This document shows positions 1-64,000 of a DNA stretch of 64,000 bases, piece by piece. Each line of letters begins with the position of its first letter. Position 1 is the first letter of the stretch. This DNA comes from Solimonas sp. SE-A11 (GTDB lineage Bacteria; Pseudomonadota; Gammaproteobacteria; Nevskiales; Nevskiaceae), in the NCBI RefSeq assembly GCF_030345715.1, contig NZ_JAUASX010000001.1:310001-374000 (forward strand), in the 5' to 3' direction. The translations under genes and the position numbers were made by a program. The notes below the pieces were generated by a model, which was given only the letters and a program-made list of their open reading frames with translations, had not been told where the DNA came from and did no database searches.

Positions 1-57
1 TTCCCGATCCGATTGGAGATGCTCATTGCTCGACGTTCCCTGTGATCGGTCGGCGCC

Positions 58-564
58 TCAGGCCCGACCGAGGAAGTCCTGCTTGCCGAGCTCCACTCCA
101 TTGTGGCGCAGGATGTTGTAGACGGTGGTGGCGTGGAAATAGGCGTTGGGCAGCACGAAGAACTGCAGGTAGTCGTGGCCGGTGAAGTTCATCTCTCCGC
201 GCGGGGACTTGAGCTGGATCGCCTTGCCCTCGCTGCCGTCAATCTGGTCCGGGCGGAATTGCCCGAGGAAGGCCAGGGTCTTGTCGACGCGCGCGATCAG
301 TTCGGCGAAGGTGGTTTCCGTGTCCTCGTAGCGCGGCACGTCCTGGCCGGCCAGGCGCGCGGCGGCACCCTTGACCATGTCGGTGGCGATCTGGACCTGG
401 CGGGTCAGGGGGAACATGTCCGGATAGAGGCGGAAGCCAGTCAGGCTGGCCGCGTCCAGCTTGCGCGATTCGGCATGGGCGGCGCCCTTTTCCAGGATCA
501 CGCGCAGGTTGCCGAGCAGGCGGATGAAGGCGGGCACCGAGGCGGAGTACATGGTCAGGCTCAT
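58..564 (-). CDS. DUF1993 domain-containing protein
   Basis: A 168-residue protein that matches the DUF1993 family along its length (typical size about 170 aa). Family members are predicted helical bundles related to the DinB fold, and no reaction is established. Family-like segments are the N-terminal SVPAFIRLLGNL helix and the C-terminal NAYFHATTVYNILRHNGV stretch, whose His is one of the conserved polar positions. There is no signal peptide, so it is probably cytoplasmic. It reads away from the neighbouring glycine-zipper gene. The family call is secure; the function is unknown. Confidence 0.85.
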   Translation of the reverse strand: MSLTMYSASVPAFIRLLGNLRVILEKGAAHAESRKLDAASLTGFRLYPDMFPLTRQVQIATDMVKGAAARLAGQDVPRYEDTETTFAELIARVDKTLAFLGQFRPDQIDGSEGKAIQLKSPRGEMNFTGHDYLQFFVLPNAYFHATTVYNILRHNGVELGKQDFLGRA

Positions 565-729
565 GGAATCCCTCGCAGGATCAGGCAGTTCGGATGACGG
601 ATTCTAAGGTTTTGCGGCGCCCTTGGGTTGAACCGTGGTCCGGAATGGCCGGGCAGGGTGCAAGTTCAGATTCGGTTAAGACCGCTGCGCTAGTGTCTGC
701 GCCATCTACCCCGCGATCCGAGGTCGCAC

Positions 730-1170
730 ATGAAACGCACTATCCTGGGTTTTCTGGCTCTTGCTGGCGCCACCCTCGCCACCCCCAGCTTCGCCGGTGA
801 CGACCGGGCCGTCGGCGCCGTGATCGGCGGCGTAGCCGGCGGCGCCATCGGCCATTCCGCCGCCGGCACCGACGGCGCCGTGGTCGGCGCGGTCCTGGGC
901 GCCGTGGTCGGCGCCGTGATCGGTGACAACAACAGCGATCGCCGTCACTACCGCTCTTCCTACCGCGACGACCATTACTACTCGGCCCCGCCGCGGGTGG
1001 TCCATCACTACCGCGAACCGCCCCGCGTGGTGCACCATCACTACCGCGAGCCGGTGCGTCACGTGTATCACCGCGACTACCGGGACAGCCGGCGCGACTA
1101 CCGCCATGACCGCCGCGATGGCCGCTGGGACCGCGACGATCGCCGTGGCCACTGGCAGGGCCGCCACTGA
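730..1170 (+). CDS. Glycine-zipper 2TM domain envelope protein with His/Arg/Tyr-rich tail
   Basis: A 146-residue exported protein. Residues 1-22 form a signal peptide ending ...PSFAG. Residues 27-65 are a double glycine zipper (AVIGGVAGGAIGHSAAG, then VVGAVLGAVVGAVIGD). Residues 66-146 are a low-complexity tail rich in His, Arg, Tyr and Asp with repeated HHYREP units. Glycine-zipper 2TM proteins sit in or at the outer membrane (SlyB/YcfJ relatives). The basic, His-rich tail could bind metal or anionic cell-wall polymers, but that is speculation. A clear terminator follows. Two other glycine-zipper genes occur in the window (16361 and 61971) without this tail. Confidence 0.8.
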   Translation: MKRTILGFLALAGATLATPSFAGDDRAVGAVIGGVAGGAIGHSAAGTDGAVVGAVLGAVVGAVIGDNNSDRRHYRSSYRDDHYYSAPPRVVHHYREPPRVVHHHYREPVRHVYHRDYRDSRRDYRHDRRDGRWDRDDRRGHWQGRH

Positions 1171-1190
1171 CGGCGCATGCTGCACAGCAC

Positions 1191-1218
1191 AAAAGGCGGG
1201 CTTCGGCCCGCCTTTTTG
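1191..1218 (+). terminator. Rho-independent terminator
   Basis: The arms AAAGGCGGGC and GCCCGCCTTT close on a TTCG-type loop and end in a T run. It ends the glycine-zipper transcript 15 bases before slyX starts. Confidence 0.9.
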
Positions 1219-1232
1219 CTTATGCTCGCCGC

Positions 1233-1439
1233 ATGGACGAAGAACGCCTGATCGAACTGGAAATCCGCTTCGCGCACCAGGAAGAAACCCTGCGCGTGCT
1301 CAACGACATCGTCACCCGCCAGCAGGACCGCATCGAGCGGCTGGAGAAGATCTGCCGGCAACTGGCCGAGAAGGCCGCCAGTGCCGGCGATGGGCTGCTC
1401 AAGGTGACAGCGGCGGACGAAGTGCCGCCGCATTACTGA
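1233..1439 (+). CDS. slyX: SlyX family protein
   Basis: A 68-residue protein of the usual SlyX length. It has one long coiled coil (residues 1-48, with the ETLRVLNDIVTRQQDRIERLE heptads) and the signature C-terminal PPHY. SlyX is a small cytoplasmic coiled-coil protein of unclear role, classically found beside the prolyl isomerase slyD. No slyD lies next to it here. The gene begins immediately after the terminator, so its promoter must overlap that hairpin or the end of the upstream gene. Confidence 0.9.
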   Translation: MDEERLIELEIRFAHQEETLRVLNDIVTRQQDRIERLEKICRQLAEKAASAGDGLLKVTAADEVPPHY

Positions 1440-1472
1440 TTCGACACGGGCGGATCGATGATCCGCTTCGTC

Positions 1473-2480
<1,008 letters not shown>

Positions 2481-2541
2481 AGAAATGCCCTCGTTGAGTG
2501 GCCGATAGGTTAACGGCGAAGCCGCGGAATGGGGAGTGGGC

Positions 2542-3537
2542 TCATTCCTGTGGCAGTACGGTCCTGAAACCCACGTGCGAGGTCGGCAGGTCCGACTCCT
2601 GCGGGTGCCGCGCCGAGGCGCGGTAGCGCACACAGAAGTTGGCGGCACAGAGGTAGCTGCCTCCCTTGATCACAGCCAGATTGCCGTTGACCTGGGGGCG
2701 GGCACTGGCTGCATCGCCGTGGCCGTGCGGCTGGCGCGGGCCCTGGTAATCGTCGAGCGTCCATTCCCAGACGTTGCCGATGACGTCGTAGAGGCCGTAG
2801 CCGTTGGCGCCGTAGCAGCCCACGGGCGCGCGACCGGCGTAGCGGTCGCGCGCGTCGTCGGTGTAGGGGAAGTTGCCCTGCCAGAAATTGGCTTTCGGCG
2901 CTTCGGCGCTGCCGATGAGCAGATCGGCCTCAGCGTTGCCGAGGCCGGCCTTGGCGGCGGCCTCCCACTGCGATTCGCTGGGCAGGTCATGCTGCAACCA
3001 GCGGGCGTAGGCCAGCGCGTCGGCGCGGGTCACCTGCACCACCGGGTGGTTGTCGCGGCCGGCGATGCTGCTGTCGGGGCCTTCGGGGTGGCGCCAGTCG
3101 GCGCCGGGTTGCCACTTCCACCAGGTGGAAGGCGAAGCGGCGGCGTTGGTGGCCGGGCTGCTGAAGACCGCGCCGCCGCCCTGGCGCTCGGCGTCGGTAA
3201 CGTGGCCGGTGGCGGCGACGAACGCGGCGAACTGGGCGTTGCTGACCTCGGTAGCGTCGATCCAGAAGCCGGCGACCTTTTCGCGCAGCACCGGGCGCTC
3301 GTCGGCATAGCCGCGGTCCGAGCCCAACTCGGCCTCGGCGGCGGGCACGTGAACCATGCCGGCCTTGCGCTCGCTGGGCCAGCCCGGCGGCAAGCCGCTG
3401 TACTGCTCGCAGCGCTCGAAGCTGCCCAGGCCTGGCAGTTCCGGCGAGGCCGGCCGCGCCAGCCAGGAAGCCGCCAGGGCCAGGACGACCGACAATCCGG
3501 CGCCAGCGAGGGCGCCGCCGTATCGGCGGATATTCAT
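2542..3537 (-). CDS. Formylglycine-generating enzyme (SUMF1/FGE) family protein, exported or anchored
   Basis: A 331-aa FGE-sulfatase-domain protein. Residues 7-27 form an uncleaved or cleavable hydrophobic segment, and the SUMF1 fold follows from about residue 58 (DERPVLREKVAGFWIDATEVSNAQF in part, then GNVWEWTLDDYQGP). The segment GGSYLCAANFC carries two cysteines (Cys297, Cys302) at the positions of the copper-binding active-site pair of genuine FGEs, which many SUMF1 relatives lack. Real FGE oxidises a Cys in CxPxR sulfatases to formylglycine, but no sulfatase is visible in this window. ATG 3537 gives a proper signal segment; the upstream in-frame extension does not look coding. The substrate is unknown. 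Confidence 0.82.
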   Translation of the reverse strand: MNIRRYGGALAGAGLSVVLALAASWLARPASPELPGLGSFERCEQYSGLPPGWPSERKAGMVHVPAAEAELGSDRGYADERPVLREKVAGFWIDATEVSNAQFAAFVAATGHVTDAERQGGGAVFSSPATNAAASPSTWWKWQPGADWRHPEGPDSSIAGRDNHPVVQVTRADALAYARWLQHDLPSESQWEAAAKAGLGNAEADLLIGSAEAPKANFWQGNFPYTDDARDRYAGRAPVGCYGANGYGLYDVIGNVWEWTLDDYQGPRQPHGHGDAASARPQVNGNLAVIKGGSYLCAANFCVRYRASARHPQESDLPTSHVGFRTVLPQE

Positions 3538-3755
3538 GGTTTGTCCCGACCCGGGAGGGGGTGATGGGGGAGGGGCTTCATCGGGATTCGGGCCTGGAAA
3601 TCGTGAATATAGAGGCTCAGGGTATAACAAGCTCGCCTGATACAAGATTTTCCAAGCTTGTAACGCCGGAACGTCCCACTCGTCTTGAAGCCGATGATAG
3701 CGGTCATACTTGGAATAGACGCGGCCGGCCGGCCGCACAGCCAGCGGACGACACC

Positions 3756-4385
3756 ATGATCAGTTCCCTTTTCGGTGGCAGCAGCCTGCGCATCAGCCCC
3801 AAGGATTTTCCGGACCCGGTGGACGACGCGCCACTGGCCCCGCAACCCGGCCGCGCCCTGGCGGTGCTGGCGGGAGGCTGCTTCTGGTGCACCGAGGCGG
3901 TGTACCTGGAACTGGAGGGCGTGCTGGGCGTGGTCTCCGGCTATTCCGGCGGCAGCGCGGAAACGGCGGACTACAAGAGCGTCTGCACCGGCCGCACCGA
4001 TCACGCCGAGGTGATCCAGATCGAGTATGACCCGGCACACCTGACCTTCGGCGGGCTGCTGAAGATCTTCTTCGCCGTGGCACACGACCCGACGCAGCTC
4101 GATCGCCAGGGCAATGACGTGGGCACGCAGTATCGCTCCGCTATTTTCTACGCCAACGACGAGCAGAAGCGCATCGCCGAGGCCTATATCCGCCAGCTCG
4201 ACGAGGCCCAGGTTTTCTCATCGAAGATCGCCACGCGGCTCGAGCCTCTGGAGGATTTCTTCGAGGCCGAGGCCTATCACCAGAACTACGCGGCGCTGAA
4301 CCCCGGTCAGGGTTACATCCAGGGCGTGGCGCTGCCCAAGGTCGAGAAGCTGCGCAAGTATTTCGGGGAGCAACTGAAGAGCTGA
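3756..4385 (+). CDS. msrA: Peptide-methionine (S)-S-oxide reductase MsrA
   Basis: A 209-aa MsrA that reduces methionine-S-sulfoxide in proteins. The catalytic motif GCFWC is at residues 41-45, with nucleophile Cys42, followed by VVSGYSGG and the GNDVGTQYRSAIFY segment. ATG 3756 is chosen because the frame upstream runs into the divergent gene and lacks family similarity. The start MISSLFGG resembles MsrA proteins with a short N-terminal extension. There is no signal peptide. It is transcribed away from the FGE-like gene, leaving about 218 bp for both promoters. Confidence 0.95.
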   Translation: MISSLFGGSSLRISPKDFPDPVDDAPLAPQPGRALAVLAGGCFWCTEAVYLELEGVLGVVSGYSGGSAETADYKSVCTGRTDHAEVIQIEYDPAHLTFGGLLKIFFAVAHDPTQLDRQGNDVGTQYRSAIFYANDEQKRIAEAYIRQLDEAQVFSSKIATRLEPLEDFFEAEAYHQNYAALNPGQGYIQGVALPKVEKLRKYFGEQLKS

Positions 4386-4499
4386 GGCCTCACTGTTCCG
4401 CGAGCATTCATCTGCGCGGGAGATGCGTGTTTCCGTTCGGGTGGCGTTCAGGCTCGGGTTGCGATGCTGGAACCGTACCTTCCAGGATGGAGAAAGAAC

Positions 4500-4781
4500 A
4501 TGCAACGCAAGGAAGAAATCCTGAACCGCATCGATGAACTGTTCACGGCCGAGCTGCCGGACATGGACGCCGCCTTCGACTTCGGCGACGACCTGCTGCC
4601 GGGCCTGAGCCAGGCTGGAACCTCTGGTGACGACCTCACACCGTCCTCGCTGCTGCGCGAGCACGGCAGCCTCTGGGCTACGCGCGCCGATGAAGACGAC
4701 ATGGGTCTGGAAGATCCGGATGCCTTCGCCCTGAGCGAGGCCTGGGAGATGGAATCTCCGCGCCGTCGCCGCCTGCACTGA
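4500..4781 (+). CDS. Small acidic protein of unknown function
   Basis: A 93-residue acidic protein with an amphipathic N-terminus (KEEILNRIDELFTAELPDMD) and a short basic end (SPRRRRLH). There is no signal peptide or membrane segment and I do not recognise a family. ATG 4500 follows an AGGATGGAGA ribosome site. It begins a same-strand run of three small genes, separated from the next by a long hairpin. It is probably real because of the good ribosome site and coding-like composition. Confidence 0.6.
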   Translation: MQRKEEILNRIDELFTAELPDMDAAFDFGDDLLPGLSQAGTSGDDLTPSSLLREHGSLWATRADEDDMGLEDPDAFALSEAWEMESPRRRRLH

Positions 4782-4787
4782 TCTTGT

Positions 4788-4832
4788 GCGGTGTCCTGCA
4801 TGGAGTCGGTGACGACTCCTGCAGGACGCCGC
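4788..4832 (+). other. Long intercistronic hairpin with GTGA tetraloop
   Basis: GCGGTGTCCTGCATGGAGTCG pairs with the downstream arm ending in GCAGGACGCCGC: about 20 base pairs, one bulged T and one G-T or T-G wobble, closed by the GNRA-type loop GTGA at 4809-4812. No T run follows, so it is not an ordinary terminator. It lies between the acidic-protein stop and the 42-aa membrane-protein ribosome site, where it could stabilise or process the mRNA. Confidence 0.7.
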
Positions 4833-4861
4833 ATGACGCTGATCCACGGAAGGAGAACGTC

Positions 4862-4990
4862 ATGAAGCGCATGCGTGAACGCGTCTCGGCGCAGATGCAG
4901 CAGGGCAAGGTCGGTTACATCATCCTCTGGGCGTTGGGCGTGCCCATTCCGCTGCTGTTCCTGGTGTTCCTGTTGCGAGGCTGCGACTGA
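4862..4990 (+). CDS. Small single-pass membrane protein
   Basis: A 42-residue protein. The N-terminus is basic (MKRMRERVSAQMQQGK), then one hydrophobic helix at residues 19-37 (YIILWALGVPIPLLFLVFLL), ending RGCD. The ATG at 4862 has a strong GGAGAA site; an in-frame ATG further upstream lies in the hairpin and is unlikely to be used. Its stop overlaps the next start (TGATG), so the two are translationally coupled. The topology suggests an inner-membrane peptide with a cytoplasmic basic end. Family not recognised. Confidence 0.65.
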   Translation: MKRMRERVSAQMQQGKVGYIILWALGVPIPLLFLVFLLRGCD

Positions 4991-5250
4991 TGGAATCCTC
5001 CGCCCTGGCGGCGATCATCGGTCCTTTGCTGATGGGCCTGGTCGCGGTGGGCGTCCTGCTGTCGATCAAGATCGCACGCCGCCGCCAGGCAACGCGGGCG
5101 GCCGATGCCGGGTACAAGCCCGGCATCGGCGAGGCGGTGCCGGCCCGCCCGCTGTCGCAGAAGGACGCCGCCACCATGATGCGCCGCTACCTCTGGTCGG
5201 CAGCGGCGATTCTGGCTGCAGCCCTGCTGGCCTTCTTGCTGATGGGCTGA
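4990..5250 (+). CDS. Small two-helix membrane protein
   Basis: An 86-residue protein with hydrophobic helices at residues 5-27 (AAIIGPLLMGLVAVGVLLSI) and 66-85 (LWSAAAILAAALLAFLLMG), joined by a basic cytoplasmic-type loop beginning KIARRRQATRAA. The start ATG overlaps the previous stop by one base. Coupling to the 42-aa membrane peptide suggests the two products act together. Family not recognised. Confidence 0.65.
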   Translation: MESSALAAIIGPLLMGLVAVGVLLSIKIARRRQATRAADAGYKPGIGEAVPARPLSQKDAATMMRRYLWSAAAILAAALLAFLLMG

Positions 5251-5254
5251 GGCC

Positions 5255-5833
5255 TCAGGACACTAGTCCCAGCGCGCGGCCCTGGTTCAGTGCCTGGGTC
5301 CACGCCACCAGGGCCTTCAACTGCTTGCGGATCAGTTCGCGAGCCTTGTCGTCCTTCATCTCGCCCGAGGTATCGAAGGCCGCACTCGCCGGCCCGATCA
5401 TGATCTCCGGCTTGTTCAGCGGATGCATGTCGAGCGACAGCAAGACCTGGCGCAGGTGAGCCTGTGCCCGTGCCGTGCCGAAACGGCCGGCAGAAACGCC
5501 CAGCAAGGCTACGGGCTTGCCGCCCCAGGCACTGTCACCATAGGGGCGCGAGGCCCAGTCGATGGCGTTCTTCAGCACGCCGGGAATCGAGTAGTTGTAT
5601 TCCGGCGTAGCGATCAGGATGGCGTCGGCGGTGCGGATGGCGCGCTTGAAGTCCGATACGGCGGCGGGTGGCGTCTTTTCCTGATCCTCGCTGAAAGGCG
5701 TGATCGGCGACAGGTCGAAGATCTCCAGGTGCGCATCCTCCGGCAACAGTTGCCGGGCTACGCGCAGGGCGGCACGGTTGTAGGACTTCTCGCGGAGGCT
5801 GCCGGCGAAACCGAGGATGTTCACGATGGACAT
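5255..5833 (-). CDS. NADPH-dependent FMN reductase (ChrR/azoreductase-like flavodoxin fold)
   Basis: A 192-aa flavodoxin-fold reductase. The FMN phosphate loop is GSLREKSYN near residues 11-19, and the second signature TPEYNYSIPGVLKNAIDW is near 80-97. Relatives (ChrR, YieF, azobenzene reductase) transfer two electrons from NAD(P)H to quinones, azo dyes or chromate, protecting against redox cycling. There is no signal peptide. It is convergent with the small-membrane-protein run, with only 4 bases between the stops. The physiological acceptor cannot be told from sequence. Confidence 0.9.
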   Translation of the reverse strand: MSIVNILGFAGSLREKSYNRAALRVARQLLPEDAHLEIFDLSPITPFSEDQEKTPPAAVSDFKRAIRTADAILIATPEYNYSIPGVLKNAIDWASRPYGDSAWGGKPVALLGVSAGRFGTARAQAHLRQVLLSLDMHPLNKPEIMIGPASAAFDTSGEMKDDKARELIRKQLKALVAWTQALNQGRALGLVS

Positions 5834-6036
5834 GGGGATTCCTTTGTGGGTACGACAAGAGACTTCGGGACTTTAGGACGGTCCGGCAGGGTCTGGAAGA
5901 TTGTGACCGACAATCTTCCGCGGAATTTCATGCCGCCGGCCGATGTTCAGGCTGCGCTCAGCGCCTCTGGGATAGCTTGGTCGAATGTCCTGCGGTATCG
6001 CACGCAGGACATCAATCCCGAACATAGGAGCAATAC

Positions 6037-6393
6037 ATGAAAAGGAACTTCCTCATCGGCCTCGGCCTGACCCTCGCCGCCAGCACGGCTTTTGCCGCCG
6101 ATAATGGCGTCCTGCCATCTGCCAGCCAGGCCCCGGCAGCCAAGGTCGGTGCCGGTGTGAATGCCACCACGGACGGGGTCGGTATCTCGGCGGCTGCGGG
6201 CGCTGACTTCGGCAGCCTCGACACCAACGCCGACGGCAAGCTGACCCGTGCCGAGGTCAAGAGCAACACCGAACTGACGGCGCGCTTCAAGGCGCTGGAC
6301 AAGAACAAGGACGGCAAGCTGTCGTCCGACGAGTACGCGGCTCGCAACGCCGACGCCACCGGCGGCTCGGGCCTGGACAAGCCGATCAACTAA
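6037..6393 (+). CDS. Secreted EF-hand calcium-binding protein
   Basis: A 118-aa exported protein with a signal peptide at residues 1-20 (...ASTAFAA). It carries two canonical EF-hand loops, DTNADGKLTRAE (about 61-72) and DKNKDGKLSSDE (about 88-99), each with the 1,3,5,12 ligand pattern. The region between is Ala/Gly-rich. It probably binds calcium in the periplasm; no partner is evident. The ATG has an AGGAGC site. A terminator follows, so it is likely monocistronic. Confidence 0.85.
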   Translation: MKRNFLIGLGLTLAASTAFAADNGVLPSASQAPAAKVGAGVNATTDGVGISAAAGADFGSLDTNADGKLTRAEVKSNTELTARFKALDKNKDGKLSSDEYAARNADATGGSGLDKPIN

Positions 6394-6408
6394 GATCGCG
6401 CTGCATGG

Positions 6409-6440
6409 AAAAGGGCGGCATGACGCGGCCCTTTTTCTTT
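6409..6440 (+). terminator. Rho-independent terminator
   Basis: AAAAGGGC pairs with GCCCTTTT around an 11-base loop, followed by a T-rich run. It terminates the EF-hand gene just before the convergent secreted-protein gene. Confidence 0.8.
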
Positions 6441-6451
6441 GCACGGGATTC

Positions 6452-7213
6452 TCAGGGATCAGGGACGAACCCTGCCGGAAACGGCTCGGGGCGGCGCGGC
6501 GCCCACTCATGACGGGGCAGGGGGATGACACCCTGAGACGCGAGTTTGCGGTGTGAGTCGTACCAGAGGGTGATGACCTCCACGGGCTTGTCCGAGGCGC
6601 GCTCGAACGCGGTGTATTCCGCGCCCGACCATTCGCGCGTGCCGTGTCCGGTACCCAGGCTGGGCGATGGTGCATGTTGTGCTCTGGATTCCGCCGCGGA
6701 TGCGCTGGCGCTTTCCTCGCGCAGCGGTTCGTTGCCGCGCCAGCCGTCCCAGGGCCGCGGTGCGGGGCGTTCCTCGAAGACGGCGATGCCGATCACGCCG
6801 ACATTGCGCGGCCGCCCGGTGCGCGCGGCGTAGGAATCGGGCAGCGTGGTGAAGCTGAAGCGGGCAATTTCATCCAGGCTCTTGCGCCAGCCATCCACCT
6901 GCAGGGAGCCCCACGGCCGCAGCACGTAGCCGCCCTGTGTGGTGGATGCGGTCTGTCCGCTGATGACGTTGATGCCATCGACGCTGGTCACGGCCAGCAG
7001 GCGCTCACCGCGGCGGCTCTGCAGGTGGATCTCGTAGTCATGTCCCGGTTCGCCAGCCAGGTAGCTGCGGCCGCGGTGGTGGTACAGCCGCAGGTAGCGT
7101 CCGTCCGTGCGGTCGTAGACCTGGACTTCGACACGGCGGCCGGTGAAGGATTCCTGGGCGGGCGCCGCCAGGGGCAGTAGGACAGCAAGCAACAACAGGG
7201 CGGGGCGGATCAT
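6452..7213 (-). CDS. Secreted protein of unknown function
   Basis: About 253 aa, with a signal peptide (MIRPALLLLAVLLPLAAPAQ) if the ATG at 7213 is used; an ATG at 7240 would add nine residues. The mature part opens with a beta-rich domain (RRVEVQVYDRTDGRYLRLYHHRG, about 17-110). A low-complexity spacer with SASASAAES follows, then a C-terminal segment with EVITLWYDSHRKLASQGVI. I do not recognise a named family; Pro/Arg enrichment at the end suggests an extended tail. It probably acts in the periplasm or outside the cell. Confidence 0.7.
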   Translation of the reverse strand: MIRPALLLLAVLLPLAAPAQESFTGRRVEVQVYDRTDGRYLRLYHHRGRSYLAGEPGHDYEIHLQSRRGERLLAVTSVDGINVISGQTASTTQGGYVLRPWGSLQVDGWRKSLDEIARFSFTTLPDSYAARTGRPRNVGVIGIAVFEERPAPRPWDGWRGNEPLREESASASAAESRAQHAPSPSLGTGHGTREWSGAEYTAFERASDKPVEVITLWYDSHRKLASQGVIPLPRHEWAPRRPEPFPAGFVPDP

Positions 7214-7282
7214 GTTCGGGCTCGTTGGGGACCTGAACATGTAAACGGCGCGGCAGCCGTTTCGGGGTTGAGACCCGTGGAA

Positions 7283-7702
7283 TTATTCCGCCGGCGCCCG
7301 TCGCAGGTTCTTCACCTGGCCGCGGCGCATCTTGCCCTCCAGCCGTTGCAGGCGTTGCGCGCGGCTGGGCTTGGTGGCCTTGCGCGCCTTGGGCACCACG
7401 GCGGCGCGGCGGATCATGGCGGCCAGACGTTGCAGCGCGGCGTCGCGATTCATCTCCAGGCTGCGATGTTCCTGTGCCTTGATCACGATGACGCCATCGC
7501 GCGTGAGTTGCTGGCCGCCGGCCTGCAGCAGGCGCTGCTTGCAGTCCTCCGGCAGGGAAGACGCCGTCACGTCGAAGCGCAGCTGCGCGGCGTTGGCGGT
7601 CTTGTTGATGTTCTGCCCGCCGGCACCCTGTGCGCGGATCGCGCTGATGCGCATTTCGTCGAGTGGCAGGAAGAGGGAGGCGTGGATGCGGAGCTGCGTC
7701 AT
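7283..7702 (-). CDS. arfB: Alternative ribosome-rescue factor ArfB (YaeJ)
   Basis: A 139-aa codon-independent peptidyl-tRNA hydrolase that frees ribosomes stalled at mRNA ends. The GGQ catalytic motif is at residues 28-30 within AQGAGGQNINK. The C-terminal basic tail (from about residue 104: KARKATKPSRAQRLQRLEG) is the part that enters the empty mRNA channel in ArfB. The length is standard, and the absence of a codon-recognition domain separates it from RF1/RF2. The start overlaps the stop of the upstream PGPGW gene by 4 bases (ATGA), so they are coupled. Confidence 0.95.
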   Translation of the reverse strand: MTQLRIHASLFLPLDEMRISAIRAQGAGGQNINKTANAAQLRFDVTASSLPEDCKQRLLQAGGQQLTRDGVIVIKAQEHRSLEMNRDAALQRLAAMIRRAAVVPKARKATKPSRAQRLQRLEGKMRRGQVKNLRRAPAE

Positions 7703-8058
7703 CCGCGAATCCTGCGCAGCAAATCGCGCAGGCGCAACTCGGTGGCGTCGAACAGGCGGGCCGCCGTGCGCGATTCGCGTGCCACCATCACCGCCGCCAG
7801 GGCCACCACGATCATGCCGGGGCCCGGTGCGGGCATCATGACCAGGCCAACCGGCAGCAGGACCAGCCCCAGCACCAGGCGGCAGCCGCTGAGAAAGGCG
7901 CTGCCTTCGCCATGGCGGCGCTCGTAATAGTCCTGGAACCGCTTGCCCGGCTCGCCCTGGCGGAATTTCTGCCAGTGCTGCCGCAACGCCGCCAGTGCCA
8001 TGCCTGCTTTCCGTGCAAACCCGCCTCTAGGACCGCAAAAGCGTTGCCTGATTCCCAT
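7699..8058 (-). CDS. PGPGW-family transmembrane protein
   Basis: A 119-aa inner-membrane protein of the PGPGW family (PF09656). Two hydrophobic helices (about 57-75 and 79-95) flank the signature PAPGPGMIVVALA. The flanks are basic and amphipathic (RQHWQKFRQGEPGKRFQDYY and the C-terminal ATELRLRDLLRRIRG). The function of the family is unknown. The true start may be the Met at 8001 and not 8058, because family homology begins near RQHW. It is first in a two-gene unit with arfB. Confidence 0.82.
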   Translation of the reverse strand: MGIRQRFCGPRGGFARKAGMALAALRQHWQKFRQGEPGKRFQDYYERRHGEGSAFLSGCRLVLGLVLLPVGLVMMPAPGPGMIVVALAAVMVARESRTAARLFDATELRLRDLLRRIRG

Positions 8059-8274
8059 GAGCCCTTGCTTTTATGGCGGTTTTTTCCATTTTTGCTATCG
8101 ACAAACCGATTCTGGACGGGTAATGTCGGGCTGGCAGTCGCTTCAAGCATGTAAGCAGCATGGTGGTATCCGTCCTCACAACGGCTCGAAACACCCGGCT
8201 ACCTTCCTTGATCGTTTGCACCCTGCGGGCGGGATGGCCCGATTTTCTACTTCAACGTTTTAAGGAATGTATCA

Positions 8275-8487
8275 ATGAGCAACGCTTCCACCGGCACCGT
8301 CAAGTGGTTCAATGAAGCCAAGGGCTTCGGCTTCATCACCCCGGAAGGCGGCGGCGAAGATCTCTTCGCCCACTTCAAGGAAATCCAGGGCACGGGCTTC
8401 AAGACCCTGACCGAAGGCCAGCGCGTCGAGTTCAAGGCTCAGCGCGGCCCGAAGGGCATGCAGGCGACGCAGATTCGCCCGCTCTAA
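8275..8487 (+). CDS. Cold-shock domain protein (CspA family)
   Basis: A 70-aa single cold-shock domain with RNP1 KGFGFI and RNP2 DLFAHF in the order [26 protein letters not shown], which binds single-stranded RNA/DNA as an RNA chaperone. An AAGGA ribosome site precedes the ATG. The 216 bp upstream are conspicuously AT-rich around 8070-8125 and leave room for a long 5' UTR, the usual site of cold-shock regulation in this family. A terminator follows directly, so the gene is monocistronic. Which csp paralogue it is cannot be decided. Confidence 0.95.
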
Positions 8488-8503
8488 GCCTCATCGCTTA
8501 GCT

Positions 8504-8534
8504 AAAAACCGCGGCCTCGTGCCGCGGTTTTTTT
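8504..8534 (+). terminator. Rho-independent terminator of the cold-shock gene
   Basis: AAAAACCGCGGC pairs with GCCGCGGTTTTT around a short CTCGT loop and ends in T residues. Confidence 0.92.
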
Positions 8535-8578
8535 GTGCCCGAACACTTTTTGCACATCCAGCCGTTATTCTTGCTGGC

Positions 8579-9043
8579 ATGAACATTTACGTCGACGCCG
8601 ACGCCTGCCCCAAGGTGATCAAGGAGATCCTATTCAGGGCTGCCCTGCGCAAGCAACTGGACCTGGTGCTGGTGGCCAACCAGCCCCTGGCCGTGCCGCG
8701 CCAACCCGGGGTGCGTGCCGTGACCGTGCCGCAGGGTTTCGACGTGGCCGACAAGGCGATCGTGGAGTGGGCGCAGGCCGGCGACATCGTCATCACCAAC
8801 GACGTGCCTCTGGCGGCCGGGGCCGTGGACAAGGGCGCGCTGGCGATCAGCCCGCGTGGGCAGCTGTGGACACGCGACAACGTGCGCCAGGCCCTGGGGA
8901 TGCGCAATTTCATGGACGAGTTGCGGGGTGCAGGCGTGCAGACCGGCGGACCCGCGGCGATGGACCAGCGTGACCGGCAGGCTTTTGCGGCGCAGCTCGA
9001 CAAGCTGCTGGTGAAAGTGCCGGCGCGGAAGATCGGTGGGTGA
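8579..9043 (+). CDS. YaiI/YqxD (DUF188) family protein
   Basis: A 154-aa member of UPF0178/DUF188. It starts [17 protein letters not shown] and contains [15 protein letters not shown] and the [12 protein letters not shown] segment typical of YaiI. The fold is PIN-like, with conserved acidic residues (Asp6, Asp8), and a nuclease-like role is suspected but unproven. The ATG at 8579 matches the family start. Its stop overlaps the GTG start of the L,D-transpeptidase gene by 4 bases. Confidence 0.92.
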
Positions 9044-9516
9044 AGCGTGGGCTGATCCTGCTGCTGTGGCTGCCGCTGGCGGCGATGGCGCAGCCGGTGG
9101 ACCTGGTGTACGTCGACAAATCCGCGCGGCAGCTCTACCTGATGTCCGGAGGAAAAGTGCTGCGGCAGTTCCAGATCGCGCTGGGCGACAACCCCATCGG
9201 GCACAAGCAGCAGGAAGGCGACGAACGCACGCCCGAAGGCCGCTACCTGCTGGACTACCGCAAGGCGGACAGCGCGTATCACCGCTCCATCCACATCTCC
9301 TATCCCAATGAAGTCGATCGCGAGAAGGCGCGCTTGCGTGGGGTAAGCCCCGGTGGGGCCATCATGATCCACGGCCAGCGCAACGGCTTCGGCTGGCTGT
9401 CCTCGCTGACGCAGCAACGTGACTGGACCGATGGCTGCATCGCGCTCAGCGATGCGGACATGGACGTGGTTTGGGACGCGGTGGTGACTGGGACGCCGAT
9501 CGAGATCGTGCCCTGA
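9040..9516 (+). CDS. L,D-transpeptidase (YkuD) family protein
   Basis: A 158-aa periplasmic protein with a signal peptide at residues 1-18 (...LPLAAMAQ) and a YkuD catalytic domain. The active-site His111 (IMIHG) and Cys133 ([10 protein letters not shown]) have the family spacing. Such enzymes make 3-3 peptidoglycan cross-links or attach or remove lipoprotein from the wall. There is no LysM or other wall-binding domain. GTG start, translationally coupled to the DUF188 gene upstream; the functional link between the two is unknown. Confidence 0.9.
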
Positions 9517-9554
9517 GCCGATGCTTCATTGCAGGTAGCAGGCCTTGGCGCGGT

Positions 9555-9583
9555 TCACCCTTCGACAGGCTCAGGGCGAACGG
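9555..9583 (+). repeat. Dispersed intergenic repeat (CTCAGGGCGAACGG type)
   Basis: It contains TTCGACAGGCTCAGGGCGAA, a widely scattered extragenic repeat sequence in proteobacteria. A related copy in the opposite orientation is at 45725-45747. Confidence 0.7.
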
Positions 9584-9694
9584 AGGCCTGGTCGGGCCTT
9601 GCACGGGCTCCCACCCATAGGGCCGGCCAGCCATCGAAACCCGCGCTCGATCCGTGTAGGGTTCCAGGCTTCGACGGCTGGGGAGCCCAGGGGC

Positions 9695-10711
9695 ATGAAA
9701 CAGGTCACTATCACCGGCCACGGCGGCCCGGAGAAGCTGCAGGTTCGCGAGTCGCCGGACCCGATGCCCGGGGCAGGCGAGCTGCGGGTGCGGGTGCGTG
9801 CCACCGGCATCAACTTCGCCGACATCCTGGCCCGCAAGGGCCTCTACCCGGACGCGCCGAAGACGCCCTGCGTGGTGGGCTACGAGGTCTCCGGCACGGT
9901 CGATGCCGTCGGTGCCGGGGTCGACTCCGGCTGGGTCGGCCAGGACGTGTTCGGCCTGACGCGCTTCGGCGGTTACTCGGACACGGTGGTGGCGCCGCTG
10001 GGGCAGATGTTTGCCAAGCCCGCCAAACTGAGCCACGAGCAGGCGGCGGCGATCCCGGTGAACTACCTGACGGCTTGGCAGCTGCTGGTGGCGGCGGGCT
10101 CGCTGTCGGCAGACGAGACCGTGCTGATCCACAACGCCGGTGGCGGCGTGGGCCTGGCGGCGATCGACGTCGCGCGCCATGTCGGCGCCACCATCTACGG
10201 CACGGCCAGCGCCGGCAAGCATGAGTTCCTGAAGGGCCGTGGTCTGCACCAGGCCATCGACTACCGGACGCAGGACTGGCCCCGGGAGTTGCACAAGCTC
10301 ACCGAGGGCCGCGGCGTGGAGCTGATCAGCGATCCCATCGGCGGCAACCACTGGAAGAAGAGCTACAAGGCCCTGCGCCACAGCGGGCGCCTGGGCATGT
10401 TCGGCATCTCGGTGGTGACCGAGTCGGGCCTGATGGGGCCGCTGAAGCTGCTCAAGGCAGTCAGCGGCATGCCCCTGTTCAATCCGGTGAGCCTGATGAA
10501 TGACAACCGCGGCGTCTTCGGCGTGAACATGGGCCACATGTGGCACGAGACCGCCAAGATCCGCGGCTGGATGGAGAAACTGCTGGCGGGCGTGGAGCAG
10601 GGCTGGGTACGGCCGCACGTGGACCGCACCTGGCCGCTGGCCCAGGCCGGCGAGGCGCAGTCCTACATCGAGTCGCGCGGTAATATCGGCAAGATCGTCC
10701 TCATTCCCTGA
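9695..10711 (+). CDS. Zinc-type MDR oxidoreductase (quinone oxidoreductase / VAT-1-like)
   Basis: A 338-aa medium-chain dehydrogenase/reductase. The N-terminal GroES-like domain has ATGINFADILARKGLYP, and the Rossmann domain has NAGGGVGLAAIDVARHVGA near residues 149-166. It lacks the catalytic and structural zinc cysteine sets, as in quinone oxidoreductase/VAT-1 proteins that reduce enones or quinones with NADPH. ATG 9695 is chosen because the frame upstream runs through the dispersed repeat. It is three bases from mtgA and may be co-transcribed with it. The substrate is unknown. Confidence 0.88.
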   Translation: MKQVTITGHGGPEKLQVRESPDPMPGAGELRVRVRATGINFADILARKGLYPDAPKTPCVVGYEVSGTVDAVGAGVDSGWVGQDVFGLTRFGGYSDTVVAPLGQMFAKPAKLSHEQAAAIPVNYLTAWQLLVAAGSLSADETVLIHNAGGGVGLAAIDVARHVGATIYGTASAGKHEFLKGRGLHQAIDYRTQDWPRELHKLTEGRGVELISDPIGGNHWKKSYKALRHSGRLGMFGISVVTESGLMGPLKLLKAVSGMPLFNPVSLMNDNRGVFGVNMGHMWHETAKIRGWMEKLLAGVEQGWVRPHVDRTWPLAQAGEAQSYIESRGNIGKIVLIP

Positions 10712-10713
10712 AC

Positions 10714-11706
10714 ATGGACCGCAAGGAACCTTCGCTTGATTCCGACGCCAACCCGCCGCTGCGCCCCTCGCGCGGTGAACCCGTAGTGGCGGCCCGTCCG
10801 CGCCGCCGCAAGGGCCGCCTGCGCCGCTGGTTCTGGGGCTTGCTGCTGTTCGCGGTGCTGTTCGTGCCGGTGTCGGTGCTGCTGCTGCGCTGGCTGCCGC
10901 CGCCGACCACGGCCTTCATGCTGCAGAGCCCCAAGCACCCGGTGCAGTACGACTGGGTGCCGGCCTCGCAGATCGCCGAGGCGGCGCGCAAGGCGGTGGT
11001 GGCCTCCGAGGACCAGAAGTTCTGGGACCACAACGGCTTCGACCTGGAGGCGATCGAGAAGGCGCGCAAGCACAACCAGCGCTCCAAGAAGCGCCGCGGT
11101 GCTTCCACCATCAGCCAGCAGACCGCCAAGAACCTGTTCCTGTGGTCGGGCGGTGGCTACTTCCGCAAGGGCGTGGAAGCGGGCATCACGGTGCTGATGG
11201 AAGCCCTGTGGCCCAAGCAGCGCATCCTGGAGGTCTACCTCAACATCGCCGAGTTCGGCCCCGGAATCTACGGTGTGGAGGCCGCCTCGCAGGCTTACTT
11301 CAACAAGCCCGCCGCCAAGCTCAGTGCCAACGAGGCGGCGCGCCTGGCGGCCGTGCTGCCCAGCCCGCGGCGCTGGAGCGCCAAGGTCCCGGGCCCCTAC
11401 GTGCAGAAGCGCGTGCGCTGGATCATGGGCCAGATGGGCTACGGCGCCCGCGTGGCGGAGCCGGAGCCGCCCCCGCCCGTGCCGGGCGAGCCGGGGGATG
11501 CAGGTGACGAGAGCGGTTTCTTCGACGGTGACGGGCCAGCCGCGGACGGCGTTGCGCCTGCTGGCGAGGCCCCGGCGGCGCACCAGCCTGTGGAAGGTGA
11601 AACGCCTCCGGCGCTGGACGCGCCGGTGGAGGGCGGGCCGGTGCCGGAGGCGGCACCCGTGGTGGAAGCGCCGGCTGCACCTTCGGAGCCGGTGCCCACT
11701 CCCTGA
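10714..11706 (+). CDS. mtgA: Monofunctional peptidoglycan glycosyltransferase MtgA with C-terminal extension
   Basis: A 330-aa membrane-anchored glycosyltransferase (GT51) that polymerises lipid II. It has a basic cytoplasmic end, one TM helix (about 38-60), then the catalytic domain with the motifs ASEDQKFWDHNGFD (catalytic Glu), RGASTISQQTAKNLFLW and KQRILEVYLNIAEFG. The catalytic part ends near residue 245. The remaining 85 residues are a Pro/Ala/Glu/Gly low-complexity tail absent from standard MtgA (about 240 aa). There is no transpeptidase domain. Confidence 0.93.
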   Translation: MDRKEPSLDSDANPPLRPSRGEPVVAARPRRRKGRLRRWFWGLLLFAVLFVPVSVLLLRWLPPPTTAFMLQSPKHPVQYDWVPASQIAEAARKAVVASEDQKFWDHNGFDLEAIEKARKHNQRSKKRRGASTISQQTAKNLFLWSGGGYFRKGVEAGITVLMEALWPKQRILEVYLNIAEFGPGIYGVEAASQAYFNKPAAKLSANEAARLAAVLPSPRRWSAKVPGPYVQKRVRWIMGQMGYGARVAEPEPPPPVPGEPGDAGDESGFFDGDGPAADGVAPAGEAPAAHQPVEGETPPALDAPVEGGPVPEAAPVVEAPAAPSEPVPTP

Positions 11707-11810
11707 CTCGTTGCCCAAGAGAGGATTTCTGCAGGACGAACTGGGAGCCTGCCAGATGCTTCCTTTACAGAAGCCCTCTCTCCCGCAAGCGCGCGAGAGG
11801 AGACCCGCGG

Positions 11811-13403
11811 TCAGTGCGAGGCCTCGGCGGCTGTCTGCGGATTCTCCGTCAGCCGATACCGCGACGTGAACAGTAGCATTGGCACCGCCAGGCAGCTGAC
11901 CCAGGCGATCAGGATCAGCGCGTCGTTGTAGGTCAGCACGCTGACCTGGCGCTCGATGCGCATCGCCAGTTCCACCAGCGGCATCGGCAGCTCGCGTGAC
12001 CAGCCGCCGTGTTCCACCACGAAATCCCGCACCGGCGCGCGCGACAGGCTCAGCGACTCGGTGAGATTCTGCTCGTGCACCGCGCGGCGCCAGAAGATGA
12101 TGGTGTTGATCGAGGCCAGGCCCAGCGCGCCGCCGAGGTTGCGCATCAGGCTGTACATGGCGCTGGCGTTCTTCAGCTCGCTCATTGGCAGGGTGCACAG
12201 CGACAGCGTGGAGCAGCACACCAGCGCCAGCATGAAGCCGGCCCCGCGCAGGAACTGCGGCAACGCCAGCTCGGCGAAGCCGGTGTCGGCGGTGAGGTCC
12301 GTCATCATCCAGCTGCCGATGGCCACCAGCATCGCGCCGAAGGCGAACAGCAGGCGCATGTCGTACTTGCGCGTCAGGCGCGCCGCGAAGGGCGCGGCCA
12401 TGAACATCGACAGGCCGCCGATCATCAGCGTGTTGCCGATCTGCTGCGAGGTGAAGTCGCGCAGCTGCCCCAGGAACACCGGCACAATATAGTTGGTGGC
12501 GAACAGCGAGATGCTCAGGAACAGCGCCGCCACGTTGGCCCACAGGAAGTGTCGGTTGCGGAAGGGCCGCAGGCTGACGATGGGGTTGTCGTGGGTGGTC
12601 ACGCGGTGGAAGAACAGCAGCCCGGAGACCACGCAGACCACCGCCCAGGCGGCGATGGCATCGTCGTCCAGCCAGTTGTGCGCGGGCCCTTCCTCCAGCA
12701 CCCACTGCATCGAACCCAGGAACAATGCCATCCAGGCGCTGCCGCGCAGGTCGATGCTGCGCCACAGCGCCCAGTCGGGCTGGTCGATGCGCACCAGTTG
12801 CCACACCAGCCCGCCGACCAGCAGGCCGGGCAGCAGGTTGATCAGGAACAGCCAGTGCCAGGACGTGGCGTCGGTGATCCAGCCGCCGATGATCGGCCCC
12901 AGCACCGGCGCGGTGCTCATGGTGATGCCGGCCACCACCTGCGGCACCAGGCGCTTCTTCGGCGAGGGGAACAGCGCGTACATCGCCGCGAAGGAGCAGG
13001 GGATCATGCCGCCGCCCAGGAAGCCCTGTAGCGCCCGGAACAGGATCATCGACTCGATGCTCCAGGCCATGGCGCAGAGCGCGCTGGCCAGCGTGAAGCC
13101 GAGCACGCTGACGGTGTAGTAGATACGCGTGGACATCATGCGCGTCAGGTAGCCGGACAACGGGATCGCGATGACCTCGGCGATCAGGTAGGACGACTGG
13201 ATCCAGGCCAGCTCGGTGGCGGTGGCCGACAGGCCTGCCTGGATCTGGTTGAGCGAGCTGGCGACGATCTGGATGTCGAGGAAAGCCATGAACGCGCCGA
13301 AGCTCATGGCGATGAAGCCGTACCAGGCGCGGCGCTCCTCGGGCGTCAGCGCGCCGCGGGGTTCCTCCTGCGGGAGGCTGACCGTGTCGGCGGGGACGCT
13401 CAT
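11811..13403 (-). CDS. DHA2-family (EmrB/QacA-like) MFS drug exporter
   Basis: A 530-aa, 14-TM major facilitator protein. Motif C is visible as VLGPIIGGWITDATSWHWLF, and motif A-like SGYLTRMMSTR and RALQGFLGGGMIP are also present. The family exports drugs and lipophilic compounds by proton antiport, usually with an EmrA-type periplasmic adaptor. No adaptor gene lies beside it. It is downstream of the P450 on the same strand but separated from it by a terminator. A role in exporting toxic lipophilic intermediates is plausible but inferred. Confidence 0.9.
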   Translation of the reverse strand: MSVPADTVSLPQEEPRGALTPEERRAWYGFIAMSFGAFMAFLDIQIVASSLNQIQAGLSATATELAWIQSSYLIAEVIAIPLSGYLTRMMSTRIYYTVSVLGFTLASALCAMAWSIESMILFRALQGFLGGGMIPCSFAAMYALFPSPKKRLVPQVVAGITMSTAPVLGPIIGGWITDATSWHWLFLINLLPGLLVGGLVWQLVRIDQPDWALWRSIDLRGSAWMALFLGSMQWVLEEGPAHNWLDDDAIAAWAVVCVVSGLLFFHRVTTHDNPIVSLRPFRNRHFLWANVAALFLSISLFATNYIVPVFLGQLRDFTSQQIGNTLMIGGLSMFMAAPFAARLTRKYDMRLLFAFGAMLVAIGSWMMTDLTADTGFAELALPQFLRGAGFMLALVCCSTLSLCTLPMSELKNASAMYSLMRNLGGALGLASINTIIFWRRAVHEQNLTESLSLSRAPVRDFVVEHGGWSRELPMPLVELAMRIERQVSVLTYNDALILIAWVSCLAVPMLLFTSRYRLTENPQTAAEASH

Positions 13404-13472
13404 GGCAGGCGCGGGGTCATCGTGGGGTCAGTATTTCCGCCGGATACCGTCGGCGAATCCCCCGATTCGGTT

Positions 13473-13504
13473 AGAAAAGCAAACGCCCGGCGAAGGCCGG
13501 GCGT
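13473..13504 (-). terminator. Rho-independent terminator after the P450 gene
   Basis: Read on the minus strand, ACGCCCGGC and GCCGGGCGT form a 9-bp stem with a 4-base loop, followed by TTTGCTTTTCT. It separates the P450 from the MFS exporter. Confidence 0.85.
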
Positions 13505-13527
13505 CTGGGAACCGCGCGAAGCCGCGA

Positions 13528-14895
13528 TCAGTTGCGGTAACCCTTCACCTTCACCTTGAAGCTGGTGGCGGGGCCCGGCGTCGGGGCGGTCTTGGTCTTC
13601 AGCTCGTAGTTGGGCGGGTCCAGTTCCAGGTCCAGCTTGTGGAACAGGCGCGCCATCGACAGGGCGATCTGCACCTCGGCCAGGCTCTTGCCCAGGCAGG
13701 TGTGCGGGCCGCGGCCGTAGGGCGAGTAGACGCCGGGCTGCATGTGCTCGGCGCGCGGCTTGGCGTAGCGGTCGATGTCGAACTTCTTGGCGTTGGGCCA
13801 GTACTCTTCCATGAAGTGCGGCACGCTGGTGGCGATGTAGATCATCTCGCCGGCGCGAATCTGGTGGCCCTCGAACACGAAGTCCTTGGTGGCGGTGCGC
13901 ATCTGCGCCACGGCGATCGGGTAGAGGCGCATGGTCTCCATGATCGCGCCGTTGAGCGCCGGCAGCTTCTTCAGCAGGCCTTCTTCGTCCACCGTGCCGG
14001 CGGCAAAGAGCTCGTCCACTTCCTTGAGCACGCGCGCCTTCACGTCCGGGTTCTTCAGCACCGTGTAGGTGATGGCGGCGGTGGTGTTGGCCACGGTGTC
14101 CAGGCCGGCCACGTAGGGGCCGGTCAGGGTCACGATCAGGTCGGAGGCCGGCATCACGTCCGGCTGCGTCAGGTGGGCGTGGTAGATGTCGTCGATCAGG
14201 TTGCGGTCTTCTTCCTTGATCGTCTTGGAGCGGGCCTTGGCCTGGGCGATCATCTTCTCGCCCAGCTCGAATACGCGCGACTTGGCCTTCTTGTACTGCG
14301 GGTTCTTCAGCAGAATCTTGGGGCGCTGGCGCGTCACCAGCACGTTGAGGATGTGCAGGATGGTGGTGCGGATGTCCTTGACGTATTCCAGCGGCGCGGC
14401 GCCGGTCAGGATAGTGCCTAGCTGGTCCACCACCATGTACTGCATCGCCGGCAGCACGCTCACCGAGGTGCCCACCGGCCAGTCGCGCTTGAGGGCGCCG
14501 TCGGTGATCTGCACCAGCTCGTTGTAGCGGCCCTTGATGGACTCGCGCGAATAGCCGCTGCGCATGATGTCGCGCAGCTGCTTGTGGGATTCGCCGTCCT
14601 CGCCGGTGAGCATGCGCGTGGCGCCGTACTCGGCCACCAGGCCTTCCCAGAACTCCTTGGAGCGCAGGCTTTCCTTGCCCTCGCGGGTGCCCAGGAAGTT
14701 GGCGGCTTCCACGCCGGCGATCACGCAGTACTGGTTGCCCAGCACGTTGACGCGGAACACCGGGCCGTACTTGCGGTAGTTGTCCACGAAGAACTGGGCC
14801 GGGTCCTTGGCCATGCCGAGGACGCTGCCGATCAGGGGCAGTCCGGGGACCTGCGGGGTGGGGCGCAGCTCGAGCGATGGGGTGGCGGTGGACAC
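13528..14895 (-). CDS. Cytochrome P450 (long, CYP51-like architecture)
   Basis: About 455 aa, with the I-helix AGLDTVANTT, ExxR in NGAIMETMRLYP, and the heme loop YGRGPHTCLGKS with axial Cys400. Its Pro-rich N-terminus (TPQVPGLPLIGSVLGMAKDP) and overall layout resemble eukaryote-like bacterial P450s such as CYP51 more than the short class I enzymes elsewhere in this window. GTG 14895 is chosen because GAGGAA lies 5 bases upstream; ATG 14919 and TTG 14940 are alternatives without such a site. There is no N-terminal membrane anchor. Redox partner and substrate are unknown; it may use the ferredoxin/reductase encoded at 25-38 kb. Confidence 0.9.
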   Translation of the reverse strand: MSTATPSLELRPTPQVPGLPLIGSVLGMAKDPAQFFVDNYRKYGPVFRVNVLGNQYCVIAGVEAANFLGTREGKESLRSKEFWEGLVAEYGATRMLTGEDGESHKQLRDIMRSGYSRESIKGRYNELVQITDGALKRDWPVGTSVSVLPAMQYMVVDQLGTILTGAAPLEYVKDIRTTILHILNVLVTRQRPKILLKNPQYKKAKSRVFELGEKMIAQAKARSKTIKEEDRNLIDDIYHAHLTQPDVMPASDLIVTLTGPYVAGLDTVANTTAAITYTVLKNPDVKARVLKEVDELFAAGTVDEEGLLKKLPALNGAIMETMRLYPIAVAQMRTATKDFVFEGHQIRAGEMIYIATSVPHFMEEYWPNAKKFDIDRYAKPRAEHMQPGVYSPYGRGPHTCLGKSLAEVQIALSMARLFHKLDLELDPPNYELKTKTAPTPGPATSFKVKVKGYRN

Positions 14896-15080
14896 GGGTC
14901 TTCCTCGAATAGTGGTCATGGGCAGACAGGGGTCCGCCAAGGTTGCGTATTGGTACCAAACCGGGGCGGGGGCGAATTCATCCGGGCGGAGTAGGCGGCG
15001 GCCCGGCGAAAGGGGATGTATGCTGTCAAAAAACCAATAAGGAACCGGTATTCAGCCGGGCGCACGAGGGGTGCGGGGCC

Positions 15081-16259
15081 ATGGAACAGGTCGACGAGCT
15101 TCACCACGCCAGGCAGCACCGGCGTTTCTGGGAGCGGCTGCCGCCGGCCCTGGAGGAGCAGTTCCGGCAGTCCCAGCGGATGCGCTACCGCTATCCCCGC
15201 GCCATCCTGTTCCTGATCGCCGCCCTGGCCTACGGCCTGGCCCCGGTCTACGAGGACGACCTGCTGTCCCCCTCGGCTGGTTTCCGGCCCCTGTTCAACC
15301 TGATCCAGTTCGGCTTCGTGGTGCCCCTGACCCTGGCCGCCGGCATCCTGACCCTGGCGCCGGTGCCCCTGATGCTGCGGCGCTGGGCCCAGGTGATCGG
15401 CGTGCTGGCCTTCGTCGGCGGGGTGCTGCTGCTGCGCTACCACGCCCTGCGCGGCGAACTGAGCTACCCGCCGGAGATGCTGGGTATCGTGGTAATCGCG
15501 GTGTCTTTCTTCGGCGGCTTCTCGTCGCGGCGCGTGGTGCTGCTGGGCGGCGGCCTGATGGTGGCCGGCATCTGGGTGGAGCTGAACGCCCCGAGCTCGC
15601 TGACGCCGGAGCTCAATGCGCTGAGCCTGTTCTACATGGCGCTGATCGCGGTGCTGGGTTCGCTGACGCAGGAGTGGCAGGCGCGCTCGGCCTGGATCAA
15701 CCACCGCTACGTCACCGCGCTGGTGCGCACCGACCTGCTAACCGGGCTGTCCAGCCGCAGCGAGTTCAACCACCTGTTTCCGCGCTTGCTGGCGATGGGC
15801 CGGCGTGAGCTGAAGCCCCTGGCGGTGGTGTTCCTGGACATCGACCACTTCAAGCGCATCAACGACCGCTATGGCCACCTGTTCGGCGACGAGGTGATCC
15901 GCCGCGTGGGTCGCGCGCTGTCGGCGCACTACGCGCGCCGCCCCTGGGACCTGTGCGCGCGCTTCGGCGGCGAGGAGTTCGTGCTGGCCTGCTATGACGC
16001 CGACCTGAATTCCCTGGCGGGGCAGGTGGCCGATCTGCTGCAGGCAGTGCGCGGCCTGCAACTGAAGGCGCCGGAGAACGGCGGCCCGGTGTCGATCAGC
16101 GCCAGCGCCGGTGCCCTCTGGGTGCTGCCGATCGAGGAGACGGTGGAGCAGGTGCTGGGCGAGGCCGATGCCTTGCTCTATCGAGCCAAGGACCTCGGCC
16201 GCAATCGCGGCTGCGTGGCGCGCCACGGCACGGCTGCCGAGATCATCGAAGTCGCCTGA
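15081..16259 (+). CDS. Membrane-bound diguanylate cyclase (GGDEF)
   Basis: A 392-aa protein: about six N-terminal hydrophobic helices (residues 40-200) followed by a GGDEF domain with a complete active site (ARFGGEEFVLACYD), the VVFLDIDHFKRIND metal-binding motif and DLLTGLSSRSEFN at its start. It is expected to make c-di-GMP from two GTP. The membrane region is an uncharacterised sensor module. ATG 15081 is the first sensible start after a region with no coding character. The partial gene at 63120 has the same layout, suggesting paralogues. Confidence 0.93.
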   Translation: MEQVDELHHARQHRRFWERLPPALEEQFRQSQRMRYRYPRAILFLIAALAYGLAPVYEDDLLSPSAGFRPLFNLIQFGFVVPLTLAAGILTLAPVPLMLRRWAQVIGVLAFVGGVLLLRYHALRGELSYPPEMLGIVVIAVSFFGGFSSRRVVLLGGGLMVAGIWVELNAPSSLTPELNALSLFYMALIAVLGSLTQEWQARSAWINHRYVTALVRTDLLTGLSSRSEFNHLFPRLLAMGRRELKPLAVVFLDIDHFKRINDRYGHLFGDEVIRRVGRALSAHYARRPWDLCARFGGEEFVLACYDADLNSLAGQVADLLQAVRGLQLKAPENGGPVSISASAGALWVLPIEETVEQVLGEADALLYRAKDLGRNRGCVARHGTAAEIIEVA

Positions 16260-16360
16260 CGGCTCTCGCGGTCACCCATTCCCCTGCGGTTCACCGTCGA
16301 TTCATGGCGGAATTGCTAGCGTGTGTCGTTCGAGGGCAGGACGCCCAAGGAGGATGCAAC

Positions 16361-16702
16361 ATGCACAGAACAAAAGGATTTGTCGCGCTGGCCCTGGTCG
16401 CCGGCATGGCCGCGCCGCTGGCGCAGGCCGAAATCTTCACCAATGAGAAAGGCGAGCGCGTGGAGTGCCGCGACGAGGTGGTGAACACCGGACGCCAGGG
16501 TGTGAACCCCACGGTCGGCGCCATCGGCGGTGCCGTAGCCGGCGGCGTGCTGGGCCACCAGATTGGCGGTGGCCGCGGCCAGGACATCGCCACCGCGGGC
16601 GGCGCCGTGGCCGGCGGCATGGCCGGCAAGCGCATGGCGGAGAACAGCGGTGGCGGCCAGCAGCAGACCGTCACCCAGCGGGTTTGTCGCCCGCTGGGCT
16701 GA
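16361..16702 (+). CDS. Glycine-zipper 2TM outer-membrane-type protein
   Basis: A 113-aa exported protein with a signal peptide at 1-22 (...APLAQA). Two Cys flank the zipper (VECRDE near 34 and the C-terminal VCRPLG). The zipper is VGAIGGAVAGGVLGHQIGGG followed by AGGAVAGGMAGKRM. A strong AAGGAGG site lies before the ATG. It is closely related to the protein at 61971, which shares LGHQIGGG and the paired cysteines, so the two are likely paralogues. Probable role in the cell envelope, as for YcfJ/SlyB relatives. Confidence 0.85.
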   Translation: MHRTKGFVALALVAGMAAPLAQAEIFTNEKGERVECRDEVVNTGRQGVNPTVGAIGGAVAGGVLGHQIGGGRGQDIATAGGAVAGGMAGKRMAENSGGGQQQTVTQRVCRPLG

Positions 16703-16719
16703 CGGCCGGCCTCCCGTCG

Positions 16720-16935
16720 TCAGTTGACGGCGGGAGGCAGCTTGTCGGCGAGGTCGTCGAGCGGATCGGTCAGGCCGCCGCCCTGCTGGCGCTGCCCACC
16801 ACCCTGCTGTCCCTGCTGACCGGGAAATTGCTGGTCACGAGGCTTCGGTGGAGGTGTGTCGCGGATTTTCGGCGGAACCGGATCCTTGATCTGCGGTGTC
16901 TGAGTGTTGCGGCTGTCCTTGCGGTCCTGGGTCAT
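16720..16935 (-). CDS. Small Pro/Gln-rich hydrophilic protein
   Basis: A 71-residue, probably disordered protein rich in Pro, Gln, Asp and Arg (PVPPKIRDTPPPKPRDQQ, then GQQGQQGGGQRQQGGG), ending LDDLADKLPPAVN. There is no signal peptide. A good AAGGAGTG ribosome site precedes the ATG, supporting a real gene. It lies between two envelope-type genes, convergent with the glycine-zipper gene. Family and role unknown. Confidence 0.6.
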   Translation of the reverse strand: MTQDRKDSRNTQTPQIKDPVPPKIRDTPPPKPRDQQFPGQQGQQGGGQRQQGGGLTDPLDDLADKLPPAVN

Positions 16936-17012
16936 GGCTCACTCCTTGAGTCAGGCCCATTGGGACCGCGCCGGGCCGGCCTGCGTTCCCATCCATGGAA
17001 GGAGAGTGCGAT

Positions 17013-17312
17013 ATGGCGAGCAAGCAGAAGAAAGTGGCCGTGGTCAGCCAGAAGACCGTTGATGACCTGTTCGACCGGGCCGATGGCCTGGTGACGGAAG
17101 GCCTGCACCTAGTGGAGCAGCAGCTGCGCGAGCGCATCCAGGGCGCGCGCCGCCGCGTCGACAGCCTCTATGACCGCTGGCCCAGCGGCACCAACCGTGC
17201 CATCAGCGCGGCCACGCAGTACGTGCGCAACCATCCGGTGCAGGCAGCGGGCCTCTGCGTGGGCGCCGGCGTGGTCGCGCTGGCGGTGGCGTATCGCCCG
17301 ACGGCCGCCTGA
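17013..17312 (+). CDS. ElaB/YqjD-type (DUF883) membrane-anchored protein
   Basis: A 99-aa protein with the DUF883 layout. An amphipathic helical region covers about residues 12-75 (LVEQQLRERIQGARRRVDSL), followed by VRNHPVQAAGLCVGAGVVALAVAY, the C-terminal membrane anchor. The E. coli relatives ElaB and YqjD are stationary-phase tail-anchored inner-membrane proteins, and YqjD also binds ribosomes. The ATG has a GGAGAG site. It starts a same-strand unit with the next two genes. Confidence 0.85.
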   Translation: MASKQKKVAVVSQKTVDDLFDRADGLVTEGLHLVEQQLRERIQGARRRVDSLYDRWPSGTNRAISAATQYVRNHPVQAAGLCVGAGVVALAVAYRPTAA

Positions 17313-17323
17313 GGCACCGGCGC

Positions 17324-17686
17324 GTGAGGGTCCGCCCGAGCATGCGCATGCGCGCGGTGCTCGGCATCTACCGCGCGCAGCGCAAGCCGCGCGGTGGATC
17401 GCTGAGCCGGCCAGTGCTGGAGCGCGAGTGGAAGAAGAGCGGGCTGCGCCACGGCGACCTGGCCGCTGCACTGGAAGACCTGGTGCAGCGGCAGTTGCTG
17501 TTGCGTTGCCCGCATTCGCCCACGCCGGCCTGGGAGCTCAGCGCCCTCGGCGAGCGCGCGATGCATTCGCTGCGCTTCAACACCGGCTTCGGCGCCTTGC
17601 GTGACTGGGCGATGCTGCGCCGCGCCCGCCGACGACGCATCCAGCCACCCTCCAGCGAACGAGGACGGCGGCGCGAGGATCACTAG
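17324..17686 (+). CDS. Small basic protein, possible winged helix
   Basis: A 120-aa basic protein. Residues 25-90 read like a winged helix-turn-helix (LEREWKKSGLRHGDLAAALEDLVQRQLLL then WELSALGERAM), with a basic tail RRARRRRIQPPS. No family is recognised. GTG 17324 or an internal ATG near 17342 could be the start. It sits 11 bases after the DUF883 gene and before the YghA-like dehydrogenase, so it could be a local regulator. Moderate confidence that it is a gene, low confidence in function. Confidence 0.55.
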   Translation: MRVRPSMRMRAVLGIYRAQRKPRGGSLSRPVLEREWKKSGLRHGDLAAALEDLVQRQLLLRCPHSPTPAWELSALGERAMHSLRFNTGFGALRDWAMLRRARRRRIQPPSSERGRRREDH

Positions 17687-17780
17687 GGGGCAGCCTGCAC
17701 GGCGGCGGGCGAAGTGCCGTTCTGCTGGTGTTCAGTACGCCGAGTGCAGGCTGCCAGGCATGGATGCTAGGAGAGAGCAC

Positions 17781-18665
17781 ATGGAAACCGCCAAGGACGT
17801 TCGCCAGCACCCGCGTTCACCGCTGCCGCCGCAGCACCAGGACAAGCCGGGCTTCGAGTTCAAGATGCAGCCGCGCCCGCAGTACCAGGCGCCGGGCTAT
17901 CGCGGTTCCGGCAAGCTGGAACGCCGTGTGGCGCTGATCACCGGCGGCGACAGCGGCATCGGCCGCTCCGTGGCCACGCTCTACGCCCGCGAGGGCGCGG
18001 ACATCGCCATCGTCTACCTGCAGGAGGAGAAGCTCGACGCTGCCGAGACGCAGCGTGCCGTGGAGAACGAGGGCCGCCAGTGCCTGCTACTGCCGGGCGA
18101 CGTACGCGATCCGGCCTTCTGCCGCCGCGCGGTGGAGAACACCGTGGAGTGCTTCGGGCGGCTCGACGTGCTGGTCAACAATGCCGCCTTCCAGCAGAGC
18201 GTGGAGCGCCTGGAGGACCTCAGTGACGAGCAGATCGAGCGCAGCTTCCGCACCAACATCATCGGCTACATGTTCATGGCGCGCGCCGCGCTGCCGCATC
18301 TCAAGCCAGGATCGGCCATCGTCAACTGCGGCTCCATCACCGGCCTGGAGGGCAGCCATGCGCTGCTCGACTACTCCGCCACCAAGGGCGCCATCCACGC
18401 CTTCACCAAGTCGCTGGCGCAGAACCTGGTGGATCGCGGCATCCGCGTGAACTGCGTGGCGCCGGGGCCGGTGTGGACCCCGCTCAATGTCGCGGACAAG
18501 CCGGCGGAGAAGGTGGCACAGCATGGCGCCAAGACGCCGATGAAACGCCCGGCGCAGCCCGAGGAAATCGCACCCGCCTTCGTGTTCTTCGCCTCCAACC
18601 TGGATTCGAGCTACATCACCGGCGAGGTGCTGTCGCTGCTCGGCGGCGACACCACGGCGGCTTAG
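17781..18665 (+). CDS. SDR oxidoreductase, YghA/YdaD-like
   Basis: A 294-aa short-chain dehydrogenase with a long N-terminal lead (about 45 residues, HQDKPGFEFKMQPRPQYQ) typical of the YghA/general-stress YdaD subgroup. It has the nucleotide motif TGGDSGIGRS, NNAAF, the catalytic Ser (NCGSITG), and YSATK with catalytic Tyr/Lys. It ends GEVLSLLGGD like relatives. The ribosome site is TAGGAGAGAG. Stress-linked DUF883 and glycine-zipper genes upstream suggest a general stress or osmotic context. The substrate is unknown. Confidence 0.92.
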   Translation: METAKDVRQHPRSPLPPQHQDKPGFEFKMQPRPQYQAPGYRGSGKLERRVALITGGDSGIGRSVATLYAREGADIAIVYLQEEKLDAAETQRAVENEGRQCLLLPGDVRDPAFCRRAVENTVECFGRLDVLVNNAAFQQSVERLEDLSDEQIERSFRTNIIGYMFMARAALPHLKPGSAIVNCGSITGLEGSHALLDYSATKGAIHAFTKSLAQNLVDRGIRVNCVAPGPVWTPLNVADKPAEKVAQHGAKTPMKRPAQPEEIAPAFVFFASNLDSSYITGEVLSLLGGDTTAA

Positions 18666-18798
18666 CTATCTTGCTGAGACATCGGCGCAGGCACTTGTAA
18701 GAAAAATCCCCCATCCATTCGGTGTAGAGCCCTGGGCGTCGCTTTGCTTCTATGATCGGCCCGGGGAAAGCCGACGTTTGTCATGACGCGGCTGGCAT

Positions 18799-20583
18799 GT
18801 GCGAATGGGGGAAGCCTTGTCACAGAACAACAAAACGCCTGCCGCAGACGGCAGGCAGGGCGGCGTGTCGCGCCGCAGCGTCATCAAGGGCCTGGGTTCC
18901 ATCGCTGCGGCTGCGGCCTGGGCGCCGCTGTTCCGCCTGACGCCGGCCGATGCCGCGGCGGGCGCGCCGCCGCCGGCCTTCCCGGCGGGCTTCGACCTGT
19001 ACCGCCAGGGCTTCGAGAACTGGGCCGGCGACATCCGCGTGGATGCGCTGTGGACCTGCTCGGTGCGCAGCCCGCAGGCGGTGGTCGCGCTGGCCAACTG
19101 GGCCAAGGCCCAGGGCTGGCGCCTGCGCCCGCGCGGCTCCATGCACAACTGGTCGCCGCTGGCGCTGGAGCCTGGCACGCGCTCCGACGCGCGCATCCTG
19201 ATGGTGGACACCACCGCGTACCTGGCCGACATGGCCATGGTCGCGCCGCTGCCGGAAGCCGCAGTACGCGTGCAGGCCGGCGCCATGCTGGAAGACCTGC
19301 TGGGCTTTCTGGAAACCAAGGGCTGCGGTCTGGCGGCCTCGCCGGCACCGGGTGACGTCACCATCGGCGGCATGCTGGCCATCGGCTGCCACGGCACGGG
19401 CCTGCCGGCGGCGGGCGAGACGCGCAAGCCGGGCCACAGCTTCGGCACGCTCAGCAACCTCATCGTCAGCATCACCGCCGTGGTCTGGGACGCGGGCAGC
19501 GGCAGCTACCAGCTGCGCACCGTGCCGCGCTCGCATCCGCACTGCAAGGCGCTGATGACCCACCTGGGCCGCAGCTTCGTCACCGAGGTGGTGCTGCGCG
19601 TGGGCGCCAACAGCAACCTGCGCTGCCAGTCGTTCATGCACATCCCGGCCAGCGAGATGTTCGCCGCGCCGGGCAGTGGTGGTCGTACCATCGCCAGCTT
19701 CGTCGAGCAGGCTGGCCGCATCGAGGCGATCCAGTTCCCGTTCACGCCCAATCCCTGGCTCAAGGTCTGGAGCGTGAGCCCGACCAAGCCGCTGCTGTCG
19801 CGCAAGGTCAACAAGCCCTACAGCTACGTCTTTGCCGACGCGATCCCGCGCGTGGTCTCGGACCTGGCCGACCAGGTGCTCAGCGGCATCGGCGCGGCCA
19901 CGCCGGCCTTCGGCGCCGTCGAATACACGGTGAGCAGCGCGGGCCTGCTGGCGACGCTGTCGCAGGACATCTGGGGACCGTCGAAGAACCTGATGCTGTA
20001 CGTGAAGCCGACCACGCTGCGCGTCACCGCCAACGGCTACGCCATCCTCACCTCGCGCGCCAACATCCAGCGCGTGATCCACGAGTTCCACCTGAAGTAC
20101 CAGGCCATGATTCAGGCCTGGCAGGCGCGCGGCCGCTATCCGGTCAACGGCCCGGTGGAGATCCGCATCACCGGCCTGGACCATGCCGGTGACGTCGGCA
20201 TTGCCGGCGCGGAGGCCGCGGCGCTGTCGGCCGTTCGCCCGCGCGCGGATCATCCGGAATGGGACGTGGCGATCTGGCTGGATCTACTGACCTTCCCCGG
20301 CACGCCCGGCGCCAACGAGTTCTTCCGCGAGTTCGAGCTGTGGGCCTTCCAGAACTACAGCGGCAGCTACGCCACGATGCGCGTGGAGTGGTCCAAGGGC
20401 TGGGGCTACGGCAGCCAGGCCCCCTGGACCGACCCGGTGGTGCTGGGCCAGCACATCCCGCAGGGCTTCCGCGCGGCGGCCGGCGCGCACGAGGACTGGG
20501 ACTGGGCCCTGGCCCGGCTCGACCAGTTCGATCCGCACCGCATCTTCAGCAGCCCGATGCTGGATCGGCTGATGCCGGCCTAG
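18799..20583 (+). CDS. Tat-exported FAD oxidase resembling type II cholesterol oxidase
   Basis: About 594 aa. A twin-arginine signal lies near residues 24-45 (SRRSVIKGLGSIAAAAAWAP), so the protein is folded with FAD before export. The body is a VAO/PCMH-type flavoprotein. RPRGSMHNWSP places His116 where covalent 8-alpha-histidyl FAD is attached in type II cholesterol oxidase of Brevibacterium. APGDVTIGGMLAIGCHGTG and HLGRSFVTEVVLRV, with NLRCQSFMHIPASEM, also track that enzyme. It would oxidise a 3-beta-hydroxysteroid or a similar alcohol with O2. Start uncertain: GTG 18799, ATG 18805 or TTG 18817 (behind GGGGGA). A bidirectional terminator follows. Confidence 0.82.
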   Translation: MRMGEALSQNNKTPAADGRQGGVSRRSVIKGLGSIAAAAAWAPLFRLTPADAAAGAPPPAFPAGFDLYRQGFENWAGDIRVDALWTCSVRSPQAVVALANWAKAQGWRLRPRGSMHNWSPLALEPGTRSDARILMVDTTAYLADMAMVAPLPEAAVRVQAGAMLEDLLGFLETKGCGLAASPAPGDVTIGGMLAIGCHGTGLPAAGETRKPGHSFGTLSNLIVSITAVVWDAGSGSYQLRTVPRSHPHCKALMTHLGRSFVTEVVLRVGANSNLRCQSFMHIPASEMFAAPGSGGRTIASFVEQAGRIEAIQFPFTPNPWLKVWSVSPTKPLLSRKVNKPYSYVFADAIPRVVSDLADQVLSGIGAATPAFGAVEYTVSSAGLLATLSQDIWGPSKNLMLYVKPTTLRVTANGYAILTSRANIQRVIHEFHLKYQAMIQAWQARGRYPVNGPVEIRITGLDHAGDVGIAGAEAAALSAVRPRADHPEWDVAIWLDLLTFPGTPGANEFFREFELWAFQNYSGSYATMRVEWSKGWGYGSQAPWTDPVVLGQHIPQGFRAAAGAHEDWDWALARLDQFDPHRIFSSPMLDRLMPA

Positions 20584-20599
20584 CGGTGTAGTGCTCCAC

Positions 20600-20635
20600 A
20601 ACGAAGAAAGTCGCCTTGCGGCACCTTTCTTCGTT
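20600..20635. terminator. Bidirectional terminator between convergent genes
   Basis: AACGAAGAAAG and CTTTCTTCGTT form an 11-bp perfect outer stem with a short GC-rich inner stem, lying between the oxidase stop and the MarR stop. Confidence 0.75.
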
Positions 20636-20649
20636 TCAGCTCTTTCACT

Positions 20650-21207
20650 TCAACGCGCGGGCGCCGAGCGGTCCTGGTCGCTTTCGTCGCGCGGACGCGG
20701 CGCGTTCTCGAAGATGCGCGCCACCAGCGACAGGAAGTGCACGCCCATGTCGACCTCTTCGGGCGTCATGTAGTCGATGGCCCAGCGCATCAGCGACTGG
20801 CCGTTGGTGACCATCTGCAGCATGAAGCGCTCGCCCTTGGGCGTGAGCTTGATCAGCTTCTCGCGGCCCGAGTCGGGATCTTCCATGATCTGGAGCAGGC
20901 CCAGCGGCGGCTTGGACATGGCCCGTAGCGCCTTGGAGACCGAGCTGCTGGTGATCTCGAACCAGTCCATCATCGCCTTCTCGACGAACTTGCGGCGCAT
21001 CAGCTTGCCGTCCACGCCCTGCGAGCGGATCAGCCACATGATCACGGTCTGGTGGCGGTTCAGCGCCTTGCCGGAACGCAGCGTGTCCTCGATCGTCATG
21101 CCCACCGTGTAATGGATGGGATAGAACAGCTCCAGCAGTTCGTGCGGCCCGTTCAGGTGCGGGATGCGGCGGACTTCGGTGGTCTTTGAAACGCCTTTCT
21201 TGTTCAC
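20650..21207 (-). CDS. MarR-family transcriptional regulator
   Basis: A 185-aa winged-helix regulator. The recognition region is DWFEITSSSVSKALRAMSKPPLGLL, and the wing is DPDSGREKLIKLTPKGERF, both MarR-like. The N-terminal 40 residues and C-terminal helices give the dimer interface. It is divergent from the aldehyde dehydrogenase with a low-GC, palindrome-bearing intergenic region between them, so it most likely controls itself and that gene. Related half-sites upstream of the P450 and TonB-receptor operons make it the prime candidate regulator of the whole block (inference). Confidence 0.85.
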   Translation of the reverse strand: MNKKGVSKTTEVRRIPHLNGPHELLELFYPIHYTVGMTIEDTLRSGKALNRHQTVIMWLIRSQGVDGKLMRRKFVEKAMMDWFEITSSSVSKALRAMSKPPLGLLQIMEDPDSGREKLIKLTPKGERFMLQMVTNGQSLMRWAIDYMTPEEVDMGVHFLSLVARIFENAPRPRDESDQDRSAPAR

Positions 21208-21326
21208 GGTGCTCGGTTCAGGGCAGGAGGTCTTGTCTTCGCGGCGAGGCTATACGAAGCCGGCCGCTGGCGGCGGAACTGTTTATAGCCTGAAACATAG
21301 TAACTTGGAAAACAATATAAAAAAAT

Positions 21327-21350
21327 AATTATGTCTTGACGGACATAATT
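21327..21350. promoter_or_regulatory. 9-bp palindromic operator overlapping a possible -35
   Basis: AATTATGTC and GACATAATT are perfect inverted arms around TTGACG, which could serve as a -35 element for the aldehyde dehydrogenase gene. The region is strikingly AT-rich against its surroundings. The half-site ATTATGTC resembles ATTGTGTC at 22929. Confidence 0.7.
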
Positions 21351-21423
21351 CACAAAAGCACACTCTCGCGCCGCCTGCCGGGTCCCCGGCGGGCGCTTTA
21401 TCCATGGCGCGGAGGGTTGGGCG

Positions 21424-22875
21424 ATGCACGGTGACGGCAAGGCGGTATCGGTGGTCGGGGCGGGGACGAATCTGGCGAAACTCCTGCAGGTCCAGCGGGC
21501 GGCCCATGCGGCGGACCCCTTTCCCACGGCGGAGCAGCGCATCGACCGCCTGCGCCGGCTGCTGGCCGCGCTGGAGAGCCACGAGCAGCGCATTGTCGAG
21601 GCCCTGAACGCCGACTTCGGCTACCGCTCGCCGCACCAGACCTGGTTCGCCGAGGTGGTCACCACCGCCAAGCCGCTACGCCTGGCCATCGCGCAGCTGC
21701 GGCGCTGGATGCGGCCCGAGCGCCGCAGCACCGGTTTGCCCTTCAACCTGCTGGGCGCGCGTGCCGAGGTGCACTACCAGCCGCTGGGCGTGGTCGGCGT
21801 GATCAGCCCCTGGAACGTGCCGGTGAACCTGGCGGTGGCACCGCTGGCGGGCGTCCTGGCGGCCGGCAACCGCGTGATGATGAAGCCCTCCGAGGCCACG
21901 CCCGCCACCGCGGAGCTGCTGCAGCAGATGATCGCCTCGGCCTTCGATCCGGCGGAGCTGACGGTAGCCACAGGCGGCGTGGAGGTAGGCCGCGAGTTCA
22001 GCGCGCTGCCCTTCGACCACCTGCTGTACACCGGCGGCGAGGCCGTGGCCAAGCACATCATGCGCGCGGCCTCGGATCACCTCACGCCGCTGACGCTGGA
22101 GCTGGGCGGCAAGTCGCCGACGCTGATCGGCGAGGGCGCCGACCTGCAGCTGGCGGCGCGCCGCATCGCCTTCGGCAAGGTGTTCAATGCCGGCCAGGTC
22201 TGCCTGGCGCCGGACTACGTGCTGGTACCCAATGCGCGCAAGCGCGAGCTGGTCGACGCGCTGATCGAGGCCTTCAAGGGCATGCTGCCCGAGGCCTCCG
22301 GCAGCCGCGACTTCGTCGCCGCGATCAACGCCCGCCATGCCGACCGCCTGCGCGGCTACGTGCTGGAGGCGCGCGCCTCGGGTGCCGAGGTGATCGAACT
22401 GGAGTGGACCGGCCGCAGCAGCGCGCCGGGCGCGATCATGGTGCCGCTGACCCTGCTGGTGGAGCCCTCGCCGATGCTGGCGGTAATGCGCGAGGAGATT
22501 TTCGGGCCGCTGCTGCCGATCGTGGGCTACGACCGCTTCGAGGATGCGCTGGCGATGATCAACGCCAAGGATCGCCCACTGGCGCTGTACTACTTCGGCG
22601 ACGACCGCGCGCAGATCCAGCAGGTGCTGACGCGCACCGTCTCCGGCGGCGTCACGCTCAACGACGTGATCATGCACTACACCATGGACGACCTGCCCTT
22701 CGGCGGGGTCGGCGCCAGCGGCATGGGCGCCTATCACGGCCGTGACGGCTTCCGGCGCTTCTCGCATGCGCGCGCCGTCTACACGCAGAGCCGCTTCGAC
22801 ATCGGCGGCATGCTGCGACCGCCCTACGGGCCGCGCTTCGAGCGCATCGCCCGAGTGCTGCAGAAGCATGGCTGA
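21424..22875 (+). CDS. Coniferyl-aldehyde-dehydrogenase-like ALDH
   Basis: A 483-aa NAD(P)-dependent aldehyde dehydrogenase. The oxyanion/cofactor region is VISPWNVPVNLAVAPLAGVL, the general-base Glu is in LELGGKSP, and the nucleophile Cys is in FNAGQVCLAPDYV. The latter fits the coniferyl aldehyde dehydrogenase subgroup, as does the C-terminal FGGVGASGMGAYHGRDGF. It would oxidise a hydrophobic aldehyde to the acid, a logical step before CoA activation by the ligase at 26253. Regulation by the divergent MarR is likely. The start is followed by a weakly conserved 15-residue lead, so a slightly later start is possible. Confidence 0.9.
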   Translation: MHGDGKAVSVVGAGTNLAKLLQVQRAAHAADPFPTAEQRIDRLRRLLAALESHEQRIVEALNADFGYRSPHQTWFAEVVTTAKPLRLAIAQLRRWMRPERRSTGLPFNLLGARAEVHYQPLGVVGVISPWNVPVNLAVAPLAGVLAAGNRVMMKPSEATPATAELLQQMIASAFDPAELTVATGGVEVGREFSALPFDHLLYTGGEAVAKHIMRAASDHLTPLTLELGGKSPTLIGEGADLQLAARRIAFGKVFNAGQVCLAPDYVLVPNARKRELVDALIEAFKGMLPEASGSRDFVAAINARHADRLRGYVLEARASGAEVIELEWTGRSSAPGAIMVPLTLLVEPSPMLAVMREEIFGPLLPIVGYDRFEDALAMINAKDRPLALYYFGDDRAQIQQVLTRTVSGGVTLNDVIMHYTMDDLPFGGVGASGMGAYHGRDGFRRFSHARAVYTQSRFDIGGMLRPPYGPRFERIARVLQKHG

Positions 22876-22928
22876 TCCCGTCTCCATGACCTGACCCGAC
22901 AGGCCCGCCGCTGGCCACGTGCGGGCTT

Positions 22929-22966
22929 ATTGTGTCCTTGACACAATAGTGTCCAAAAGACACAAT
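22929..22966 (+). promoter_or_regulatory. Tandem palindromic operator/promoter of the P450 operon
   Basis: Two inverted repeats abut: ATTGTGTC-CTT-GACACAAT (22929-22947), then GTGTC-CAAAA-GACAC (22949-22963). TTGACA at 22938 is a perfect -35, and CACAAT at 22961 is a weak -10 at 17 bp spacing, so a bound repressor would cover the promoter. The segment GTCCAAAAGACACAAT (22951-22966) recurs with one change at 28104. Confidence 0.75.
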
Positions 22967-23006
22967 CAACCAATAATCACATTCAAAGTGCGAGTGAGGA
23001 AACACC

Positions 23007-24251
23007 GTGAGCCAGCCCCGTCTGCCCGATGCAGCGAGCTTCACCGTCGAGTCCCTGAACCGGCCCGAGGTGATCGCCAATCCCTATCCCTGGTACGCGC
23101 TGCTGCGCGACCAGCCGCCGCAGTTCGGCCTGCGTGACTGGCCTCCGGGCACGGTGCCCGGTCAGGACGTGCCGGAGCCGTCCTGGGTGTTCCTGAAGTA
23201 CGCCGACGTGGCGGCGGCGGCGAAGAACCATGACGCCTTCTCTTCGCGCGATCCGATGCAGGAGGCCTCCGACGCGCCGACGCTGATGCTGGTCAACCAC
23301 GACCGCCCGCGGCACACGGTGCTGCGCAACATCGCCAAGCAGGCCTTCACGCCCAAGCGTGTCGAGCATGACGTGGCGCCCTGGGTGGAGCGCACGGTCG
23401 CCGGCATGATCGCGGAACTGCCGGACGGCGACGTCGAGTTCATGCACAGCTTCGCCGAGGTGCTGCCGGCCCGCGTGATGACCAAGCTGATCGGCACGCC
23501 GGAAGGCGACTACGACAAGCTGCGCCGCTGGGCCAGCGCCTTCATGGTCACCTCGGACTTCACGCTCGAGGAGCGCAACCAGTGCAACCGCGAGATCGCG
23601 ATGTACTACGCCGAGGCCGTGGCCGAACGCTACCGCGACATCGAGCGTGGCCTGACCCCGCCGGACGACCTGATGACGGCCTTCATCCGCGCCGAGGACG
23701 AGGGCCAGACGCTGACCCGCGACGAGGTCACCCGCTTCTGCCTGACGCTGGTGGTGGCCGGCGCCGAGACCACCGGCTACCTGCTCGGCAACCTGGCCTG
23801 CACGCTGGCCGAGGAGCCGCAGTTCTTCCCGCTGCTGAAGCAGGACCGCCGCCTGGTGCGCCCCTTCATCGAGGAGAGCCTGCGCCGCGACGGCCCGCCG
23901 CAGCGCCTGTTCCGCGTAGCGACCATGGACGTGGAGATCGGCGGCGCGCAGATCCGCGCCGGCGAATGGGCGGCGCTGTTCTACGCCGCCGCCAACCGCG
24001 ACCCGGCCGTGTTCGAGTCGCCGGACGAGTTCATCCTCAACCGCCCCAACGTCGGCCGCCAGCTCACTTTCGGTCACGGCATCCATCACTGCATGGGCGC
24101 CGGCATCGCCCGCCTGGAGGCCGACAAGATGATCAACGGCCTGCTGGACCGCTGCTCGCGCATCGACCCCGGCAGCCAGCCGTTCAAGCGCCAGACTGGC
24201 GGCCTGCTGAACTACGGCCTGGACCGCTGCCCGATCGTGCTGGTGCGCTGA
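23007..24251 (+). CDS. Cytochrome P450 (class I, soluble)
   Basis: A 414-aa bacterial P450 with the I-helix VVAGAETTGYLL (oxygen-activating acid/Thr pair), ExxR in EESLRRDG, and the heme loop FGHGIHHCMGAG with axial Cys362. It is the first gene of a same-strand operon followed 21 bases later by a dienoyl-CoA isomerase-like gene and then a [2Fe-2S] ferredoxin, its probable electron donor. The ribosome site GTGAGGAAACACC precedes a GTG start. It hydroxylates an unknown hydrophobic substrate. Promoter with a double palindrome at 22929-22966. Confidence 0.95.
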   Translation: MSQPRLPDAASFTVESLNRPEVIANPYPWYALLRDQPPQFGLRDWPPGTVPGQDVPEPSWVFLKYADVAAAAKNHDAFSSRDPMQEASDAPTLMLVNHDRPRHTVLRNIAKQAFTPKRVEHDVAPWVERTVAGMIAELPDGDVEFMHSFAEVLPARVMTKLIGTPEGDYDKLRRWASAFMVTSDFTLEERNQCNREIAMYYAEAVAERYRDIERGLTPPDDLMTAFIRAEDEGQTLTRDEVTRFCLTLVVAGAETTGYLLGNLACTLAEEPQFFPLLKQDRRLVRPFIEESLRRDGPPQRLFRVATMDVEIGGAQIRAGEWAALFYAAANRDPAVFESPDEFILNRPNVGRQLTFGHGIHHCMGAGIARLEADKMINGLLDRCSRIDPGSQPFKRQTGGLLNYGLDRCPIVLVR

Positions 24252-24272
24252 GCGCACAAGGAGAGCCCGCAC

Positions 24273-25082
24273 ATGTCGCTGCAACTGACGCGCAACGGCG
24301 CCGTGGCCGAGATCCTGATGGACCGGGCCGAGCGCATGAACGCGCTCGACACCGCTTTCTGGAGCGAGCTGCCGCGCCTGCTCGACGAGGTGGATGCCGA
24401 CCCCTCGATCCGCGTGCTGCTGCTGCAGGGCAGCGGCAAGCACTTCAGCGCCGGCATGGACCTGGACTTCTTCCCGGCGATCCGTGAGCAGGAGAACGGT
24501 GAACCCGGCCGCTACCGCGACTGGATCCGCCGCAAGGTGCTGGCCCTGCAGGCGGCGCTGACGCGGCTCGAGACCCTGCGCGTGCCGGTGATCGCGGTGA
24601 CCCAGGGCGCCTGCATCGGCGGCGCCCTGGACCTGGCCTGCTGCACCAACCTGCGCTACGCCACGGCCGATGCCTATTTCCGCATCCACGAGATCAACAT
24701 CGGGATGATGGCCGACCTCGGCGTGTTGCAGCGCCTGCCACGACTGCTGCCGGCGGCATTGGTGCAGGAGCTGGCCTTGACCGGCCGGCCGATGAACGCC
24801 GCGGAGGCCTTGCAGCGCGGCTTCGTCAACGCGGTATCCGACAGCCACGAGCAGGCGCTGCAACTGGCGCGCGAGACTGCGGCGCGCATCGCCGCGCTGT
24901 CGCCGCTGGCAGTGGCCGGCACCAAGGCGGCGCTGAACCACGCCCGTGATCACAGCGTGGCCGACGGCCTGGAGTTCGCCAGCCTGTGGAATGCCGCCAT
25001 GTTCGTGTCGGAGGACGTGCCGCTGGCGCTGGCGGCACAGAAGCATCGCGGCGCCGCGCAATTCCAGGACCTGCTGCCCTGA
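24273..25082 (+). CDS. Enoyl-CoA hydratase/isomerase, dienoyl-CoA isomerase-like
   Basis: A 269-aa crotonase-fold protein. The oxyanion segments are GKHFSAGMDLDFF and GACIGGALDLACC. The segment RIHEINIGMMADLGVLQRLP places a Glu and an Asp where delta3,5-delta2,4-dienoyl-CoA isomerase (ECH1) has its catalytic acids, so double-bond isomerisation is likelier than hydration. It would act in beta-oxidation of an unsaturated side chain or an opened ring. It has a strong AAGGAG site and lies within the P450 operon. Confidence 0.88.
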   Translation: MSLQLTRNGAVAEILMDRAERMNALDTAFWSELPRLLDEVDADPSIRVLLLQGSGKHFSAGMDLDFFPAIREQENGEPGRYRDWIRRKVLALQAALTRLETLRVPVIAVTQGACIGGALDLACCTNLRYATADAYFRIHEINIGMMADLGVLQRLPRLLPAALVQELALTGRPMNAAEALQRGFVNAVSDSHEQALQLARETAARIAALSPLAVAGTKAALNHARDHSVADGLEFASLWNAAMFVSEDVPLALAAQKHRGAAQFQDLLP

Positions 25083-25148
25083 GGGCAGCCAACGCCTTTT
25101 TCAGCGCGTGCCCCTGCCGGGGCGCGCCATCGACCGGAACATTCGAAA

Positions 25149-25457
25149 GTGAAGATTCATGTCATCGACCGGGGCGGCCGCGCCCATGAGCTGGAAGCCG
25201 ACGCCGGCGAGGCGCTGGTGAACCCGTTGAGCTTCGCCAATCTGGTGGAAGCAACCTGCGGCGGTGCCTGCTCCTGTGCCACCTGCCAGGTCTACGTCGA
25301 TCCCGCCTGGCTGGAGCGGCTGCCGCCGGCCGTGGGCGACGAGAGCCAGTTGCTGCCGGAGCTGCTGAACACGCAACCGAACAGCCGCCTGGCCTGCCAG
25401 GTGGTGATGAGCCCCGCGCTGGACGGCATCCGCCTGACCGTGGCGCCCGAACAGTAA
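25149..25457 (+). CDS. [2Fe-2S] ferredoxin, adrenodoxin/putidaredoxin type
   Basis: A 102-aa ferredoxin with cluster ligands Cys37, Cys43, Cys46 and Cys83 in CGGACSCATCQVYVD and RLACQV, the putidaredoxin spacing, plus an extra Cys41 between the first two ligands. It carries electrons from an FAD reductase (probably the one at 37113) to the P450. The GTG start fits KIHVIDRGG, the usual N-terminal strand. It lies between the isomerase and a SnoaL-like gene in the same operon. Confidence 0.93.
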   Translation: MKIHVIDRGGRAHELEADAGEALVNPLSFANLVEATCGGACSCATCQVYVDPAWLERLPPAVGDESQLLPELLNTQPNSRLACQVVMSPALDGIRLTVAPEQ

Positions 25458-25481
25458 AACCGTAACCGAGGAGACGCGAGC

Positions 25482-25880
25482 ATGAGCATGAACCCTGTCG
25501 AGGCGACCCAGGAAATCTTCACGCGCTTCGGCGCCAAGAACGTGCCGGGCATCGTCGAGCTGCTGGACGACGACATCCGCATCGAGTTCTACGGGCCGTC
25601 GGTGATCCCCTATGCCGGCGACTATCGCGGCAAGGAGGAGGCGCGCCGCTTCTTCGAGACGGTGCTCAGTTCAGTGGACATCCACCAGTTCGACGCCGAG
25701 CAGATGCTGCGCGACGGCGACATGGTGACGGTGACCGGCGTGCTGCACCTGACCGCGCGCGCCACCGGCCGCGACATCCGCTCCGACTTCGCCCACGTCA
25801 TCACCGTGCGAGACGGCAAGTGGCTGCGCTTCCGCGACTTCATGAACACGGCCGTGGCCGTGGCCGCCTTCACCCGCTGA
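25482..25880 (+). CDS. SnoaL-like (NTF2-fold) protein
   Basis: A 132-aa single-domain NTF2-like protein with an N-terminal helix (EATQEIFTRFGAKNVPGIVELL), FYGPSVIPYAGDYRGKEEAR, and C-terminal strands ending WLRFRDFMNTAVAVAAF. Members include delta5-3-ketosteroid isomerase, limonene epoxide hydrolase and polyketide cyclases. The catalytic residues that would pick among them are not certain here. In the P450 operon it may isomerise or hydrolyse the oxidised product. The ribosome site GAGGAGACG is strong. Confidence 0.85.
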   Translation: MSMNPVEATQEIFTRFGAKNVPGIVELLDDDIRIEFYGPSVIPYAGDYRGKEEARRFFETVLSSVDIHQFDAEQMLRDGDMVTVTGVLHLTARATGRDIRSDFAHVITVRDGKWLRFRDFMNTAVAVAAFTR

Positions 25881-25891
25881 AGGCCGCCGCC

Positions 25892-26266
25892 ATGTCGATC
25901 GAGCGGCACATCGCCGCGGGTGACCTCGGCCTGTTCCTGGCCCTGGCGGTGCCGGGGCTGGGACCCTGGCTGGTCGAGGCCCTGCTGCAGCTCAACGGCC
26001 TGCTGGGACTGCCGGGGCAGGGCGGCATGCATGGGCTGTCGCCGCTGCTGCTGGGCCTGATGGGCCTGCTGGGTGCCGGCTTCGCTTGGGCGCGGCTGAA
26101 TGCGCCGGCGGGCCTGCTGCGCAAGCCCGCCATGCTGGTGAAGGCCGCCGCGATGCTGCTGTTCGTGCTGGCGGTGCTGGGCGGCGCGCCGGCCATCCTG
26201 CTGCTGCTGGCGGCGGCCGATGCTGTGGCTGCGGTGCTGCTAGCGGTGGCCCGTGACCCGCGCTGA
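25892..26266 (+). CDS. Small four-helix membrane protein
   Basis: A 124-aa hydrophobic protein with about four TM helices (near residues 10-28, 45-62, 78-96, 98-117), rich in Leu, Ala and Gly. I do not recognise the family. The ATG is 9 bases after the SnoaL stop, and the gene overlaps the acyl-CoA synthetase start by 14 bases, so it is part of the operon. It could help the hydrophobic substrate cross or dwell in the inner membrane; this is inference. Confidence 0.7.
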   Translation: MSIERHIAAGDLGLFLALAVPGLGPWLVEALLQLNGLLGLPGQGGMHGLSPLLLGLMGLLGAGFAWARLNAPAGLLRKPAMLVKAAAMLLFVLAVLGGAPAILLLLAAADAVAAVLLAVARDPR

Positions 26267-28064
26267 AGCCGCCCCGCCGCCGCAGGCGCGGCAGGAATCG
26301 CCGCACACGGTGATCGAGGCCTTCACCGCCACCGCGCGGCGCCTGGCCTCGCGGCCGGCGCTGCGGCACAAATGCGACGGACGCTGGCACACGCTCAGCT
26401 TCCGCGAGTACCACGCCGAAGTGATGACCGTGGCGCGCGCCTTCATCCGCCTGGGCCTGCAGCCTGGGCAGACCGTCTCGATCCTGGGCGGCAACAGCCC
26501 CCAGTGGCTGATCGCGGATCTCGCGGCCATTGCCGCGGGTGGCGTGGCGGCGGGCATCTACGCCACCTCCAGTGCCGAGCAGTGCCAGTACATTGCCGGG
26601 CACAGCGGCTCCGCCATCGTCGTGGTGGAGGACTCGGCGCAACTGGCCAAGCTGCTGGCCGTGCGCGCCACGTTGCCGGAACTGCGGGCCATCGTGCTGA
26701 TGAAGGGCGAGAGCGACGTGGCCGGCGTCCACGGCTGGGAGCAGTTGTACGAGCTCGCCGAAGGCGTGCCGGAGGCACAGCTGGAACAGCGGCTCGCCAC
26801 GCAGCGCCCCGGCGACCTGGCCACGCTGATATACACCTCCGGGACCACCGGTACGCCCAAGGCGGTGATGCTGTCGCATGCCAACCTGCTATGGACCGCG
26901 CGCGGCGCCGCACTGCTGCTCGGCACGCGGGAAGGGCAGGACTGGCTCAGCTACCTGCCTTTGTCGCATGTCGCCGAGCAGATGCTGACGTTGCATGTGC
27001 CGCTGCTCGTCGGCAGTTGCGTATGGTTCGCCGAGAGCCTGGAGCGCCTGCCGGCCAACCTGCCCGAGGTGCGGCCCCACAGCTTCCTGGGAGTGCCGCG
27101 CGTCTGGGAGAAGATCCAGGCGCGCATTCTCGGCCTGGAGGCGCAGGCTCCGTTCGCGCGCCGCCAGCTGATGCGCTGGGCGCGCGGCGTCGGCCGCGCC
27201 GCGGCATGGGCGCAGGAGCGCGGCGGCCAGCCGCCGTTGCTGCTGCCGCTGGCGGATCGCCTGGTGCTGTCGAAGCTGCGCGCCGCCCTGGGCCTGGATC
27301 GCGCGCATCACTGCGCCACCGGCGCCGCGCCCATCGCGCCCGAGACCGCCGCCTTCTTCGCCAGCCTGGGCCTGCCGCTCTACGAGATCTATGGGCAAAG
27401 CGAGTCCACCGGTGCCTGCACCATGGGCGGACCCGGGCGCCACCGCAGCGGCTCCGTCGGCCGGGTCTGGGACGGGCTGCAACTGCGCCTGGATACCGAC
27501 GGCGAGATCCTGCTGCGCGGACCCTGCGTGTTCATGGGCTACCTGAACAACGAGCGGGCCTCGCGGGAGGCGCGCGATGACTCCGGCTGGCTGCGTACCG
27601 GCGACATCGGCCGCATCGACGACGAGGGCTTCCTCTACATCGTCGATCGTAAGAAGGAACTGATCATCACCGCCGGCGGCGAGAACATCTCGCCGGCGCA
27701 CGTCGAAGGCGAGATGAAGTCCATTCCCGCCGTCGGCCAGGTCTGCGTGATCGGCGACCGGCGCAAGTACCTGGTCGCGTTGTTCACGCTGGACCCCCTG
27801 CTGCTGCCGGCGGTGGCGCAGGCGGCTGGCAGCCTGGCCACCACGGCGACCGAGGCGGCACAGTGTCCTGCCTTCACGCGCTGGTTCGGGGCGCAGGTGG
27901 CCCAGGCCAACCGCCGCTTGGCGCGCGTGCAGACCATCAAGAACTGGACGCTGCTGCCGGAGCCGTTCTCGCTGCAGAACGGCGAGCTGACGCCGACCAT
28001 GAAGACGCGCCGTGCGGTGATCCTGCAGCGGCATGCCGCCGCCATCGAGGCCATGTACGACTGA
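26253..28064 (+). CDS. Long-chain acyl-CoA synthetase-type AMP-forming ligase
   Basis: A 603-aa ANL-family ligase. The P-loop-like YTSGTTGTPKAVMLSH is at about 192-207, followed by YGQSESTGAC and the hinge/C-domain GWLRTGDIG, DRKKELIITAGGENISP. It converts a carboxylic acid to its CoA thioester via the acyl-adenylate. The layout is like FadD15/long-chain ligases and not the aryl-CoA type. GTG start overlapping the membrane-protein gene. It is last in the P450 operon and feeds the isomerase, thiolase and other CoA enzymes nearby. Confidence 0.93.
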   Translation: MTRAEAAPPPQARQESPHTVIEAFTATARRLASRPALRHKCDGRWHTLSFREYHAEVMTVARAFIRLGLQPGQTVSILGGNSPQWLIADLAAIAAGGVAAGIYATSSAEQCQYIAGHSGSAIVVVEDSAQLAKLLAVRATLPELRAIVLMKGESDVAGVHGWEQLYELAEGVPEAQLEQRLATQRPGDLATLIYTSGTTGTPKAVMLSHANLLWTARGAALLLGTREGQDWLSYLPLSHVAEQMLTLHVPLLVGSCVWFAESLERLPANLPEVRPHSFLGVPRVWEKIQARILGLEAQAPFARRQLMRWARGVGRAAAWAQERGGQPPLLLPLADRLVLSKLRAALGLDRAHHCATGAAPIAPETAAFFASLGLPLYEIYGQSESTGACTMGGPGRHRSGSVGRVWDGLQLRLDTDGEILLRGPCVFMGYLNNERASREARDDSGWLRTGDIGRIDDEGFLYIVDRKKELIITAGGENISPAHVEGEMKSIPAVGQVCVIGDRRKYLVALFTLDPLLLPAVAQAAGSLATTATEAAQCPAFTRWFGAQVAQANRRLARVQTIKNWTLLPEPFSLQNGELTPTMKTRRAVILQRHAAAIEAMYD

Positions 28065-28103
28065 GCCTCGCCGCCTTGCGCGGGGATGTCAGATTCAAAA
28101 GCC

Positions 28104-28155
28104 GTCCAAATGACACAATATTAATGTTGACACCATTAAATACTGGATATAATAT
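28104..28155 (+). promoter_or_regulatory. Operator and promoter of the TonB-receptor operon
   Basis: GTCCAAATGACACAAT at 28104 matches the P450-operon element GTCCAAAAGACACAAT in 15 of 16 positions. TTGACA at 28127 with TATAAT at 28148 (15 bp) or TAATAT at 28150 (17 bp) forms a good promoter just downstream. The area is AT-rich within a GC-rich genome. Confidence 0.72.
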
Positions 28156-28231
28156 TTGTGCGACGGTGAGAAGTCATAAGAAGTCGCCGGAGTGCATCCC
28201 GGCGAACGACGAGAAGCACATGAGGAGAATC

Positions 28232-28318
28232 ATGCCGTTCATCATTTCCCATCTTCAGTGCCCGTTTCGATTCGCTGCCGACACCCTTGGTCGGTGGCCG
28301 CGCCAGGTGCCTGCCTGA
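28232..28318 (+). CDS. Possible 28-aa leader ORF upstream of the TonB receptor
   Basis: The ATG at 28232 has an excellent AGGAG site 5-6 bases upstream (itself following another ATG) and encodes 28 codons, starting MPFIISHLQCPFRF. It lies within the 380-base transcribed leader between the 28127 promoter and the receptor start. The rest of the 28319-28534 leader is GC-rich with hairpins, for example GCCCCGGC/GCCGGGGC at 28390-28412, and no other ORF. It may be a leader peptide or chance. Confidence 0.35.
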   Translation: MPFIISHLQCPFRFAADTLGRWPRQVPA

Positions 28319-28534
28319 CGTACGCGCCGCCGGCCCGTAGGCCTCCGCGGCATCGCTGAAAAGCCGTTCGAGTAACGAGGGGGCAGTCGGCCCCGGCCGA
28401 TCCTGCCGGGGCAATTGCGCGCGCGATTCGTGCCGCGGCCCCGCGGGAGACCGGGCCAGCCGCGCTGCGTGGATCAAGTGGAGACGCCCTGTGCCGCAAC
28501 GAGGCGAGGGCGCGTGACCGATATGGAAGGTGCC

Positions 28535-31168
28535 ATGAAGAAGATCGTAAGGAACGCCGCGCTCGCCGGCATGTGTGTCGCGGCGATGGGTGCCCAGGCG
28601 CAGGATGCGCCGCCGTCCGATGCGCTCGACGAGCTGCTGGGCTCGGAGCTGTTCAGCGAAGAGGCCACCGGCGCGCCCGCCGCGGCGCCCGCGACGGCGG
28701 AGCCGGCTCCCGCGGCATCCGCCGAGGCCGCGCCGGCCGCTGCGGAGACGCCGGATGCCGCGCCTGCATCGGAGCCCGCCCAGGCCGCCGCGCCCGAGGC
28801 TGCCCCAAAGGTCTATGACGACACCATCCCGGTGGCGCAGAAGGAGACCGAGCCAAAGAACCCGGTCAAGCAGCCGTCGGGCAGTCGCCTGGTCGAGGAG
28901 ATCGTGGTCACCGCGCAGAAGCGCGAGGAAAACCTGCAGGAAGTGCCCATCACGATCAACGCTTTCAGCGGCGAGAAGCTGGACGCCTTCGGCGTCGAGT
29001 CCACCGCCGATCTGCAGAAGATCACGCCGGGCCTGACCTACACCTACTCCTACGGCTACAGCGTCGTCTTCATCCGCGGCGTCGGCACCGACGCCTTCCT
29101 GCCTAATGCCGACCCCAGCGTCGCCACCTACATCGACGGCATCAACATCGGCCCCAGCCAGGGCAAGCAGGATTCGCTGGGCCCGGTGAAGCGCGTGGAA
29201 GTGCTCAAGGGCCCGCAGGGCACGCTGTTCGGCCGCAACGCCACGGCCGGCGCCATCAACATCATCACCGAGGATCCGCCGGACGAGTTCACGGGCTCGT
29301 TCAAGACCGAGCTGGGCAACTACAACACCCGCAAGTACCAGCTCTATCTCGGCACGCCGATCACCGACTCCATCGGCGCCACGCTGGCGCTGTTCAAGGA
29401 AGACCAGGACCTGTTCGGCCGCAACGAAGTCTTCGGCCAGCCGGGTCCCATGCGCGAGGACTACGTCAAGGGCGGCCGTGCCAAGCTGCGCTTCCAGCCC
29501 ACCGACGACCTCAGCCTGACCCTGGTGGGCTCCTACAACCGCCAGTTCAACAGCAACTCGCTGTCGCAGGAGAACACGCGTCCGGCGCCGATCCTGGTCG
29601 GCGGCGTGCCGGCTGATCCGCTGGACCGCGTCTGGCACAACAACTACCAGGGCGGCAACGAGACCACCAACACCCTGTACGGCGCGACGCTGGAGTGGCT
29701 CACCAGCTTCTCCGACATCAAGTTCATCTACTCCGACAACGAGGCGGTGGTGGACGAGGCGATGTACGACTTCGACTCCACGGCCACCTCGCAGGCTACC
29801 TTCTACAGCAACGACCAGTTCAATAAGCAGCGCACCTATGAGCTGCAGTTCGTCTCCAACTCGGATACGCCGGGCTCCGACACCTTCCAGTGGGCGGCCG
29901 GCTTGTATCGCCTGGAAGGCGAGGGCGGTTTCGGGAGCCTGTATCTGACGCTGAACGCGCTGGGCGTGGGCTCCAACGTGCTGGGCCTTCCTTACCTGCT
30001 CAACCGCGTCGGTGGCCTGCTGGGGCTCAACAACCTGGGCTACAACGTCAACCAGCTGATCAACGCCTCCAACGACATCGTGCTGGGCAATGGCGGCATC
30101 CTGACCACGGAGTCCAACTCCGCCTACCTGCAAGGCACCTGGTTTGCCACCGACTGGCTGGATATCACGCTCGGCGCGCGCTACCAGATGGAAACCCGCG
30201 GCATCACCAACAGCTATCTCGACGTGGTGCTGCCGACGGCGGGCGAGCCACCCAATGCCTATTTCGATTCGGGCAGCCGCGCGCAGAACCTGCGCATCCG
30301 AAACTTCAGTGCGCCGGACCTGGAGGACAAGACCCTGTCGCCCAAGCTGGCAATCCAGATCCACCCCTGGGACAACTTCCGCATCTACGCCTCGGCGCAG
30401 CGCGGCTACAAGAGCCCGACCTACAACATCGTCAACTTCTTCTCCAACCCGGACCCGGTGAAGCGCGAGACCGCCACCTCCTACGAGCTGGGCTTCAAGT
30501 CCGACCTGCTGGATGGCGCACTGCGCTTCAATGCCGCCATCTTCCACACGCAGATCGACGAACTGCTGACCGCCATCGTGTCGGTCACCTCCGGCGGCGT
30601 GGTGTCGTTCAGGAACGCAGGCGAGGCGCAGATCAATGGCGCCGAGTTCGACATGCTGTGGCAGCCTATGCCCAACCTGAACCCGGGCCTGGCCATCGCC
30701 GCCAGTGCCACCTACCTGGACGGCAAGTACACCGATTACAAGGACGGCTCGGGCTTCGATGACACCACCGGCCTCTACTTCGGCAAGGACAGCCTGCTGC
30801 TGCTGCCGGCGCGTGACTTCACCGGCAACGACATCGTGCGCACCCCGGACCTGACTGCCAGCATCTCGGTGAACCAGGCGATTCCGGCGGGCAGCTTCGG
30901 CTCCTTCGAGCTGGGCGTGGACTACTACTACAACAGTGGCTTCAACACCACGCCGCAGAACTCGCCGCTGTACGAGCAGCCGGCCTACGGCCTGCTGGGT
31001 GGGCGCGTTGCCTACTTCTACGAGCCCTGGGGCATCCAGCTCACCGCCTTCGTCGACAACGCCCTGGACAAGGATTACGCCCAGGCCATCGTGCAGCACG
31101 ACTTCGGCCGCACCGTGACGCTGGCGCCGCCGCGCCTCTACGGCCTGCGCATCAAGTGGGAATTCTGA
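28535..31168 (+). CDS. TonB-dependent outer-membrane receptor with Ala/Pro-rich N-terminal linker
   Basis: An 877-aa receptor with a signal peptide at 1-22 (...AAMGAQAQ). After it come an amphipathic segment DALDELLGSELFSEEA, an Ala/Pro/Glu linker (about 40-85), the TonB box EEIVVTAQKREE (about 125), a plug with RGVGTDAFLPNADPSVATYI and GPQGTLFGRNATAGAINI, and a 22-strand-type barrel ending in Phe. It has the general look of receptors for complex organic nutrients. ATG 28535 follows GGAAGG; ATG 28523 is an alternative. Its gene is followed by a complete energising system, so uptake is self-contained. Confidence 0.93.
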   Translation: MKKIVRNAALAGMCVAAMGAQAQDAPPSDALDELLGSELFSEEATGAPAAAPATAEPAPAASAEAAPAAAETPDAAPASEPAQAAAPEAAPKVYDDTIPVAQKETEPKNPVKQPSGSRLVEEIVVTAQKREENLQEVPITINAFSGEKLDAFGVESTADLQKITPGLTYTYSYGYSVVFIRGVGTDAFLPNADPSVATYIDGINIGPSQGKQDSLGPVKRVEVLKGPQGTLFGRNATAGAINIITEDPPDEFTGSFKTELGNYNTRKYQLYLGTPITDSIGATLALFKEDQDLFGRNEVFGQPGPMREDYVKGGRAKLRFQPTDDLSLTLVGSYNRQFNSNSLSQENTRPAPILVGGVPADPLDRVWHNNYQGGNETTNTLYGATLEWLTSFSDIKFIYSDNEAVVDEAMYDFDSTATSQATFYSNDQFNKQRTYELQFVSNSDTPGSDTFQWAAGLYRLEGEGGFGSLYLTLNALGVGSNVLGLPYLLNRVGGLLGLNNLGYNVNQLINASNDIVLGNGGILTTESNSAYLQGTWFATDWLDITLGARYQMETRGITNSYLDVVLPTAGEPPNAYFDSGSRAQNLRIRNFSAPDLEDKTLSPKLAIQIHPWDNFRIYASAQRGYKSPTYNIVNFFSNPDPVKRETATSYELGFKSDLLDGALRFNAAIFHTQIDELLTAIVSVTSGGVVSFRNAGEAQINGAEFDMLWQPMPNLNPGLAIAASATYLDGKYTDYKDGSGFDDTTGLYFGKDSLLLLPARDFTGNDIVRTPDLTASISVNQAIPAGSFGSFELGVDYYYNSGFNTTPQNSPLYEQPAYGLLGGRVAYFYEPWGIQLTAFVDNALDKDYAQAIVQHDFGRTVTLAPPRLYGLRIKWEF

Positions 31169-31194
31169 AGATGAATCAGCAAGGAAAATCGAGC

Positions 31195-31944
31195 ATGAAA
31201 CTCCATGGCAAGCGTCACGCGGCGATGCTGCTGGCCGCCCTGCTGGCACCGGTGGCCTATGCGGCCTCACTGCCGGAGGTGATCAAGGCAGGCGAGAGCT
31301 TCATGGTGGCCCAGGCCGACTCCCAGAAGCGCGTTGACGCCCTGGCCGAACAAGGCCGAGACCTGTCGAACGACTACCGCACGACCCTGCGCGAAAGCGA
31401 AGGCCTGAAGCTGTACCTGCAGCAGCTGCGTGCGCAGCTCAAGAGCCAGGAAGAGGAAATGGCCGTGATCCGGCAGGAGTCTTCCGAACTGGACCGCACC
31501 AACATCGAGATCCTGCCGCTGATGCAGCGCATGCTGGCCTCCATGGACCAGTTCGTGCAGCTGGACGTGCCCTTCCTGAAGGAAGAGCGCGCCGCCCGCG
31601 TCGCCCGCCTGAACGACATGATGCCGCGCGCCGACGTCACCGTGTCGGAAAAGTACCGCCGCATCGTCGAGGCCTACCAGATCGAGATGGAATACGGCCG
31701 CACCATCGAAGCCTACCGCGGCAAGCTGGGCGACAAGGAAGTCGACTTCCTGCGCGTCGGCCGCGTCGGCCTGTACTACCAGACCCCGGACGGCAAGCAG
31801 ACCGGCTACTGGGACCGCGACAAGAAGGACTGGACCTCTGACGGCAGCTACGCCGAAGGCGTCACCGAGGGATTGAAGGTCGCCAAGAAGCAGACCTCCC
31901 CGAACCTGCTGATCGTCCCCGTCCAGGCCGCCGCGAGCCAATAA
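31195..31944 (+). CDS. DUF3450 periplasmic coiled-coil protein
   Basis: About 249 aa, with a signal peptide at 1-22 (...LLAPVAYAAS), a long coiled coil (residues 25-110), then LDVPFLKEERAARVARLNDMM and YYQTPDGKQTGYWDRDKKDW, which are DUF3450 signatures. In Vibrio and Shewanella-type TonB2 systems a DUF3450 gene precedes ttpC, and its product is thought to be an accessory component of the complex. ATG 31195 behind AAGGAAAA is preferred over the ATG at 31171. It is 3 bases from the next gene. Confidence 0.9.
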   Translation: MKLHGKRHAAMLLAALLAPVAYAASLPEVIKAGESFMVAQADSQKRVDALAEQGRDLSNDYRTTLRESEGLKLYLQQLRAQLKSQEEEMAVIRQESSELDRTNIEILPLMQRMLASMDQFVQLDVPFLKEERAARVARLNDMMPRADVTVSEKYRRIVEAYQIEMEYGRTIEAYRGKLGDKEVDFLRVGRVGLYYQTPDGKQTGYWDRDKKDWTSDGSYAEGVTEGLKVAKKQTSPNLLIVPVQAAASQ

Positions 31945-31947
31945 GCC

Positions 31948-33330
31948 ATGAAACTGAAGAACATCACGCTGTCCCTCGCCCTGGCCCTGGGTATCGTCGG
32001 CCTACCCGTAGCCGCCCAGGCCCCCGCCCAGGCGACCGCCAAGAGCCTGGACGAACTGCTCGAACAGGTCCGCACCGCCGACGCCCGCGACGCCAAGGCC
32101 AACGCCGAACGCGAAGCCCGCTTCGCCGCCGCCCGCGAACAGCAGCGCAGCCTGCTGGCTGAAGCCAACGCCGAAAAGACCGCCCTGGAAAACCAGGCCG
32201 CCGCCCTCGCCAAGCAGTTCGAAGACAACGACCGCCTGATTGGCGAACTGACCCAGGCCCGCGACATCAAGGCCGGCAACCTCGGCGAACTGTTCGGCGT
32301 CATGCGCCAGACCGCCGGCGACTTCGCCACCGTCGCCCGCAATTCGATGCTGACGGCCCAGTTCCCGGACCGCGTCGCCCAGATCGACCGCCTGGCGCAG
32401 ACCAAGACCATGCCGCCGATGGAAGACCTGAACCGCTTCTGGTTCGAGATGCAGCGCGAAATGACCGAAGGCGGCAAGGTCGTCCGCATCCAGGCCAAGG
32501 TCACCGCTCCCGACGGATCACAAGCCGACAAGACCGTCCTGCGCGTTGGCCCCTTCGTCGCCGTATCGGACGGCCAGTTCCTGGAATACACCACCGGCGC
32601 CAACGCCTTCAGCACCCCGCCCAAGCAGCCGCCTTCGAAGTTCGGCGGCATCGCCGAAGATTTTGAAGAGGAAGGCTCCGGCTACCACGCCATGGTGGTC
32701 GACCCCACCCGCGGCGTCCTTCTGAACCTGTTCTCCCAGCGCCCCGACATGGTCCAGCGCATCGTCGAAGGCGAATCGGTCAACTGGCTGATCCTGGCCA
32801 TCGGCCTGATCGGCACCATCATCGCCATCTACCAGTTCGGCTACCTGACCCTGACCAGCACCAAGGTCAACCGCCAGCTCGCCAACCTCAACAACCTGTC
32901 CACCGACAACCCGCTGGGCCGCGTCCTGCTCGCCTTCAAGGGCGGCAACGCCCCGAGCAGCAATGAAGACTCCGAAGTCATCGAACTGCGCGTCTCAGAA
33001 GCCGTGCTCAAGGAACTGCCCCCGCTGGAACGTGGCCAGTCCTTCCTCAAGCTGGGCGTCGCCGCTGGTCCGCTGTTGGGCCTGGTCGGTACCGTCGTCG
33101 GCATGATCCACACCTTCCAGGTCATCACCGAGTCCGGCTCGGGTGATCCCAAGCTGATGGCCGCCGGTATCTCCATGGCCATGATCGCCACCCTGTTGGG
33201 CCTGGGCATCGCCATCCCGCTGCTGTTCGCCAACTCTGCCCTGCAGAGCCGCTCCAAGCGCCTGATCCAGATCCTCGACGAACAGAGCACCGGCCTGCTG
33301 GCCGAGCTGATCGAGAAGCGTCGTGCATAG
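31948..33330 (+). CDS. TtpC-type MotA/TolQ/ExbB proton-channel protein
   Basis: A 460-aa protein. It has a signal peptide (1-24), a periplasmic coiled-coil half (about 30-110), a beta-rich section, a first TM at about 277-300 (WLILAIGLIGTIIAIYQFGYL), then a MotA/TolQ/ExbB domain with GVAAGPLLGLVGTVVGMIHTF and a last TM (ISMAMIATLLGLGIAIPLLF). This large ExbB relative is TtpC, the extra channel protein of TonB2 systems. Codon use favours GAA and GTC over GAG and GTG, unlike the neighbouring genes. A 254-bp gap with 32-bp inverted repeats, unique in this otherwise tight operon, follows the stop. Confidence 0.92.
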   Translation: MKLKNITLSLALALGIVGLPVAAQAPAQATAKSLDELLEQVRTADARDAKANAEREARFAAAREQQRSLLAEANAEKTALENQAAALAKQFEDNDRLIGELTQARDIKAGNLGELFGVMRQTAGDFATVARNSMLTAQFPDRVAQIDRLAQTKTMPPMEDLNRFWFEMQREMTEGGKVVRIQAKVTAPDGSQADKTVLRVGPFVAVSDGQFLEYTTGANAFSTPPKQPPSKFGGIAEDFEEEGSGYHAMVVDPTRGVLLNLFSQRPDMVQRIVEGESVNWLILAIGLIGTIIAIYQFGYLTLTSTKVNRQLANLNNLSTDNPLGRVLLAFKGGNAPSSNEDSEVIELRVSEAVLKELPPLERGQSFLKLGVAAGPLLGLVGTVVGMIHTFQVITESGSGDPKLMAAGISMAMIATLLGLGIAIPLLFANSALQSRSKRLIQILDEQSTGLLAELIEKRRA

Positions 33331-33596
33331 GACCTGTCATGGCATCCCCCGATCGCAGCGCCGGGGGTCACTTGGGCGCCGTGCGGCAAGCGGGCAATGG
33401 AGCGCGTTGAAACGGTGCCGGACATCTTCGGCATCGCAGGGCGCCCAAGCGGCCCCGGCCCTGCGGGTTATCCCCGCCGCGGGCGCCAGGCGTTGTTGCT
33501 CGTCGGTTGTTTGGGCCCGCCAAACGTCCTCCTCGCGCCTAGCCTGGCACCCACGGCGGGGCAACGCTGCGACCGGGGAATGCCATGACAGGTCCT
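33329..33596. repeat. Element with 32-bp inverted terminal repeats between ttpC and exbB
   Basis: Left arm 33329-33360 (begins AGGACCTGTCATGGCATCCC) and right arm 33565-33596 (ends CCATGACAGGTCCT) are inverted with 30 of 32 matches. The left arm begins at the ttpC stop codon, and the right arm contains the exbB ATG (33585). Inside are secondary palindromes such as CTTGGGCGCC/GGCGCCCAAG and GTTTGG/CCAAAC. No gene is convincing inside. I see no clear target-site duplication. Confidence 0.8.
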
Positions 33597-34115
33597 GAGA
33601 TCCTGCTCGCTCCGTTGCACGCGGTCAGCCAGCTGACCATCGCCGGCGGGCCGTTCGTGATGTGGATCCTGGTGGCCGGCGTCCTGATGTGGACGCTGAT
33701 CTTCGAGCGCCTGTGGTTCTTCCGGACCCATTTCCCCGGCATGACCCAGCGCCTGCTGGGTCAGTGGCAGGGGCGTCCGGGACACCAGTCCTGGATGTCG
33801 CACCAGATCCGCACCGCCATGATCTCGCGGCTCAACGGCGCCATGTCCGAGAACATGCCGGTGCTGAAAGTCCTGATCCCCATGTGCCCGCTGCTGGGCC
33901 TGGTGGGGACCGTGCACGGCATGCTCGAGGTGTTCGACTCCATGTCGATCCTGGGCTCGGCCGACGCACGCACCATGGCCAGCGGCGTGTCCAAGGCCAT
34001 GAACTGCACGATGACGGGCCTGGCGGTGAGCGTCACCGGTATGTACCCGGTGTTCTATTTCCAGTCGAAGATCGCCAAGCAGACCGAACTGCTGGCCGAC
34101 CGCTTCACCTTCTAG
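33585..34115 (+). CDS. exbB: ExbB-type MotA/TolQ proton-channel protein
   Basis: A 176-aa protein with three TM helices (about 20-42, 92-112, 132-155), the ExbB signature LIPMCPLLGLVGTVHGMLEVF and the second channel helix MASGVSKAMNCTMTGLAVSV. It forms the pentameric proton channel that, with ExbD, energises TonB. It is shorter than TtpC and is the second channel protein of the TonB2-type operon. The start lies inside the right arm of the 32-bp inverted repeat; GGGGA upstream is the only ribosome-site candidate. Confidence 0.93.
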   Translation: MTGPEILLAPLHAVSQLTIAGGPFVMWILVAGVLMWTLIFERLWFFRTHFPGMTQRLLGQWQGRPGHQSWMSHQIRTAMISRLNGAMSENMPVLKVLIPMCPLLGLVGTVHGMLEVFDSMSILGSADARTMASGVSKAMNCTMTGLAVSVTGMYPVFYFQSKIAKQTELLADRFTF

Positions 34116-34128
34116 GAATTCCTTCGCC

Positions 34129-34554
34129 ATGGGCCTGCGCCACCGCCGCCAGCACGTCGAGCACGACGAGGAGGCCATCGACCTCGCGCCGATGCTCGAC
34201 TTCGTGCTGAACCTGCTGATCTTCTTCATCATCACCGCCGTCTTCGTCAAAGAGGTGGGGCTCTCACTCAACACCCCGCCTCCCTCTCCGCCGAACCAGA
34301 AGCAGCAGGAAGAGGACAACAGCACCCTGTTCATCGCCGTGCACAAGAACGGCGACATCTCGATCGACCAGAGATTGGTGGACCCGGCCGCAGTCCGCGC
34401 CAACGTGGAACGTTTCAGGGGCGAGAAGCCGGACGGTCCGGTGATCGTGGTGGCCAACACCAAGGCCCCCACGGGCATGGTGGTCAAGGCCATGGACCAG
34501 GCCCGGGCGGGTGGGGCGATGAACGTCATGCTGCAGCCGACCACGAGCAAATAA
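34129..34554 (+). CDS. exbD: ExbD biopolymer transport protein (copy 1)
   Basis: A 141-aa protein with a single TM preceded by IDLAPMLDFVLNLLIFFII, which carries the conserved proton-carrying Asp, then a periplasmic domain with the PVIVVANTKAPTGMVVKAMDQAR pattern of ExbD/TolR. It partners ExbB in the proton channel. It lies 13 bases downstream of exbB and is followed by a second exbD with an almost identical TM but different periplasmic part. Confidence 0.93.
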   Translation: MGLRHRRQHVEHDEEAIDLAPMLDFVLNLLIFFIITAVFVKEVGLSLNTPPPSPPNQKQQEEDNSTLFIAVHKNGDISIDQRLVDPAAVRANVERFRGEKPDGPVIVVANTKAPTGMVVKAMDQARAGGAMNVMLQPTTSK

Positions 34555-34579
34555 CCAGAGCGAGCCTGAGGAGACACCC

Positions 34580-34987
34580 ATGCAAGCCCGCCGACACGCA
34601 ACCGACGACGGACGTCACGGCATCGACCTGGCGCCGATGCTGGATTTCGTACTCAACCTTCTGATCTTCTTCATCATCATCACCAGCTTCGTCAAGCAGG
34701 CCGGCGTCAAGGTGGACAAGGAGCAGGCCGAGACGGCCGAGTCCAAGGCCAGCGGCAACATCCTGATCGCGGTGCGTCCCAACGGCGAGGTCTGGATGGA
34801 TCGCAAGAAGGTGACGATGCCGGAGGTGCGTGCCCTGGTGGAACGCATGCATGCCGAGCGCCCCGAGGACACGGTGGTGATCCTGGCCGACAAGGCCTCC
34901 GAGAGCGGAATCATGGCCCAGGTGATGGACCAGGTGCGGGCCGGCGGCGTGGATAGCGTGTCGGTGGCGACCAAGGGAGCCGAGTGA
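34580..34987 (+). CDS. exbD: ExbD biopolymer transport protein (copy 2)
   Basis: A 135-aa ExbD. The TM segment HGIDLAPMLDFVLNLLIFFI repeats copy 1 including the channel Asp, while the periplasmic domain (ILIAVRPNGEVWMDRKKVTM then TVVILADKASESGIMAQVMD) differs. Two ExbDs could form a heterodimer in the channel. The ATG has a GAGGAGAC site. The stop overlaps the tonB start by one base. Confidence 0.93.
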   Translation: MQARRHATDDGRHGIDLAPMLDFVLNLLIFFIIITSFVKQAGVKVDKEQAETAESKASGNILIAVRPNGEVWMDRKKVTMPEVRALVERMHAERPEDTVVILADKASESGIMAQVMDQVRAGGVDSVSVATKGAE

Positions 34988-35700
34988 TGGCCAGTTCCAC
35001 CTCCACGGGTGATCGCGTGCCGCTGTTCGTGGTGGACCGCAACAGCGGCGTCCCGAACAACCCGCCGATCGGTGAGCAGCCGCAGTTGAGCCCCTTGCGC
35101 TTCATCGCACCCCTGGGCCTGGCCTGCGTGTCCATGGTCGGACTGTTCTGGCTGCTCTATGCCCTGATCCATTCGACCACGGGCGCCGTGCCCAACGGCG
35201 AGATCCTGCCGACGGTGGATTTCCTGCGCCTGGCCAAGAACTTCGAGATCGAGAGCCGCGAGCGCAAGCCGCCGCCGGAGATGCCGGATCGCCCCGAGGC
35301 GCCGCCGGAGGTGCCGGTGCAGACCACGCAGATCCAGGGGCCGACCAACACCAACGTCGCCATCAACATGAAGCTGGAGAACTCCACGCAGGTGAAGTCC
35401 AGTTTTGGCTTGTCATCGACGGATGGTGAGTACCTGCCGATCGTGAAGGTGGCGCCGATGTACCCGGCCCGTGCGCAGAGCCAGGGCATCGAGGGCTGGG
35501 TGCTGCTGAGCTTCACGGTGACGGAGGCGGGCGGGGTGACCGACCCGAAGGTGATCGAGTCGCAGCCGCCGGGGGTGTTCGACGAGGCGGCCAAGAAGGC
35601 CGTGCTCAAGTTCAAGTACAAGCCGCGTGTCGAAAGTGGCAAGCCGATCGCCGTGCCCAATGTCCAGCACTTGATCCGCTTCGAGCTCGACAAGAGATGA
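34987..35700 (+). CDS. tonB: TonB energy-transducing protein
   Basis: A 237-aa protein with a cytoplasmic lead of about 37 residues, a TM at about 38-61 (FIAPLGLACVSMVGLFWLLYAL), a short Pro-rich linker (RKPPPEMPDRPEAPPEVPVQ), and a C-terminal TonB domain from about 150 (YPARAQSQGIEGWVLLSFTV ... VFDEAAKKAVLKFKYKP). The linker is short against E. coli TonB, as in TonB2 proteins that depend on TtpC. ATG 34987 overlaps the exbD stop (TGATG); GTG 34984 is an alternative. Confidence 0.94.
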   Translation: MASSTSTGDRVPLFVVDRNSGVPNNPPIGEQPQLSPLRFIAPLGLACVSMVGLFWLLYALIHSTTGAVPNGEILPTVDFLRLAKNFEIESRERKPPPEMPDRPEAPPEVPVQTTQIQGPTNTNVAINMKLENSTQVKSSFGLSSTDGEYLPIVKVAPMYPARAQSQGIEGWVLLSFTVTEAGGVTDPKVIESQPPGVFDEAAKKAVLKFKYKPRVESGKPIAVPNVQHLIRFELDKR

Positions 35701-36998
35701 GGTGCCCGGTGAACGTGAAGAACCTGATCCTGTGCGGCACCCTCAGCGTGCTGCTCGCCTTCGGCGTCATCGTGGCGGACGCCAAGGAGAAGTCAAAGGG
35801 AAAGCCGGCGCCTCCGCCCAGCAAGCAGACCGGCGTGATCCGCGCCGAGACCTACAAGAAGATGGAGGTTGCGCAGAAGGCCTTCGAGGCCAAGGACTAC
35901 AAGGGGGCGCTGTCCTCCCTGGACGGCCTGCGCGCCGGCGAAGCCAAGCTCAACGACTATGAGCGCGCCACGCTGTACAACCTCTACGCCGCCACCTGGT
36001 ATGCGCTGGACAACACGCCGAAGGCGCTGGAGTCCTATGCCTTGGTATTGAAGCAGCCGAACCTGCCGGAGGGCCTGCGTGACAGCAGCCTCTACGCCAT
36101 GGCGCAGCTGCACTTCATCGCCGAGGATTATCCCAAGGCGATCCAGACCGTGAACCAGTGGCTGGTCGTGGTGGCCGAGCCCAGCCCGGATGCCTATGCG
36201 CTGCTGGCGCAGGCCTACTACCAGACGCAGAAGTATCCGGAGGCCGAGAAGGCCCTGACCACCTCGATGAAGATCTCGCGCGAGCGCGGCGTGGTGCCGA
36301 AGGAAGCCGCCCTGGCGCTGCTGCGAGCGATCTATTACGAGCGCAAGGAATACGCCAAGGCGGCCAAGGTGCTGGAGATCCTGGTGGCCAGCCATCCGGA
36401 CAAGGGCAGCTACTGGCAGCAGCTGGCCGGCATGCGCGGCCTGATGGACCAGCAGCGCCAGCAGCTGGCCCTGATGCATGCGGCCTATCGCAATCGTTTG
36501 ATCACCGCGGAGACTGACCTGTTGAACCTGGCGCGGCTGTACATGGTGCAGGAGGTCCCCTACGCGGCCGTGCGCCTGATGGCGGGCGGCATGAAGAACA
36601 AGAGCATCAAGGCCTCTCCGGAAAACCTGCAGCTGTTCGCGCAGGCCCTGGCCCTCTCTCAGGAATACCGCCAGCAGATCCCTGTACTGAAGACGCTCGC
36701 CGAGATGACCGGCGAGGCCAAGCACTACATCTACCTCGGCCAGGCCTACAACGAGACCGGCGATTGGAAGAGCGCCGCCGGTGCCTTCCGCACGGCGCTC
36801 AAGGCCAAGGGCCTGGACAAGCCGGCCGACGCGCACATGCAGCTGGGCACCGCACTGTTCAACGACAAGCAGTTCGCAGAAGCACGCACGCAGTTCGTGG
36901 CGGCGGCGCAGTCGCCGGCACTGGCCGATGCCGCCGGCAACTGGATCAAGTTCGTCGACCAGGAGATCGCGCGCCGCGAAGCGGTCCGCGCCATGTAG
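35697..36998 (+). CDS. TPR-repeat periplasmic protein of the TonB2-type operon
   Basis: A 433-aa protein with a signal peptide at about 1-29 (...VIVADAKE), a basic Lys/Pro stretch, then at least eight tetratricopeptide-like helical repeats (for example AYYQTQKYPEAEKALTTSM, GQAYNETGDWKSAAGAF and GTALFNDKQFAEARTQF). A TPR protein closes TonB2 loci in many gammaproteobacteria and is thought to assist the complex. ATGA overlap with tonB couples translation. A strong terminator follows, ending the operon. Confidence 0.92.
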   Translation: MRCPVNVKNLILCGTLSVLLAFGVIVADAKEKSKGKPAPPPSKQTGVIRAETYKKMEVAQKAFEAKDYKGALSSLDGLRAGEAKLNDYERATLYNLYAATWYALDNTPKALESYALVLKQPNLPEGLRDSSLYAMAQLHFIAEDYPKAIQTVNQWLVVVAEPSPDAYALLAQAYYQTQKYPEAEKALTTSMKISRERGVVPKEAALALLRAIYYERKEYAKAAKVLEILVASHPDKGSYWQQLAGMRGLMDQQRQQLALMHAAYRNRLITAETDLLNLARLYMVQEVPYAAVRLMAGGMKNKSIKASPENLQLFAQALALSQEYRQQIPVLKTLAEMTGEAKHYIYLGQAYNETGDWKSAAGAFRTALKAKGLDKPADAHMQLGTALFNDKQFAEARTQFVAAAQSPALADAAGNWIKFVDQEIARREAVRAM

Positions 36999-37056
36999 TC
37001 CTCGTCTTCCTCCTCCTCCACCACATCTCTCCCTCGTCAAAGTTGTGGAGGACTTC

Positions 37057-37090
37057 AACCCCTTCCTCCCCGCGAAGGGGTTTCTTTTTT
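37057..37090 (+). terminator. Rho-independent terminator of the TonB operon
   Basis: AACCCCTTC and GAAGGGGTT pair around an 8-base loop and are followed by TTCTTTTTT. Confidence 0.93.
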
Positions 37091-37112
37091 AGGGGCCGGC
37101 AACGGCCCGTCC

Positions 37113-38357
37113 ATGCGGAATGCTGAAATGACGGAGCAGAGCGACATCGTGGTGATCGGCGCCGGGCAGGCGGGCGCGGAGCTGTGCGTGGAGCTGCGGC
37201 GGCGCGGCCATGCGGGCCGCATCGTGCTGCTGGGCGACGAGGCCTGGCCGCCGTACAAGCGCCCGCCCTTGTCCAAGGCCTACCTGGCCGGCACGGCGGA
37301 CGAGGCGGCGCTCCATGCCGTGCCGCCTGCACAACTGCAGCGGCATGCCATCGAGTTCATCGGCGGCGCACGGGTCGTTCACCTGCACCGACAGCACCGT
37401 GAGGTGGAACTGGCCGATGGCCGCCGCATCGCCTACCGCGGCCTGGCCCTGACCACCGGCGGACGCGCGCGCCCGCTGCCGGTCCCGGGCGGCGACCTGC
37501 GCGGGGTGCAGGTGCTGCGCAGCATGGATGACGCGCGTGCCCTGCGCCCGGCGCTTCGAGAAGGCAGCCGGCTGGTCATCATCGGCGGCGGCTTCATCGG
37601 GCTGGAGGCGGCCGCGGCGGCGATCAAGGCCGGAGCCAGGGTCACGCTGCTGGAAGGCCTGGAGCGCGTGCTGGCACGCGTGACCGCGCCCCAGATTTCG
37701 GACTTCTTCGAGCGCGCGCATCGCGAGGCGGGGGTGGATCTGGTCACCGGGGCGCAGGTCGCGGCAGTGCTGGGCCGGGACGCGGTGGAGGCGGTGCAAC
37801 TGGCGGACGGCCGGCTGATTGCGGCGGATCACGTGCTAGTGGGCATCGGCCTGCTGCCCAATGTCGATCTGGCGCTGCAGGCCGGCCTGGAAGTGGCCGA
37901 CGGCATCGTGGTGGACGAATGCGCCCGCAGCTCGGATCCGCAGATCGTCGCCGCGGGAGATTGCGCCAACCATCCCAGTGCCTTCGCCGGGCGCCGGCTG
38001 CGCCTGGAGTCGGTGCAGAACGCGCTGGAGCAGGCCCGCACGGCCGCGGCGACGCTGCTCGGTGCCCAGGAGCCCTACCGCACGGTGCCGTGGTTCTGGT
38101 CGGACCAATACGACCTGAAGCTGCAGATGGTCGGCCTGTCGCAAGGCCATGATCGCCTGGTGCTTCGCGGGGATCTGCAGCTGGCGCGGGACTTCTCCGC
38201 GTTCTACCTGCGCGAGGGCCGACTGATCGCGGCCGACGTGGTGAATCGCCCGCAGGAATTCATGCTGGCGAAGAAGCTGGTGGCCGCGGCGGCGACGCTC
38301 GATCCGGCCCTGCTGGCCGACGCCAGCGTGCCGCTGAAATCCCTGCTGCCGTCCTGA
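37113..38357 (+). CDS. FAD-dependent ferredoxin reductase (putidaredoxin-reductase type)
   Basis: A 414-aa pyridine-nucleotide-disulfide-fold reductase without redox cysteines. The FAD motif VVIGAGQAGAEL is at about 10-21, the NAD(P) motif VIIGGGFIGLEAAAAAIKAG at about 151, and the third motif is SDPQIVAAGDCANHP. KRPPLSKAYLAG is typical of ferredoxin/rubredoxin reductases. It passes electrons from NAD(P)H to a [2Fe-2S] ferredoxin and so completes a three-part P450 system with the products at 23007 and 25149. The start is either ATG 37113 or ATG 37128. Its own promoter must lie after the terminator. Confidence 0.92.
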   Translation: MRNAEMTEQSDIVVIGAGQAGAELCVELRRRGHAGRIVLLGDEAWPPYKRPPLSKAYLAGTADEAALHAVPPAQLQRHAIEFIGGARVVHLHRQHREVELADGRRIAYRGLALTTGGRARPLPVPGGDLRGVQVLRSMDDARALRPALREGSRLVIIGGGFIGLEAAAAAIKAGARVTLLEGLERVLARVTAPQISDFFERAHREAGVDLVTGAQVAAVLGRDAVEAVQLADGRLIAADHVLVGIGLLPNVDLALQAGLEVADGIVVDECARSSDPQIVAAGDCANHPSAFAGRRLRLESVQNALEQARTAAATLLGAQEPYRTVPWFWSDQYDLKLQMVGLSQGHDRLVLRGDLQLARDFSAFYLREGRLIAADVVNRPQEFMLAKKLVAAAATLDPALLADASVPLKSLLPS

Positions 38358-38395
38358 ATCCGGCCCCGTCGCATGGCGGTGGGGGGGCGGTACGC

Positions 38396-39682
38396 TCAGG
38401 CCGCCTGCAGCAGCACCACGCTGCCCTGGCCGCCGTCGGCGCAGATGCTGACGATGCCCAGCGTGCCGCTGGGCATGGCGGCGAGTTCCTTCACCGCCTG
38501 GCTGAGGATGCGCGCGCCGGTGGCACCGAAGGGGTGGCCGATGGCGACGCTGCCGCCGTTGGGGTTCACGCGGTCGCGCGGGAAGGTGCCCATCACCGCC
38601 TTGACCCCGGCCTTCTGGTGCAGGAAGGCCACGTCCTCCATCGCCTTGATGTGGAACAGCACCTGCGCCGAGAACGCCTCGTGGATCTCCCACAGGCCGA
38701 CGTCGTTGTAGGTCAGGCCCTGGCGCTCCAGCAGGCGCGGGATCGCGAAGGCCGGCGCCATCAGCAGGCCCTCATGGCGGAAGTCGATGGAAGCAATCTC
38801 CCAGTCCACCAGCTTCACGCGCGGCGTGTCCTTGGCGAGCTTGAACAGGCCCGCCTCGGTGCCTACCCAGATGGCGGCGGCGCCGTCGGTCAGCGGCGAG
38901 GAGTTGCCGGCGCTGAGCGTGCCCTTTCCGCTGTCACGGTCGAAGGCCGGCGGCAGCTTGCCGAGCTTCTCCAGCGTCGTGTCCTTGCGCGGGATGCCGT
39001 CACGCTTCACATCGCCCAGCGGGATCACCAGGTCGTCGAAGAAGCCGCGCTCCCAGGCCGCCACCGCGTTCTTGTGGCTGGCCAGGGCGCTTTCGTCCTG
39101 CGCGGCGCGCGGGATCAGCCATTCCTTGGCGGTGATCTCGGTGTGCTCGCCCATGCTCTTGCCGGTGGTACGGTTGGTCACGGACGGAATGTAGAGCCCC
39201 ACGTCCGCCATCTTCAGGCGGGCCAGGTGCTGCAGCTTCTCGCCGGTGGTCTTGGTCTTCTGGAACTTGCGAAGCCAGTCGGACAGGGTCTGGCCCAGGC
39301 CGATCTGCACACGGCTCATGCTCTCCACGCCGCCGACCAGCGCCAGCTGGCGGCTGCTGTCGTTGAGCATGCCGGCAGCTTCGATGGCGCCGATCATGCT
39401 GGTGGAGCAGGCCATCACGGTGGAGAAGGCGGTGATCGTGGCCGGCGCGCCGGCTTCCATCAGCACCTCGCGGGCGAGGTTGCTCCAGGTGAGGTTGGGC
39501 ACCACGCTGCCCCAGACGGCGAAGTCCGGCGCGGCGCCGTCCAGGCGCTGCAGCATGGCCTGCACCACCGGCACCGACAGCTCGATGGCGTCGTGAGAGG
39601 CCAGGGCACCGTCTACCTTGGCGAAGGGCGTACGGACACCGGAGGCGATCCAGGCCTGGGGCGGAGGGTTCTTCTTGGTCAT
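38396..39682 (-). CDS. Acetyl-CoA acetyltransferase (thiolase), FadI-like
   Basis: A 428-aa thiolase with the acyl-accepting Cys in TVMACSTSMIGAIE (about 92), HEAFSAQ and GHPFGATGARI in the C-terminal half, and the second Cys in SICADGGQGS, where the common form is CIGGG. That last motif and the length fit the FadI/long-chain trifunctional type. It cleaves 3-ketoacyl-CoA to acetyl-CoA plus shortened acyl-CoA. It is convergent with the ferredoxin reductase and downstream of an SDR and a membrane-protein gene on the same strand. AAGGAAG ribosome site. Confidence 0.92.
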   Translation of the reverse strand: MTKKNPPPQAWIASGVRTPFAKVDGALASHDAIELSVPVVQAMLQRLDGAAPDFAVWGSVVPNLTWSNLAREVLMEAGAPATITAFSTVMACSTSMIGAIEAAGMLNDSSRQLALVGGVESMSRVQIGLGQTLSDWLRKFQKTKTTGEKLQHLARLKMADVGLYIPSVTNRTTGKSMGEHTEITAKEWLIPRAAQDESALASHKNAVAAWERGFFDDLVIPLGDVKRDGIPRKDTTLEKLGKLPPAFDRDSGKGTLSAGNSSPLTDGAAAIWVGTEAGLFKLAKDTPRVKLVDWEIASIDFRHEGLLMAPAFAIPRLLERQGLTYNDVGLWEIHEAFSAQVLFHIKAMEDVAFLHQKAGVKAVMGTFPRDRVNPNGGSVAIGHPFGATGARILSQAVKELAAMPSGTLGIVSICADGGQGSVVLLQAA

Positions 39683-39710
39683 GACGTTCTTCCTTGGCGG
39701 GCGACAGGGT

Positions 39711-40190
39711 TCAGGCGGAGCCGCGCAGGCCGCGCACGGCGGACCTGCCCAGCAGGACGAAGACGACCAGCAACAGGCCCTGGGTGATCATGAAGCCCGG
39801 CGACTTGTCGCTAGGCGCCAGCGCGTTCAGGGCCGGAATCTTCTGCAGAGCCTGCACCAAGGCTACGAAGGCGTCCAGATACACCGCGATGGCCAGCGTG
39901 GCGCCGTAGACCGTCAGCCAGTGCCCGGCCAGGCGCTGGCTCCAGCGTGCCACCAGCGTCCCGGCCAGCAGGATCAGCGACAGGATGCCGAAGGCATGCG
40001 AGGGCAGGAACTTGATGAAGGGGAACATGAACCCGGTGATGCTGGTGGCCAGCAGCAGCACGAGGGTGGCCGTCGCCAGCCCCGGCTGCGCCTTGCCGCC
40101 GCGCCAGGCGAACAGCAGGGCAAGGCCGGCTACCAGCGCCAGCAGGCTGATGATGACGTGTATGAGGGTGAAGGTCTTGAGATCGAACAT
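39711..40190 (-). CDS. Four-helix inner-membrane protein
   Basis: A 159-aa hydrophobic protein with TM helices at about 7-29, 38-58, 66-84 and 135-153 and short loops. The start is MFDLKTFTLIHVIISLLALV. Similar small proteins occur widely without a known role, and I do not assign a family. There is a good AGGGAG ribosome site. It lies between the thiolase and an SDR, all on the minus strand, so co-expression is likely. Confidence 0.75.
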   Translation of the reverse strand: MFDLKTFTLIHVIISLLALVAGLALLFAWRGGKAQPGLATATLVLLLATSITGFMFPFIKFLPSHAFGILSLILLAGTLVARWSQRLAGHWLTVYGATLAIAVYLDAFVALVQALQKIPALNALAPSDKSPGFMITQGLLLVVFVLLGRSAVRGLRGSA

Positions 40191-40223
40191 GGCGGGCTCC
40201 CTGATGATGAGTGCAGGTGGCGT

Positions 40224-41033
40224 TTACGACAGGACGGCGTTGCGGTAGCGGGCAGCGGGTTGGCTCAACGACAGATGGGGCGCCATCGCCAGGCGCCGTG
40301 CGTCATAGGCGGCCCAGTTCGCGGCGTCGGGCAGCGAGGGGATGGTCACGATCTCGCCCTGATCCAGCCCGGCCAGCGCCGCGTCCACCATGTCGCCAGC
40401 CTCCATCACCATTTCCGGCGGCAGCGATTCGGCAGACGTGCCGGGCTGATCCCAGATCGGCGTGCGTGTCGCCCCGGGCAGCACCGCCTGCACGTGCACG
40501 CCGCGCGGCGCCAGCTCCTGCGCCAGCGCCTGGCTCAGCGTCAGCAGGTAGGCCTTGGTGGCGGCATAGACGCCATTGAAGCGTTCCGGCAGCAGCGAGG
40601 TCACAGACCCCATGTTGACGATGGTGCCGTGCCCCTGGGCGGCGAAAGCCTCGGCGGCGGCCAGCGCCAGCCGCGTGGCGGCGACGCTGTTGAGCTGGAT
40701 CATGGCTTCGAGCTTCGCGGGATCGGCCTCCAGCAGCGGACCGTTGACGGCCACGCCGGCATTGTTGATCAGCAGGCCGATGCGTTCGTCGCCGCGCAGT
40801 TGGGTCTCGACGGCCGCCAGGTCTTCGCGGCGATTGAGGTCGGCGACCACGATTTCGACATTCACGCCGGCTTCGTCGCGCAGGCGCTGGGCCAGGGCCT
40901 CCAGGCGTGCACGGTCGCGTGCCACCAGGATCAGGTCGTGGCCGCGGCGGGCGAGCCGTTCGGCATAGGTGGCGCCGATGCCGGAGGAGGCGCCGGTGAT
41001 CAGGACGGTGCCGGAGATCTTCGAGGTGGTCAT
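40224..41033 (-). CDS. SDR-family oxidoreductase
   Basis: A 269-aa short-chain dehydrogenase. The nucleotide motif TGASSGIGATYAERLARRG is near residue 15, NNAGVAV near 90, catalytic Ser is in NMGSVTSLL, and the YAATK pair near 155. The pattern ATYAERLARRGHDLILVARD is typical of classical NADPH-preferring SDRs (DltE/YqjQ-like). It lies next to the alpha/beta hydrolase in the same direction with a good ribosome site. Substrate unknown. Confidence 0.9.
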   Translation of the reverse strand: MTTSKISGTVLITGASSGIGATYAERLARRGHDLILVARDRARLEALAQRLRDEAGVNVEIVVADLNRREDLAAVETQLRGDERIGLLINNAGVAVNGPLLEADPAKLEAMIQLNSVAATRLALAAAEAFAAQGHGTIVNMGSVTSLLPERFNGVYAATKAYLLTLSQALAQELAPRGVHVQAVLPGATRTPIWDQPGTSAESLPPEMVMEAGDMVDAALAGLDQGEIVTIPSLPDAANWAAYDARRLAMAPHLSLSQPAARYRNAVLS

Positions 41034-41063
41034 GAGAGTTCCTTTCGCGCGAATCTGGAGAGA

Positions 41064-42008
41064 TCAGGACTTGATGAAGTCCAGCAGGTCCGCGTTGAAG
41101 CGATCCTGGTGGGTCACCGTCAGGCCGTGGTCGGCCCCCTTGTAGACCTTGAGGGTGGAGTTCTTGACGATCTTGGCGGCCAGCAGCGCGGAGGCGCCGA
41201 TCGGCACGATCTGGTCGTCGTCGCCGTGGATGAACAGCGTTGGCACGTCGATCTTTTGCAGGTCCGGGGTGTAGTCGACCGCGGAGAACTCGTGGATGCA
41301 GTCGAGCTGGCCCTTGATGCCGCCCATCATCCCCTGCAGCCAGAACGACTGGCGCACGCCCTCCGAGACCTTGGCACCAGGGCGGTTGTAACCGTAGAAG
41401 GGCATCGTCAGGTCACGGAAGAACTGCGAGCGGTCGTCGTAGGTGCCCTTGCGGATGCCGTCGAACACTGCCAGCGGCAGGCCGCCGGGATTGGCGGCGG
41501 TCTTGAGCATCAGCGGCGGCACCGCGCCCACGAGCACCGCCTTGGCGACGCGTTTCGTGCCGTGGCGACCCATGTAGTGGGTGATCTCGCCGCCGCCGGT
41601 GGAGTGGCCCACCAGGATCAGGTTCTTCAGGTCCAGTGTTTCGATCAGGGTCTGCAGATCGTCGGCGTAGGTGTCCATGTCGTTGCCATCCCAGGTCTGG
41701 CCAGAGCGGCCGTGGCTTCGGCGGTCATGGGCAATCACGCGATATCCCTTCTGCCCCAGGAAGACCATCTGGGCGTCCCAGGCATCGGCCGTCAGCGGCC
41801 AGCCATGGCTGAACAGCACTGGCTGCCCCTTGCCCCAATCCTTGTAGAAGATGGGGGTGCCGTCCTTGGTGGTGACGGAGCCGCTGCCCTGGATGCCGCG
41901 CTTGGCCGGGCTGGCGGCCGCGGCTGGCAGGCCCGCGGCGGCGGCAACGGCGCCGATGCCGGCGACCAGGATTTCGCGGCGGGTGGCCAGCGGGCTGTGG
42001 TGGGTCAT
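41064..42008 (-). CDS. Alpha/beta hydrolase (non-heme chloroperoxidase/arylesterase type), exported
   Basis: A 314-aa protein. The N-terminus has a Tat-like signal ([21 protein letters not shown]) with one twin-Arg pair. The hydrolase core has the oxyanion loop SHGWPL, the nucleophile Ser in GHSTGGGEI, an Asp in [11 protein letters not shown] and the His in [11 protein letters not shown]. It belongs with non-heme haloperoxidases and esterases that act on small esters. It is divergent from the LysR gene, which is likely its regulator. Confidence 0.9.
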
Positions 42009-42098
42009 GTCGGTGCTCCCTGTGGTGGTTGGCGGCGGAACGTCGTGTCCTGCCTAGGTACAGATTGCGACCCGGCCCGGCGCGGCGGAATCGCCGCG

Positions 42099-42127
42099 CT
42101 TGCAAGCTGCCTTTGCAAAAATGCAAA
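42099..42127. promoter_or_regulatory. Candidate LysR operator
   Basis: CTTGCAAG at 42099-42106 is a perfect palindrome, and TTTGCA-AAAA-TGCAAA follows at 42112-42127. Both share the TTGCA core and lie in the gap between the divergent hydrolase and LysR genes. Confidence 0.55.
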
Positions 42128-42150
42128 GATGGGAGCCTGGGGACGGGCTG

Positions 42151-43044
42151 ATGGGGCGGGGCATGGGGATTTCTGCGTTGGACTGGAACGATATCCCGCT
42201 GCTGCTGGCGCTGGCCCGGGCTGGCAGCATGAGTTCGGCCGCGCGCGACCTGGGGGTGGATGTCTCCACCATCAGCCGGCGTGTCGCAGCGGTGGAAGCC
42301 GCCATGGGCACGCGCCTATTCATCCGCAGCAACCGCGGCTATGAGCCCACCGATGCCGGTACCGTGTTCATCGCCCACGCCGAGCGCGCCCTGGGCGAGG
42401 TGCAGGCCCTGCAGGCCGAGACGCGGGCCGAAGGCGAGGGCATCAGCGGCCGAGTGCGGCTCACCGCCGTCAACGTGCTGTTCGACCACTGGCTGCTGGA
42501 CCACCTGCCGGCACTGCTGCAGTGCCATCCGAAACTGGACCTGCAACTGCTCACCGACAACAGCAACCTGTCCTTCACGCGCCGCGAGGCCGACTTCGCG
42601 CTGCGCCTGGCGCAGCCCACCCAGGACGCCGCCATCCTGATGCGCAAGGTCGGCGACATCGGCTTCGCGGTATTCGGTGCCGGCGCCCATGCGCAGGTGT
42701 TGCCGGAGCGCTGGAGCGAACAGCCTTGGCTGAGCTACGGCGAGGAGCTGGATGGCTTGCCGGAGATGCGCTGGCTGTCGGAGCTGGGCATTGCCCGGCG
42801 CATCCTGCGGGTCAGCAACGTCACCACACTGGCGCGCGCCTGCGAGCAGGGCCTGGGCCTGGCGCTGCTGCCCTGCATCGTCGGCTCGCGACAGGGCCTG
42901 AAACAGCTGGGCGCGCCGGTGGTGACGCGCGAGTTGTGGCTGCTGAGTCACCGCGACGCGTCGCGCATCAAGCGCTTCCGCGCGGTGTCGGACTGGCTGG
43001 CGGAGTTGTTCGAGCGCGAAGCGGCGGCGCTGCGCGGTACGTAG
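42151..43044 (+). CDS. LysR-family transcriptional regulator
   Basis: About 297 aa. The N-terminal helix-turn-helix is ALARAGSMSSAARDLGVDVSTISRRVAAVEAAMG and the effector-binding domain runs from about residue 95 (GRVRLTAVNVLFDHWLLDHLP). The Val-Asp-Val-Ser-Thr-Ile-Ser form of the recognition helix marks the subgroup whose members often control divergent oxidoreductase or hydrolase genes. Starts at 42151 or 42163. It most likely controls the alpha/beta hydrolase and SDR through the 42099-42127 palindromes. Confidence 0.9.
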   Translation: MGRGMGISALDWNDIPLLLALARAGSMSSAARDLGVDVSTISRRVAAVEAAMGTRLFIRSNRGYEPTDAGTVFIAHAERALGEVQALQAETRAEGEGISGRVRLTAVNVLFDHWLLDHLPALLQCHPKLDLQLLTDNSNLSFTRREADFALRLAQPTQDAAILMRKVGDIGFAVFGAGAHAQVLPERWSEQPWLSYGEELDGLPEMRWLSELGIARRILRVSNVTTLARACEQGLGLALLPCIVGSRQGLKQLGAPVVTRELWLLSHRDASRIKRFRAVSDWLAELFEREAAALRGT

Positions 43045-43046
43045 CC

Positions 43047-43838
43047 TTAAGGTTTTCCGGAGAGAGAGCCGAGCTTGCGCCAGATGTCCTGGCCGGCGCG
43101 GTCGAAGCGGCGCACGGTCTCGACGAAGGCATGGCGCGCGTCGGCGTCCACCAGCGGCGCCGGCAGCAGCGGGTCATAGACCACGTGGCGGATCGCATTG
43201 CTGCCTAGCAGGTAGGACTCGCGCGCGGCGGCTTCCGGCTCCAGCCGGTCGGCACGCGCCAGCCATTCCTCCAGTTGCACGCGCAGCTTGCGGTAGCTGG
43301 CGTTCAGCGCCTTGCCGTCCCAGAGTTTGCGGATCGCCGCCTCGCGCGCGGTATCGAACTCGCCCGCCACGAACACCGGCGCCTGCTTCTCCAGCCCCAG
43401 CGCATGCAGACGCTTGCGTACCGCGTCCACGCTGTCCTCGATGTTGTCCGGCCGCAGGTGCAGCCCGCCGTCGAGCTCGCGGAAGCCGAGCATCGCCAGT
43501 GCCCGCGTGCGGCGGCGCAATGCCACGCGGTCGCTGCGGCCCAGCCCGGCGCAGTGCACCGCCAGCCAGCCGCCCTGCCAGGGCCGCAGGCGCTGCTCCG
43601 CGTGGCGCCAGGTGGCCACGTCATCGGCCAGCTCGTGGGCGCTGGCGCCCAGGCGGTAGCTGCCGCGCTCGGTCGCCTCGATCAGCCCGTCGGCCGACAG
43701 GCGCACCAGGGCGACGCGCACGCTGTTGGCGCTGATGCCGAACAGGCCGCAGCCGGCGATGGCGTCGCGTACCGACAGGGGCTGGCCTTCCGCGGCGAGC
43801 AGCAGGCCCAGGATCAGGCGTCTTGGCTTGGGGATCAT
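43047..43838 (-). CDS. PaaX-family transcriptional repressor
   Basis: A 263-aa protein with the PaaX layout. A winged helix is at about 8-60 (RLILGLLLAAEG, CGLFGISANSVRVALVRLSADGLI, GSYRLG), then the central WLAVHCAGLGRSDR domain and the C-terminal part AFVETVRRFDRAGQDIW. PaaX in E. coli represses phenylacetate catabolism in response to phenylacetyl-CoA. No paa genes are near; instead it is divergent from a crotonase/epoxide-hydrolase/P450 run, so the ligand is probably another acyl-CoA. An AT-rich promoter stretch lies between (about 43870-43910). Confidence 0.9.
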   Translation of the reverse strand: MIPKPRRLILGLLLAAEGQPLSVRDAIAGCGLFGISANSVRVALVRLSADGLIEATERGSYRLGASAHELADDVATWRHAEQRLRPWQGGWLAVHCAGLGRSDRVALRRRTRALAMLGFRELDGGLHLRPDNIEDSVDAVRKRLHALGLEKQAPVFVAGEFDTAREAAIRKLWDGKALNASYRKLRVQLEEWLARADRLEPEAAARESYLLGSNAIRHVVYDPLLPAPLVDADARHAFVETVRRFDRAGQDIWRKLGSLSGKP

Positions 43839-43917
43839 GCGCGCATGGTAAGGCAGCGTTTGCCAGTGGGTGAAACATTACATAGACTTTCATTGAATGC
43901 CATTTGGAGTAACAATC

Positions 43918-44691
43918 GTGAGCGAAGTCCTGATCGAGCGGCGTCCCCCGCTGCTGTGGGTGACGATCAACCGGCCGCAGGCACGCAACGCCGTGGACGG
44001 CGTCACTGCCGCGCAACTGGCCACCGCCTTCCGCGACTTCGACGCCGACCCCGAGCTGTCGGTGGCGATCCTGTCCGGAGCCGGCGAGCACTTCTGCGCC
44101 GGTGCCGACCTGAAGGCCGTGGCCGGTGGTGATCCCGCGCGCGCCAACCGCATCGACACCGTCGGCGACGGCCCGATGGGGCCCTCGCGCATGCAGCTGT
44201 CCAAGCCCGTGATCGCCGCGGTGTCGGGCTACTGCGTGGCCGGCGGCATCGAGCTGGCGCTGTGGTGCGACCTGCGCGTGGCCGACCAGACCGCGGTGTT
44301 CGGCGTGTTCTGCCGCCGCTTCGGCGTGCCGCTGATCGACGGCGGCACCGTGCGCCTGCCGCGCGCCATCGGCATGAGCCGCGCGATGGACATGATCCTC
44401 ACCGGCCGCCCGGTGGACGCGGCAGAGGCCCTGTCCTTCGGCCTCGCCAATCGCGTGGTGCCCGCCGGCCAGGCGCGGGCCGAGGCCGAGAAGCTGGCCC
44501 TGCAACTCGCCGCCTTCCCGCAGCAATGCATGCGCGGGGACCGTCGCAGTGCCTACGAGCAGTGGGGCCTGGCGGAGGATGCCGCCATCGCCAACGAATT
44601 CGCGCATGGCCTGAAGACGCTGGGCAGCGGCGAGACGGTGGCCGGTGCGACGCGCTTCAGTGGTGGTGTGGGAAGGGGCGGGAAGTTCTAG
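43918..44691 (+). CDS. Crotonase-family protein (enoyl-CoA hydratase/isomerase)
   Basis: About 257 aa. The oxyanion motifs are GEHFCAGADLKAV and YCVAGGIELALWCDL. The segment FGVFCRRFGVPLIDGGTVRLP has Arg and Asp where crotonase has its usual Glu residues, so the chemistry may not be hydration. GTG 43918 follows GGAGT at proper spacing and is preferred over ATG 43897. It ends with the FSGGVGRGGKF tail common in proteobacterial paralogues. It is divergent from PaaX, which probably controls it. Confidence 0.88.
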   Translation: MSEVLIERRPPLLWVTINRPQARNAVDGVTAAQLATAFRDFDADPELSVAILSGAGEHFCAGADLKAVAGGDPARANRIDTVGDGPMGPSRMQLSKPVIAAVSGYCVAGGIELALWCDLRVADQTAVFGVFCRRFGVPLIDGGTVRLPRAIGMSRAMDMILTGRPVDAAEALSFGLANRVVPAGQARAEAEKLALQLAAFPQQCMRGDRRSAYEQWGLAEDAAIANEFAHGLKTLGSGETVAGATRFSGGVGRGGKF

Positions 44692-44709
44692 CCGAGCCTT
44701 ACAGTCATG

Positions 44710-44768
44710 GTAGGAGCCAGCTTGCTGGCGACTTCAAGGCTCGCTGTCGCCAGCAAGCTGGCTCCTAC
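44710..44768. repeat. Paired inverted REP-like element
   Basis: GTAGGAGCCAGCTTGCTGGC is followed 27 bases on by its inverse (arms 44710-44731 and 44747-44768, 22 of 22 matching). It resembles the Pseudomonas-type GTAGGAGC...GCTTGCT REP family, arranged as a BIME-like doublet between two crotonase genes. Confidence 0.85.
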
Positions 44769-44791
44769 AAGAAGATCTGATCGGAGAAGTC

Positions 44792-45706
44792 ATGGACACG
44801 CTCAAGACGATGACCTACGCCGTCACCGGCCGCATCGCCCGCATCACCCTCAACCGTCCCTCGCGCGGCAACGGCATCACCATGGGCCTGCCGCGCGAAC
44901 TGGCGGAGTGTGTCGAGCGCGCCAACATCGACCCCGCGGTGCACGTCATTGCCCTGTCGGGCAACGGCACCGGATTTTGCGGTGGCTATGACCTCGTCGA
45001 CAGCGCCGAGAGCATGGCCATCGGCGAGGAAAGCCCGTATCGGCCCAAGGGCTCGGTGCTGGACCCTCGGGTGCAAATGCAGAACCACGTGCCGGGTTCG
45101 CAGTGGGACCCCATGACCGACTACGCCATGATGAGCCGCAACGTGAAGGGCTTCATGAGCCTGTTCCACAGCGAGAAGCCGGTGGTCTGCAAGGTCCACG
45201 GCTTCTGCGTGGCCGGCGGCACCGACATGGCGCTGTGCTCCGACCTGCTGGTGATCGCCGACGACGCCAAGATCGGCTATCCGCCCGCACGCGTCTGGGG
45301 CTCGCCCACCACCTCCATCTGGTTCCACCGCATCGGCCTGGAGAAATCCAAGCGCCTGCTGTTCACCGGCGACTGCCTCTCCGGCAAGGAGGCGAAGGAA
45401 TGGGGGCTGGCCATCGAGTCCGCGCCGCCGGATCAGTTGGACGCGCGCTTCGAGATCCTGCTGGAGCGCATCGCCCGCATGCCGGTGAACCAGCTGGTGA
45501 TGATGAAGCTACTACTCAACCAGAGCGTCATGTCCCAGGGCCTGCACAGCACCCAGGTCCTCGGCACGGTGTTCGACGGCATCACCCGGCATACCCCGGA
45601 AGGCTACGCCTTCCAGCAGCGCGCGGCCGAGGCGGGATTCCGCACGGCGGTGCGTGAGCGGGATGAGCCGTTCGGGGACTTTGGGTTGTCGACGTTTAAA
45701 GGCTGA
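44792..45706 (+). CDS. Crotonase-family protein, longer subtype
   Basis: A 304-aa crotonase-fold protein with an insertion after the first oxyanion loop (FCGGYDLVDSAESMAIGEES, then DPRVQMQNHVPGSQWDPMTD) not found in short enoyl-CoA hydratases. The second oxyanion element is GFCVAGGTDMALCSDL, followed by IGYPPARVWGSPTTSIWFHRIG. The subtype is common in actinobacterial and proteobacterial steroid or terpene loci, but its exact reaction is not settled. A GGAGAAG site precedes the ATG. Confidence 0.88.
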   Translation: MDTLKTMTYAVTGRIARITLNRPSRGNGITMGLPRELAECVERANIDPAVHVIALSGNGTGFCGGYDLVDSAESMAIGEESPYRPKGSVLDPRVQMQNHVPGSQWDPMTDYAMMSRNVKGFMSLFHSEKPVVCKVHGFCVAGGTDMALCSDLLVIADDAKIGYPPARVWGSPTTSIWFHRIGLEKSKRLLFTGDCLSGKEAKEWGLAIESAPPDQLDARFEILLERIARMPVNQLVMMKLLLNQSVMSQGLHSTQVLGTVFDGITRHTPEGYAFQQRAAEAGFRTAVRERDEPFGDFGLSTFKG

Positions 45707-45724
45707 ACAGCCCAGGTTTCCAGC

Positions 45725-45747
45725 CGTTCGCCCTGAGCTTGTGGAAG
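45725..45747 (-). repeat. Dispersed intergenic repeat, second copy
   Basis: The sequence CCGTTCGCCCTGAGCTTGTG is the reverse-orientation relative of the repeat at 9555-9583, sharing GCTCAGGGCGAACGG. Confidence 0.65.
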
Positions 45748-45815
45748 AGCGCGGCCGCGAACTCTGGGGAGCCGTCCATCGCGAGACAGTAGCTGGTTAA
45801 ATGGGCCAGGCGTTC

Positions 45816-45853
45816 GCATTCCTGGAGTGCCATTCAAGGCACTCCAGGAATGC
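45816..45853 (+). other. Perfect 16-bp hairpin in the crotonase/epoxide-hydrolase gap
   Basis: GCATTCCTGGAGTGCC and GGCACTCCAGGAATGC are fully complementary around the loop ATTCAA. No T run follows. It lies 55 bases upstream of the epoxide hydrolase ATG within a 202-bp gap that also holds the dispersed repeat. Confidence 0.8.
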
Positions 45854-45908
45854 TCACCCAAATGCAGGGCGATTCCCGCCCGTCCAGCCCGCTACCTTGG
45901 ATCCGCCC

Positions 45909-47066
45909 ATGACCCAGCCTCCGCGCCCGTTCCGTTTCGAGTTCCCGCCCGCTGCCGTAGCCGAGCTGCGCCAGCGCCTGGCCTGGACGCGCTGGCCCGA
46001 CGAACTGGAAGGCGAGGGCAATGCCGCCGGCTTGCCGCTGGGCCAGGCCCGTGCCCTGGTCGAGTACTGGCAGGACGGCTTCGACTTCGCGGCAGCCGAG
46101 ACGCGCCTCAACCGCTACCCGCAGTACCTCATCGACATCGACGGCCTGGACCTGCACTACGTCCACATCCGCTCACCGCATGCGCACGCGCGCCCGCTGC
46201 TGCTGACGCACGGCTGGCCCGGTTCGGTGCTGGAATTCTTCGAGGCCGTGCCGCGCCTGACCGAGCCTGAGCGCTACGGTGGCAACGCGGCCGACGCCTT
46301 CCATCTCGTGCTGCCCTCGCTGCAGGGCTACGGTGGCTCGCCGTCGTCGGGCAAGCCCGGCATGAGCCCGCGCCAGATCGGCCGACGCCAGGCGCGCCTG
46401 ATGCAGGAACTGGGCTACGAGCGCTACATATTGCAGGGCGGCGACTGGGGATCGGTGGTCTCGCACTACATGGCGGTGGACGATGCCGCCCACGTCGACG
46501 GCCTGCACCTGAACCTCGTCACCTTCACGCCGCCGCGCGACCTGGCCGCGGCGATGAAGCAGGTGCAGCCGCACGAGCTGGCCTGGCTGGCCGCCTCCGA
46601 CGCGCACCGCCGCGACGGCATGGGCTACTACCGCCAGCAGGCCACCCGCCCGCAGACGCTGGCCTACGCGCTCACCGACTCGCCCGCCGGCTGGTGCGCC
46701 TGGATCGGCGAGAAGTACGGCGGCTGGAGCCAGGACGCCGCGGTGGACCGCGACACGCTGCTGACGCAGGTCTCGCTGTACTGGTTCACCGGCACCATCG
46801 CCTCCGGCATCCGCCTGTACCGCGAATTCGCGCAAAGCCTGCAGCGCAAGGAGCCGCCGGGCAAGATCACCGTGCCCACCGGTTTCGCAAGCTACCCCAA
46901 CGAGATCGTGCGCATGCCGCGCGCCTGGTGCGAGCAGGCCTACCCGCTGATCCACTGGAGCGAGCCACCGCGCGGCGGCCACTTCGCCGCGCTGGAGCAG
47001 CCGCAACTGTTCGCCGAAGACCTCTGGGCGTTCGCAGGAAAGCTGCGCGCCCACGAGAAGAAATGA
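45909..47066 (+). CDS. Epoxide hydrolase (EHN-domain alpha/beta hydrolase)
   Basis: A 385-aa protein with an N-terminal EHN domain (RFEFPPAAVAELRQRLAWTRWPDE) and an alpha/beta-hydrolase core. The oxyanion motif is HGWPGSVLEFFE, the nucleophile Asp is in LQGGDWGSVVSHY, a lid Tyr in YYRQQ may serve as proton donor, and the base His is in GGHFAALEQP. It adds water to an epoxide, giving a diol. The ATG at 45909 matches family starts. Thirteen bases before a P450, suggesting that the P450 or an upstream enzyme makes the epoxide. Confidence 0.93.
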   Translation: MTQPPRPFRFEFPPAAVAELRQRLAWTRWPDELEGEGNAAGLPLGQARALVEYWQDGFDFAAAETRLNRYPQYLIDIDGLDLHYVHIRSPHAHARPLLLTHGWPGSVLEFFEAVPRLTEPERYGGNAADAFHLVLPSLQGYGGSPSSGKPGMSPRQIGRRQARLMQELGYERYILQGGDWGSVVSHYMAVDDAAHVDGLHLNLVTFTPPRDLAAAMKQVQPHELAWLAASDAHRRDGMGYYRQQATRPQTLAYALTDSPAGWCAWIGEKYGGWSQDAAVDRDTLLTQVSLYWFTGTIASGIRLYREFAQSLQRKEPPGKITVPTGFASYPNEIVRMPRAWCEQAYPLIHWSEPPRGGHFAALEQPQLFAEDLWAFAGKLRAHEKK

Positions 47067-47079
47067 CAGAGGAGCCCCC

Positions 47080-48264
47080 ATGTCCAGCCTGCAGCTCGAT
47101 CCCTACGACCACGCCTTCCACTGGGATCCTTACCCCACGTACAAGGCCCTGCGCGAGCAGGACCCGGTGCATTACAACGAGAAGCTGGACCTGTGGTTCC
47201 TGACCAAGTGGGATGACGTCTTCGGCGCCTTCCGCGACTTCAAGAGCTTCATCAACACCGGCGCCACCTCGCTGGAAAAGGGCTCCACCGAGGCGCTGCC
47301 GTACCCCATGTTCATCTTCAGCGATCCGCCCGAGCACACGCGGGTTCGCAACCTGTTCATGCCGCTGATGACGCCCTCCGCTGTGCAGGCGCTGGAGCAG
47401 TACATCCGCGACAAGACCGTGCGCCTGCTGGAAGCGAAGCTCAAATCCGGCAAGCTCGACTTCGTCGACGATCTCGGCTGCTTCCTGCCGATGGACGTCA
47501 TCTCCACGCTCACCAGCGTGCCGCCGGAAGACCAGGACCGGGTGCGCGGCTGGGCCGACGACCTGATCGCCCGCGAGGACAAGCAGCACGCCCTGTCCGA
47601 GCGCAACATCAACGGCTTCATCAACATGGCCACCTACTTCGAGACGCACTCCGCGAAGTTCGAGGCCGCTGGCAACGCCGAGGGCCTGGTGGAGATCATG
47701 CTGCGCGCCGAGAAGGCCGGCACCATGAGCCGCAAGCAGACCGTGGGCACGCTGATCCTGCTGGCCATCGCCGGCAACGAGACCACCACCAAGCTGATCG
47801 GCAACATGGCCTACCGGCTGTGGCAGCACAAGGACCAGCGCGCCCTGCTGGCGCGCGATCCTTCGCTGATGGCCAACGCCGTCGAGGAGACCCTGCGCTT
47901 CGACGGCTCCTCGCAGATCATCGTGCGCCGCGCCGGCAAGGACGTGAGCCTGCGCGGCAAGACCATCCCCGAGGGCGCGCGCGTCGGCCTCTGCATCATT
48001 TCCGCCAACCGCGACGCCGACAAGTACCGGGACCCGGACCATTACGACATCACCCGCGGCGCCCGCGACCACATGGCCTTCGGCATGGGCATCCATGCCT
48101 GCCTGGGCTCGGCCCTGGCCCGCCTGGAGGCCCGCGTGGTGTTCGAGGAGATACTCAAGCGCATCCCGGACTACGAAATCGATGAATCCGGCCTCAGGCG
48201 CGCCCACAATCCCAATGTGCGCGGATTTACCCATGTCCCTGCAACTTTCCCCGTCCCCGGATGA
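47080..48264 (+). CDS. Cytochrome P450 (class I, soluble)
   Basis: A 394-aa bacterial P450 with the I-helix AIAGNETTTKLIGN (Asn in place of the usual acid before Glu-Thr-Thr), ExxR in NAVEETLRFDG, and the heme loop FGMGIHACLGSA with axial Cys341. A strong AGGAG site precedes the ATG. It is last of the PaaX-divergent run after the epoxide hydrolase and has no ferredoxin of its own, so it probably borrows the 25149/37113 pair. The substrate is unknown. Confidence 0.95.
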   Translation: MSSLQLDPYDHAFHWDPYPTYKALREQDPVHYNEKLDLWFLTKWDDVFGAFRDFKSFINTGATSLEKGSTEALPYPMFIFSDPPEHTRVRNLFMPLMTPSAVQALEQYIRDKTVRLLEAKLKSGKLDFVDDLGCFLPMDVISTLTSVPPEDQDRVRGWADDLIAREDKQHALSERNINGFINMATYFETHSAKFEAAGNAEGLVEIMLRAEKAGTMSRKQTVGTLILLAIAGNETTTKLIGNMAYRLWQHKDQRALLARDPSLMANAVEETLRFDGSSQIIVRRAGKDVSLRGKTIPEGARVGLCIISANRDADKYRDPDHYDITRGARDHMAFGMGIHACLGSALARLEARVVFEEILKRIPDYEIDESGLRRAHNPNVRGFTHVPATFPVPG

Positions 48265-48316
48265 GCTAATCTAGCCCCAAGCGGGCGGGGGCCCGCCGTA
48301 TACCGGGGTTTCACCA

Positions 48317-48538
48317 ATGCGTCACATCCTGCTCGGGGCCGCGCTCGCCACCATGGCGACGCCCGCCTTGCCGGCCAAGGCCTGCGAAGAACTGGGGGCG
48401 GAGATTTCCGCCAAGATCGAATCCAAGGGCATTCGCGGCTATTCTCTGAGGCTGGTGCCGGCCGCCCAGGTGGGCGACCAGACCGTCGTCGGAAGCTGCG
48501 ACAGCGGGGCGACGAAGCTGGTCTACCGTCGGAACTGA
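48317..48538 (+). CDS. DUF1161 small periplasmic protein (copy 1)
   Basis: A 73-aa protein with a signal peptide of about 20 residues (...ALPAKA). The mature part has the DUF1161 pattern CEELGAEISAKIESKG, ...GYSLRLVPA and VVGSCDSGATKLVYRR, with two Cys likely disulfide-bonded. Function unknown. A tandem homologue follows 32 bases later. Confidence 0.88.
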   Translation: MRHILLGAALATMATPALPAKACEELGAEISAKIESKGIRGYSLRLVPAAQVGDQTVVGSCDSGATKLVYRRN

Positions 48539-48570
48539 GCCGGCGCAACGGGAACAGGGAGCGTACTCAC

Positions 48571-48798
48571 ATGAAGCAGATCATCCTCGCGGCCGTCCTC
48601 ACCTTGCCGACCCTGGCCGTGGCGGCCAAGCCCTGCGACGAACTCAAGGGCGAGATCGCCGCCCATCTCGATGGCAAGGGCGTCAAGTCCTACTCGCTCG
48701 ACGTGGTGCCGGCGGCCGAGGCCAACGGTGGCAAGGTGGTCGGCAGTTGCGACGCCGGCGCCAAGCGCATCGTCTACAAGCGCACGCAAAGCCTCTGA
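48571..48798 (+). CDS. DUF1161 small periplasmic protein (copy 2)
   Basis: A 75-aa protein, clearly a duplicate of the preceding gene: CDELKGEIAAHLDGKG, KSYSLDVVPAAEA and KVVGSCDAGAKRIVYKR. It has a signal peptide (1-19). Identity is high in the Cys-containing segments and low in the signal, which suggests an old tandem duplication. No function is known for the family. Confidence 0.88.
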   Translation: MKQIILAAVLTLPTLAVAAKPCDELKGEIAAHLDGKGVKSYSLDVVPAAEANGGKVVGSCDAGAKRIVYKRTQSL

Positions 48799-48831
48799 TT
48801 CCGGCAGCGGGCGGCGGGTTATGCTTCACGC

Positions 48832-49599
48832 ATGATCCCTGCCGAAACCTCCCGCCCTCCCGTGCTGTCGGTGCGGGCGCTGCACAAGCGCTACCGCGAG
48901 CTCGTGGCCGTCGAAGAGCTGTCCTTCGACGTCGGCCGCGGCGAAATCGTCGGCCTGCTCGGCCCCAATGGTGCCGGCAAGACCACCACCATCAACATGG
49001 TGCTCGGCGTGCTGCAGCCCAGCGCCGGGCAGGTGCTGGTGGACGGCATCGACGTCGCCCGCCGTCGCGAGCAGGCCCTGGCACGCACCAACTTCGCCGC
49101 TGTCTACGCGCCGCTGCCCGGCAACCTCACGGTCTGGCAGAACCTGCGCTACTTCGGCCTGATCTACGGCGTGCGCGATCTTTCCGCACGCATCGACGCG
49201 CTGCTGCTGCAGTTCGCCCTGGAGCGTTTCCGCGACACCCGCTGCGGCCTGCTGTCCTCCGGCGAGCAGACCCGCGTGTGCCTGGCCAAGGCCATGCTCA
49301 ACCGCCCGCCGTTGCTGCTGCTGGACGAGCCCACCGCCTCGCTGGACCCCGCCACCGCGCAGGACATCCGCCAGCTGATCCGCCGCCTGGCGCGCGAGGA
49401 AGGCGGAGGCATCCTCTGGACCTCCCACAACATGGGCGAGGTGGAGGAAGTCTGCGACCGCGTGCTGCTGATGTCGCGCGGCCGCCTGCTGCTGCAGGGT
49501 GATCCGTGCACACTGCCGCAGGAGCACGGCGCCGACTCGCTGGAAGACCTGTTCATCCGCGTCGCGCGCGAGCCGCTGCAGTTCGGAGGTGGCCGATGA
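48832..49599 (+). CDS. ABC-2-type transporter ATP-binding protein
   Basis: A 255-aa ATPase with Walker A GPNGAGKTTT (about 44-53), signature LLSSGEQTRVCLAKAML (with Glu-Gln instead of Gly-Gln), Walker B PLLLLDEPTAS and the switch His in WTSHNMGEVEE. It powers the permease encoded next, whose start overlaps its stop (ATGA). Resembles exporters of polysaccharide, drug or lipid type (DrrA/NodI-like). Substrate unknown. Confidence 0.93.
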   Translation: MIPAETSRPPVLSVRALHKRYRELVAVEELSFDVGRGEIVGLLGPNGAGKTTTINMVLGVLQPSAGQVLVDGIDVARRREQALARTNFAAVYAPLPGNLTVWQNLRYFGLIYGVRDLSARIDALLLQFALERFRDTRCGLLSSGEQTRVCLAKAMLNRPPLLLLDEPTASLDPATAQDIRQLIRRLAREEGGGILWTSHNMGEVEEVCDRVLLMSRGRLLLQGDPCTLPQEHGADSLEDLFIRVAREPLQFGGGR

Positions 49600-50399
49600 A
49601 ATGGCGTGCCGTCGCCGGCGTGGTGCTGCGCCAGGTATACCTGATGCGCAGCAGCCCCACGCGCGTGCTGCCCCTGTTCGCCTGGGTCGCCGTGGATATC
49701 GTGCTCTGGGGTTTCTTCACGCGCTGGCTCAATGCAGCGGGCCCTTCCGGTATCGACTTCGTGCCGCAACTTTTGGGCGCCGTGCTGCTGTGGGATTTCT
49801 TCGGCCGCGTGATGCAGGGCGTGACCACCGCCTTCTTCGAGGACCTGTGGTCACGCAACTTCCTCAATGTCTTTGCCACGCCGCTGACCATCTCCGAATA
49901 CGTCAGCGGCCTGGTCGTCACCAGCACCGCTGCCAGCATGCTGGGCCTGGCGGTGATGCTACTGCTCGCCAGCGCCGGCTTCGGCCTGTCATTCTTCGCC
50001 TACGGCATCCTGCTGCTGCCCTTCCTGCTGGTGCTGTTCCTGTTCGGCATCGCGCTAGGCATCGTCGCCAGCGCCATCGTGCTGCGCTACGGCCCTGCCT
50101 CGGAATGGCTGGTGTGGCCGCTGCCCGCCGTGCTGTCGCCCTTCGCCGCCGTGTTCTATCCCTTGTCCACGCTGCCGGAATGGATGCAGGCCATCAGCCG
50201 CCTGATGCCGCCGTCCTACGTCTTCGAGGGCATGCGCGCCGTGGTGGCAGGGCAGGGCGTGTCCTGGCCGATGCTGCTGGGCGGCCTGGCATTGGCGCTG
50301 CTGCAGGTGTTCCTGGCGGGCTGGCTGTTCGCGCGCGTGCACCGTCATGCGGTGAATAGCGGGTTGCTGGCGCGGTATAGCGCCGAGAGTGTGAACTGA
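49596..50399 (+). CDS. ABC-2-type transporter permease
   Basis: A 267-aa protein with six TM helices in the ABC-2 layout. The signature WPLPAVLSPFAAVFYPLSTLPEWMQ and SRLMPPSYVFEGMRAV in the last third is typical of NodJ/DrrB-like permeases. The start ATG overlaps the ATPase stop. The two genes form a complete exporter; nothing nearby reveals the cargo. Confidence 0.92.
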   Translation: MKWRAVAGVVLRQVYLMRSSPTRVLPLFAWVAVDIVLWGFFTRWLNAAGPSGIDFVPQLLGAVLLWDFFGRVMQGVTTAFFEDLWSRNFLNVFATPLTISEYVSGLVVTSTAASMLGLAVMLLLASAGFGLSFFAYGILLLPFLLVLFLFGIALGIVASAIVLRYGPASEWLVWPLPAVLSPFAAVFYPLSTLPEWMQAISRLMPPSYVFEGMRAVVAGQGVSWPMLLGGLALALLQVFLAGWLFARVHRHAVNSGLLARYSAESVN

Positions 50400-50408
50400 G
50401 TCGTCATC

Positions 50409-50448
50409 CCCTCTCCCCGCGTGCGGGGAGAGGGTTGGGGTGAGGGGC
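50409..50448 (+). repeat. Extragenic palindromic repeat (CCCTCTCCCC type)
   Basis: CCCTCTCCCCGC pairs with GCGGGGAGAGGG around GT, followed by TTGGGGTGAGGGGCG, a common proteobacterial intergenic element. The rest of the 261-bp gap (50449-50660) shows no gene or recognisable site. Confidence 0.75.
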
Positions 50449-50660
50449 GACGGGTCTTCGGTCGAGATCTGAGACATGGTGCCGGCGACTACGCCGTTCA
50501 GGTGTCATGGGTACCTGAAGACTGGATTCGGCTAAAGCGCCAGGAGGGCAGGAAAACGAAGCGTATCCGGCATTCCGAAGCGGCGGGATGCGCTGTGCTT
50601 TCCCGCCCTTGTTGCTGAACCCGTCGAGGGGTGAACGCGATCAAGCCGCCGCCAACCGCG

Positions 50661-51182
50661 TCACAACCCCTTCTGCAACATCCCGATCAACCGGTGCTTC
50701 GTCGGCACCACCCACTGCTGCTTCAACTGCGCCGACAGCAGCCCCGCGGTTTCCAGTTCGTCGCAGAGATGCATCTGGTGCGCCAGATCGAACAGGTCGA
50801 GCTGGTAGGTGAACAAGCCATCGTCGCCCACCGTGATGAACGAAACCCCCGGCGTCTGGTAATAGCTCCCATCTGCGCGTTGCCCCGGCCCGCGGTTCCA
50901 CCAATGCGTGATGATCTGGTTGCCGTGCGTGGCATAGCGTTCGATCGGGAAGCTCCAGCCCTCCCAGCCCACCATCATGTCGCGGCCGTAATGGGTGGCG
51001 CGGATCTCGTCGCGGTTCTTGGCGTAGACACGCATGGTGCCGGCGTACTCGCAGAGGTATTCACAGTCCTGCGCATAGAACTCATCGGCGATCCAGGCCC
51101 ACTCGTTGCGGCGGGCGGCCTCGACGAAGGCGTCCTGCATCGCTTGGGCTCGCGCTTCCAGTTGCTGGGGGCTGATGGCCAT
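50661..51182 (-). CDS. NTF2-like (SnoaL-type) protein
   Basis: A 173-aa single-domain protein with an N-terminal helix AMQDAFVEAARRNEWAWIADEFY, then YAQDCEYLCEYAGTMRVYAKNRDE, conserved aromatic strands WWNRGPGQRADGSYYQTPGV, and a C-terminal helix. The fold covers isomerases, hydrolases and nonenzymatic binders. Nothing here fixes the activity. It lies apart from catabolic operons and is divergent from the DUF1801 gene. The ribosome site GAGGAGACG supports the start. Confidence 0.82.
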   Translation of the reverse strand: MAISPQQLEARAQAMQDAFVEAARRNEWAWIADEFYAQDCEYLCEYAGTMRVYAKNRDEIRATHYGRDMMVGWEGWSFPIERYATHGNQIITHWWNRGPGQRADGSYYQTPGVSFITVGDDGLFTYQLDLFDLAHQMHLCDELETAGLLSAQLKQQWVVPTKHRLIGMLQKGL

Positions 51183-51298
51183 GACTCGTCTCCTCGTAAT
51201 GTCGTCCGGCCATCCTGCGCGCGGCTGGCGGGAGCGGCCTCACCCGATCGGGCGAGCGCGGCTGGCCGCAGGCGAGGGTGGAGGGTAAAGTCCGCGCC

Positions 51299-51760
51299 AT
51301 GCCGATGCCCAAAGCCCCGCCCGCCGAGAATCCGGACGCCTATGTCGCCGCCCTGCAGGGCTGGCAGCAGGCGCAGGTGCAGAAGCTTCGCCAGGCCGTG
51401 CGTGGCGCAGCGGAACTGGAAGAAGCGGTGAAGTGGGGCCACCTGGTCTATTTCGCCAACGGCCCGGTGCTGCTGATCCGCGCCGAGGAGACGCGCGTGT
51501 TGTTCGGCTTCTGGCGTGGCCAGCGCCTGCGGGAGACCGAGCCGCGCCTGAAGCCCGGCGGCAATTACGAGATGGCCACCCTGGGGCTGCAGGCCGACAC
51601 CGCCATCAGTCCGGCGAAGGTGAAGGCGCTGGTGCGCCAGGCGGTGGCGCTCAACCAGTCGCTGGGCAATCCGGCCGTACCGGCAAAGAAGATCGCGGCA
51701 ACAAAGACAGCAAAGAAATCCGCCACGAAGAAGACCACCACGAAGCGCAAGACCTCATGA
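51299..51760 (+). CDS. DUF1801 (YdhG-like) protein with Lys-rich tail
   Basis: About 153 aa. The DUF1801 core runs to about residue 118 (AAELEEAVKWGHLVYFANGPVLLIR and LGLQADTAISPAKVKALVRQAV). A Lys/Thr-rich tail (KTAKKSATKKTTTKRK) of about 30 residues looks like a nucleic-acid-binding or histone H1-like extension. The family's function is unknown. ATG 51299 is used; GTG 51278 would add seven residues. Its stop overlaps the HIT gene start (ATGA). Confidence 0.82.
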   Translation: MPMPKAPPAENPDAYVAALQGWQQAQVQKLRQAVRGAAELEEAVKWGHLVYFANGPVLLIRAEETRVLFGFWRGQRLRETEPRLKPGGNYEMATLGLQADTAISPAKVKALVRQAVALNQSLGNPAVPAKKIAATKTAKKSATKKTTTKRKTS

Positions 51761-52203
51761 CCACCATCTTCGAACGCATCATCGCCGGCGAGCTGTCCGC
51801 CAGCTTCGTGCACCAGGACGCGCGCTGCGTCGCCTTCATGGACATCAACCCCGTTACTCGCGGCCACGTGCTCGTAGTGCCGCGTCGCGCGGTGGCGACG
51901 CTGGACCAGCTCGACGCGCTGACCCGCGCGCATCTCTGGGAGACGGCCAACCGCATCGGCCGCGCGCAGCGCCAGGGCCTGGGCAGCCGGGCCCAGCACC
52001 TGCTGGTGAACGACGGCAAGGCCGCCAGCCAGACCGTGCCGCACGTGCACATCCATGTGATCCCGCGCTACGGCAGCGACACGCTGCACACCCTGGCGCG
52101 GCTGGCCTGGCACATCACCACGATCACCATCCCGCGGCGCGAGACCCCGGAACGGCGCGGCAAGCTGGAAGCCGCCGCGGCGGAAATCCGCAGCGCGCTA
52201 TAG
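51757..52203 (+). CDS. HIT-family hydrolase
   Basis: A 148-aa histidine-triad protein with the active site HVHIHVIPR near residues 91-99. It contains CVAFMDINPVTRGHVLVVPR, the common strand pattern of HINT/FHIT-like nucleotide hydrolases. It cleaves nucleoside 5'-monophosphate derivatives such as AMP-lysine or ApnA. Translationally coupled to the DUF1801 gene. Confidence 0.92.
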   Translation: MTTIFERIIAGELSASFVHQDARCVAFMDINPVTRGHVLVVPRRAVATLDQLDALTRAHLWETANRIGRAQRQGLGSRAQHLLVNDGKAASQTVPHVHIHVIPRYGSDTLHTLARLAWHITTITIPRRETPERRGKLEAAAAEIRSAL

Positions 52204-52413
52204 CGGCTCCCCGGGGATCGACTGCTCCGTCTGGCGCCGCAGCGCTGCGGCCAGGCTGGCGGCGGCCGGATCGGCATCCAGCACCTTCAGCACGTCGGCG
52301 ACGTGCTCGCGGGCCACGGCGTGGATGAGCTCGGGTTCGCGGCTCTGGGCCAGCAGGCCCATGACGAGGCCTTCCAGAACGGTCAGGCGGGCGTGGAGCT
52401 GGTCGGAGATCAT
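52198..52413 (-). CDS. Small helical protein of unknown function
   Basis: A 71-residue helical protein (MISDQLHARLTVLEGLVMG then LIHAVAREHVADVLKVLD). There is a clear GAAGGAAA ribosome site. Its end overlaps the end of the convergent HIT gene by 6 bases. No family is recognised. Confidence 0.6.
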   Translation of the reverse strand: MISDQLHARLTVLEGLVMGLLAQSREPELIHAVAREHVADVLKVLDADPAAASLAAALRRQTEQSIPGEPL

Positions 52414-52536
52414 GGTTTCCTTCGGTATGCAGTAGGGGAGGGAACACCCCGATTGGGTGGCAGGGTCGCAGGCGTTCGGTCCGACATACTAGGTCATGGC
52501 GCTCACAGTGACAGCGCCGCCGCCGGGGAATATGGG

Positions 52537-52884
52537 ATGTCCAGCAACCGTCTGACGAATCACGTCGTGTGGATCGCGAGCCTGCTGCTGGTGGCCGGAA
52601 ACGCCGCTGCCAGGGACAGTGAGTGGTACTTCAAGGTCAGCAACGATACCGGGTCGCGCATCACCGCGCTTCAGGTGTCGATCGATCGCCAGGCCTGGGG
52701 AGATTTCGACATCGGCCGCGGCATCAAGGCCGGCGCCACCGAGACGCTGACCTGGGACGCCAGCACTGACGACGAACCCTGCGAGCAGTGGATTCGTGCC
52801 AAGTTCGCCGATGGCAGCGTCAGCCCACCGAGCAAGCAGGATTTCTGTCAGGACCTGGACGATCCGATCGTATTCTCGGAGTAG
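52537..52884 (+). CDS. Small secreted protein of unknown function
   Basis: A 115-aa protein with a signal peptide (1-25, ...LLLVAGNAAA) and a beta-rich mature part (WYFKVSNDTGSRITALQVSI ... GATETLTWD) with two Cys (PCEQWIRAKF and DFCQDL) likely to pair. The pattern suggests a small immunoglobulin-like or lectin-like domain, but I do not recognise a family. Its stop abuts the convergent DUF4169 stop. Confidence 0.72.
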   Translation: MSSNRLTNHVVWIASLLLVAGNAAARDSEWYFKVSNDTGSRITALQVSIDRQAWGDFDIGRGIKAGATETLTWDASTDDEPCEQWIRAKFADGSVSPPSKQDFCQDLDDPIVFSE

Positions 52885-53073
52885 TTAATCGTCTGCAGGA
52901 GGCTCTCGCCGCAGCTGGTCCATGCGGCGACGCGCATCCTCGGCCTGCACTTCATCCAGTTGGCGCTGCTCGCGCGTGCGGCCGAAGCGCACGCGGTTCT
53001 CGGCCGCCAGCTGCTCCGCCTCCGCGCGGGCCTTGCGCTTGCGCGCCTTGTTCAGGTTGATGATGTCGGCCAT
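52885..53073 (-). CDS. DUF4169 family protein
   Basis: A 62-aa highly charged helical protein starting MADIINLNKARKRKARAEAE and containing NRVRFGRTREQRQLDE, the DUF4169 pattern. Function unknown. It is short and probably cytoplasmic. The start is the ATG at 53073; the long frame upstream runs through repeat DNA and is not coding. Confidence 0.85.
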   Translation of the reverse strand: MADIINLNKARKRKARAEAEQLAAENRVRFGRTREQRQLDEVQAEDARRRMDQLRREPPADD

Positions 53074-53174
53074 GACGTCTCTCCGCCGGGGAGCCGATAA
53101 TAGGCCCCCGCGACACCCGAGGCGAGCCTGAACGCCGCTTTCATCCGGATGTCGTATCGTCCGCATTCCCCCTT

Positions 53175-53440
53175 GGGGTCTGTTAACGCTACCGCGATCG
53201 CTGCGATGCCACCAGATTTGCCGCCAGGCAAGGCGCGAGGAGGGCGTTGGGCGGGCCTCAATAACCGACGAGTAACACAGCATGGCGGCAAATCTGGTGG
53301 CACCCGAAGGGCGGGACCATTTTGGCGCATGGCGTTGTCCCGCCCCGCTTATGTACGTCAAGTACTCCGCGCGTGACGGGACTTAGCCCTGCGTCAAAAT
53401 GGTCGCCGTCGCAGTGATTGCGGTAGTGTTAACAGACCCC
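53175..53440. repeat. Nested inverted-repeat element upstream of frmA (three-way junction)
   Basis: Outer arms 53175-53206 and 53409-53440 match in 29 of 32 positions (GGGGTCTGTTAAC...; all three differences are transitions). Inside are two separate hairpins: 53208-53225 with 53284-53301 (18 of 18) and 53315-53329 with 53390-53404 (14 of 15). No gene is convincing inside. It ends 15 bases before the frmA ATG, so it must carry or displace the frmA promoter. Confidence 0.85.
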
Positions 53441-53455
53441 CTAGGAGAGAACAGA

Positions 53456-54564
<1,109 letters not shown>

Positions 54565-54565
<1 letters not shown>

Positions 54566-55401
54566 TGAAGGAGCTCTCGCGCCAGCGTTGTTTCGGCGGC
54601 TGGCAATGCGTGTACAGCCACGCCTCCGAGTCCACCGGCACCGAGATGCGCTTTTCCGCCTACCTGCCGCCGCAGGCGGAGCAGGGCAAGGTGCCGGCGC
54701 TGTACTTCCTGGCGGGCCTCACCTGCACGGAAGAGACCTTCATGATCAAGGCCGGCGCCCAGCGCCTGGCCGCGGAGCTGGGGCTGATGCTGGTGGCCTG
54801 CGACACCTCGCCGCGCGGGCTCGACCTGCCCGGCGACGCGGAGCACTGGGACTTTGGCGTCGGCGCCGGCTTCTACCTCGACGCCACAGAAATGCCCTGG
54901 GCGCCGCACTACCGCATGGGCCGCTACATCAACGAGGAACTGCCCGCGCTGGTGGAAGCGCAACTGCCGGCCGCGCCCGGCCGCCGCGGCATCTTCGGCC
55001 ACTCCATGGGCGGGCACGGCGCGCTGGTCACGGCGCTGCGCCACCCGCAGCGCTGGCAGTCGGTGTCCGCCTTCGCGCCCATCGCCAATCCGGTCGCCGT
55101 GCCCTGGGGCCAGAAAGCCCTCGGCCGTTACCTGGGTGCGGACGAGTCGCAGTGGCGCGAGTGGGACGCGAGCCTGCTGATGGCGCGCCAGCCCTATCCC
55201 GGCGACATCCTGGTCGACCAGGGACAATCGGACCCATTCCTGGAACGGGAACTGCATCCGCAGGCCCTGCAGGATGCGGCGCAGCGCTCGGGGCAGTCGC
55301 TGACGCTGCGCCTGCAACCCGGCTACGATCACTCCTACTGGTTCATCCAGAGTTTCATCGGTGATCACCTGCGGCACCACGCCGCGCAACTGGGCGCCTG
55401 A
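54565..55401 (+). CDS. fghA: S-formylglutathione hydrolase
   Basis: A 278-aa esterase-D-type hydrolase that releases formate and glutathione from S-formylglutathione. Nucleophile Ser in FGHSMGGHGALV (about 148), Asp in DQGQSDPFL, and His in GYDHSYWFIQSF. The N-terminal YFLAGLTCTEETFMIKAGAQ is diagnostic. It starts at TGATG overlapping the frmA stop, so the pair forms a formaldehyde detoxification operon. Confidence 0.97.
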
Positions 55402-55526
55402 GGCGAGGTCGCCCGGCGTCCTACGTGCGCTGTCGGCAGCGTCTGACACGGGGGAGGGGATTGGTTCCGATGTGGCGAACGGCGCCGCTGCCGGACAATC
55501 GCGATATGTCTGGAGACCCTTCCGCC

Positions 55527-55808
55527 ATGTCCGATATCACCGCCGTCGTTGTTCCCGCGCGTCCCGCCAGCCAGTGGCCGGTCGGTGCGCGCCTGCGCTT
55601 CCTGCCCGAGGCGGAGCTCAATCCGAGCCACGAGCGGCTGCGCGGAACCATGGCCCTGGTGCTCGGCGAGATGCAGCTGATCGGCCCCTCGAACGGACGG
55701 TACTCCTGGCGGCAGCAGATCCTGTCGCTCAGCACCTGCAGGGTTGGTTGGGCACGGCCGGACCAGTTGGGTCTGCCGTTGGATGGGGAGGACGCAGAGG
55801 CCGGTTAA
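55527..55808 (+). CDS. Small hypothetical protein
   Basis: About 93 aa from ATG 55527 (ATG 55506 adds seven residues). The sequence (SQWPVGARLRFLPEAELNPS, LVLGEMQLIGPSNGRYSW, then CRVGWARPDQLGLP) reads like a small beta-barrel domain, but I do not recognise it. There is no signal peptide. A terminator follows 32 bases later. Weak ribosome site. Confidence 0.5.
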   Translation: MSDITAVVVPARPASQWPVGARLRFLPEAELNPSHERLRGTMALVLGEMQLIGPSNGRYSWRQQILSLSTCRVGWARPDQLGLPLDGEDAEAG

Positions 55809-55839
55809 CTCCAGCCAGGATCTCCGCGTGCAACAAAAC

Positions 55840-55871
55840 GGGGGCCAACTTGGGTTGGCCCCTTTTTCTTT
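55840..55871 (+). terminator. Rho-independent terminator
   Basis: GGGGCCAAC and GTTGGCCCC pair around TTGG, followed by TTTTTCTTT. Confidence 0.93.
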
Positions 55872-55969
55872 GATGCCGCCTTGCCCCGCCAGCCTTGTAG
55901 AGTGGGCACGCTTCGCTTGGCGCACCCCACAAAAATCACCGGCTTTCTACGGTGTGGCGGTCAGAGGAC

Positions 55970-56833
55970 TCAGGCTGCCGCTTCAACCTTCCCCGCAAAC
56001 TCCTCGATGCCTTCCAGGAAGTGGCGGTTGTCGTCGTCCCAGGGGTGGAAGTCCGGGCGGAAGTAATCGAACCACGCGCCGATGCGCTTGCGCAGGAAGC
56101 CCACGCGGCCGAAGCCGTGGTGGTAGAACTCCAGCCAGCCCTTGGCGTCCGCCAAGCGTCCCTCCGAGCGCAGCACCGCCAGGTAGGCCGGCGTGATCAT
56201 CGCCCAGAAGATCACCGTGGCCAGCACCAGGCCGCCCGCGCGTTCCGCATAGGCGCGCGGCCCCGTGCCCTTCACCGTCTCCCAGACATCGAAGGCCACC
56301 GCCTTGTGCTCGGTCTCCTCCAGCGCATGCCAGTGCCACAGCGCGGCAAAGCGCGGGTCGGCCTTCTCCAGCACCTCCGGCTGCTTCAGCAAGCCATCGG
56401 CGAGGATCGCGGTGAAATGCTCCAGCGCGATCGTCGCCGACAACTGGTAGGAGCGCGGCGTGTGGCGCTGGATGCGCCCCAGCAGACCGGCCACGATCTT
56501 CTCGAAGCGCGCCGCCGCGGGCACCCGGGCGAACAGCGCCTCGTTGTACTCTTCGTGTTCGCGGCCGTGCATCGCCTCCTGGCCGATGAAGGCGGTGACA
56601 GCCTTCTTCAGTTCCGGGTCGGTGATCTGGTCGCGGTAGTTGCGCACGCTCTGGATGAAGAAACGCTCGCCCACCGGGAACACGATCGACAGCGTGTTCA
56701 TGAACTGCGAGATATGCACGCTGCCGCCATTCCAGTCGGCGATCCTCTCCGCCGGCAGCCGGAACTTGAGGTCGCGGCGGGTCGGCAGGATCGGTGTCTT
56801 GGTGCGGCTGGCGGTCTTCGGCTTGCTGCTCAT
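55970..56833 (-). CDS. PF10118 metal-dependent hydrolase family, ferritin-like diiron motifs
   Basis: A 287-aa protein of the PF10118 family annotated as metal-dependent hydrolase. Metal-binding helices are visible: FIGQEAMHGREHEEY, TIALEHFTA and HALEETEHKAVAFD, that is, E..H pairs as in ferritin-like diiron proteins. A hydrophobic pair (LVLATVIFWAMITPAYLAVL) follows. The real activity is unestablished, and oxidation chemistry would fit the ligands. ATG 56833 is preferred over 56848. It is divergent from a TetR gene with a palindrome between them, so that TetR probably controls it. Confidence 0.85.
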   Translation of the reverse strand: MSSKPKTASRTKTPILPTRRDLKFRLPAERIADWNGGSVHISQFMNTLSIVFPVGERFFIQSVRNYRDQITDPELKKAVTAFIGQEAMHGREHEEYNEALFARVPAAARFEKIVAGLLGRIQRHTPRSYQLSATIALEHFTAILADGLLKQPEVLEKADPRFAALWHWHALEETEHKAVAFDVWETVKGTGPRAYAERAGGLVLATVIFWAMITPAYLAVLRSEGRLADAKGWLEFYHHGFGRVGFLRKRIGAWFDYFRPDFHPWDDDNRHFLEGIEEFAGKVEAAA

Positions 56834-56880
56834 CGTCCTGTGCTCCATCGGGGGCGACGAACCCCGGAAGAGGTATACAA

Positions 56881-56903
56881 TCGTCTACACGAAAGGTAGA
56901 CGA
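56881..56903. promoter_or_regulatory. Palindromic operator between PF10118 and TetR genes
   Basis: TCGTCTAC and GTAGACGA are 8-bp inverted arms with a 7-base spacer (ACGAAAG). TGTAGACATCGATGTC follows downstream. This is the form and position expected of a TetR operator. Confidence 0.7.
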
Positions 56904-56968
56904 CTGTAGACATCGATGTCAACGAGTGATGTCACAGTCCTTCTGATTCCGCAGATCAAGGCGTTGAT

Positions 56969-57694
56969 ATGAAAAAGGATTCCGCTGAAGACAGACCATC
57001 GGCCAAGGTCCCGTCGCCCCTGGTCAGCGGCCGCCAGCGCCTGATGGAGGCCGCCCTGCAACTCGCCGCCACCACCCGCAGCCTAGCTTCACTGGGGCTG
57101 CGCGAGGTGGCGCGGCAGGCCGGCCTGAATCCCAACACCTTCTACCGCCACTTCAACGACTTCGATGAGCTGGGCCTGGCCGTGATCGACCAGCTCAGCG
57201 GCCAGCTGCGCGAAGGCCTGCGCGAGCGCCGCCGCAGGCCGGCGGAAGCCGGGCTCAAGCTGTCGGACACCGCGAACCCCGGGGATGCCTGGCGCAAGGC
57301 CCAGGACGTAGTGCGCGAGTCGATCGCCCTGGTGCTGGATTTCGTCACCGAGCACCGCACCGCCTACGTCGTCGGCATCCGTGAGATGCACGGCAGCTCG
57401 CCGGTGCTGCGCAAGGCCCTGCGCAAGGTGCTGGACGATATCGGGGAGGACATGACCGAGGACGTGCTCGGTGCCCTGCAACTGCCGCTGCTGCAGCGCG
57501 AGGACGTGGCCGAGATCTCGCAGCTGGTCATCCGGCAGATGACCTTCTTCTCGCTGGATTACCTGGAGCATCCGGAGCAGCGCGAGCAGATCCGCCGCCA
57601 GGCGGAGCGCTTCGTGCTGTTGTTGTTCTGGGGGGCCATCGCAGCCAAGGCGCCGCAGGAACTGGCGGCGTCGGGACTCAGGTTTCCGGACTGA
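56969..57694 (+). CDS. TetR-family transcriptional regulator
   Basis: A 241-aa protein. The N-terminal helix-turn-helix includes LGLREVARQAGLNPNTFYRHF (about 45-65), the classical TetR recognition helix, followed by an all-helical ligand domain. The HTH and length resemble FabR-type regulators of unsaturated fatty-acid synthesis, but the match is not decisive. It is divergent from the PF10118 gene and likely represses it and itself at 56881-56903. Basic, Ser/Pro-rich residues 1-20 precede the HTH. Confidence 0.9.
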   Translation: MKKDSAEDRPSAKVPSPLVSGRQRLMEAALQLAATTRSLASLGLREVARQAGLNPNTFYRHFNDFDELGLAVIDQLSGQLREGLRERRRRPAEAGLKLSDTANPGDAWRKAQDVVRESIALVLDFVTEHRTAYVVGIREMHGSSPVLRKALRKVLDDIGEDMTEDVLGALQLPLLQREDVAEISQLVIRQMTFFSLDYLEHPEQREQIRRQAERFVLLLFWGAIAAKAPQELAASGLRFPD

Positions 57695-57870
57695 TGCCGG
57701 GCTGAGGTCCAAATCGGGAGTGGCGGTCCGGGCGAAGTCCTGCTGATGGAAGGGAGGAAGCAACCACCAGCAGGACCGCCCTTACGCGGTTTGAAGGATA
57801 GCGCGTTGAGCGCGGCTTGTAGCGGGTTCCGCCCCGATTGCCAGGGCGAAAACGGTCCCGCCGGCCGGGC

Positions 57871-58131
57871 CTATGCGAACAGCGAGAACAGTGCGTCCAG
57901 CAGCGTGCGGTGGTGCAGGGCCGCGATCCCGACCATGGCCATGACCATGCCGGTGTTCACGAAGCCATCCGGCAGGCCATAATGGATCGCAGGGTTCTCC
58001 TGCGAAATCATGGTCTTGCGGCGCGCGGCGCTACGGCGGTGACGGCTGTCCACGGTCACCGTGGCCTCGGCGGGGAGGCGGGTGCGGCGGCGGGACGGGG
58101 TCTGGGTTGCTGCGGCAGTCGCGAGGCTCAT
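57871..58131 (-). CDS. Small membrane protein divergent from lexA, possibly SOS-controlled
   Basis: An 86-aa protein from ATG 58131: a basic disordered N-terminal half (SRRRTRLPAEATVTVDSRHRRSAARRK in part), then a conserved-looking HYGLPDGFVNTG and one hydrophobic helix GMVMAMVGIAALHH, ending LLDALFSLFA. The start lies 22 bases from the SOS box that it shares with lexA, and an AGG site precedes it. Family not recognised. Small SOS membrane proteins elsewhere (TisB, SidA) block division or depolarise membranes, but no similarity to them is visible. Confidence 0.55.
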   Translation of the reverse strand: MSLATAAATQTPSRRRTRLPAEATVTVDSRHRRSAARRKTMISQENPAIHYGLPDGFVNTGMVMAMVGIAALHHRTLLDALFSLFA

Positions 58132-58152
58132 ATACTGTTTACCTGACAAGTA

Positions 58153-58168
58153 CTGTTCAAACGAACAG
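58153..58168. promoter_or_regulatory. SOS box (LexA operator)
   Basis: CTGTTCAAACGAACAG matches CTGT-N8-ACAG of gammaproteobacterial LexA sites and is palindromic in the outer bases. It lies between the divergent small-membrane-protein gene and lexA. A weaker CTGTTTACCTGACAAG lies beside it and is not a convincing second box. Confidence 0.88.
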
Positions 58169-58199
58169 TAGTCGTTTCCGAAACAGGATGCAAGCCCCG

Positions 58200-58847
58200 A
58201 TGGCCAATCTGACGCCCCGCCAGACCGAGATCCTGCAGTTCATCGAGCAGCGCCTGCGCGCGGAGGGCTATCCGCCGTCACAGCGCGACATCGCCGAGCA
58301 CTTCGGCTTTGCCCAGAACGCCGCGCGCGATCACCTCCAGGCCCTGGCACGCAAGGGCGAGATCGAGATCTCGCCCAACGATGCCCGCGGCATCCGCCTG
58401 CTGCGTGAGCAGACGCCACCGGGCCTGCCGCTGCTGGGCCGCATCGCCGCCGGTGCGCCGATCACCGCGCCGTCCAACGCCGAGCACTGGCTGGAGCTCG
58501 ACCCCGGCCTGTTCCAGCCGCGCGCCGACTTCCTGCACCGCGTGGACGGCGACTCGATGATCGACGCCGGCATCCTGCCGGGCGACTTGGTGGGCATCCA
58601 CGCGCAGTCCGAGGCCGAGAACGGACAGATCATCGCCGCCTGCCTCTACGAACCGCGTGGGGGTTTCGAGCGCATCACGCTCAAGCGCTATCGCCGCAAG
58701 GGCAGCGTGGTCACGCTGCATGCCGAGAACCCGCGCTACGAGCCCATCGTCATCGACCTGGCGCAGCCGGCGGAAGACCAGGAGGCCGCGCCCTTCCGCA
58801 TCGCCGGCATCATGGGTGGCCTGCTGCGCACCGGCGCGCCGCGCTGA
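58200..58847 (+). CDS. lexA: LexA repressor
   Basis: A 215-aa SOS repressor. The winged helix-turn-helix spans residues 25-55 (PPSQRDIAEHFGFAQNAARD). The self-cleavage site Ala84-Gly85 is in RIAAGAPI, Ser119 is in GDSMIDAGI and Lys162 in ITLKRY. Autocleavage on RecA filament derepresses the SOS regulon. ATG 58200 gives the standard MANLTPRQTEIL start. Autoregulated through the SOS box 31 bases upstream. A GC hairpin (58847-58868) without a T run overlaps its end. Confidence 0.96.
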   Translation: MANLTPRQTEILQFIEQRLRAEGYPPSQRDIAEHFGFAQNAARDHLQALARKGEIEISPNDARGIRLLREQTPPGLPLLGRIAAGAPITAPSNAEHWLELDPGLFQPRADFLHRVDGDSMIDAGILPGDLVGIHAQSEAENGQIIAACLYEPRGGFERITLKRYRRKGSVVTLHAENPRYEPIVIDLAQPAEDQEAAPFRIAGIMGGLLRTGAPR

Positions 58848-58900
58848 TCCGCGAGCCGGCTCGCGGATATCGCTGTTTCCTGCCGGGCGAAAAGGCCGCG

Positions 58901-59426
58901 TCAGTAGGCCTGGTACAGCCGCCCCATCAGCACCCCGTCGGGCTCGTACCACACCACCACCACATTGCCGTAGGCATCCATCGCCGTGGTCGGCGCGCTG
59001 ACGATGCGGATGTTCTCCGTGCCGTCGGCACGCACCGTGGTCTTGCCGCCGCGCGGGCCGCCGTCGGCGTCTTAGCGCTGGATGTCGACTTCCTGTCGAA
59101 ACCAGCAGGCTCGCTGGCGCGCCAGGCGATCACATAGTTGCCCGCCGCGTCCATCGCCACTCGCGGATCGGTGCCCGGATTGCCCGGCGCGGCTACCCCG
59201 AACTCGGGGCCCTGCGGAGTGCCGTTGGCGTAGTAGCGCCGTGCGTTGATCGGCGGAGTCGGTGCCGGCATCTCGGACTGCCAGCCCACCAGGAAATTGC
59301 CGGCGGCATCGCGCGCCACCTGCGGCCTCCACTGCCGAAACCCAGCGGATCACCGGGGCCGGCCTGCGCCGGACTCAGGGCCATGACGACAACGGCAACG
59401 CGCGCGGACCCGTGCCCCATCTGCAT
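58901..59426 (-). pseudogene. Decayed secreted protein with ...DxxGNxVxxW repeats
   Basis: Pieces of one protein lie in different frames. A signal peptide (ATG 59426, AVVVMALSPAQAG) is followed by a frameshift near 59340. Then comes VARDAAGNFLVGWQSEMPAP ... MDAAGNYVIAWRASE, an in-frame TAA near 59073 where the repeat pattern predicts Tyr, and finally AMDAYGNVVVVWYEPDGVL before the stop at 58901. The intact form would be a repeat protein with the D-x-x-G-N-x-V-x-x-W motif. At least two lesions, so dead, unless assembly errors are responsible. Confidence 0.75.
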
Positions 59427-59539
59427 GGTCTTTCTGCCCCGGGGCTATCCTGCCGGCCCGCAATATAGGCCGCGGCCCCGCGGTGGCCAGGCCTGCACTA
59501 TGCTTGGCCGGCCCCCGTCCGACGAAAGGATTCCGACCG

Positions 59540-60451
59540 ATGAAGCTTCTCCGTGCCCTGTGCTGCGTCCTGCCGCTGCTGCTGGCGCGGCCGGCCCAGG
59601 CCGAGCCCACACAGGCGCCGCCCTGGTCGCTGAAGACGCCCGACGGCAAGACCGTGAACTACCCGGCCGACGCCAAGGGGCAGCCCACCGTGCTGCTGTT
59701 CTGGCCCTCCTGGTGCCCGTTCAGCCGTGCGCTGCAGCCTTACGTGGACGACATCTGGAAGGATTATCGCGGCAAGGGCGTGAACGTCTGGACCATCAAC
59801 ATCCTGGAGAACCGCGGCGGCGACCCGGTGCAGGCCATGAAGGACCGCGGCCTCAGCTTCCCGCTGCTGCTCAACGGCGATCCGTTGATCGCCCCCTACG
59901 GCATCTCGCGCACGCCCTGGTTCCTGGTGATCGACGGCAAGGGCCGTATCGTCTACTCGCGCCCCGACAACGTCCCTTCGCCGATCGACGTGGCGAAGAA
60001 GGCACGCGAGACGCTCAACGGCCTGCTCGGCGACCGCGCCGTGCCGCTGCCCACCAGCTACTCGCCGCCCTACGACCTGCACCTGCGCAAGCCGGGTGGC
60101 CCGCAGTCCTCGCGCCTGGAATCGGCCGCCGCGCCGGACGCGGACTGGCGCCCCTGGGCGCAGAAGTATCTGGAATCGGTGCCGGCCGGCGAGAGCGTCG
60201 CCGGCATCGCGCCACGGGGCCCGGTGGCCGACGGCAAGACCGCCATCCGCATCGCGCGCGAGCTGTGGACGCAGCGCTGGGGTGCAGAGCAGACCGCCAT
60301 CCAGGCGCCGTACCGCTCCTATCGCCGCAACAACCTCTGGCTGGTACTGGGCAGCGCCAAGACCGCGCAGCTTGGCCAGGGCTGGGTGCTGGTGCTGGAG
60401 GCCGACAGCGGCAAGGTCGTCCGCCTGTCGCAGGGCGACCCCGCGCCTTGA
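59540..60451 (+). CDS. Exported thioredoxin-fold protein fused to an NTF2-fold immunity-like domain
   Basis: A 303-aa protein with a signal peptide at 1-21 (...LLLARPAQA). A TlpA-like thioredoxin fold covers about 25-165, with FWPSWCPFSRAL: Cys59 is present but the partner position 62 is Ser, so it cannot form the usual CxxC disulfide. The C-terminal part from about 230 (DGKTAIRIARELWTQRWGAE ... NNLWLVLGSAK ... GKVVRLSQG) resembles the PF15631 NTF2-fold immunity domain. The ATG is behind GAAAGGA. It overlaps the DNA glycosylase start. The reaction is unknown. Confidence 0.78.
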   Translation: MKLLRALCCVLPLLLARPAQAEPTQAPPWSLKTPDGKTVNYPADAKGQPTVLLFWPSWCPFSRALQPYVDDIWKDYRGKGVNVWTINILENRGGDPVQAMKDRGLSFPLLLNGDPLIAPYGISRTPWFLVIDGKGRIVYSRPDNVPSPIDVAKKARETLNGLLGDRAVPLPTSYSPPYDLHLRKPGGPQSSRLESAAAPDADWRPWAQKYLESVPAGESVAGIAPRGPVADGKTAIRIARELWTQRWGAEQTAIQAPYRSYRRNNLWLVLGSAKTAQLGQGWVLVLEADSGKVVRLSQGDPAP

Positions 60452-61050
60452 AGCATCGGCTGCTCCCGGCTCCGCTGGAGCTGCCGGCGGAGGCGCCGCT
60501 GCACCCGCTGGAGCGCGCCTTCTACGACCGCGACGCGCAGACCGTTGCGCGCGAGCTGCTGGGCTGCTACCTCGTGCACCGCAGCGGCGGCGTCGAGCGC
60601 GTTGGCCGCATCGTCGAGGTGGAGGCCTACCTCGGCCCGCACGATCTCGCGGCGCATTCCTCCAAGGGGCTTACACCGCGCACGCGCGTGATGTTCGGCC
60701 CGCCGGGGCATGCCTACGTCTACCTGATCTACGGCATGCACCACTGCGTCAACGTGGTGACCGAGGCCGAGGGCATCGCCTCCGCCGTGTTGCTGCGAGC
60801 ACTGGAGCCGGTGAAGAACCTGGAGGGACGCACGCGGGGGCCGGGCCTGCTGTGCAAGGCCATGGGCCTGGACCTGCGCCACAACGGCCTGGACCTGCTG
60901 GGCGACGAGCTGTTCGTGGCTGCGCCGCAGCCGATGCCGCCGGTACGCATCGAGCGCCGCCCGCGTATCGGCGTGGACTATGCCGGCCACTGGGCACGCC
61001 GCCTGCTGCGCTTCTACATCAAGGACAATCGCTGGGTGTCCAAGCCCTAG
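60448..61050 (+). CDS. AAG/MPG-type DNA-3-methyladenine glycosylase
   Basis: A 200-aa protein of the eukaryote-type AAG family, excising alkylated bases such as 3-methyladenine. Visible are YDRDAQTVARELLGCYLVH, IVEVEAYLGPHDLAAHSSKG (base-flipping and catalytic Glu region), MFGPPGHAYVYLIYGMHHCVN and RTRGPGLLCKAMG. A TTG start at 60448 overlaps the upstream stop (TTGA). It is the usual bacterial length. It repairs alkylation damage; the coupling to a periplasmic thioredoxin-like gene is probably accidental. Confidence 0.93.
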   Translation: MKHRLLPAPLELPAEAPLHPLERAFYDRDAQTVARELLGCYLVHRSGGVERVGRIVEVEAYLGPHDLAAHSSKGLTPRTRVMFGPPGHAYVYLIYGMHHCVNVVTEAEGIASAVLLRALEPVKNLEGRTRGPGLLCKAMGLDLRHNGLDLLGDELFVAAPQPMPPVRIERRPRIGVDYAGHWARRLLRFYIKDNRWVSKP

Positions 61051-61062
61051 CGTCGACGGGCC

Positions 61063-61476
61063 CTAGTTCAGCAGGTGGCTGTGGCGCTGTGCCTGGGGCT
61101 GCGCGGCGCGGCTTTCGTAGTGACGCCGGCCATTGCCGCCCGGGGCGGCGGGCAACTGGCGCTGGCGCAATGTCGGCAGCAGCACGCCCTGCAGGTACTG
61201 GCCCCAGGGCATGCCCTCCGGGCCGCTGAGCATGCGCGCGCCGGTCCCGCCGGCCGGTGTCAGCGACAGCAGCGTATCGCCGGCCTGGTCGTCGATCCCG
61301 AGGTTGCCGGTGGCGGACAAGCGCACGATGGCGTCGAGCAGGTCGCCGCGGCGCAGCGTCGTGATGCTCCAGAGCTGTTCCACCTGGCCGAGCGGCACCT
61401 GCCGTCCCGCGCCCAGCCCGCGGGCGTGGAACAAGTGCAGCAGCGTGTTCTGCAGATCGCTGACGGTCAGGCTCAT
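61063..61476 (-). CDS. Hypothetical protein, possibly winged-helix
   Basis: A 137-aa protein with an N-terminal region (LQNTLLHLFHARGLGAGRQVPLGQVEQLW) that could be helical DNA- or protein-binding, then RRGDLLDAIVRLSATGNLGI and a Gly/Pro/His-rich end. An AGGAAA ribosome site supports it. There is no signal peptide. I do not recognise a family; a regulator is one possibility. Confidence 0.6.
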   Translation of the reverse strand: MSLTVSDLQNTLLHLFHARGLGAGRQVPLGQVEQLWSITTLRRGDLLDAIVRLSATGNLGIDDQAGDTLLSLTPAGGTGARMLSGPEGMPWGQYLQGVLLPTLRQRQLPAAPGGNGRRHYESRAAQPQAQRHSHLLN

Positions 61477-61558
61477 GGCGTTTCCTGGAGACGGTAGGGC
61501 CAGACTGTGGCGGGCCCGGTCCCTCGTCCAGCGGAAAAGAACTCCCGCAGGCCTGTGA

Positions 61559-61861
61559 TCAACTTTCCGGCGGGCCCTCCGCGCTCCAGGCGTGCTGCTG
61601 CACCCAGGCCAGCTTGGCTGGCCGCTTCAGCTTCTTCAGCGCGCTCTCCGTCTTCAGCGCGCTGCTGCGGTCGGCACAGGCCATGGCCGCCAGGACCCGC
61701 CGGGGTGGGTTGATGCGCGTGAAGGCCGCGCCGCGGCCGCTGCAGTGCTTCTCGAAGCGCTGCGCCACGTCCGGGGTGATGCCGGTATAGAGCCGGTCGC
61801 CCGCGCATTCGAGCATGTACACGTACCAGCAGGGGCTTCCGGAGTCGGCCATCCCCGCCAT
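61559..61861 (-). CDS. GIY-YIG nuclease-like protein (UPF0213/YhbQ type)
   Basis: A 100-aa single-domain protein starting CWYVYMLECAGDRLYTGITP, which contains the GIY-YIG core as WYVYML...LYTGI, followed by the conserved Arg in VAQRFEKHCSGRGAAFTR and the Lys-rich LKTESALKKLKRPAKLAW. The YhbQ family is small and probably has DNA-related nuclease activity. Start at 61861 or ATG 61852. It stands alone in its region. Confidence 0.9.
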   Translation of the reverse strand: MAGMADSGSPCWYVYMLECAGDRLYTGITPDVAQRFEKHCSGRGAAFTRINPPRRVLAAMACADRSSALKTESALKKLKRPAKLAWVQQHAWSAEGPPES

Positions 61862-61970
61862 GATAAGGCTGAACGCCGGCTGACTTCGCCGCTCAGTTTC
61901 TGTTCAGCGCGCCGCGCTAACTTGGGCTCACCGGCGCAGGGTCGCGCCTTTCGAAGAAGGACAGGAAGTC

Positions 61971-62351
61971 ATGAACAATCTCACTGCGGGTATCGTCGGC
62001 GGCGTGGCGGCCGCGGTGGTCGGCATGTCGGCCATGGTGTTTGCCAGCAAGTCCGGCGATGAGCCGGCTGCGGACAAGAAGGAAGTCGCGGCAACGCGCG
62101 AAGAGTGCCGCACCGAGCGTGTGGTCACCAACAAGGAATGGGGCGTCAAGCGCGTCACCGGCACCCTGCTGGGTGGTGCCGCAGGCGGCGCCCTGGGCCA
62201 CCAGATCGGCGGTGGCAGCGGCAAGGACGTAGCCACGGTGGCCGGTGCCCTGGGTGGTGCCTATGCCGGCGGCAAGGTGGCCCAGCAGCACTATCCTGAC
62301 CAGGAAGTGAGCTACCGCGAGCGTTGCCGCCAGGTGCCGGCGAACTCGTAA
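61971..62351 (+). CDS. Glycine-zipper 2TM envelope protein
   Basis: A 126-aa protein. The N-terminus is a hydrophobic anchor or signal (LTAGIVGGVAAAVVGMSAMVF) followed by CRTERVVTNKE, then the zipper TGTLLGGAAGGALGHQIGGG and VAGALGGAYAGGK, ending ERCRQVP. It has the same two-Cys-plus-zipper layout as the gene at 16361 and is probably a paralogue. It would sit in the envelope. A terminator follows. Confidence 0.85.
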   Translation: MNNLTAGIVGGVAAAVVGMSAMVFASKSGDEPAADKKEVAATREECRTERVVTNKEWGVKRVTGTLLGGAAGGALGHQIGGGSGKDVATVAGALGGAYAGGKVAQQHYPDQEVSYRERCRQVPANS

Positions 62352-62373
62352 GGGTTCCTCCGCAGCGTGCACG

Positions 62374-62398
62374 AGGCGGGCCTCCGGGCCCGCCTTTC
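62374..62398 (+). terminator. Rho-independent terminator
   Basis: AGGCGGGC and GCCCGCCT pair around CTCCGG and are followed by a short T-rich run. Confidence 0.8.
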
Positions 62399-62555
62399 TC
62401 ATGATCGGCCCATCGCGGGCCGTTTCGTTTTGCAGGACCACGACCGGTCGGCGGCGCATCGCGACCATTCATGCCGGGCAGTACATTTTGTCTACTTACG
62501 GTGGATAACCTCCCCGCTACGGTGCCTCCACTGGCACCTTCATGAGCCCCCGATC

Positions 62556-63110
62556 ATGCGATTGACGACTCGCGGCCCCCGCGCCGCAAGCCTGTTGCTG
62601 TCCCTTTGCACCGTACTCGGCACCACCCCGGCTTCGGCCCTCGACCTCAGCACCCGGCTGGGCTCGGTAGGGTCCGCCGACCACATGATCGACGACGGCG
62701 TGCAGACGCCGGTAGCCCTTGAAGCGTCCAACCGGCTGGACGACGAATTCGTGGTGGACCTGGTGATCAGCGACGCCCTGTCGATGCTCGGCACCGACTA
62801 CCAGCTCGGCGCCCGCGACGAGAATTCGGTGGACTGTTCCTCGCTGGTGCAGCGCATCTTCCGCGTCATCGGCCTGGACATGCCGCGCACCACGCGCCAG
62901 CAGGTCGGCTATGGCGAGCCGGTGGCACGCGACGACCTGCGCAAGGGTGACCTGCTGTTCTATCGCTGGCAGCCGCGCAACCTGCACGTGGCGGTCTACA
63001 TGGACGACGGCTACATCCTGCATGCCTCGCCGGGCCAGGGCCGCGTGGTGGTCACGCGCCTGACACCGGACTGGGAGCGCCGCCTGGTGGCCGCGCGCCG
63101 CATCATCTGA
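62556..63110 (+). CDS. NlpC/P60-family cell-wall hydrolase
   Basis: A 184-aa exported protein with a signal peptide at 1-28 (...TTPASA) and an NlpC/P60 papain-like domain. Catalytic Cys in VDCSSLVQRIFRV, then PRTTRQQVGYGEPV, His in LHVAVYM and HASPGQGRV. It cleaves peptidoglycan stem peptides and resembles Spr/MepS. The ATG at 62556 follows a small GGTGCC/GGCACC hairpin (62521-62538) of unknown importance. Single gene. Confidence 0.92.
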   Translation: MRLTTRGPRAASLLLSLCTVLGTTPASALDLSTRLGSVGSADHMIDDGVQTPVALEASNRLDDEFVVDLVISDALSMLGTDYQLGARDENSVDCSSLVQRIFRVIGLDMPRTTRQQVGYGEPVARDDLRKGDLLFYRWQPRNLHVAVYMDDGYILHASPGQGRVVVTRLTPDWERRLVAARRII

Positions 63111-63119
63111 GACTACCTT

Positions 63120-64000
63120 CTAGAGCCGCACCAGCTCGTAGTTGTTGCGGCCCGAATCCTTGACCCGGTACAGCGCCTCGTCCGCCGCGCGGTAGGCGTC
63201 CGACAGCCGCGCGTCCGGCAGCACCACCGCCGCGCCGATGCTGACCGTGATGATGCCCAGCGTCGCTCCGCGGTTCTCGATCTGCAGGCCCGACACCGTC
63301 TCCAGCAGCGATGACAGGCGCTGCCGCCCCGCCTCCTCGTCGCAGTCATAGAGCAGCAGCGCGAACTCCTCGCCGCCCATGCGCGCGGCCATGTCCAGCG
63401 GCCGGCGGGCGAAGCCGGACAGTGCCACCGCGATCTCGATCAGCACGCCGTCGCCGTACTCGTGCCCCTGAAGGTCATTGACCTTCTTGAAATGGTCCAG
63501 GTCGATGATCGCCAGCACCATCCGGCCCGTGCGGCTGCCCCGCGCCATCGCGCGGCCCATCGCCTCGTAGTGCTTCTCCAGCGCGCGGCGATTGGGCAGG
63601 CCGGTGAGCGGATCGCGGTGGGCCATCACCCGCAGCAGCAGTGCCGCCGCCCACTGCCGGCGCAGCGCCAGCTTGTTGGACGCCGAGGCCAGCACCACCA
63701 GCGCCGGCAGCATCCACTTGATGATCCAGGAGCTGGCGGCATGCGGATTGGCCGCCTCCTTCCAGATCCAGGCCTGGCTGACCGTGATCACCGCGAAGGC
63801 GCCGAGCAGCATCAGGCTGCGGCCGAAGCGTGGCCGGGCCATCAGGATCACCGCAATCGGCACCAGCACGCCCACGGACGGGTCCACCGGGAAGCCGCTG
63901 GCGTCGCTGTGGTGGCGCATCGTCTCGATCACCAGCATCTCGATGCAGTAGGCCCCCAGCATCAGCCACTCGGTGCTGTCGCGCTCGCCGCGCTTCCACA
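63120..64000 (-). CDS. Membrane-bound diguanylate cyclase, 5' end outside the window
   Basis: The frame continues open to the right edge (positions 63963-64000 read WKRGERDSTEWL with no stop), so the first residues are missing and at least 293 are seen. Several TM helices (about the first 120) precede a GGDEF domain with HRDPLTGLPNRRAL, IIDLDHFKKVND and a full active site ARMGGEEFALL, so c-di-GMP synthesis is expected. The same layout as the cyclase at 15081. The internal ATG at 63962 is unlikely to be the true start because coding continues. Confidence 0.9.
   Translation of the reverse strand, partial: WKRGERDSTEWLMLGAYCIEMLVIETMRHHSDASGFPVDPSVGVLVPIAVILMARPRFGRSLMLLGAFAVITVSQAWIWKEAANPHAASSWIIKWMLPALVVLASASNKLALRRQWAAALLLRVMAHRDPLTGLPNRRALEKHYEAMGRAMARGSRTGRMVLAIIDLDHFKKVNDLQGHEYGDGVLIEIAVALSGFARRPLDMAARMGGEEFALLLYDCDEEAGRQRLSSLLETVSGLQIENRGATLGIITVSIGAAVVLPDARLSDAYRAADEALYRVKDSGRNNYELVRL

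Follow-up and report, generated by a model that had tools for sequence, protein, structure and literature searches.

What does a TonB-dependent receptor with its own TonB complex do beside a cytochrome P450 and other genes for the breakdown of organic compounds? The question is raised by a locus of Solimonas sp. SE-A11 (Nevskiaceae), analysed here within a stretch of 64,000 nucleotides (the window). To our knowledge, the uptake of large hydrophobic compounds by Gram-negative bacteria is poorly known, and only a handful of receptors, EdcT and DdvT among them, have been tied to organic substrates. With a probability of about 0.65, we consider the locus to be a MarR-controlled uptake-and-oxidation system for a single hydrophobic organic compound. 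Receptor, energy complex, regulator and first enzyme can be tested jointly here, in genera for which named strains exist (Solimonas fluminis, Sinimarinibacterium flocculans, Zhongshania).

In the proposed model, the receptor would carry the compound, presumably large as well as hydrophobic, across the outer membrane, powered by the TonB3-like complex of the same operon. The cytoplasmic P450 would oxidise it with electrons delivered via the ferredoxin and ferredoxin reductase, and the SnoaL-like protein may act on the P450 product or shape P450 binding. Aldehyde dehydrogenase (ALDH) would yield an acid for activation by the CoA ligase, and the dienoyl-CoA-isomerase-like enzyme would shift double bonds for beta-oxidation. 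Release of MarR from the ALDH and P450 promoters, and perhaps from that of the receptor, may be triggered by the compound or a product. We infer the direction of flow, the chemistry and the substrate of this model.

Gene content of the locus

All genes named in the first-pass annotation are present at the positions listed in Table 1, and Pfam backs each of them except the small membrane protein.

Table 1. Features of the locus, in window positions, with strand and supporting matches
Feature	Position	Strand	Support
MarR-type regulator	20650..21207	-	Pfam HTH_27 3.4e-8; transcribed divergently from operon
Predicted MarR-type operator AATTATGTC-TTGACG-GACATAATT	21327..21350	.	1 of 3 full sites genome-wide
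Aldehyde dehydrogenase (ALDH)	21424..22875	+	Pfam Aldedh 5e-82
Predicted double MarR-type operator overlapping promoter-like site (TTGACA at 22938)	22928..22967	.	
Cytochrome P450	23007..24251	+	Pfam p450 9.9e-25; top PDB chain 9lw0 1e-128
Enoyl-CoA hydratase/isomerase, dienoyl-CoA isomerase-like	24273..25082	+	Pfam ECH_1 5.7e-42; 1dci 3.3e-49
[2Fe-2S] ferredoxin with additional Cys	25149..25457	+	Pfam Fer2 3.2e-5
SnoaL-like (NTF2-fold) protein, usual P450 partner	25482..25880	+	Pfam SnoaL_2 1.5e-17; model pLDDT 97.4
Small helical membrane protein, without known family	25892..26266	+	no Pfam match
AMP-forming acyl-CoA ligase	26253..28064	+	Pfam AMP-binding 1.2e-72
Suggestive operator half-site GTCCAAATGACACAAT ahead of receptor promoter	28104..28119	+	
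Sigma-70-like promoter ahead of receptor	28127..28155	+	
TonB-dependent receptor (likely start 28535)	28415..31168	+	Pfam barrel 9.5e-32, plug 1.6e-14
DUF3450 = TtpB	31156..31944	+	Pfam DUF3450 1.1e-78; true start maybe 31171 or 31195
TtpC (long MotA/ExbB-type protein)	31948..33330	+	Pfam MotA_ExbB 3.4e-27
ExbB	33585..34115	+	Pfam MotA_ExbB 8.2e-19
ExbD copy 1	34129..34554	+	Pfam ExbD 1.4e-21
ExbD copy 2	34580..34987	+	Pfam ExbD 6.3e-23
TonB	34984..35700	+	Pfam TonB_C 4e-17
TPR protein = TtpD	35697..36998	+	Pfam TPR_2 1.5e-12
Terminator-like hairpin with T tail	37057..37082	+	
FAD ferredoxin reductase	37113..38357	+	Pfam Pyr_redox_2 1.9e-63, Reductase_C 1.1e-34

The order ttpB, ttpC, exbB, exbD, tonB, ttpD is matched by Pfam from 31156 to 36998, with one exbD extra; the two ExbD copies are 39.7% identical over 131 residues. 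By gene layout the receptor gene heads the TonB operon: no terminator-like site is listed between the receptor and the DUF3450 gene, whose frame opens ahead of the receptor stop. Judging by the signal peptide, the receptor frame listed from 28415 probably starts at Met 28535. The same six component kinds constitute TonB2 and TonB3 of Vibrio vulnificus (ttpB-ttpC-exbB-exbD-tonB-ttpD; PMC6957404), whereas the present locus has a second exbD, P450 catabolism neighbours and no Fur-like box seen, and the Oceanococcus locus has an additional ttpC. In V. vulnificus TonB3, an outer-membrane receptor gene stands at the operon start and the system is apparently not iron-regulated (PMC6957404), so that the initial premise that TonB2 systems are usually for iron proved too narrow.

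The P450 carries the I-helix acid-alcohol pair (AGAETT 251) and the Cys ligand (FGHGIHHCMG 355). In class I bacterial P450 systems, the P450, a [2Fe-2S] ferredoxin and an FAD reductase are encoded close together; here, both partner genes (Fer2; Pyr_redox_2 with Reductase_C) are present, electron transfer between their products being predicted, and the locus adds the receptor, the TonB complex and a SnoaL-like partner, which in one Nevskiaceae genus is fused to the P450. The claim that all redox partners are present stands at the level of genes, although the reductase sits past a terminator-like hairpin that separates it from the TonB operon; the hairpin pattern alone is weak, since 9 such sites were found against 8.7 expected in shuffles. 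The reductase gene lies within the P450 operon in Oceanococcus and in genome G062. The extra cysteine reported for the ferredoxin is real (CGGACSCATC) and is shared by 15 of the 17 related ferredoxins that were examined.

Among solved P450 structures the closest, 9lw0, is entered just as 'Cytochrome P450'; a literature search on this PDB code found no paper, and a plasmid collection, searched for a named P450 relative, gave no match at 1e-60. In the ECH_1 protein, Asp, Glu and Asp align with the three acids of rat dienoyl-CoA isomerase 1dci, which are catalytic in that enzyme, and the score against NCBIfam PRK06142 (291.3 bits) is below the cut-off of 308. The CoA ligase had been counted as a member of the module; the gene is indeed here, but was not seen at the equivalent spot in the Sinimarinibacterium and Oceanococcus loci, and at its present position it is a Solimonas addition among the loci compared.

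Receptor, P450 and TonB complex across genomes

In a survey of 85 genomes of the order Nevskiales, an orthologous P450 (at least 66% identity) was found in 8 and an orthologous receptor (at least 71%) in 7, all within the 8. Receptor and P450 lie in one gene run in all seven, one of which (G062) is split over two contigs with the break inside the P450. The co-occurrence anticipated at first pass was observed in every receptor holder among these genomes, and the clustering recurs in other families: five Zhongshania loci hold the receptor-P450 run without the ECH gene. Since the two operons are neighbours across families, the suggestion that they might never be found together in relatives fails. 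Among 369 genomes drawn from the class, the receptor search returned the own genome alone at 1e-180; with so sparse a draw, this indicates no more than the rarity of the receptor.

The TonB complex is complete behind the receptor in G000, G052, G066 and G067. In G041 and G050, the start of DUF3450 follows the receptor, with contigs overlapping by 95 and 123 bases, and in G062 a truncated TtpC is found there. In a TtpC tree of 63 rows, the complexes behind the receptor fall in two distant clades. Because TtpC derives from two distant lineages while the receptor-P450 adjacency is unchanged, the TonB complex appears to have been exchanged; because receptor and P450 stay together even where this happened, they probably handle one oily compound. 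The complex is not the fixed member that it had been taken for, given the two lineages and the finding of no TonB complex in about 6 kb behind five Zhongshania receptors. The latter case, together with G068, in which P450 and SnoaL are kept and no receptor was found at E 1e-100, indicates that neither link is strict. The exchange also provides a natural experiment on whether the receptor needs a private TonB.

If the receptor-TonB and P450 operons were unrelated neighbours, common descent or block transfer would be what holds them together. The seven genomes include three Solimonas and two of one genus and so do not represent seven independent cases, and Zhongshania, which belongs to another family, may have gained the block by transfer. 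Yet the gene order is kept although P450 identity fell to 54-69%, the adjacency is retained with a different TonB lineage behind the receptor, and receptor and P450 share an unbroken run in Oceanococcus and Zhongshania. We regard unrelated neighbourhood as very improbable.

A second copy of the TonB complex lies on contig C16 of the own genome, with a 92% identical TtpC. No receptor relative was found at 1e-5 within the 20 kb examined around this copy, and its neighbours, from their N-termini, read like branched-chain keto-acid dehydrogenase genes.

Control of the locus and the iron alternative

Palindromes that are predicted MarR-type operators sit at the ALDH and P450 promoters. The full operator pattern, with a spacer range picked after the sites were seen, occurs three times in 4.94 Mb, twice at the present locus, and the reversed control gives 0. 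The third site (C14:49909), which is flanked by a 146-aa gene and an HTH_3 regulator, was not counted as connected with the locus. The motif GACAYAA occurs about as often as expected (6 times against 5.2). In other loci, MarR relatives are divergent and stand beside ALDH or P450.

At the receptor promoter, the MarR-type half-site is only suggestive. It was missed by a consensus scan with 3 mismatches, and its matrix score was reached by 25 of 2000 gap shuffles (12 with 19 stricter training sites) and, for the AT-rich part, by 281 of 2000 (146 with the stricter set). The 15-mer half-site pattern was built after both sites had been seen, and its reversed control gives 1 match. Conservation within Solimonas is high over the gap ahead of the receptor as a whole, and the sigma-70-like promoter is also present in G050 and G052. 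From these sequence elements we infer that MarR binds the predicted operators and that the receptor is under the same regulator.

Alternatively, the cargo of receptor and TonB complex might be iron or heme for the P450 and ferredoxin rather than the organic substrate. The nearest receptor models are indeed those of siderophore and heme receptors, under the NCBIfam cut-off, and Vibrio TonB2 is iron-regulated (PMC6957404). In a plain consensus scan of four promoters, however, no Fur-like box rose above background (best score 11/19 at promoters, including the receptor's, against 13/19 elsewhere in the window), the annotated genes of the cluster include no further iron-uptake gene, and the receptor promoter has the suggestive MarR-type half-site instead. 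We regard iron supply as improbable.

Uptake of an organic compound has parallels elsewhere. DdvT with TonB1-ExbB1-ExbD1-ExbD2 of Sphingobium SYK-6 likewise combines TonB-driven organic uptake with two exbD genes in the operon, whereas the abstract of that study names no DUF3450, TtpC or TPR part and has one complex serving many aromatics (PMC8599685). In a pheR mutant, TonB/ExbBD and receptors were raised together with phenanthrene catabolism (PMC13273656). The edc cluster of Novosphingobium tardaugens also unites a P450 (EdcA) and a TonB-dependent receptor (EdcT), deletion of which slows growth on estradiol (PMC7793797). Unlike the present locus, edc has a TetR regulator, an extradiol dioxygenase and an indolepyruvate oxidoreductase; the term 'SnoaL' is absent from the main text of that article, and its section 6 lists no TonB complex (PMC7793797).

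Candidate substrate and the SnoaL-like partner

A narrower form of the uptake-and-oxidation model takes the substrate to be a steroid, with a side-chain or ring oxidation module tied to the upstream cholesterol oxidase-like and SDR genes. The Chol_subst-bind oxidase (18799-20583) adjoins the locus and is retained by two further Solimonas, the own genome gives 4 KshA_C matches, the SnoaL fold is common to ketosteroid isomerase, and EdcA and EdcT set a precedent in estrogen degradation (PMC7793797). Against this, the stretches examined beside the Sinimarinibacterium, Oceanococcus and Zhongshania loci showed no such oxidase, and no extradiol dioxygenase or indolepyruvate oxidoreductase was detected among the 18-48 kb genes given to Pfam. 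KshA_C was rejected as a marker linking the locus to steroid rings because it is widespread (over cut-off in 48 of the 85 genomes) and has 0 matches in the P450 holders G062 (88% complete) and G068. A survey of steroid degraders makes no mention in its main text of Solimonas, Nevskia, Hyphomonas, Parvibaculum or Zhongshania (PMC4810484). A steroid is thus a possible substrate, if a doubtful one. Among the loci compared, the cholesterol oxidase is a Solimonas addition; it and the SDR were rejected as members of the unit, being found beside the locus in Solimonas only.

The association of SnoaL-like protein and P450 was absent from the first-pass interpretation. Of 80 named loci, 67 have a SnoaL-like gene close to the P450, and the pair occurs in Alphaproteobacteria, Gammaproteobacteria and Actinomycetota. 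In one Nevskiaceae genus (g6) the two are fused in all 7 of the 7 P450-holding genomes. Where SnoaL directly follows the P450 in non-actinobacterial loci, it is the more conserved of the two in 34 of 37.

The model of the SnoaL-like protein has an NTF2 fold (Foldseek 3fgy, 2.2e-10), with TM scores of 0.87 to KSI 7epn, 0.81 to TerC 6d34 and about 0.7-0.8 to limonene epoxide hydrolase (LEH) entries, at about 14-24% identity to these matches. H105, R118 and D119 are invariant in the alignment of SnoaL-like proteins (46 sequences for H105 and D119). The catalytic pair of SnoaL is His and Asp, and the LEH triad is Arg-Asp-Asp; the conserved set includes R118 and D119 and does not obviously yield this triad.

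Tentatively, and at somewhat below even odds, P450 and SnoaL-like protein may form one bifunctional catalyst, a P450-NTF2 fusion class not described before, in which the SnoaL domain would trap and convert an unstable P450 product. This catalyst would be coupled to a dedicated receptor in Solimonas, Oceanococcus and their kin, with the TonB complex exchanged between lineages and the adjacency kept. Among the titles and abstract openings returned by searches of a partial literature collection, no description of the P450-SnoaL fusion or of the present locus was seen; the receptor/TonB/P450 combination and the fusion look new, the component parts being of known kinds. The pair points to P450 chemistry that may require a second protein.

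The small membrane protein, first described as four-helix, is predicted to have five helical segments (mean pLDDT 86.3), and its model matched no PDB fold at E 0.001. In other loci, its relatives stand in line ahead of the receptor.

Gene order and the receptor-P450 core

All genes that the first-pass annotation listed for the 18-kb stretch are present, with Pfam support for each except the small membrane protein, which has no Pfam match in the window. The MarR regulator is on the minus strand and the remaining genes are on the plus strand, in the order aldehyde dehydrogenase (ALDH), P450, dienoyl-CoA-isomerase-like enoyl-CoA hydratase/isomerase (ECH), ferredoxin, SnoaL-like protein, small membrane protein and acyl-CoA ligase. 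A ~470-base gap containing a promoter-like site separates these from a second series: receptor, DUF3450, TtpC, ExbB, two ExbD, TonB and TPR. Receptor and DUF3450 genes abut with zero gap, and ferredoxin reductase is the last gene, 3' of a terminator-like hairpin.

Among 85 genomes of the order, a P450 of at least 66% identity (limit E 1e-60; next best, 56%) is found in eight: the window's own (G000), its congeners Solimonas fluminis (G050) and Solimonas sp. BWSM_106 (G052), Sinimarinibacterium flocculans (G041), G062, G066, Oceanococcus (G067) and a Salinisphaeraceae MAG (G068). A receptor of at least 71% identity (limit E 1e-100; next best, 47%) is found in seven, all within these eight, and receptor and P450 lie in a single gene run in 7/7, which are non-independent (three are Solimonas and two belong to one genus). 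The G062 run spans two contigs that break within the P450 gene, leaving it in two pieces. At the same limits neither gene was found in G051, a fourth genome of the window's genus; G068 keeps P450 and SnoaL, and no receptor was found in it at E 1e-100.

Five Zhongshania loci read MarR, then ALDH-P450-(ferredoxin, in four)-SnoaL-membrane protein-receptor, with receptors of 66–67% identity; ECH is without a match in these loci, as is TtpC in the ~6 kb behind the receptor. The proposed association of P450 and receptor is borne out in seven of the 85 genomes and in these five loci. The small membrane protein is kept between SnoaL and receptor from Solimonas through Zhongshania; G062 has only ~256 bases at the expected position. 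Ferredoxin reductase sits between ECH and ferredoxin in G066, G067 and G062. No acyl-CoA ligase was seen at the corresponding place in G041, G066, G067 and G062 contig C205, and the second G062 contig carries a 32% relative on the far side of MarR.

Features of the window and of related loci (L numbers)
Feature	Position	Remark
SDR	window 17601-18665	precedes cholesterol oxidase-type gene
Cholesterol oxidase-type flavoenzyme	window 18799-20583	Chol_subst-bind 3.7e-146; RR pair near N-terminus
Small membrane protein	window 25892-26266	without known family or fold
Receptor-TonB segment	window 28000-36000	relative to most of window, GC down to 0.647-0.654 and marked AT skew, 0.094-0.130
Terminator-like hairpin	37057-37082	after TPR gene, before ferredoxin reductase
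Epoxide hydrolase and two ECH genes	window 43897-47066	upstream of second P450
Second P450	window 47080-48264	
P450-SnoaL fusion frames	L018, L020, L021, L022, L023, L024, L025	seven genomes, one Nevskiaceae genus
Oceanococcus-type TonB complex	L036 1699-8717	two TtpC, two ExbD
Oceanococcus-type TonB complex	L039 7579-15829	two TtpC, two ExbD; gene read as OmpA-like between receptor and complex
P450 frame without heme-binding end	L069 9842-11260	Salinisphaeraceae MAG; continues into SnoaL
Additional Solimonas TonB complexes	L129 6030-13916; L133 5886-13579	beside ferredoxin reductase and SDR genes; neighbours include genes with N-termini reading like response regulator

TonB complexes behind the receptor

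Behind the receptor, four genomes (G000, G052, G066 and G067) have a complete TonB complex. In G066 and G067 it lies ~1.4 kb away and includes two TtpC; the intervening stretch of G067 carries a gene read as OmpA-like. TtpC starts directly after the receptor in G062 and is cut by the contig end, and the contigs of G041 and G050 end within DUF3450. Their 95 and 123 end bases are common to a small contig with the remaining complex parts; the joins are likely, short of certain because small contigs may be collapsed repeats.

In a midpoint-rooted tree of 63 TtpC proteins, the Solimonas copies group with their own paralogues in a 22-row Nevskiaceae-type clade (100/99), and a copy on contig C16 of the window's genome is 92% identical to the cluster TtpC. 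Those of G041, G062, G066 and G067 form part of another clade (100/98) across the midpoint root, and therefore two TonB lineages lie behind the same receptor-P450 core. As read from these sequences, the complex behind the receptor was exchanged between lineages. Further, an additional complex in G051 and G052 adjoins ferredoxin reductase and SDR genes.

Candidate pathway, substrate and control

From established family roles, the receptor and TonB complex would mediate TonB-driven uptake, the P450 with ferredoxin and reductase an oxidation step, the ALDH conversion of aldehyde to acid, the ligase CoA activation and the ECH a double-bond shift. The ECH has the three dienoyl-CoA isomerase acids, which suits an unsaturated acyl-CoA. 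A steroid is a possible substrate, in view of the cholesterol oxidase-like gene beside the cluster and four KshA_C matches in the window's genome; the presence of that gene there is, however, particular to Solimonas, and KshA_C is common in the order and was not found in G062 and G068. The cholesterol oxidase-type gene and SDR also occur in two other Solimonas. The second P450 region (43897-48264) is apparently a separate catabolic cluster.

The individual parts of the locus are of known kinds. Published accounts describe Vibrio vulnificus TonB3 (receptor-ttpB-ttpC-exbB-exbD-tonB-ttpD; PMC6957404), which has the same receptor-to-ttpD plan, and the edc cluster, which likewise pairs a P450 with a receptor, for a steroid (PMC7793797). 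They also describe PheR as controlling TonB components together with a catabolic cluster (PMC13273656), TonB-driven uptake of aromatics in SYK-6 (PMC8599685) and use of TonB for a carbon source in Teredinibacter (PMC10734418).

The MarR-ALDH gap holds a palindrome, AATTATGTC-TTGACG-GACATAATT, and the ALDH-P450 gap holds ATTGTGTC-CTT-GACACAAT plus AGTGTC-CAAAA-GACACAAT, overlapping a promoter-like site. Sinimarinibacterium, Nevskiaceae genus g6, Panacagrimonas and some of the alphaproteobacterial loci carry similar palindromes in the gap between MarR and the adjacent gene; in Parvibaculum-type loci the repeat looks different and is of a TTTAC type. The post hoc pattern TTRTGTC-N3-6-GACAYAA occurs three times in the 4.94-Mb genome, twice in the cluster (reversed control, 0). 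The receptor promoter has a candidate half-site, GTCCAAATGACACAAT, and GTCCNAAWGACAYAA, also defined post hoc, has two occurrences in the genome, one at the P450 promoter and one at the receptor promoter (reversed control, 1). A stricter consensus with three mismatches finds the P450 sites only (3 matches vs 0.66 expected; at least 3 in 8/100 shuffles).

Scored with a matrix built on 27 sites from relatives other than Solimonas, the P450 site ranks first in the 64 kb at 31.7 and the receptor site is fifth at 10.8; the top score outside the cluster is 5.8. Using a rebuilt matrix, the receptor-site score was reached by 25/2000 shuffles of the receptor gap and 281/2000 of its AT-rich part; a matrix from 19 stricter sites gave 12/2000 and 146/2000. 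GACAYAA is not in excess (6 found vs 5.2 expected), although all six lie in the ALDH, P450 and receptor promoters, and no Fur-like box stands out in a consensus scan of promoters. The receptor site is unchanged in G050 and G052, but the whole surrounding gap is conserved generally. Shared MarR control of the receptor and P450 operons is plausible.

The P450-SnoaL pair and its fusion

A P450-profile scan of named genomes kept 80 of 136 relatives. SnoaL follows the P450 by up to 200 bases in 53 of these 80 loci, within 1 kb in 4 and at 1.2–3.0 kb in 5. Another 5 loci have it upstream, and it was not seen in 13, two of which end at the P450. It is nearby in 68 of 79 P450 tree rows (the window, 75 of the 80 loci and 3 further loci; five were dropped as short or broken). 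Where SnoaL directly follows (57 loci), its identity to the window copy exceeds that of the P450 in 34/37 non-actinobacterial and 0/20 actinobacterial loci. The pair is retained in all 19 Mycobacteriaceae loci and in a single Patulibacter locus of three, with SnoaL identity of 40–44% and no MarR match.

We rate the P450-SnoaL fusion as the most novel element of the locus. The two form a single open frame in all seven g6 genomes with the P450 (G013, G018, G019, G020, G021, G022 and G028); the boundary lacks Met in 4/6 frames inspected, where internal GTG or TTG starts could still serve. In a quick P450 tree, the five fused rows included are split from the rest of the labelled rows by a single branch. 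Eleven SnoaL residues are invariant in 46 sequences (G38, I42, F57, V61, G86, H105, I107, F117, R118, D119, F120), and the predicted model (pLDDT 97.4) structurally matches NTF2-like proteins, ketosteroid isomerase, TerC and limonene epoxide hydrolase; an enzymatic role is plausible. The shortened P450-SnoaL frame of L069 reflects either a deletion or an assembly artefact.
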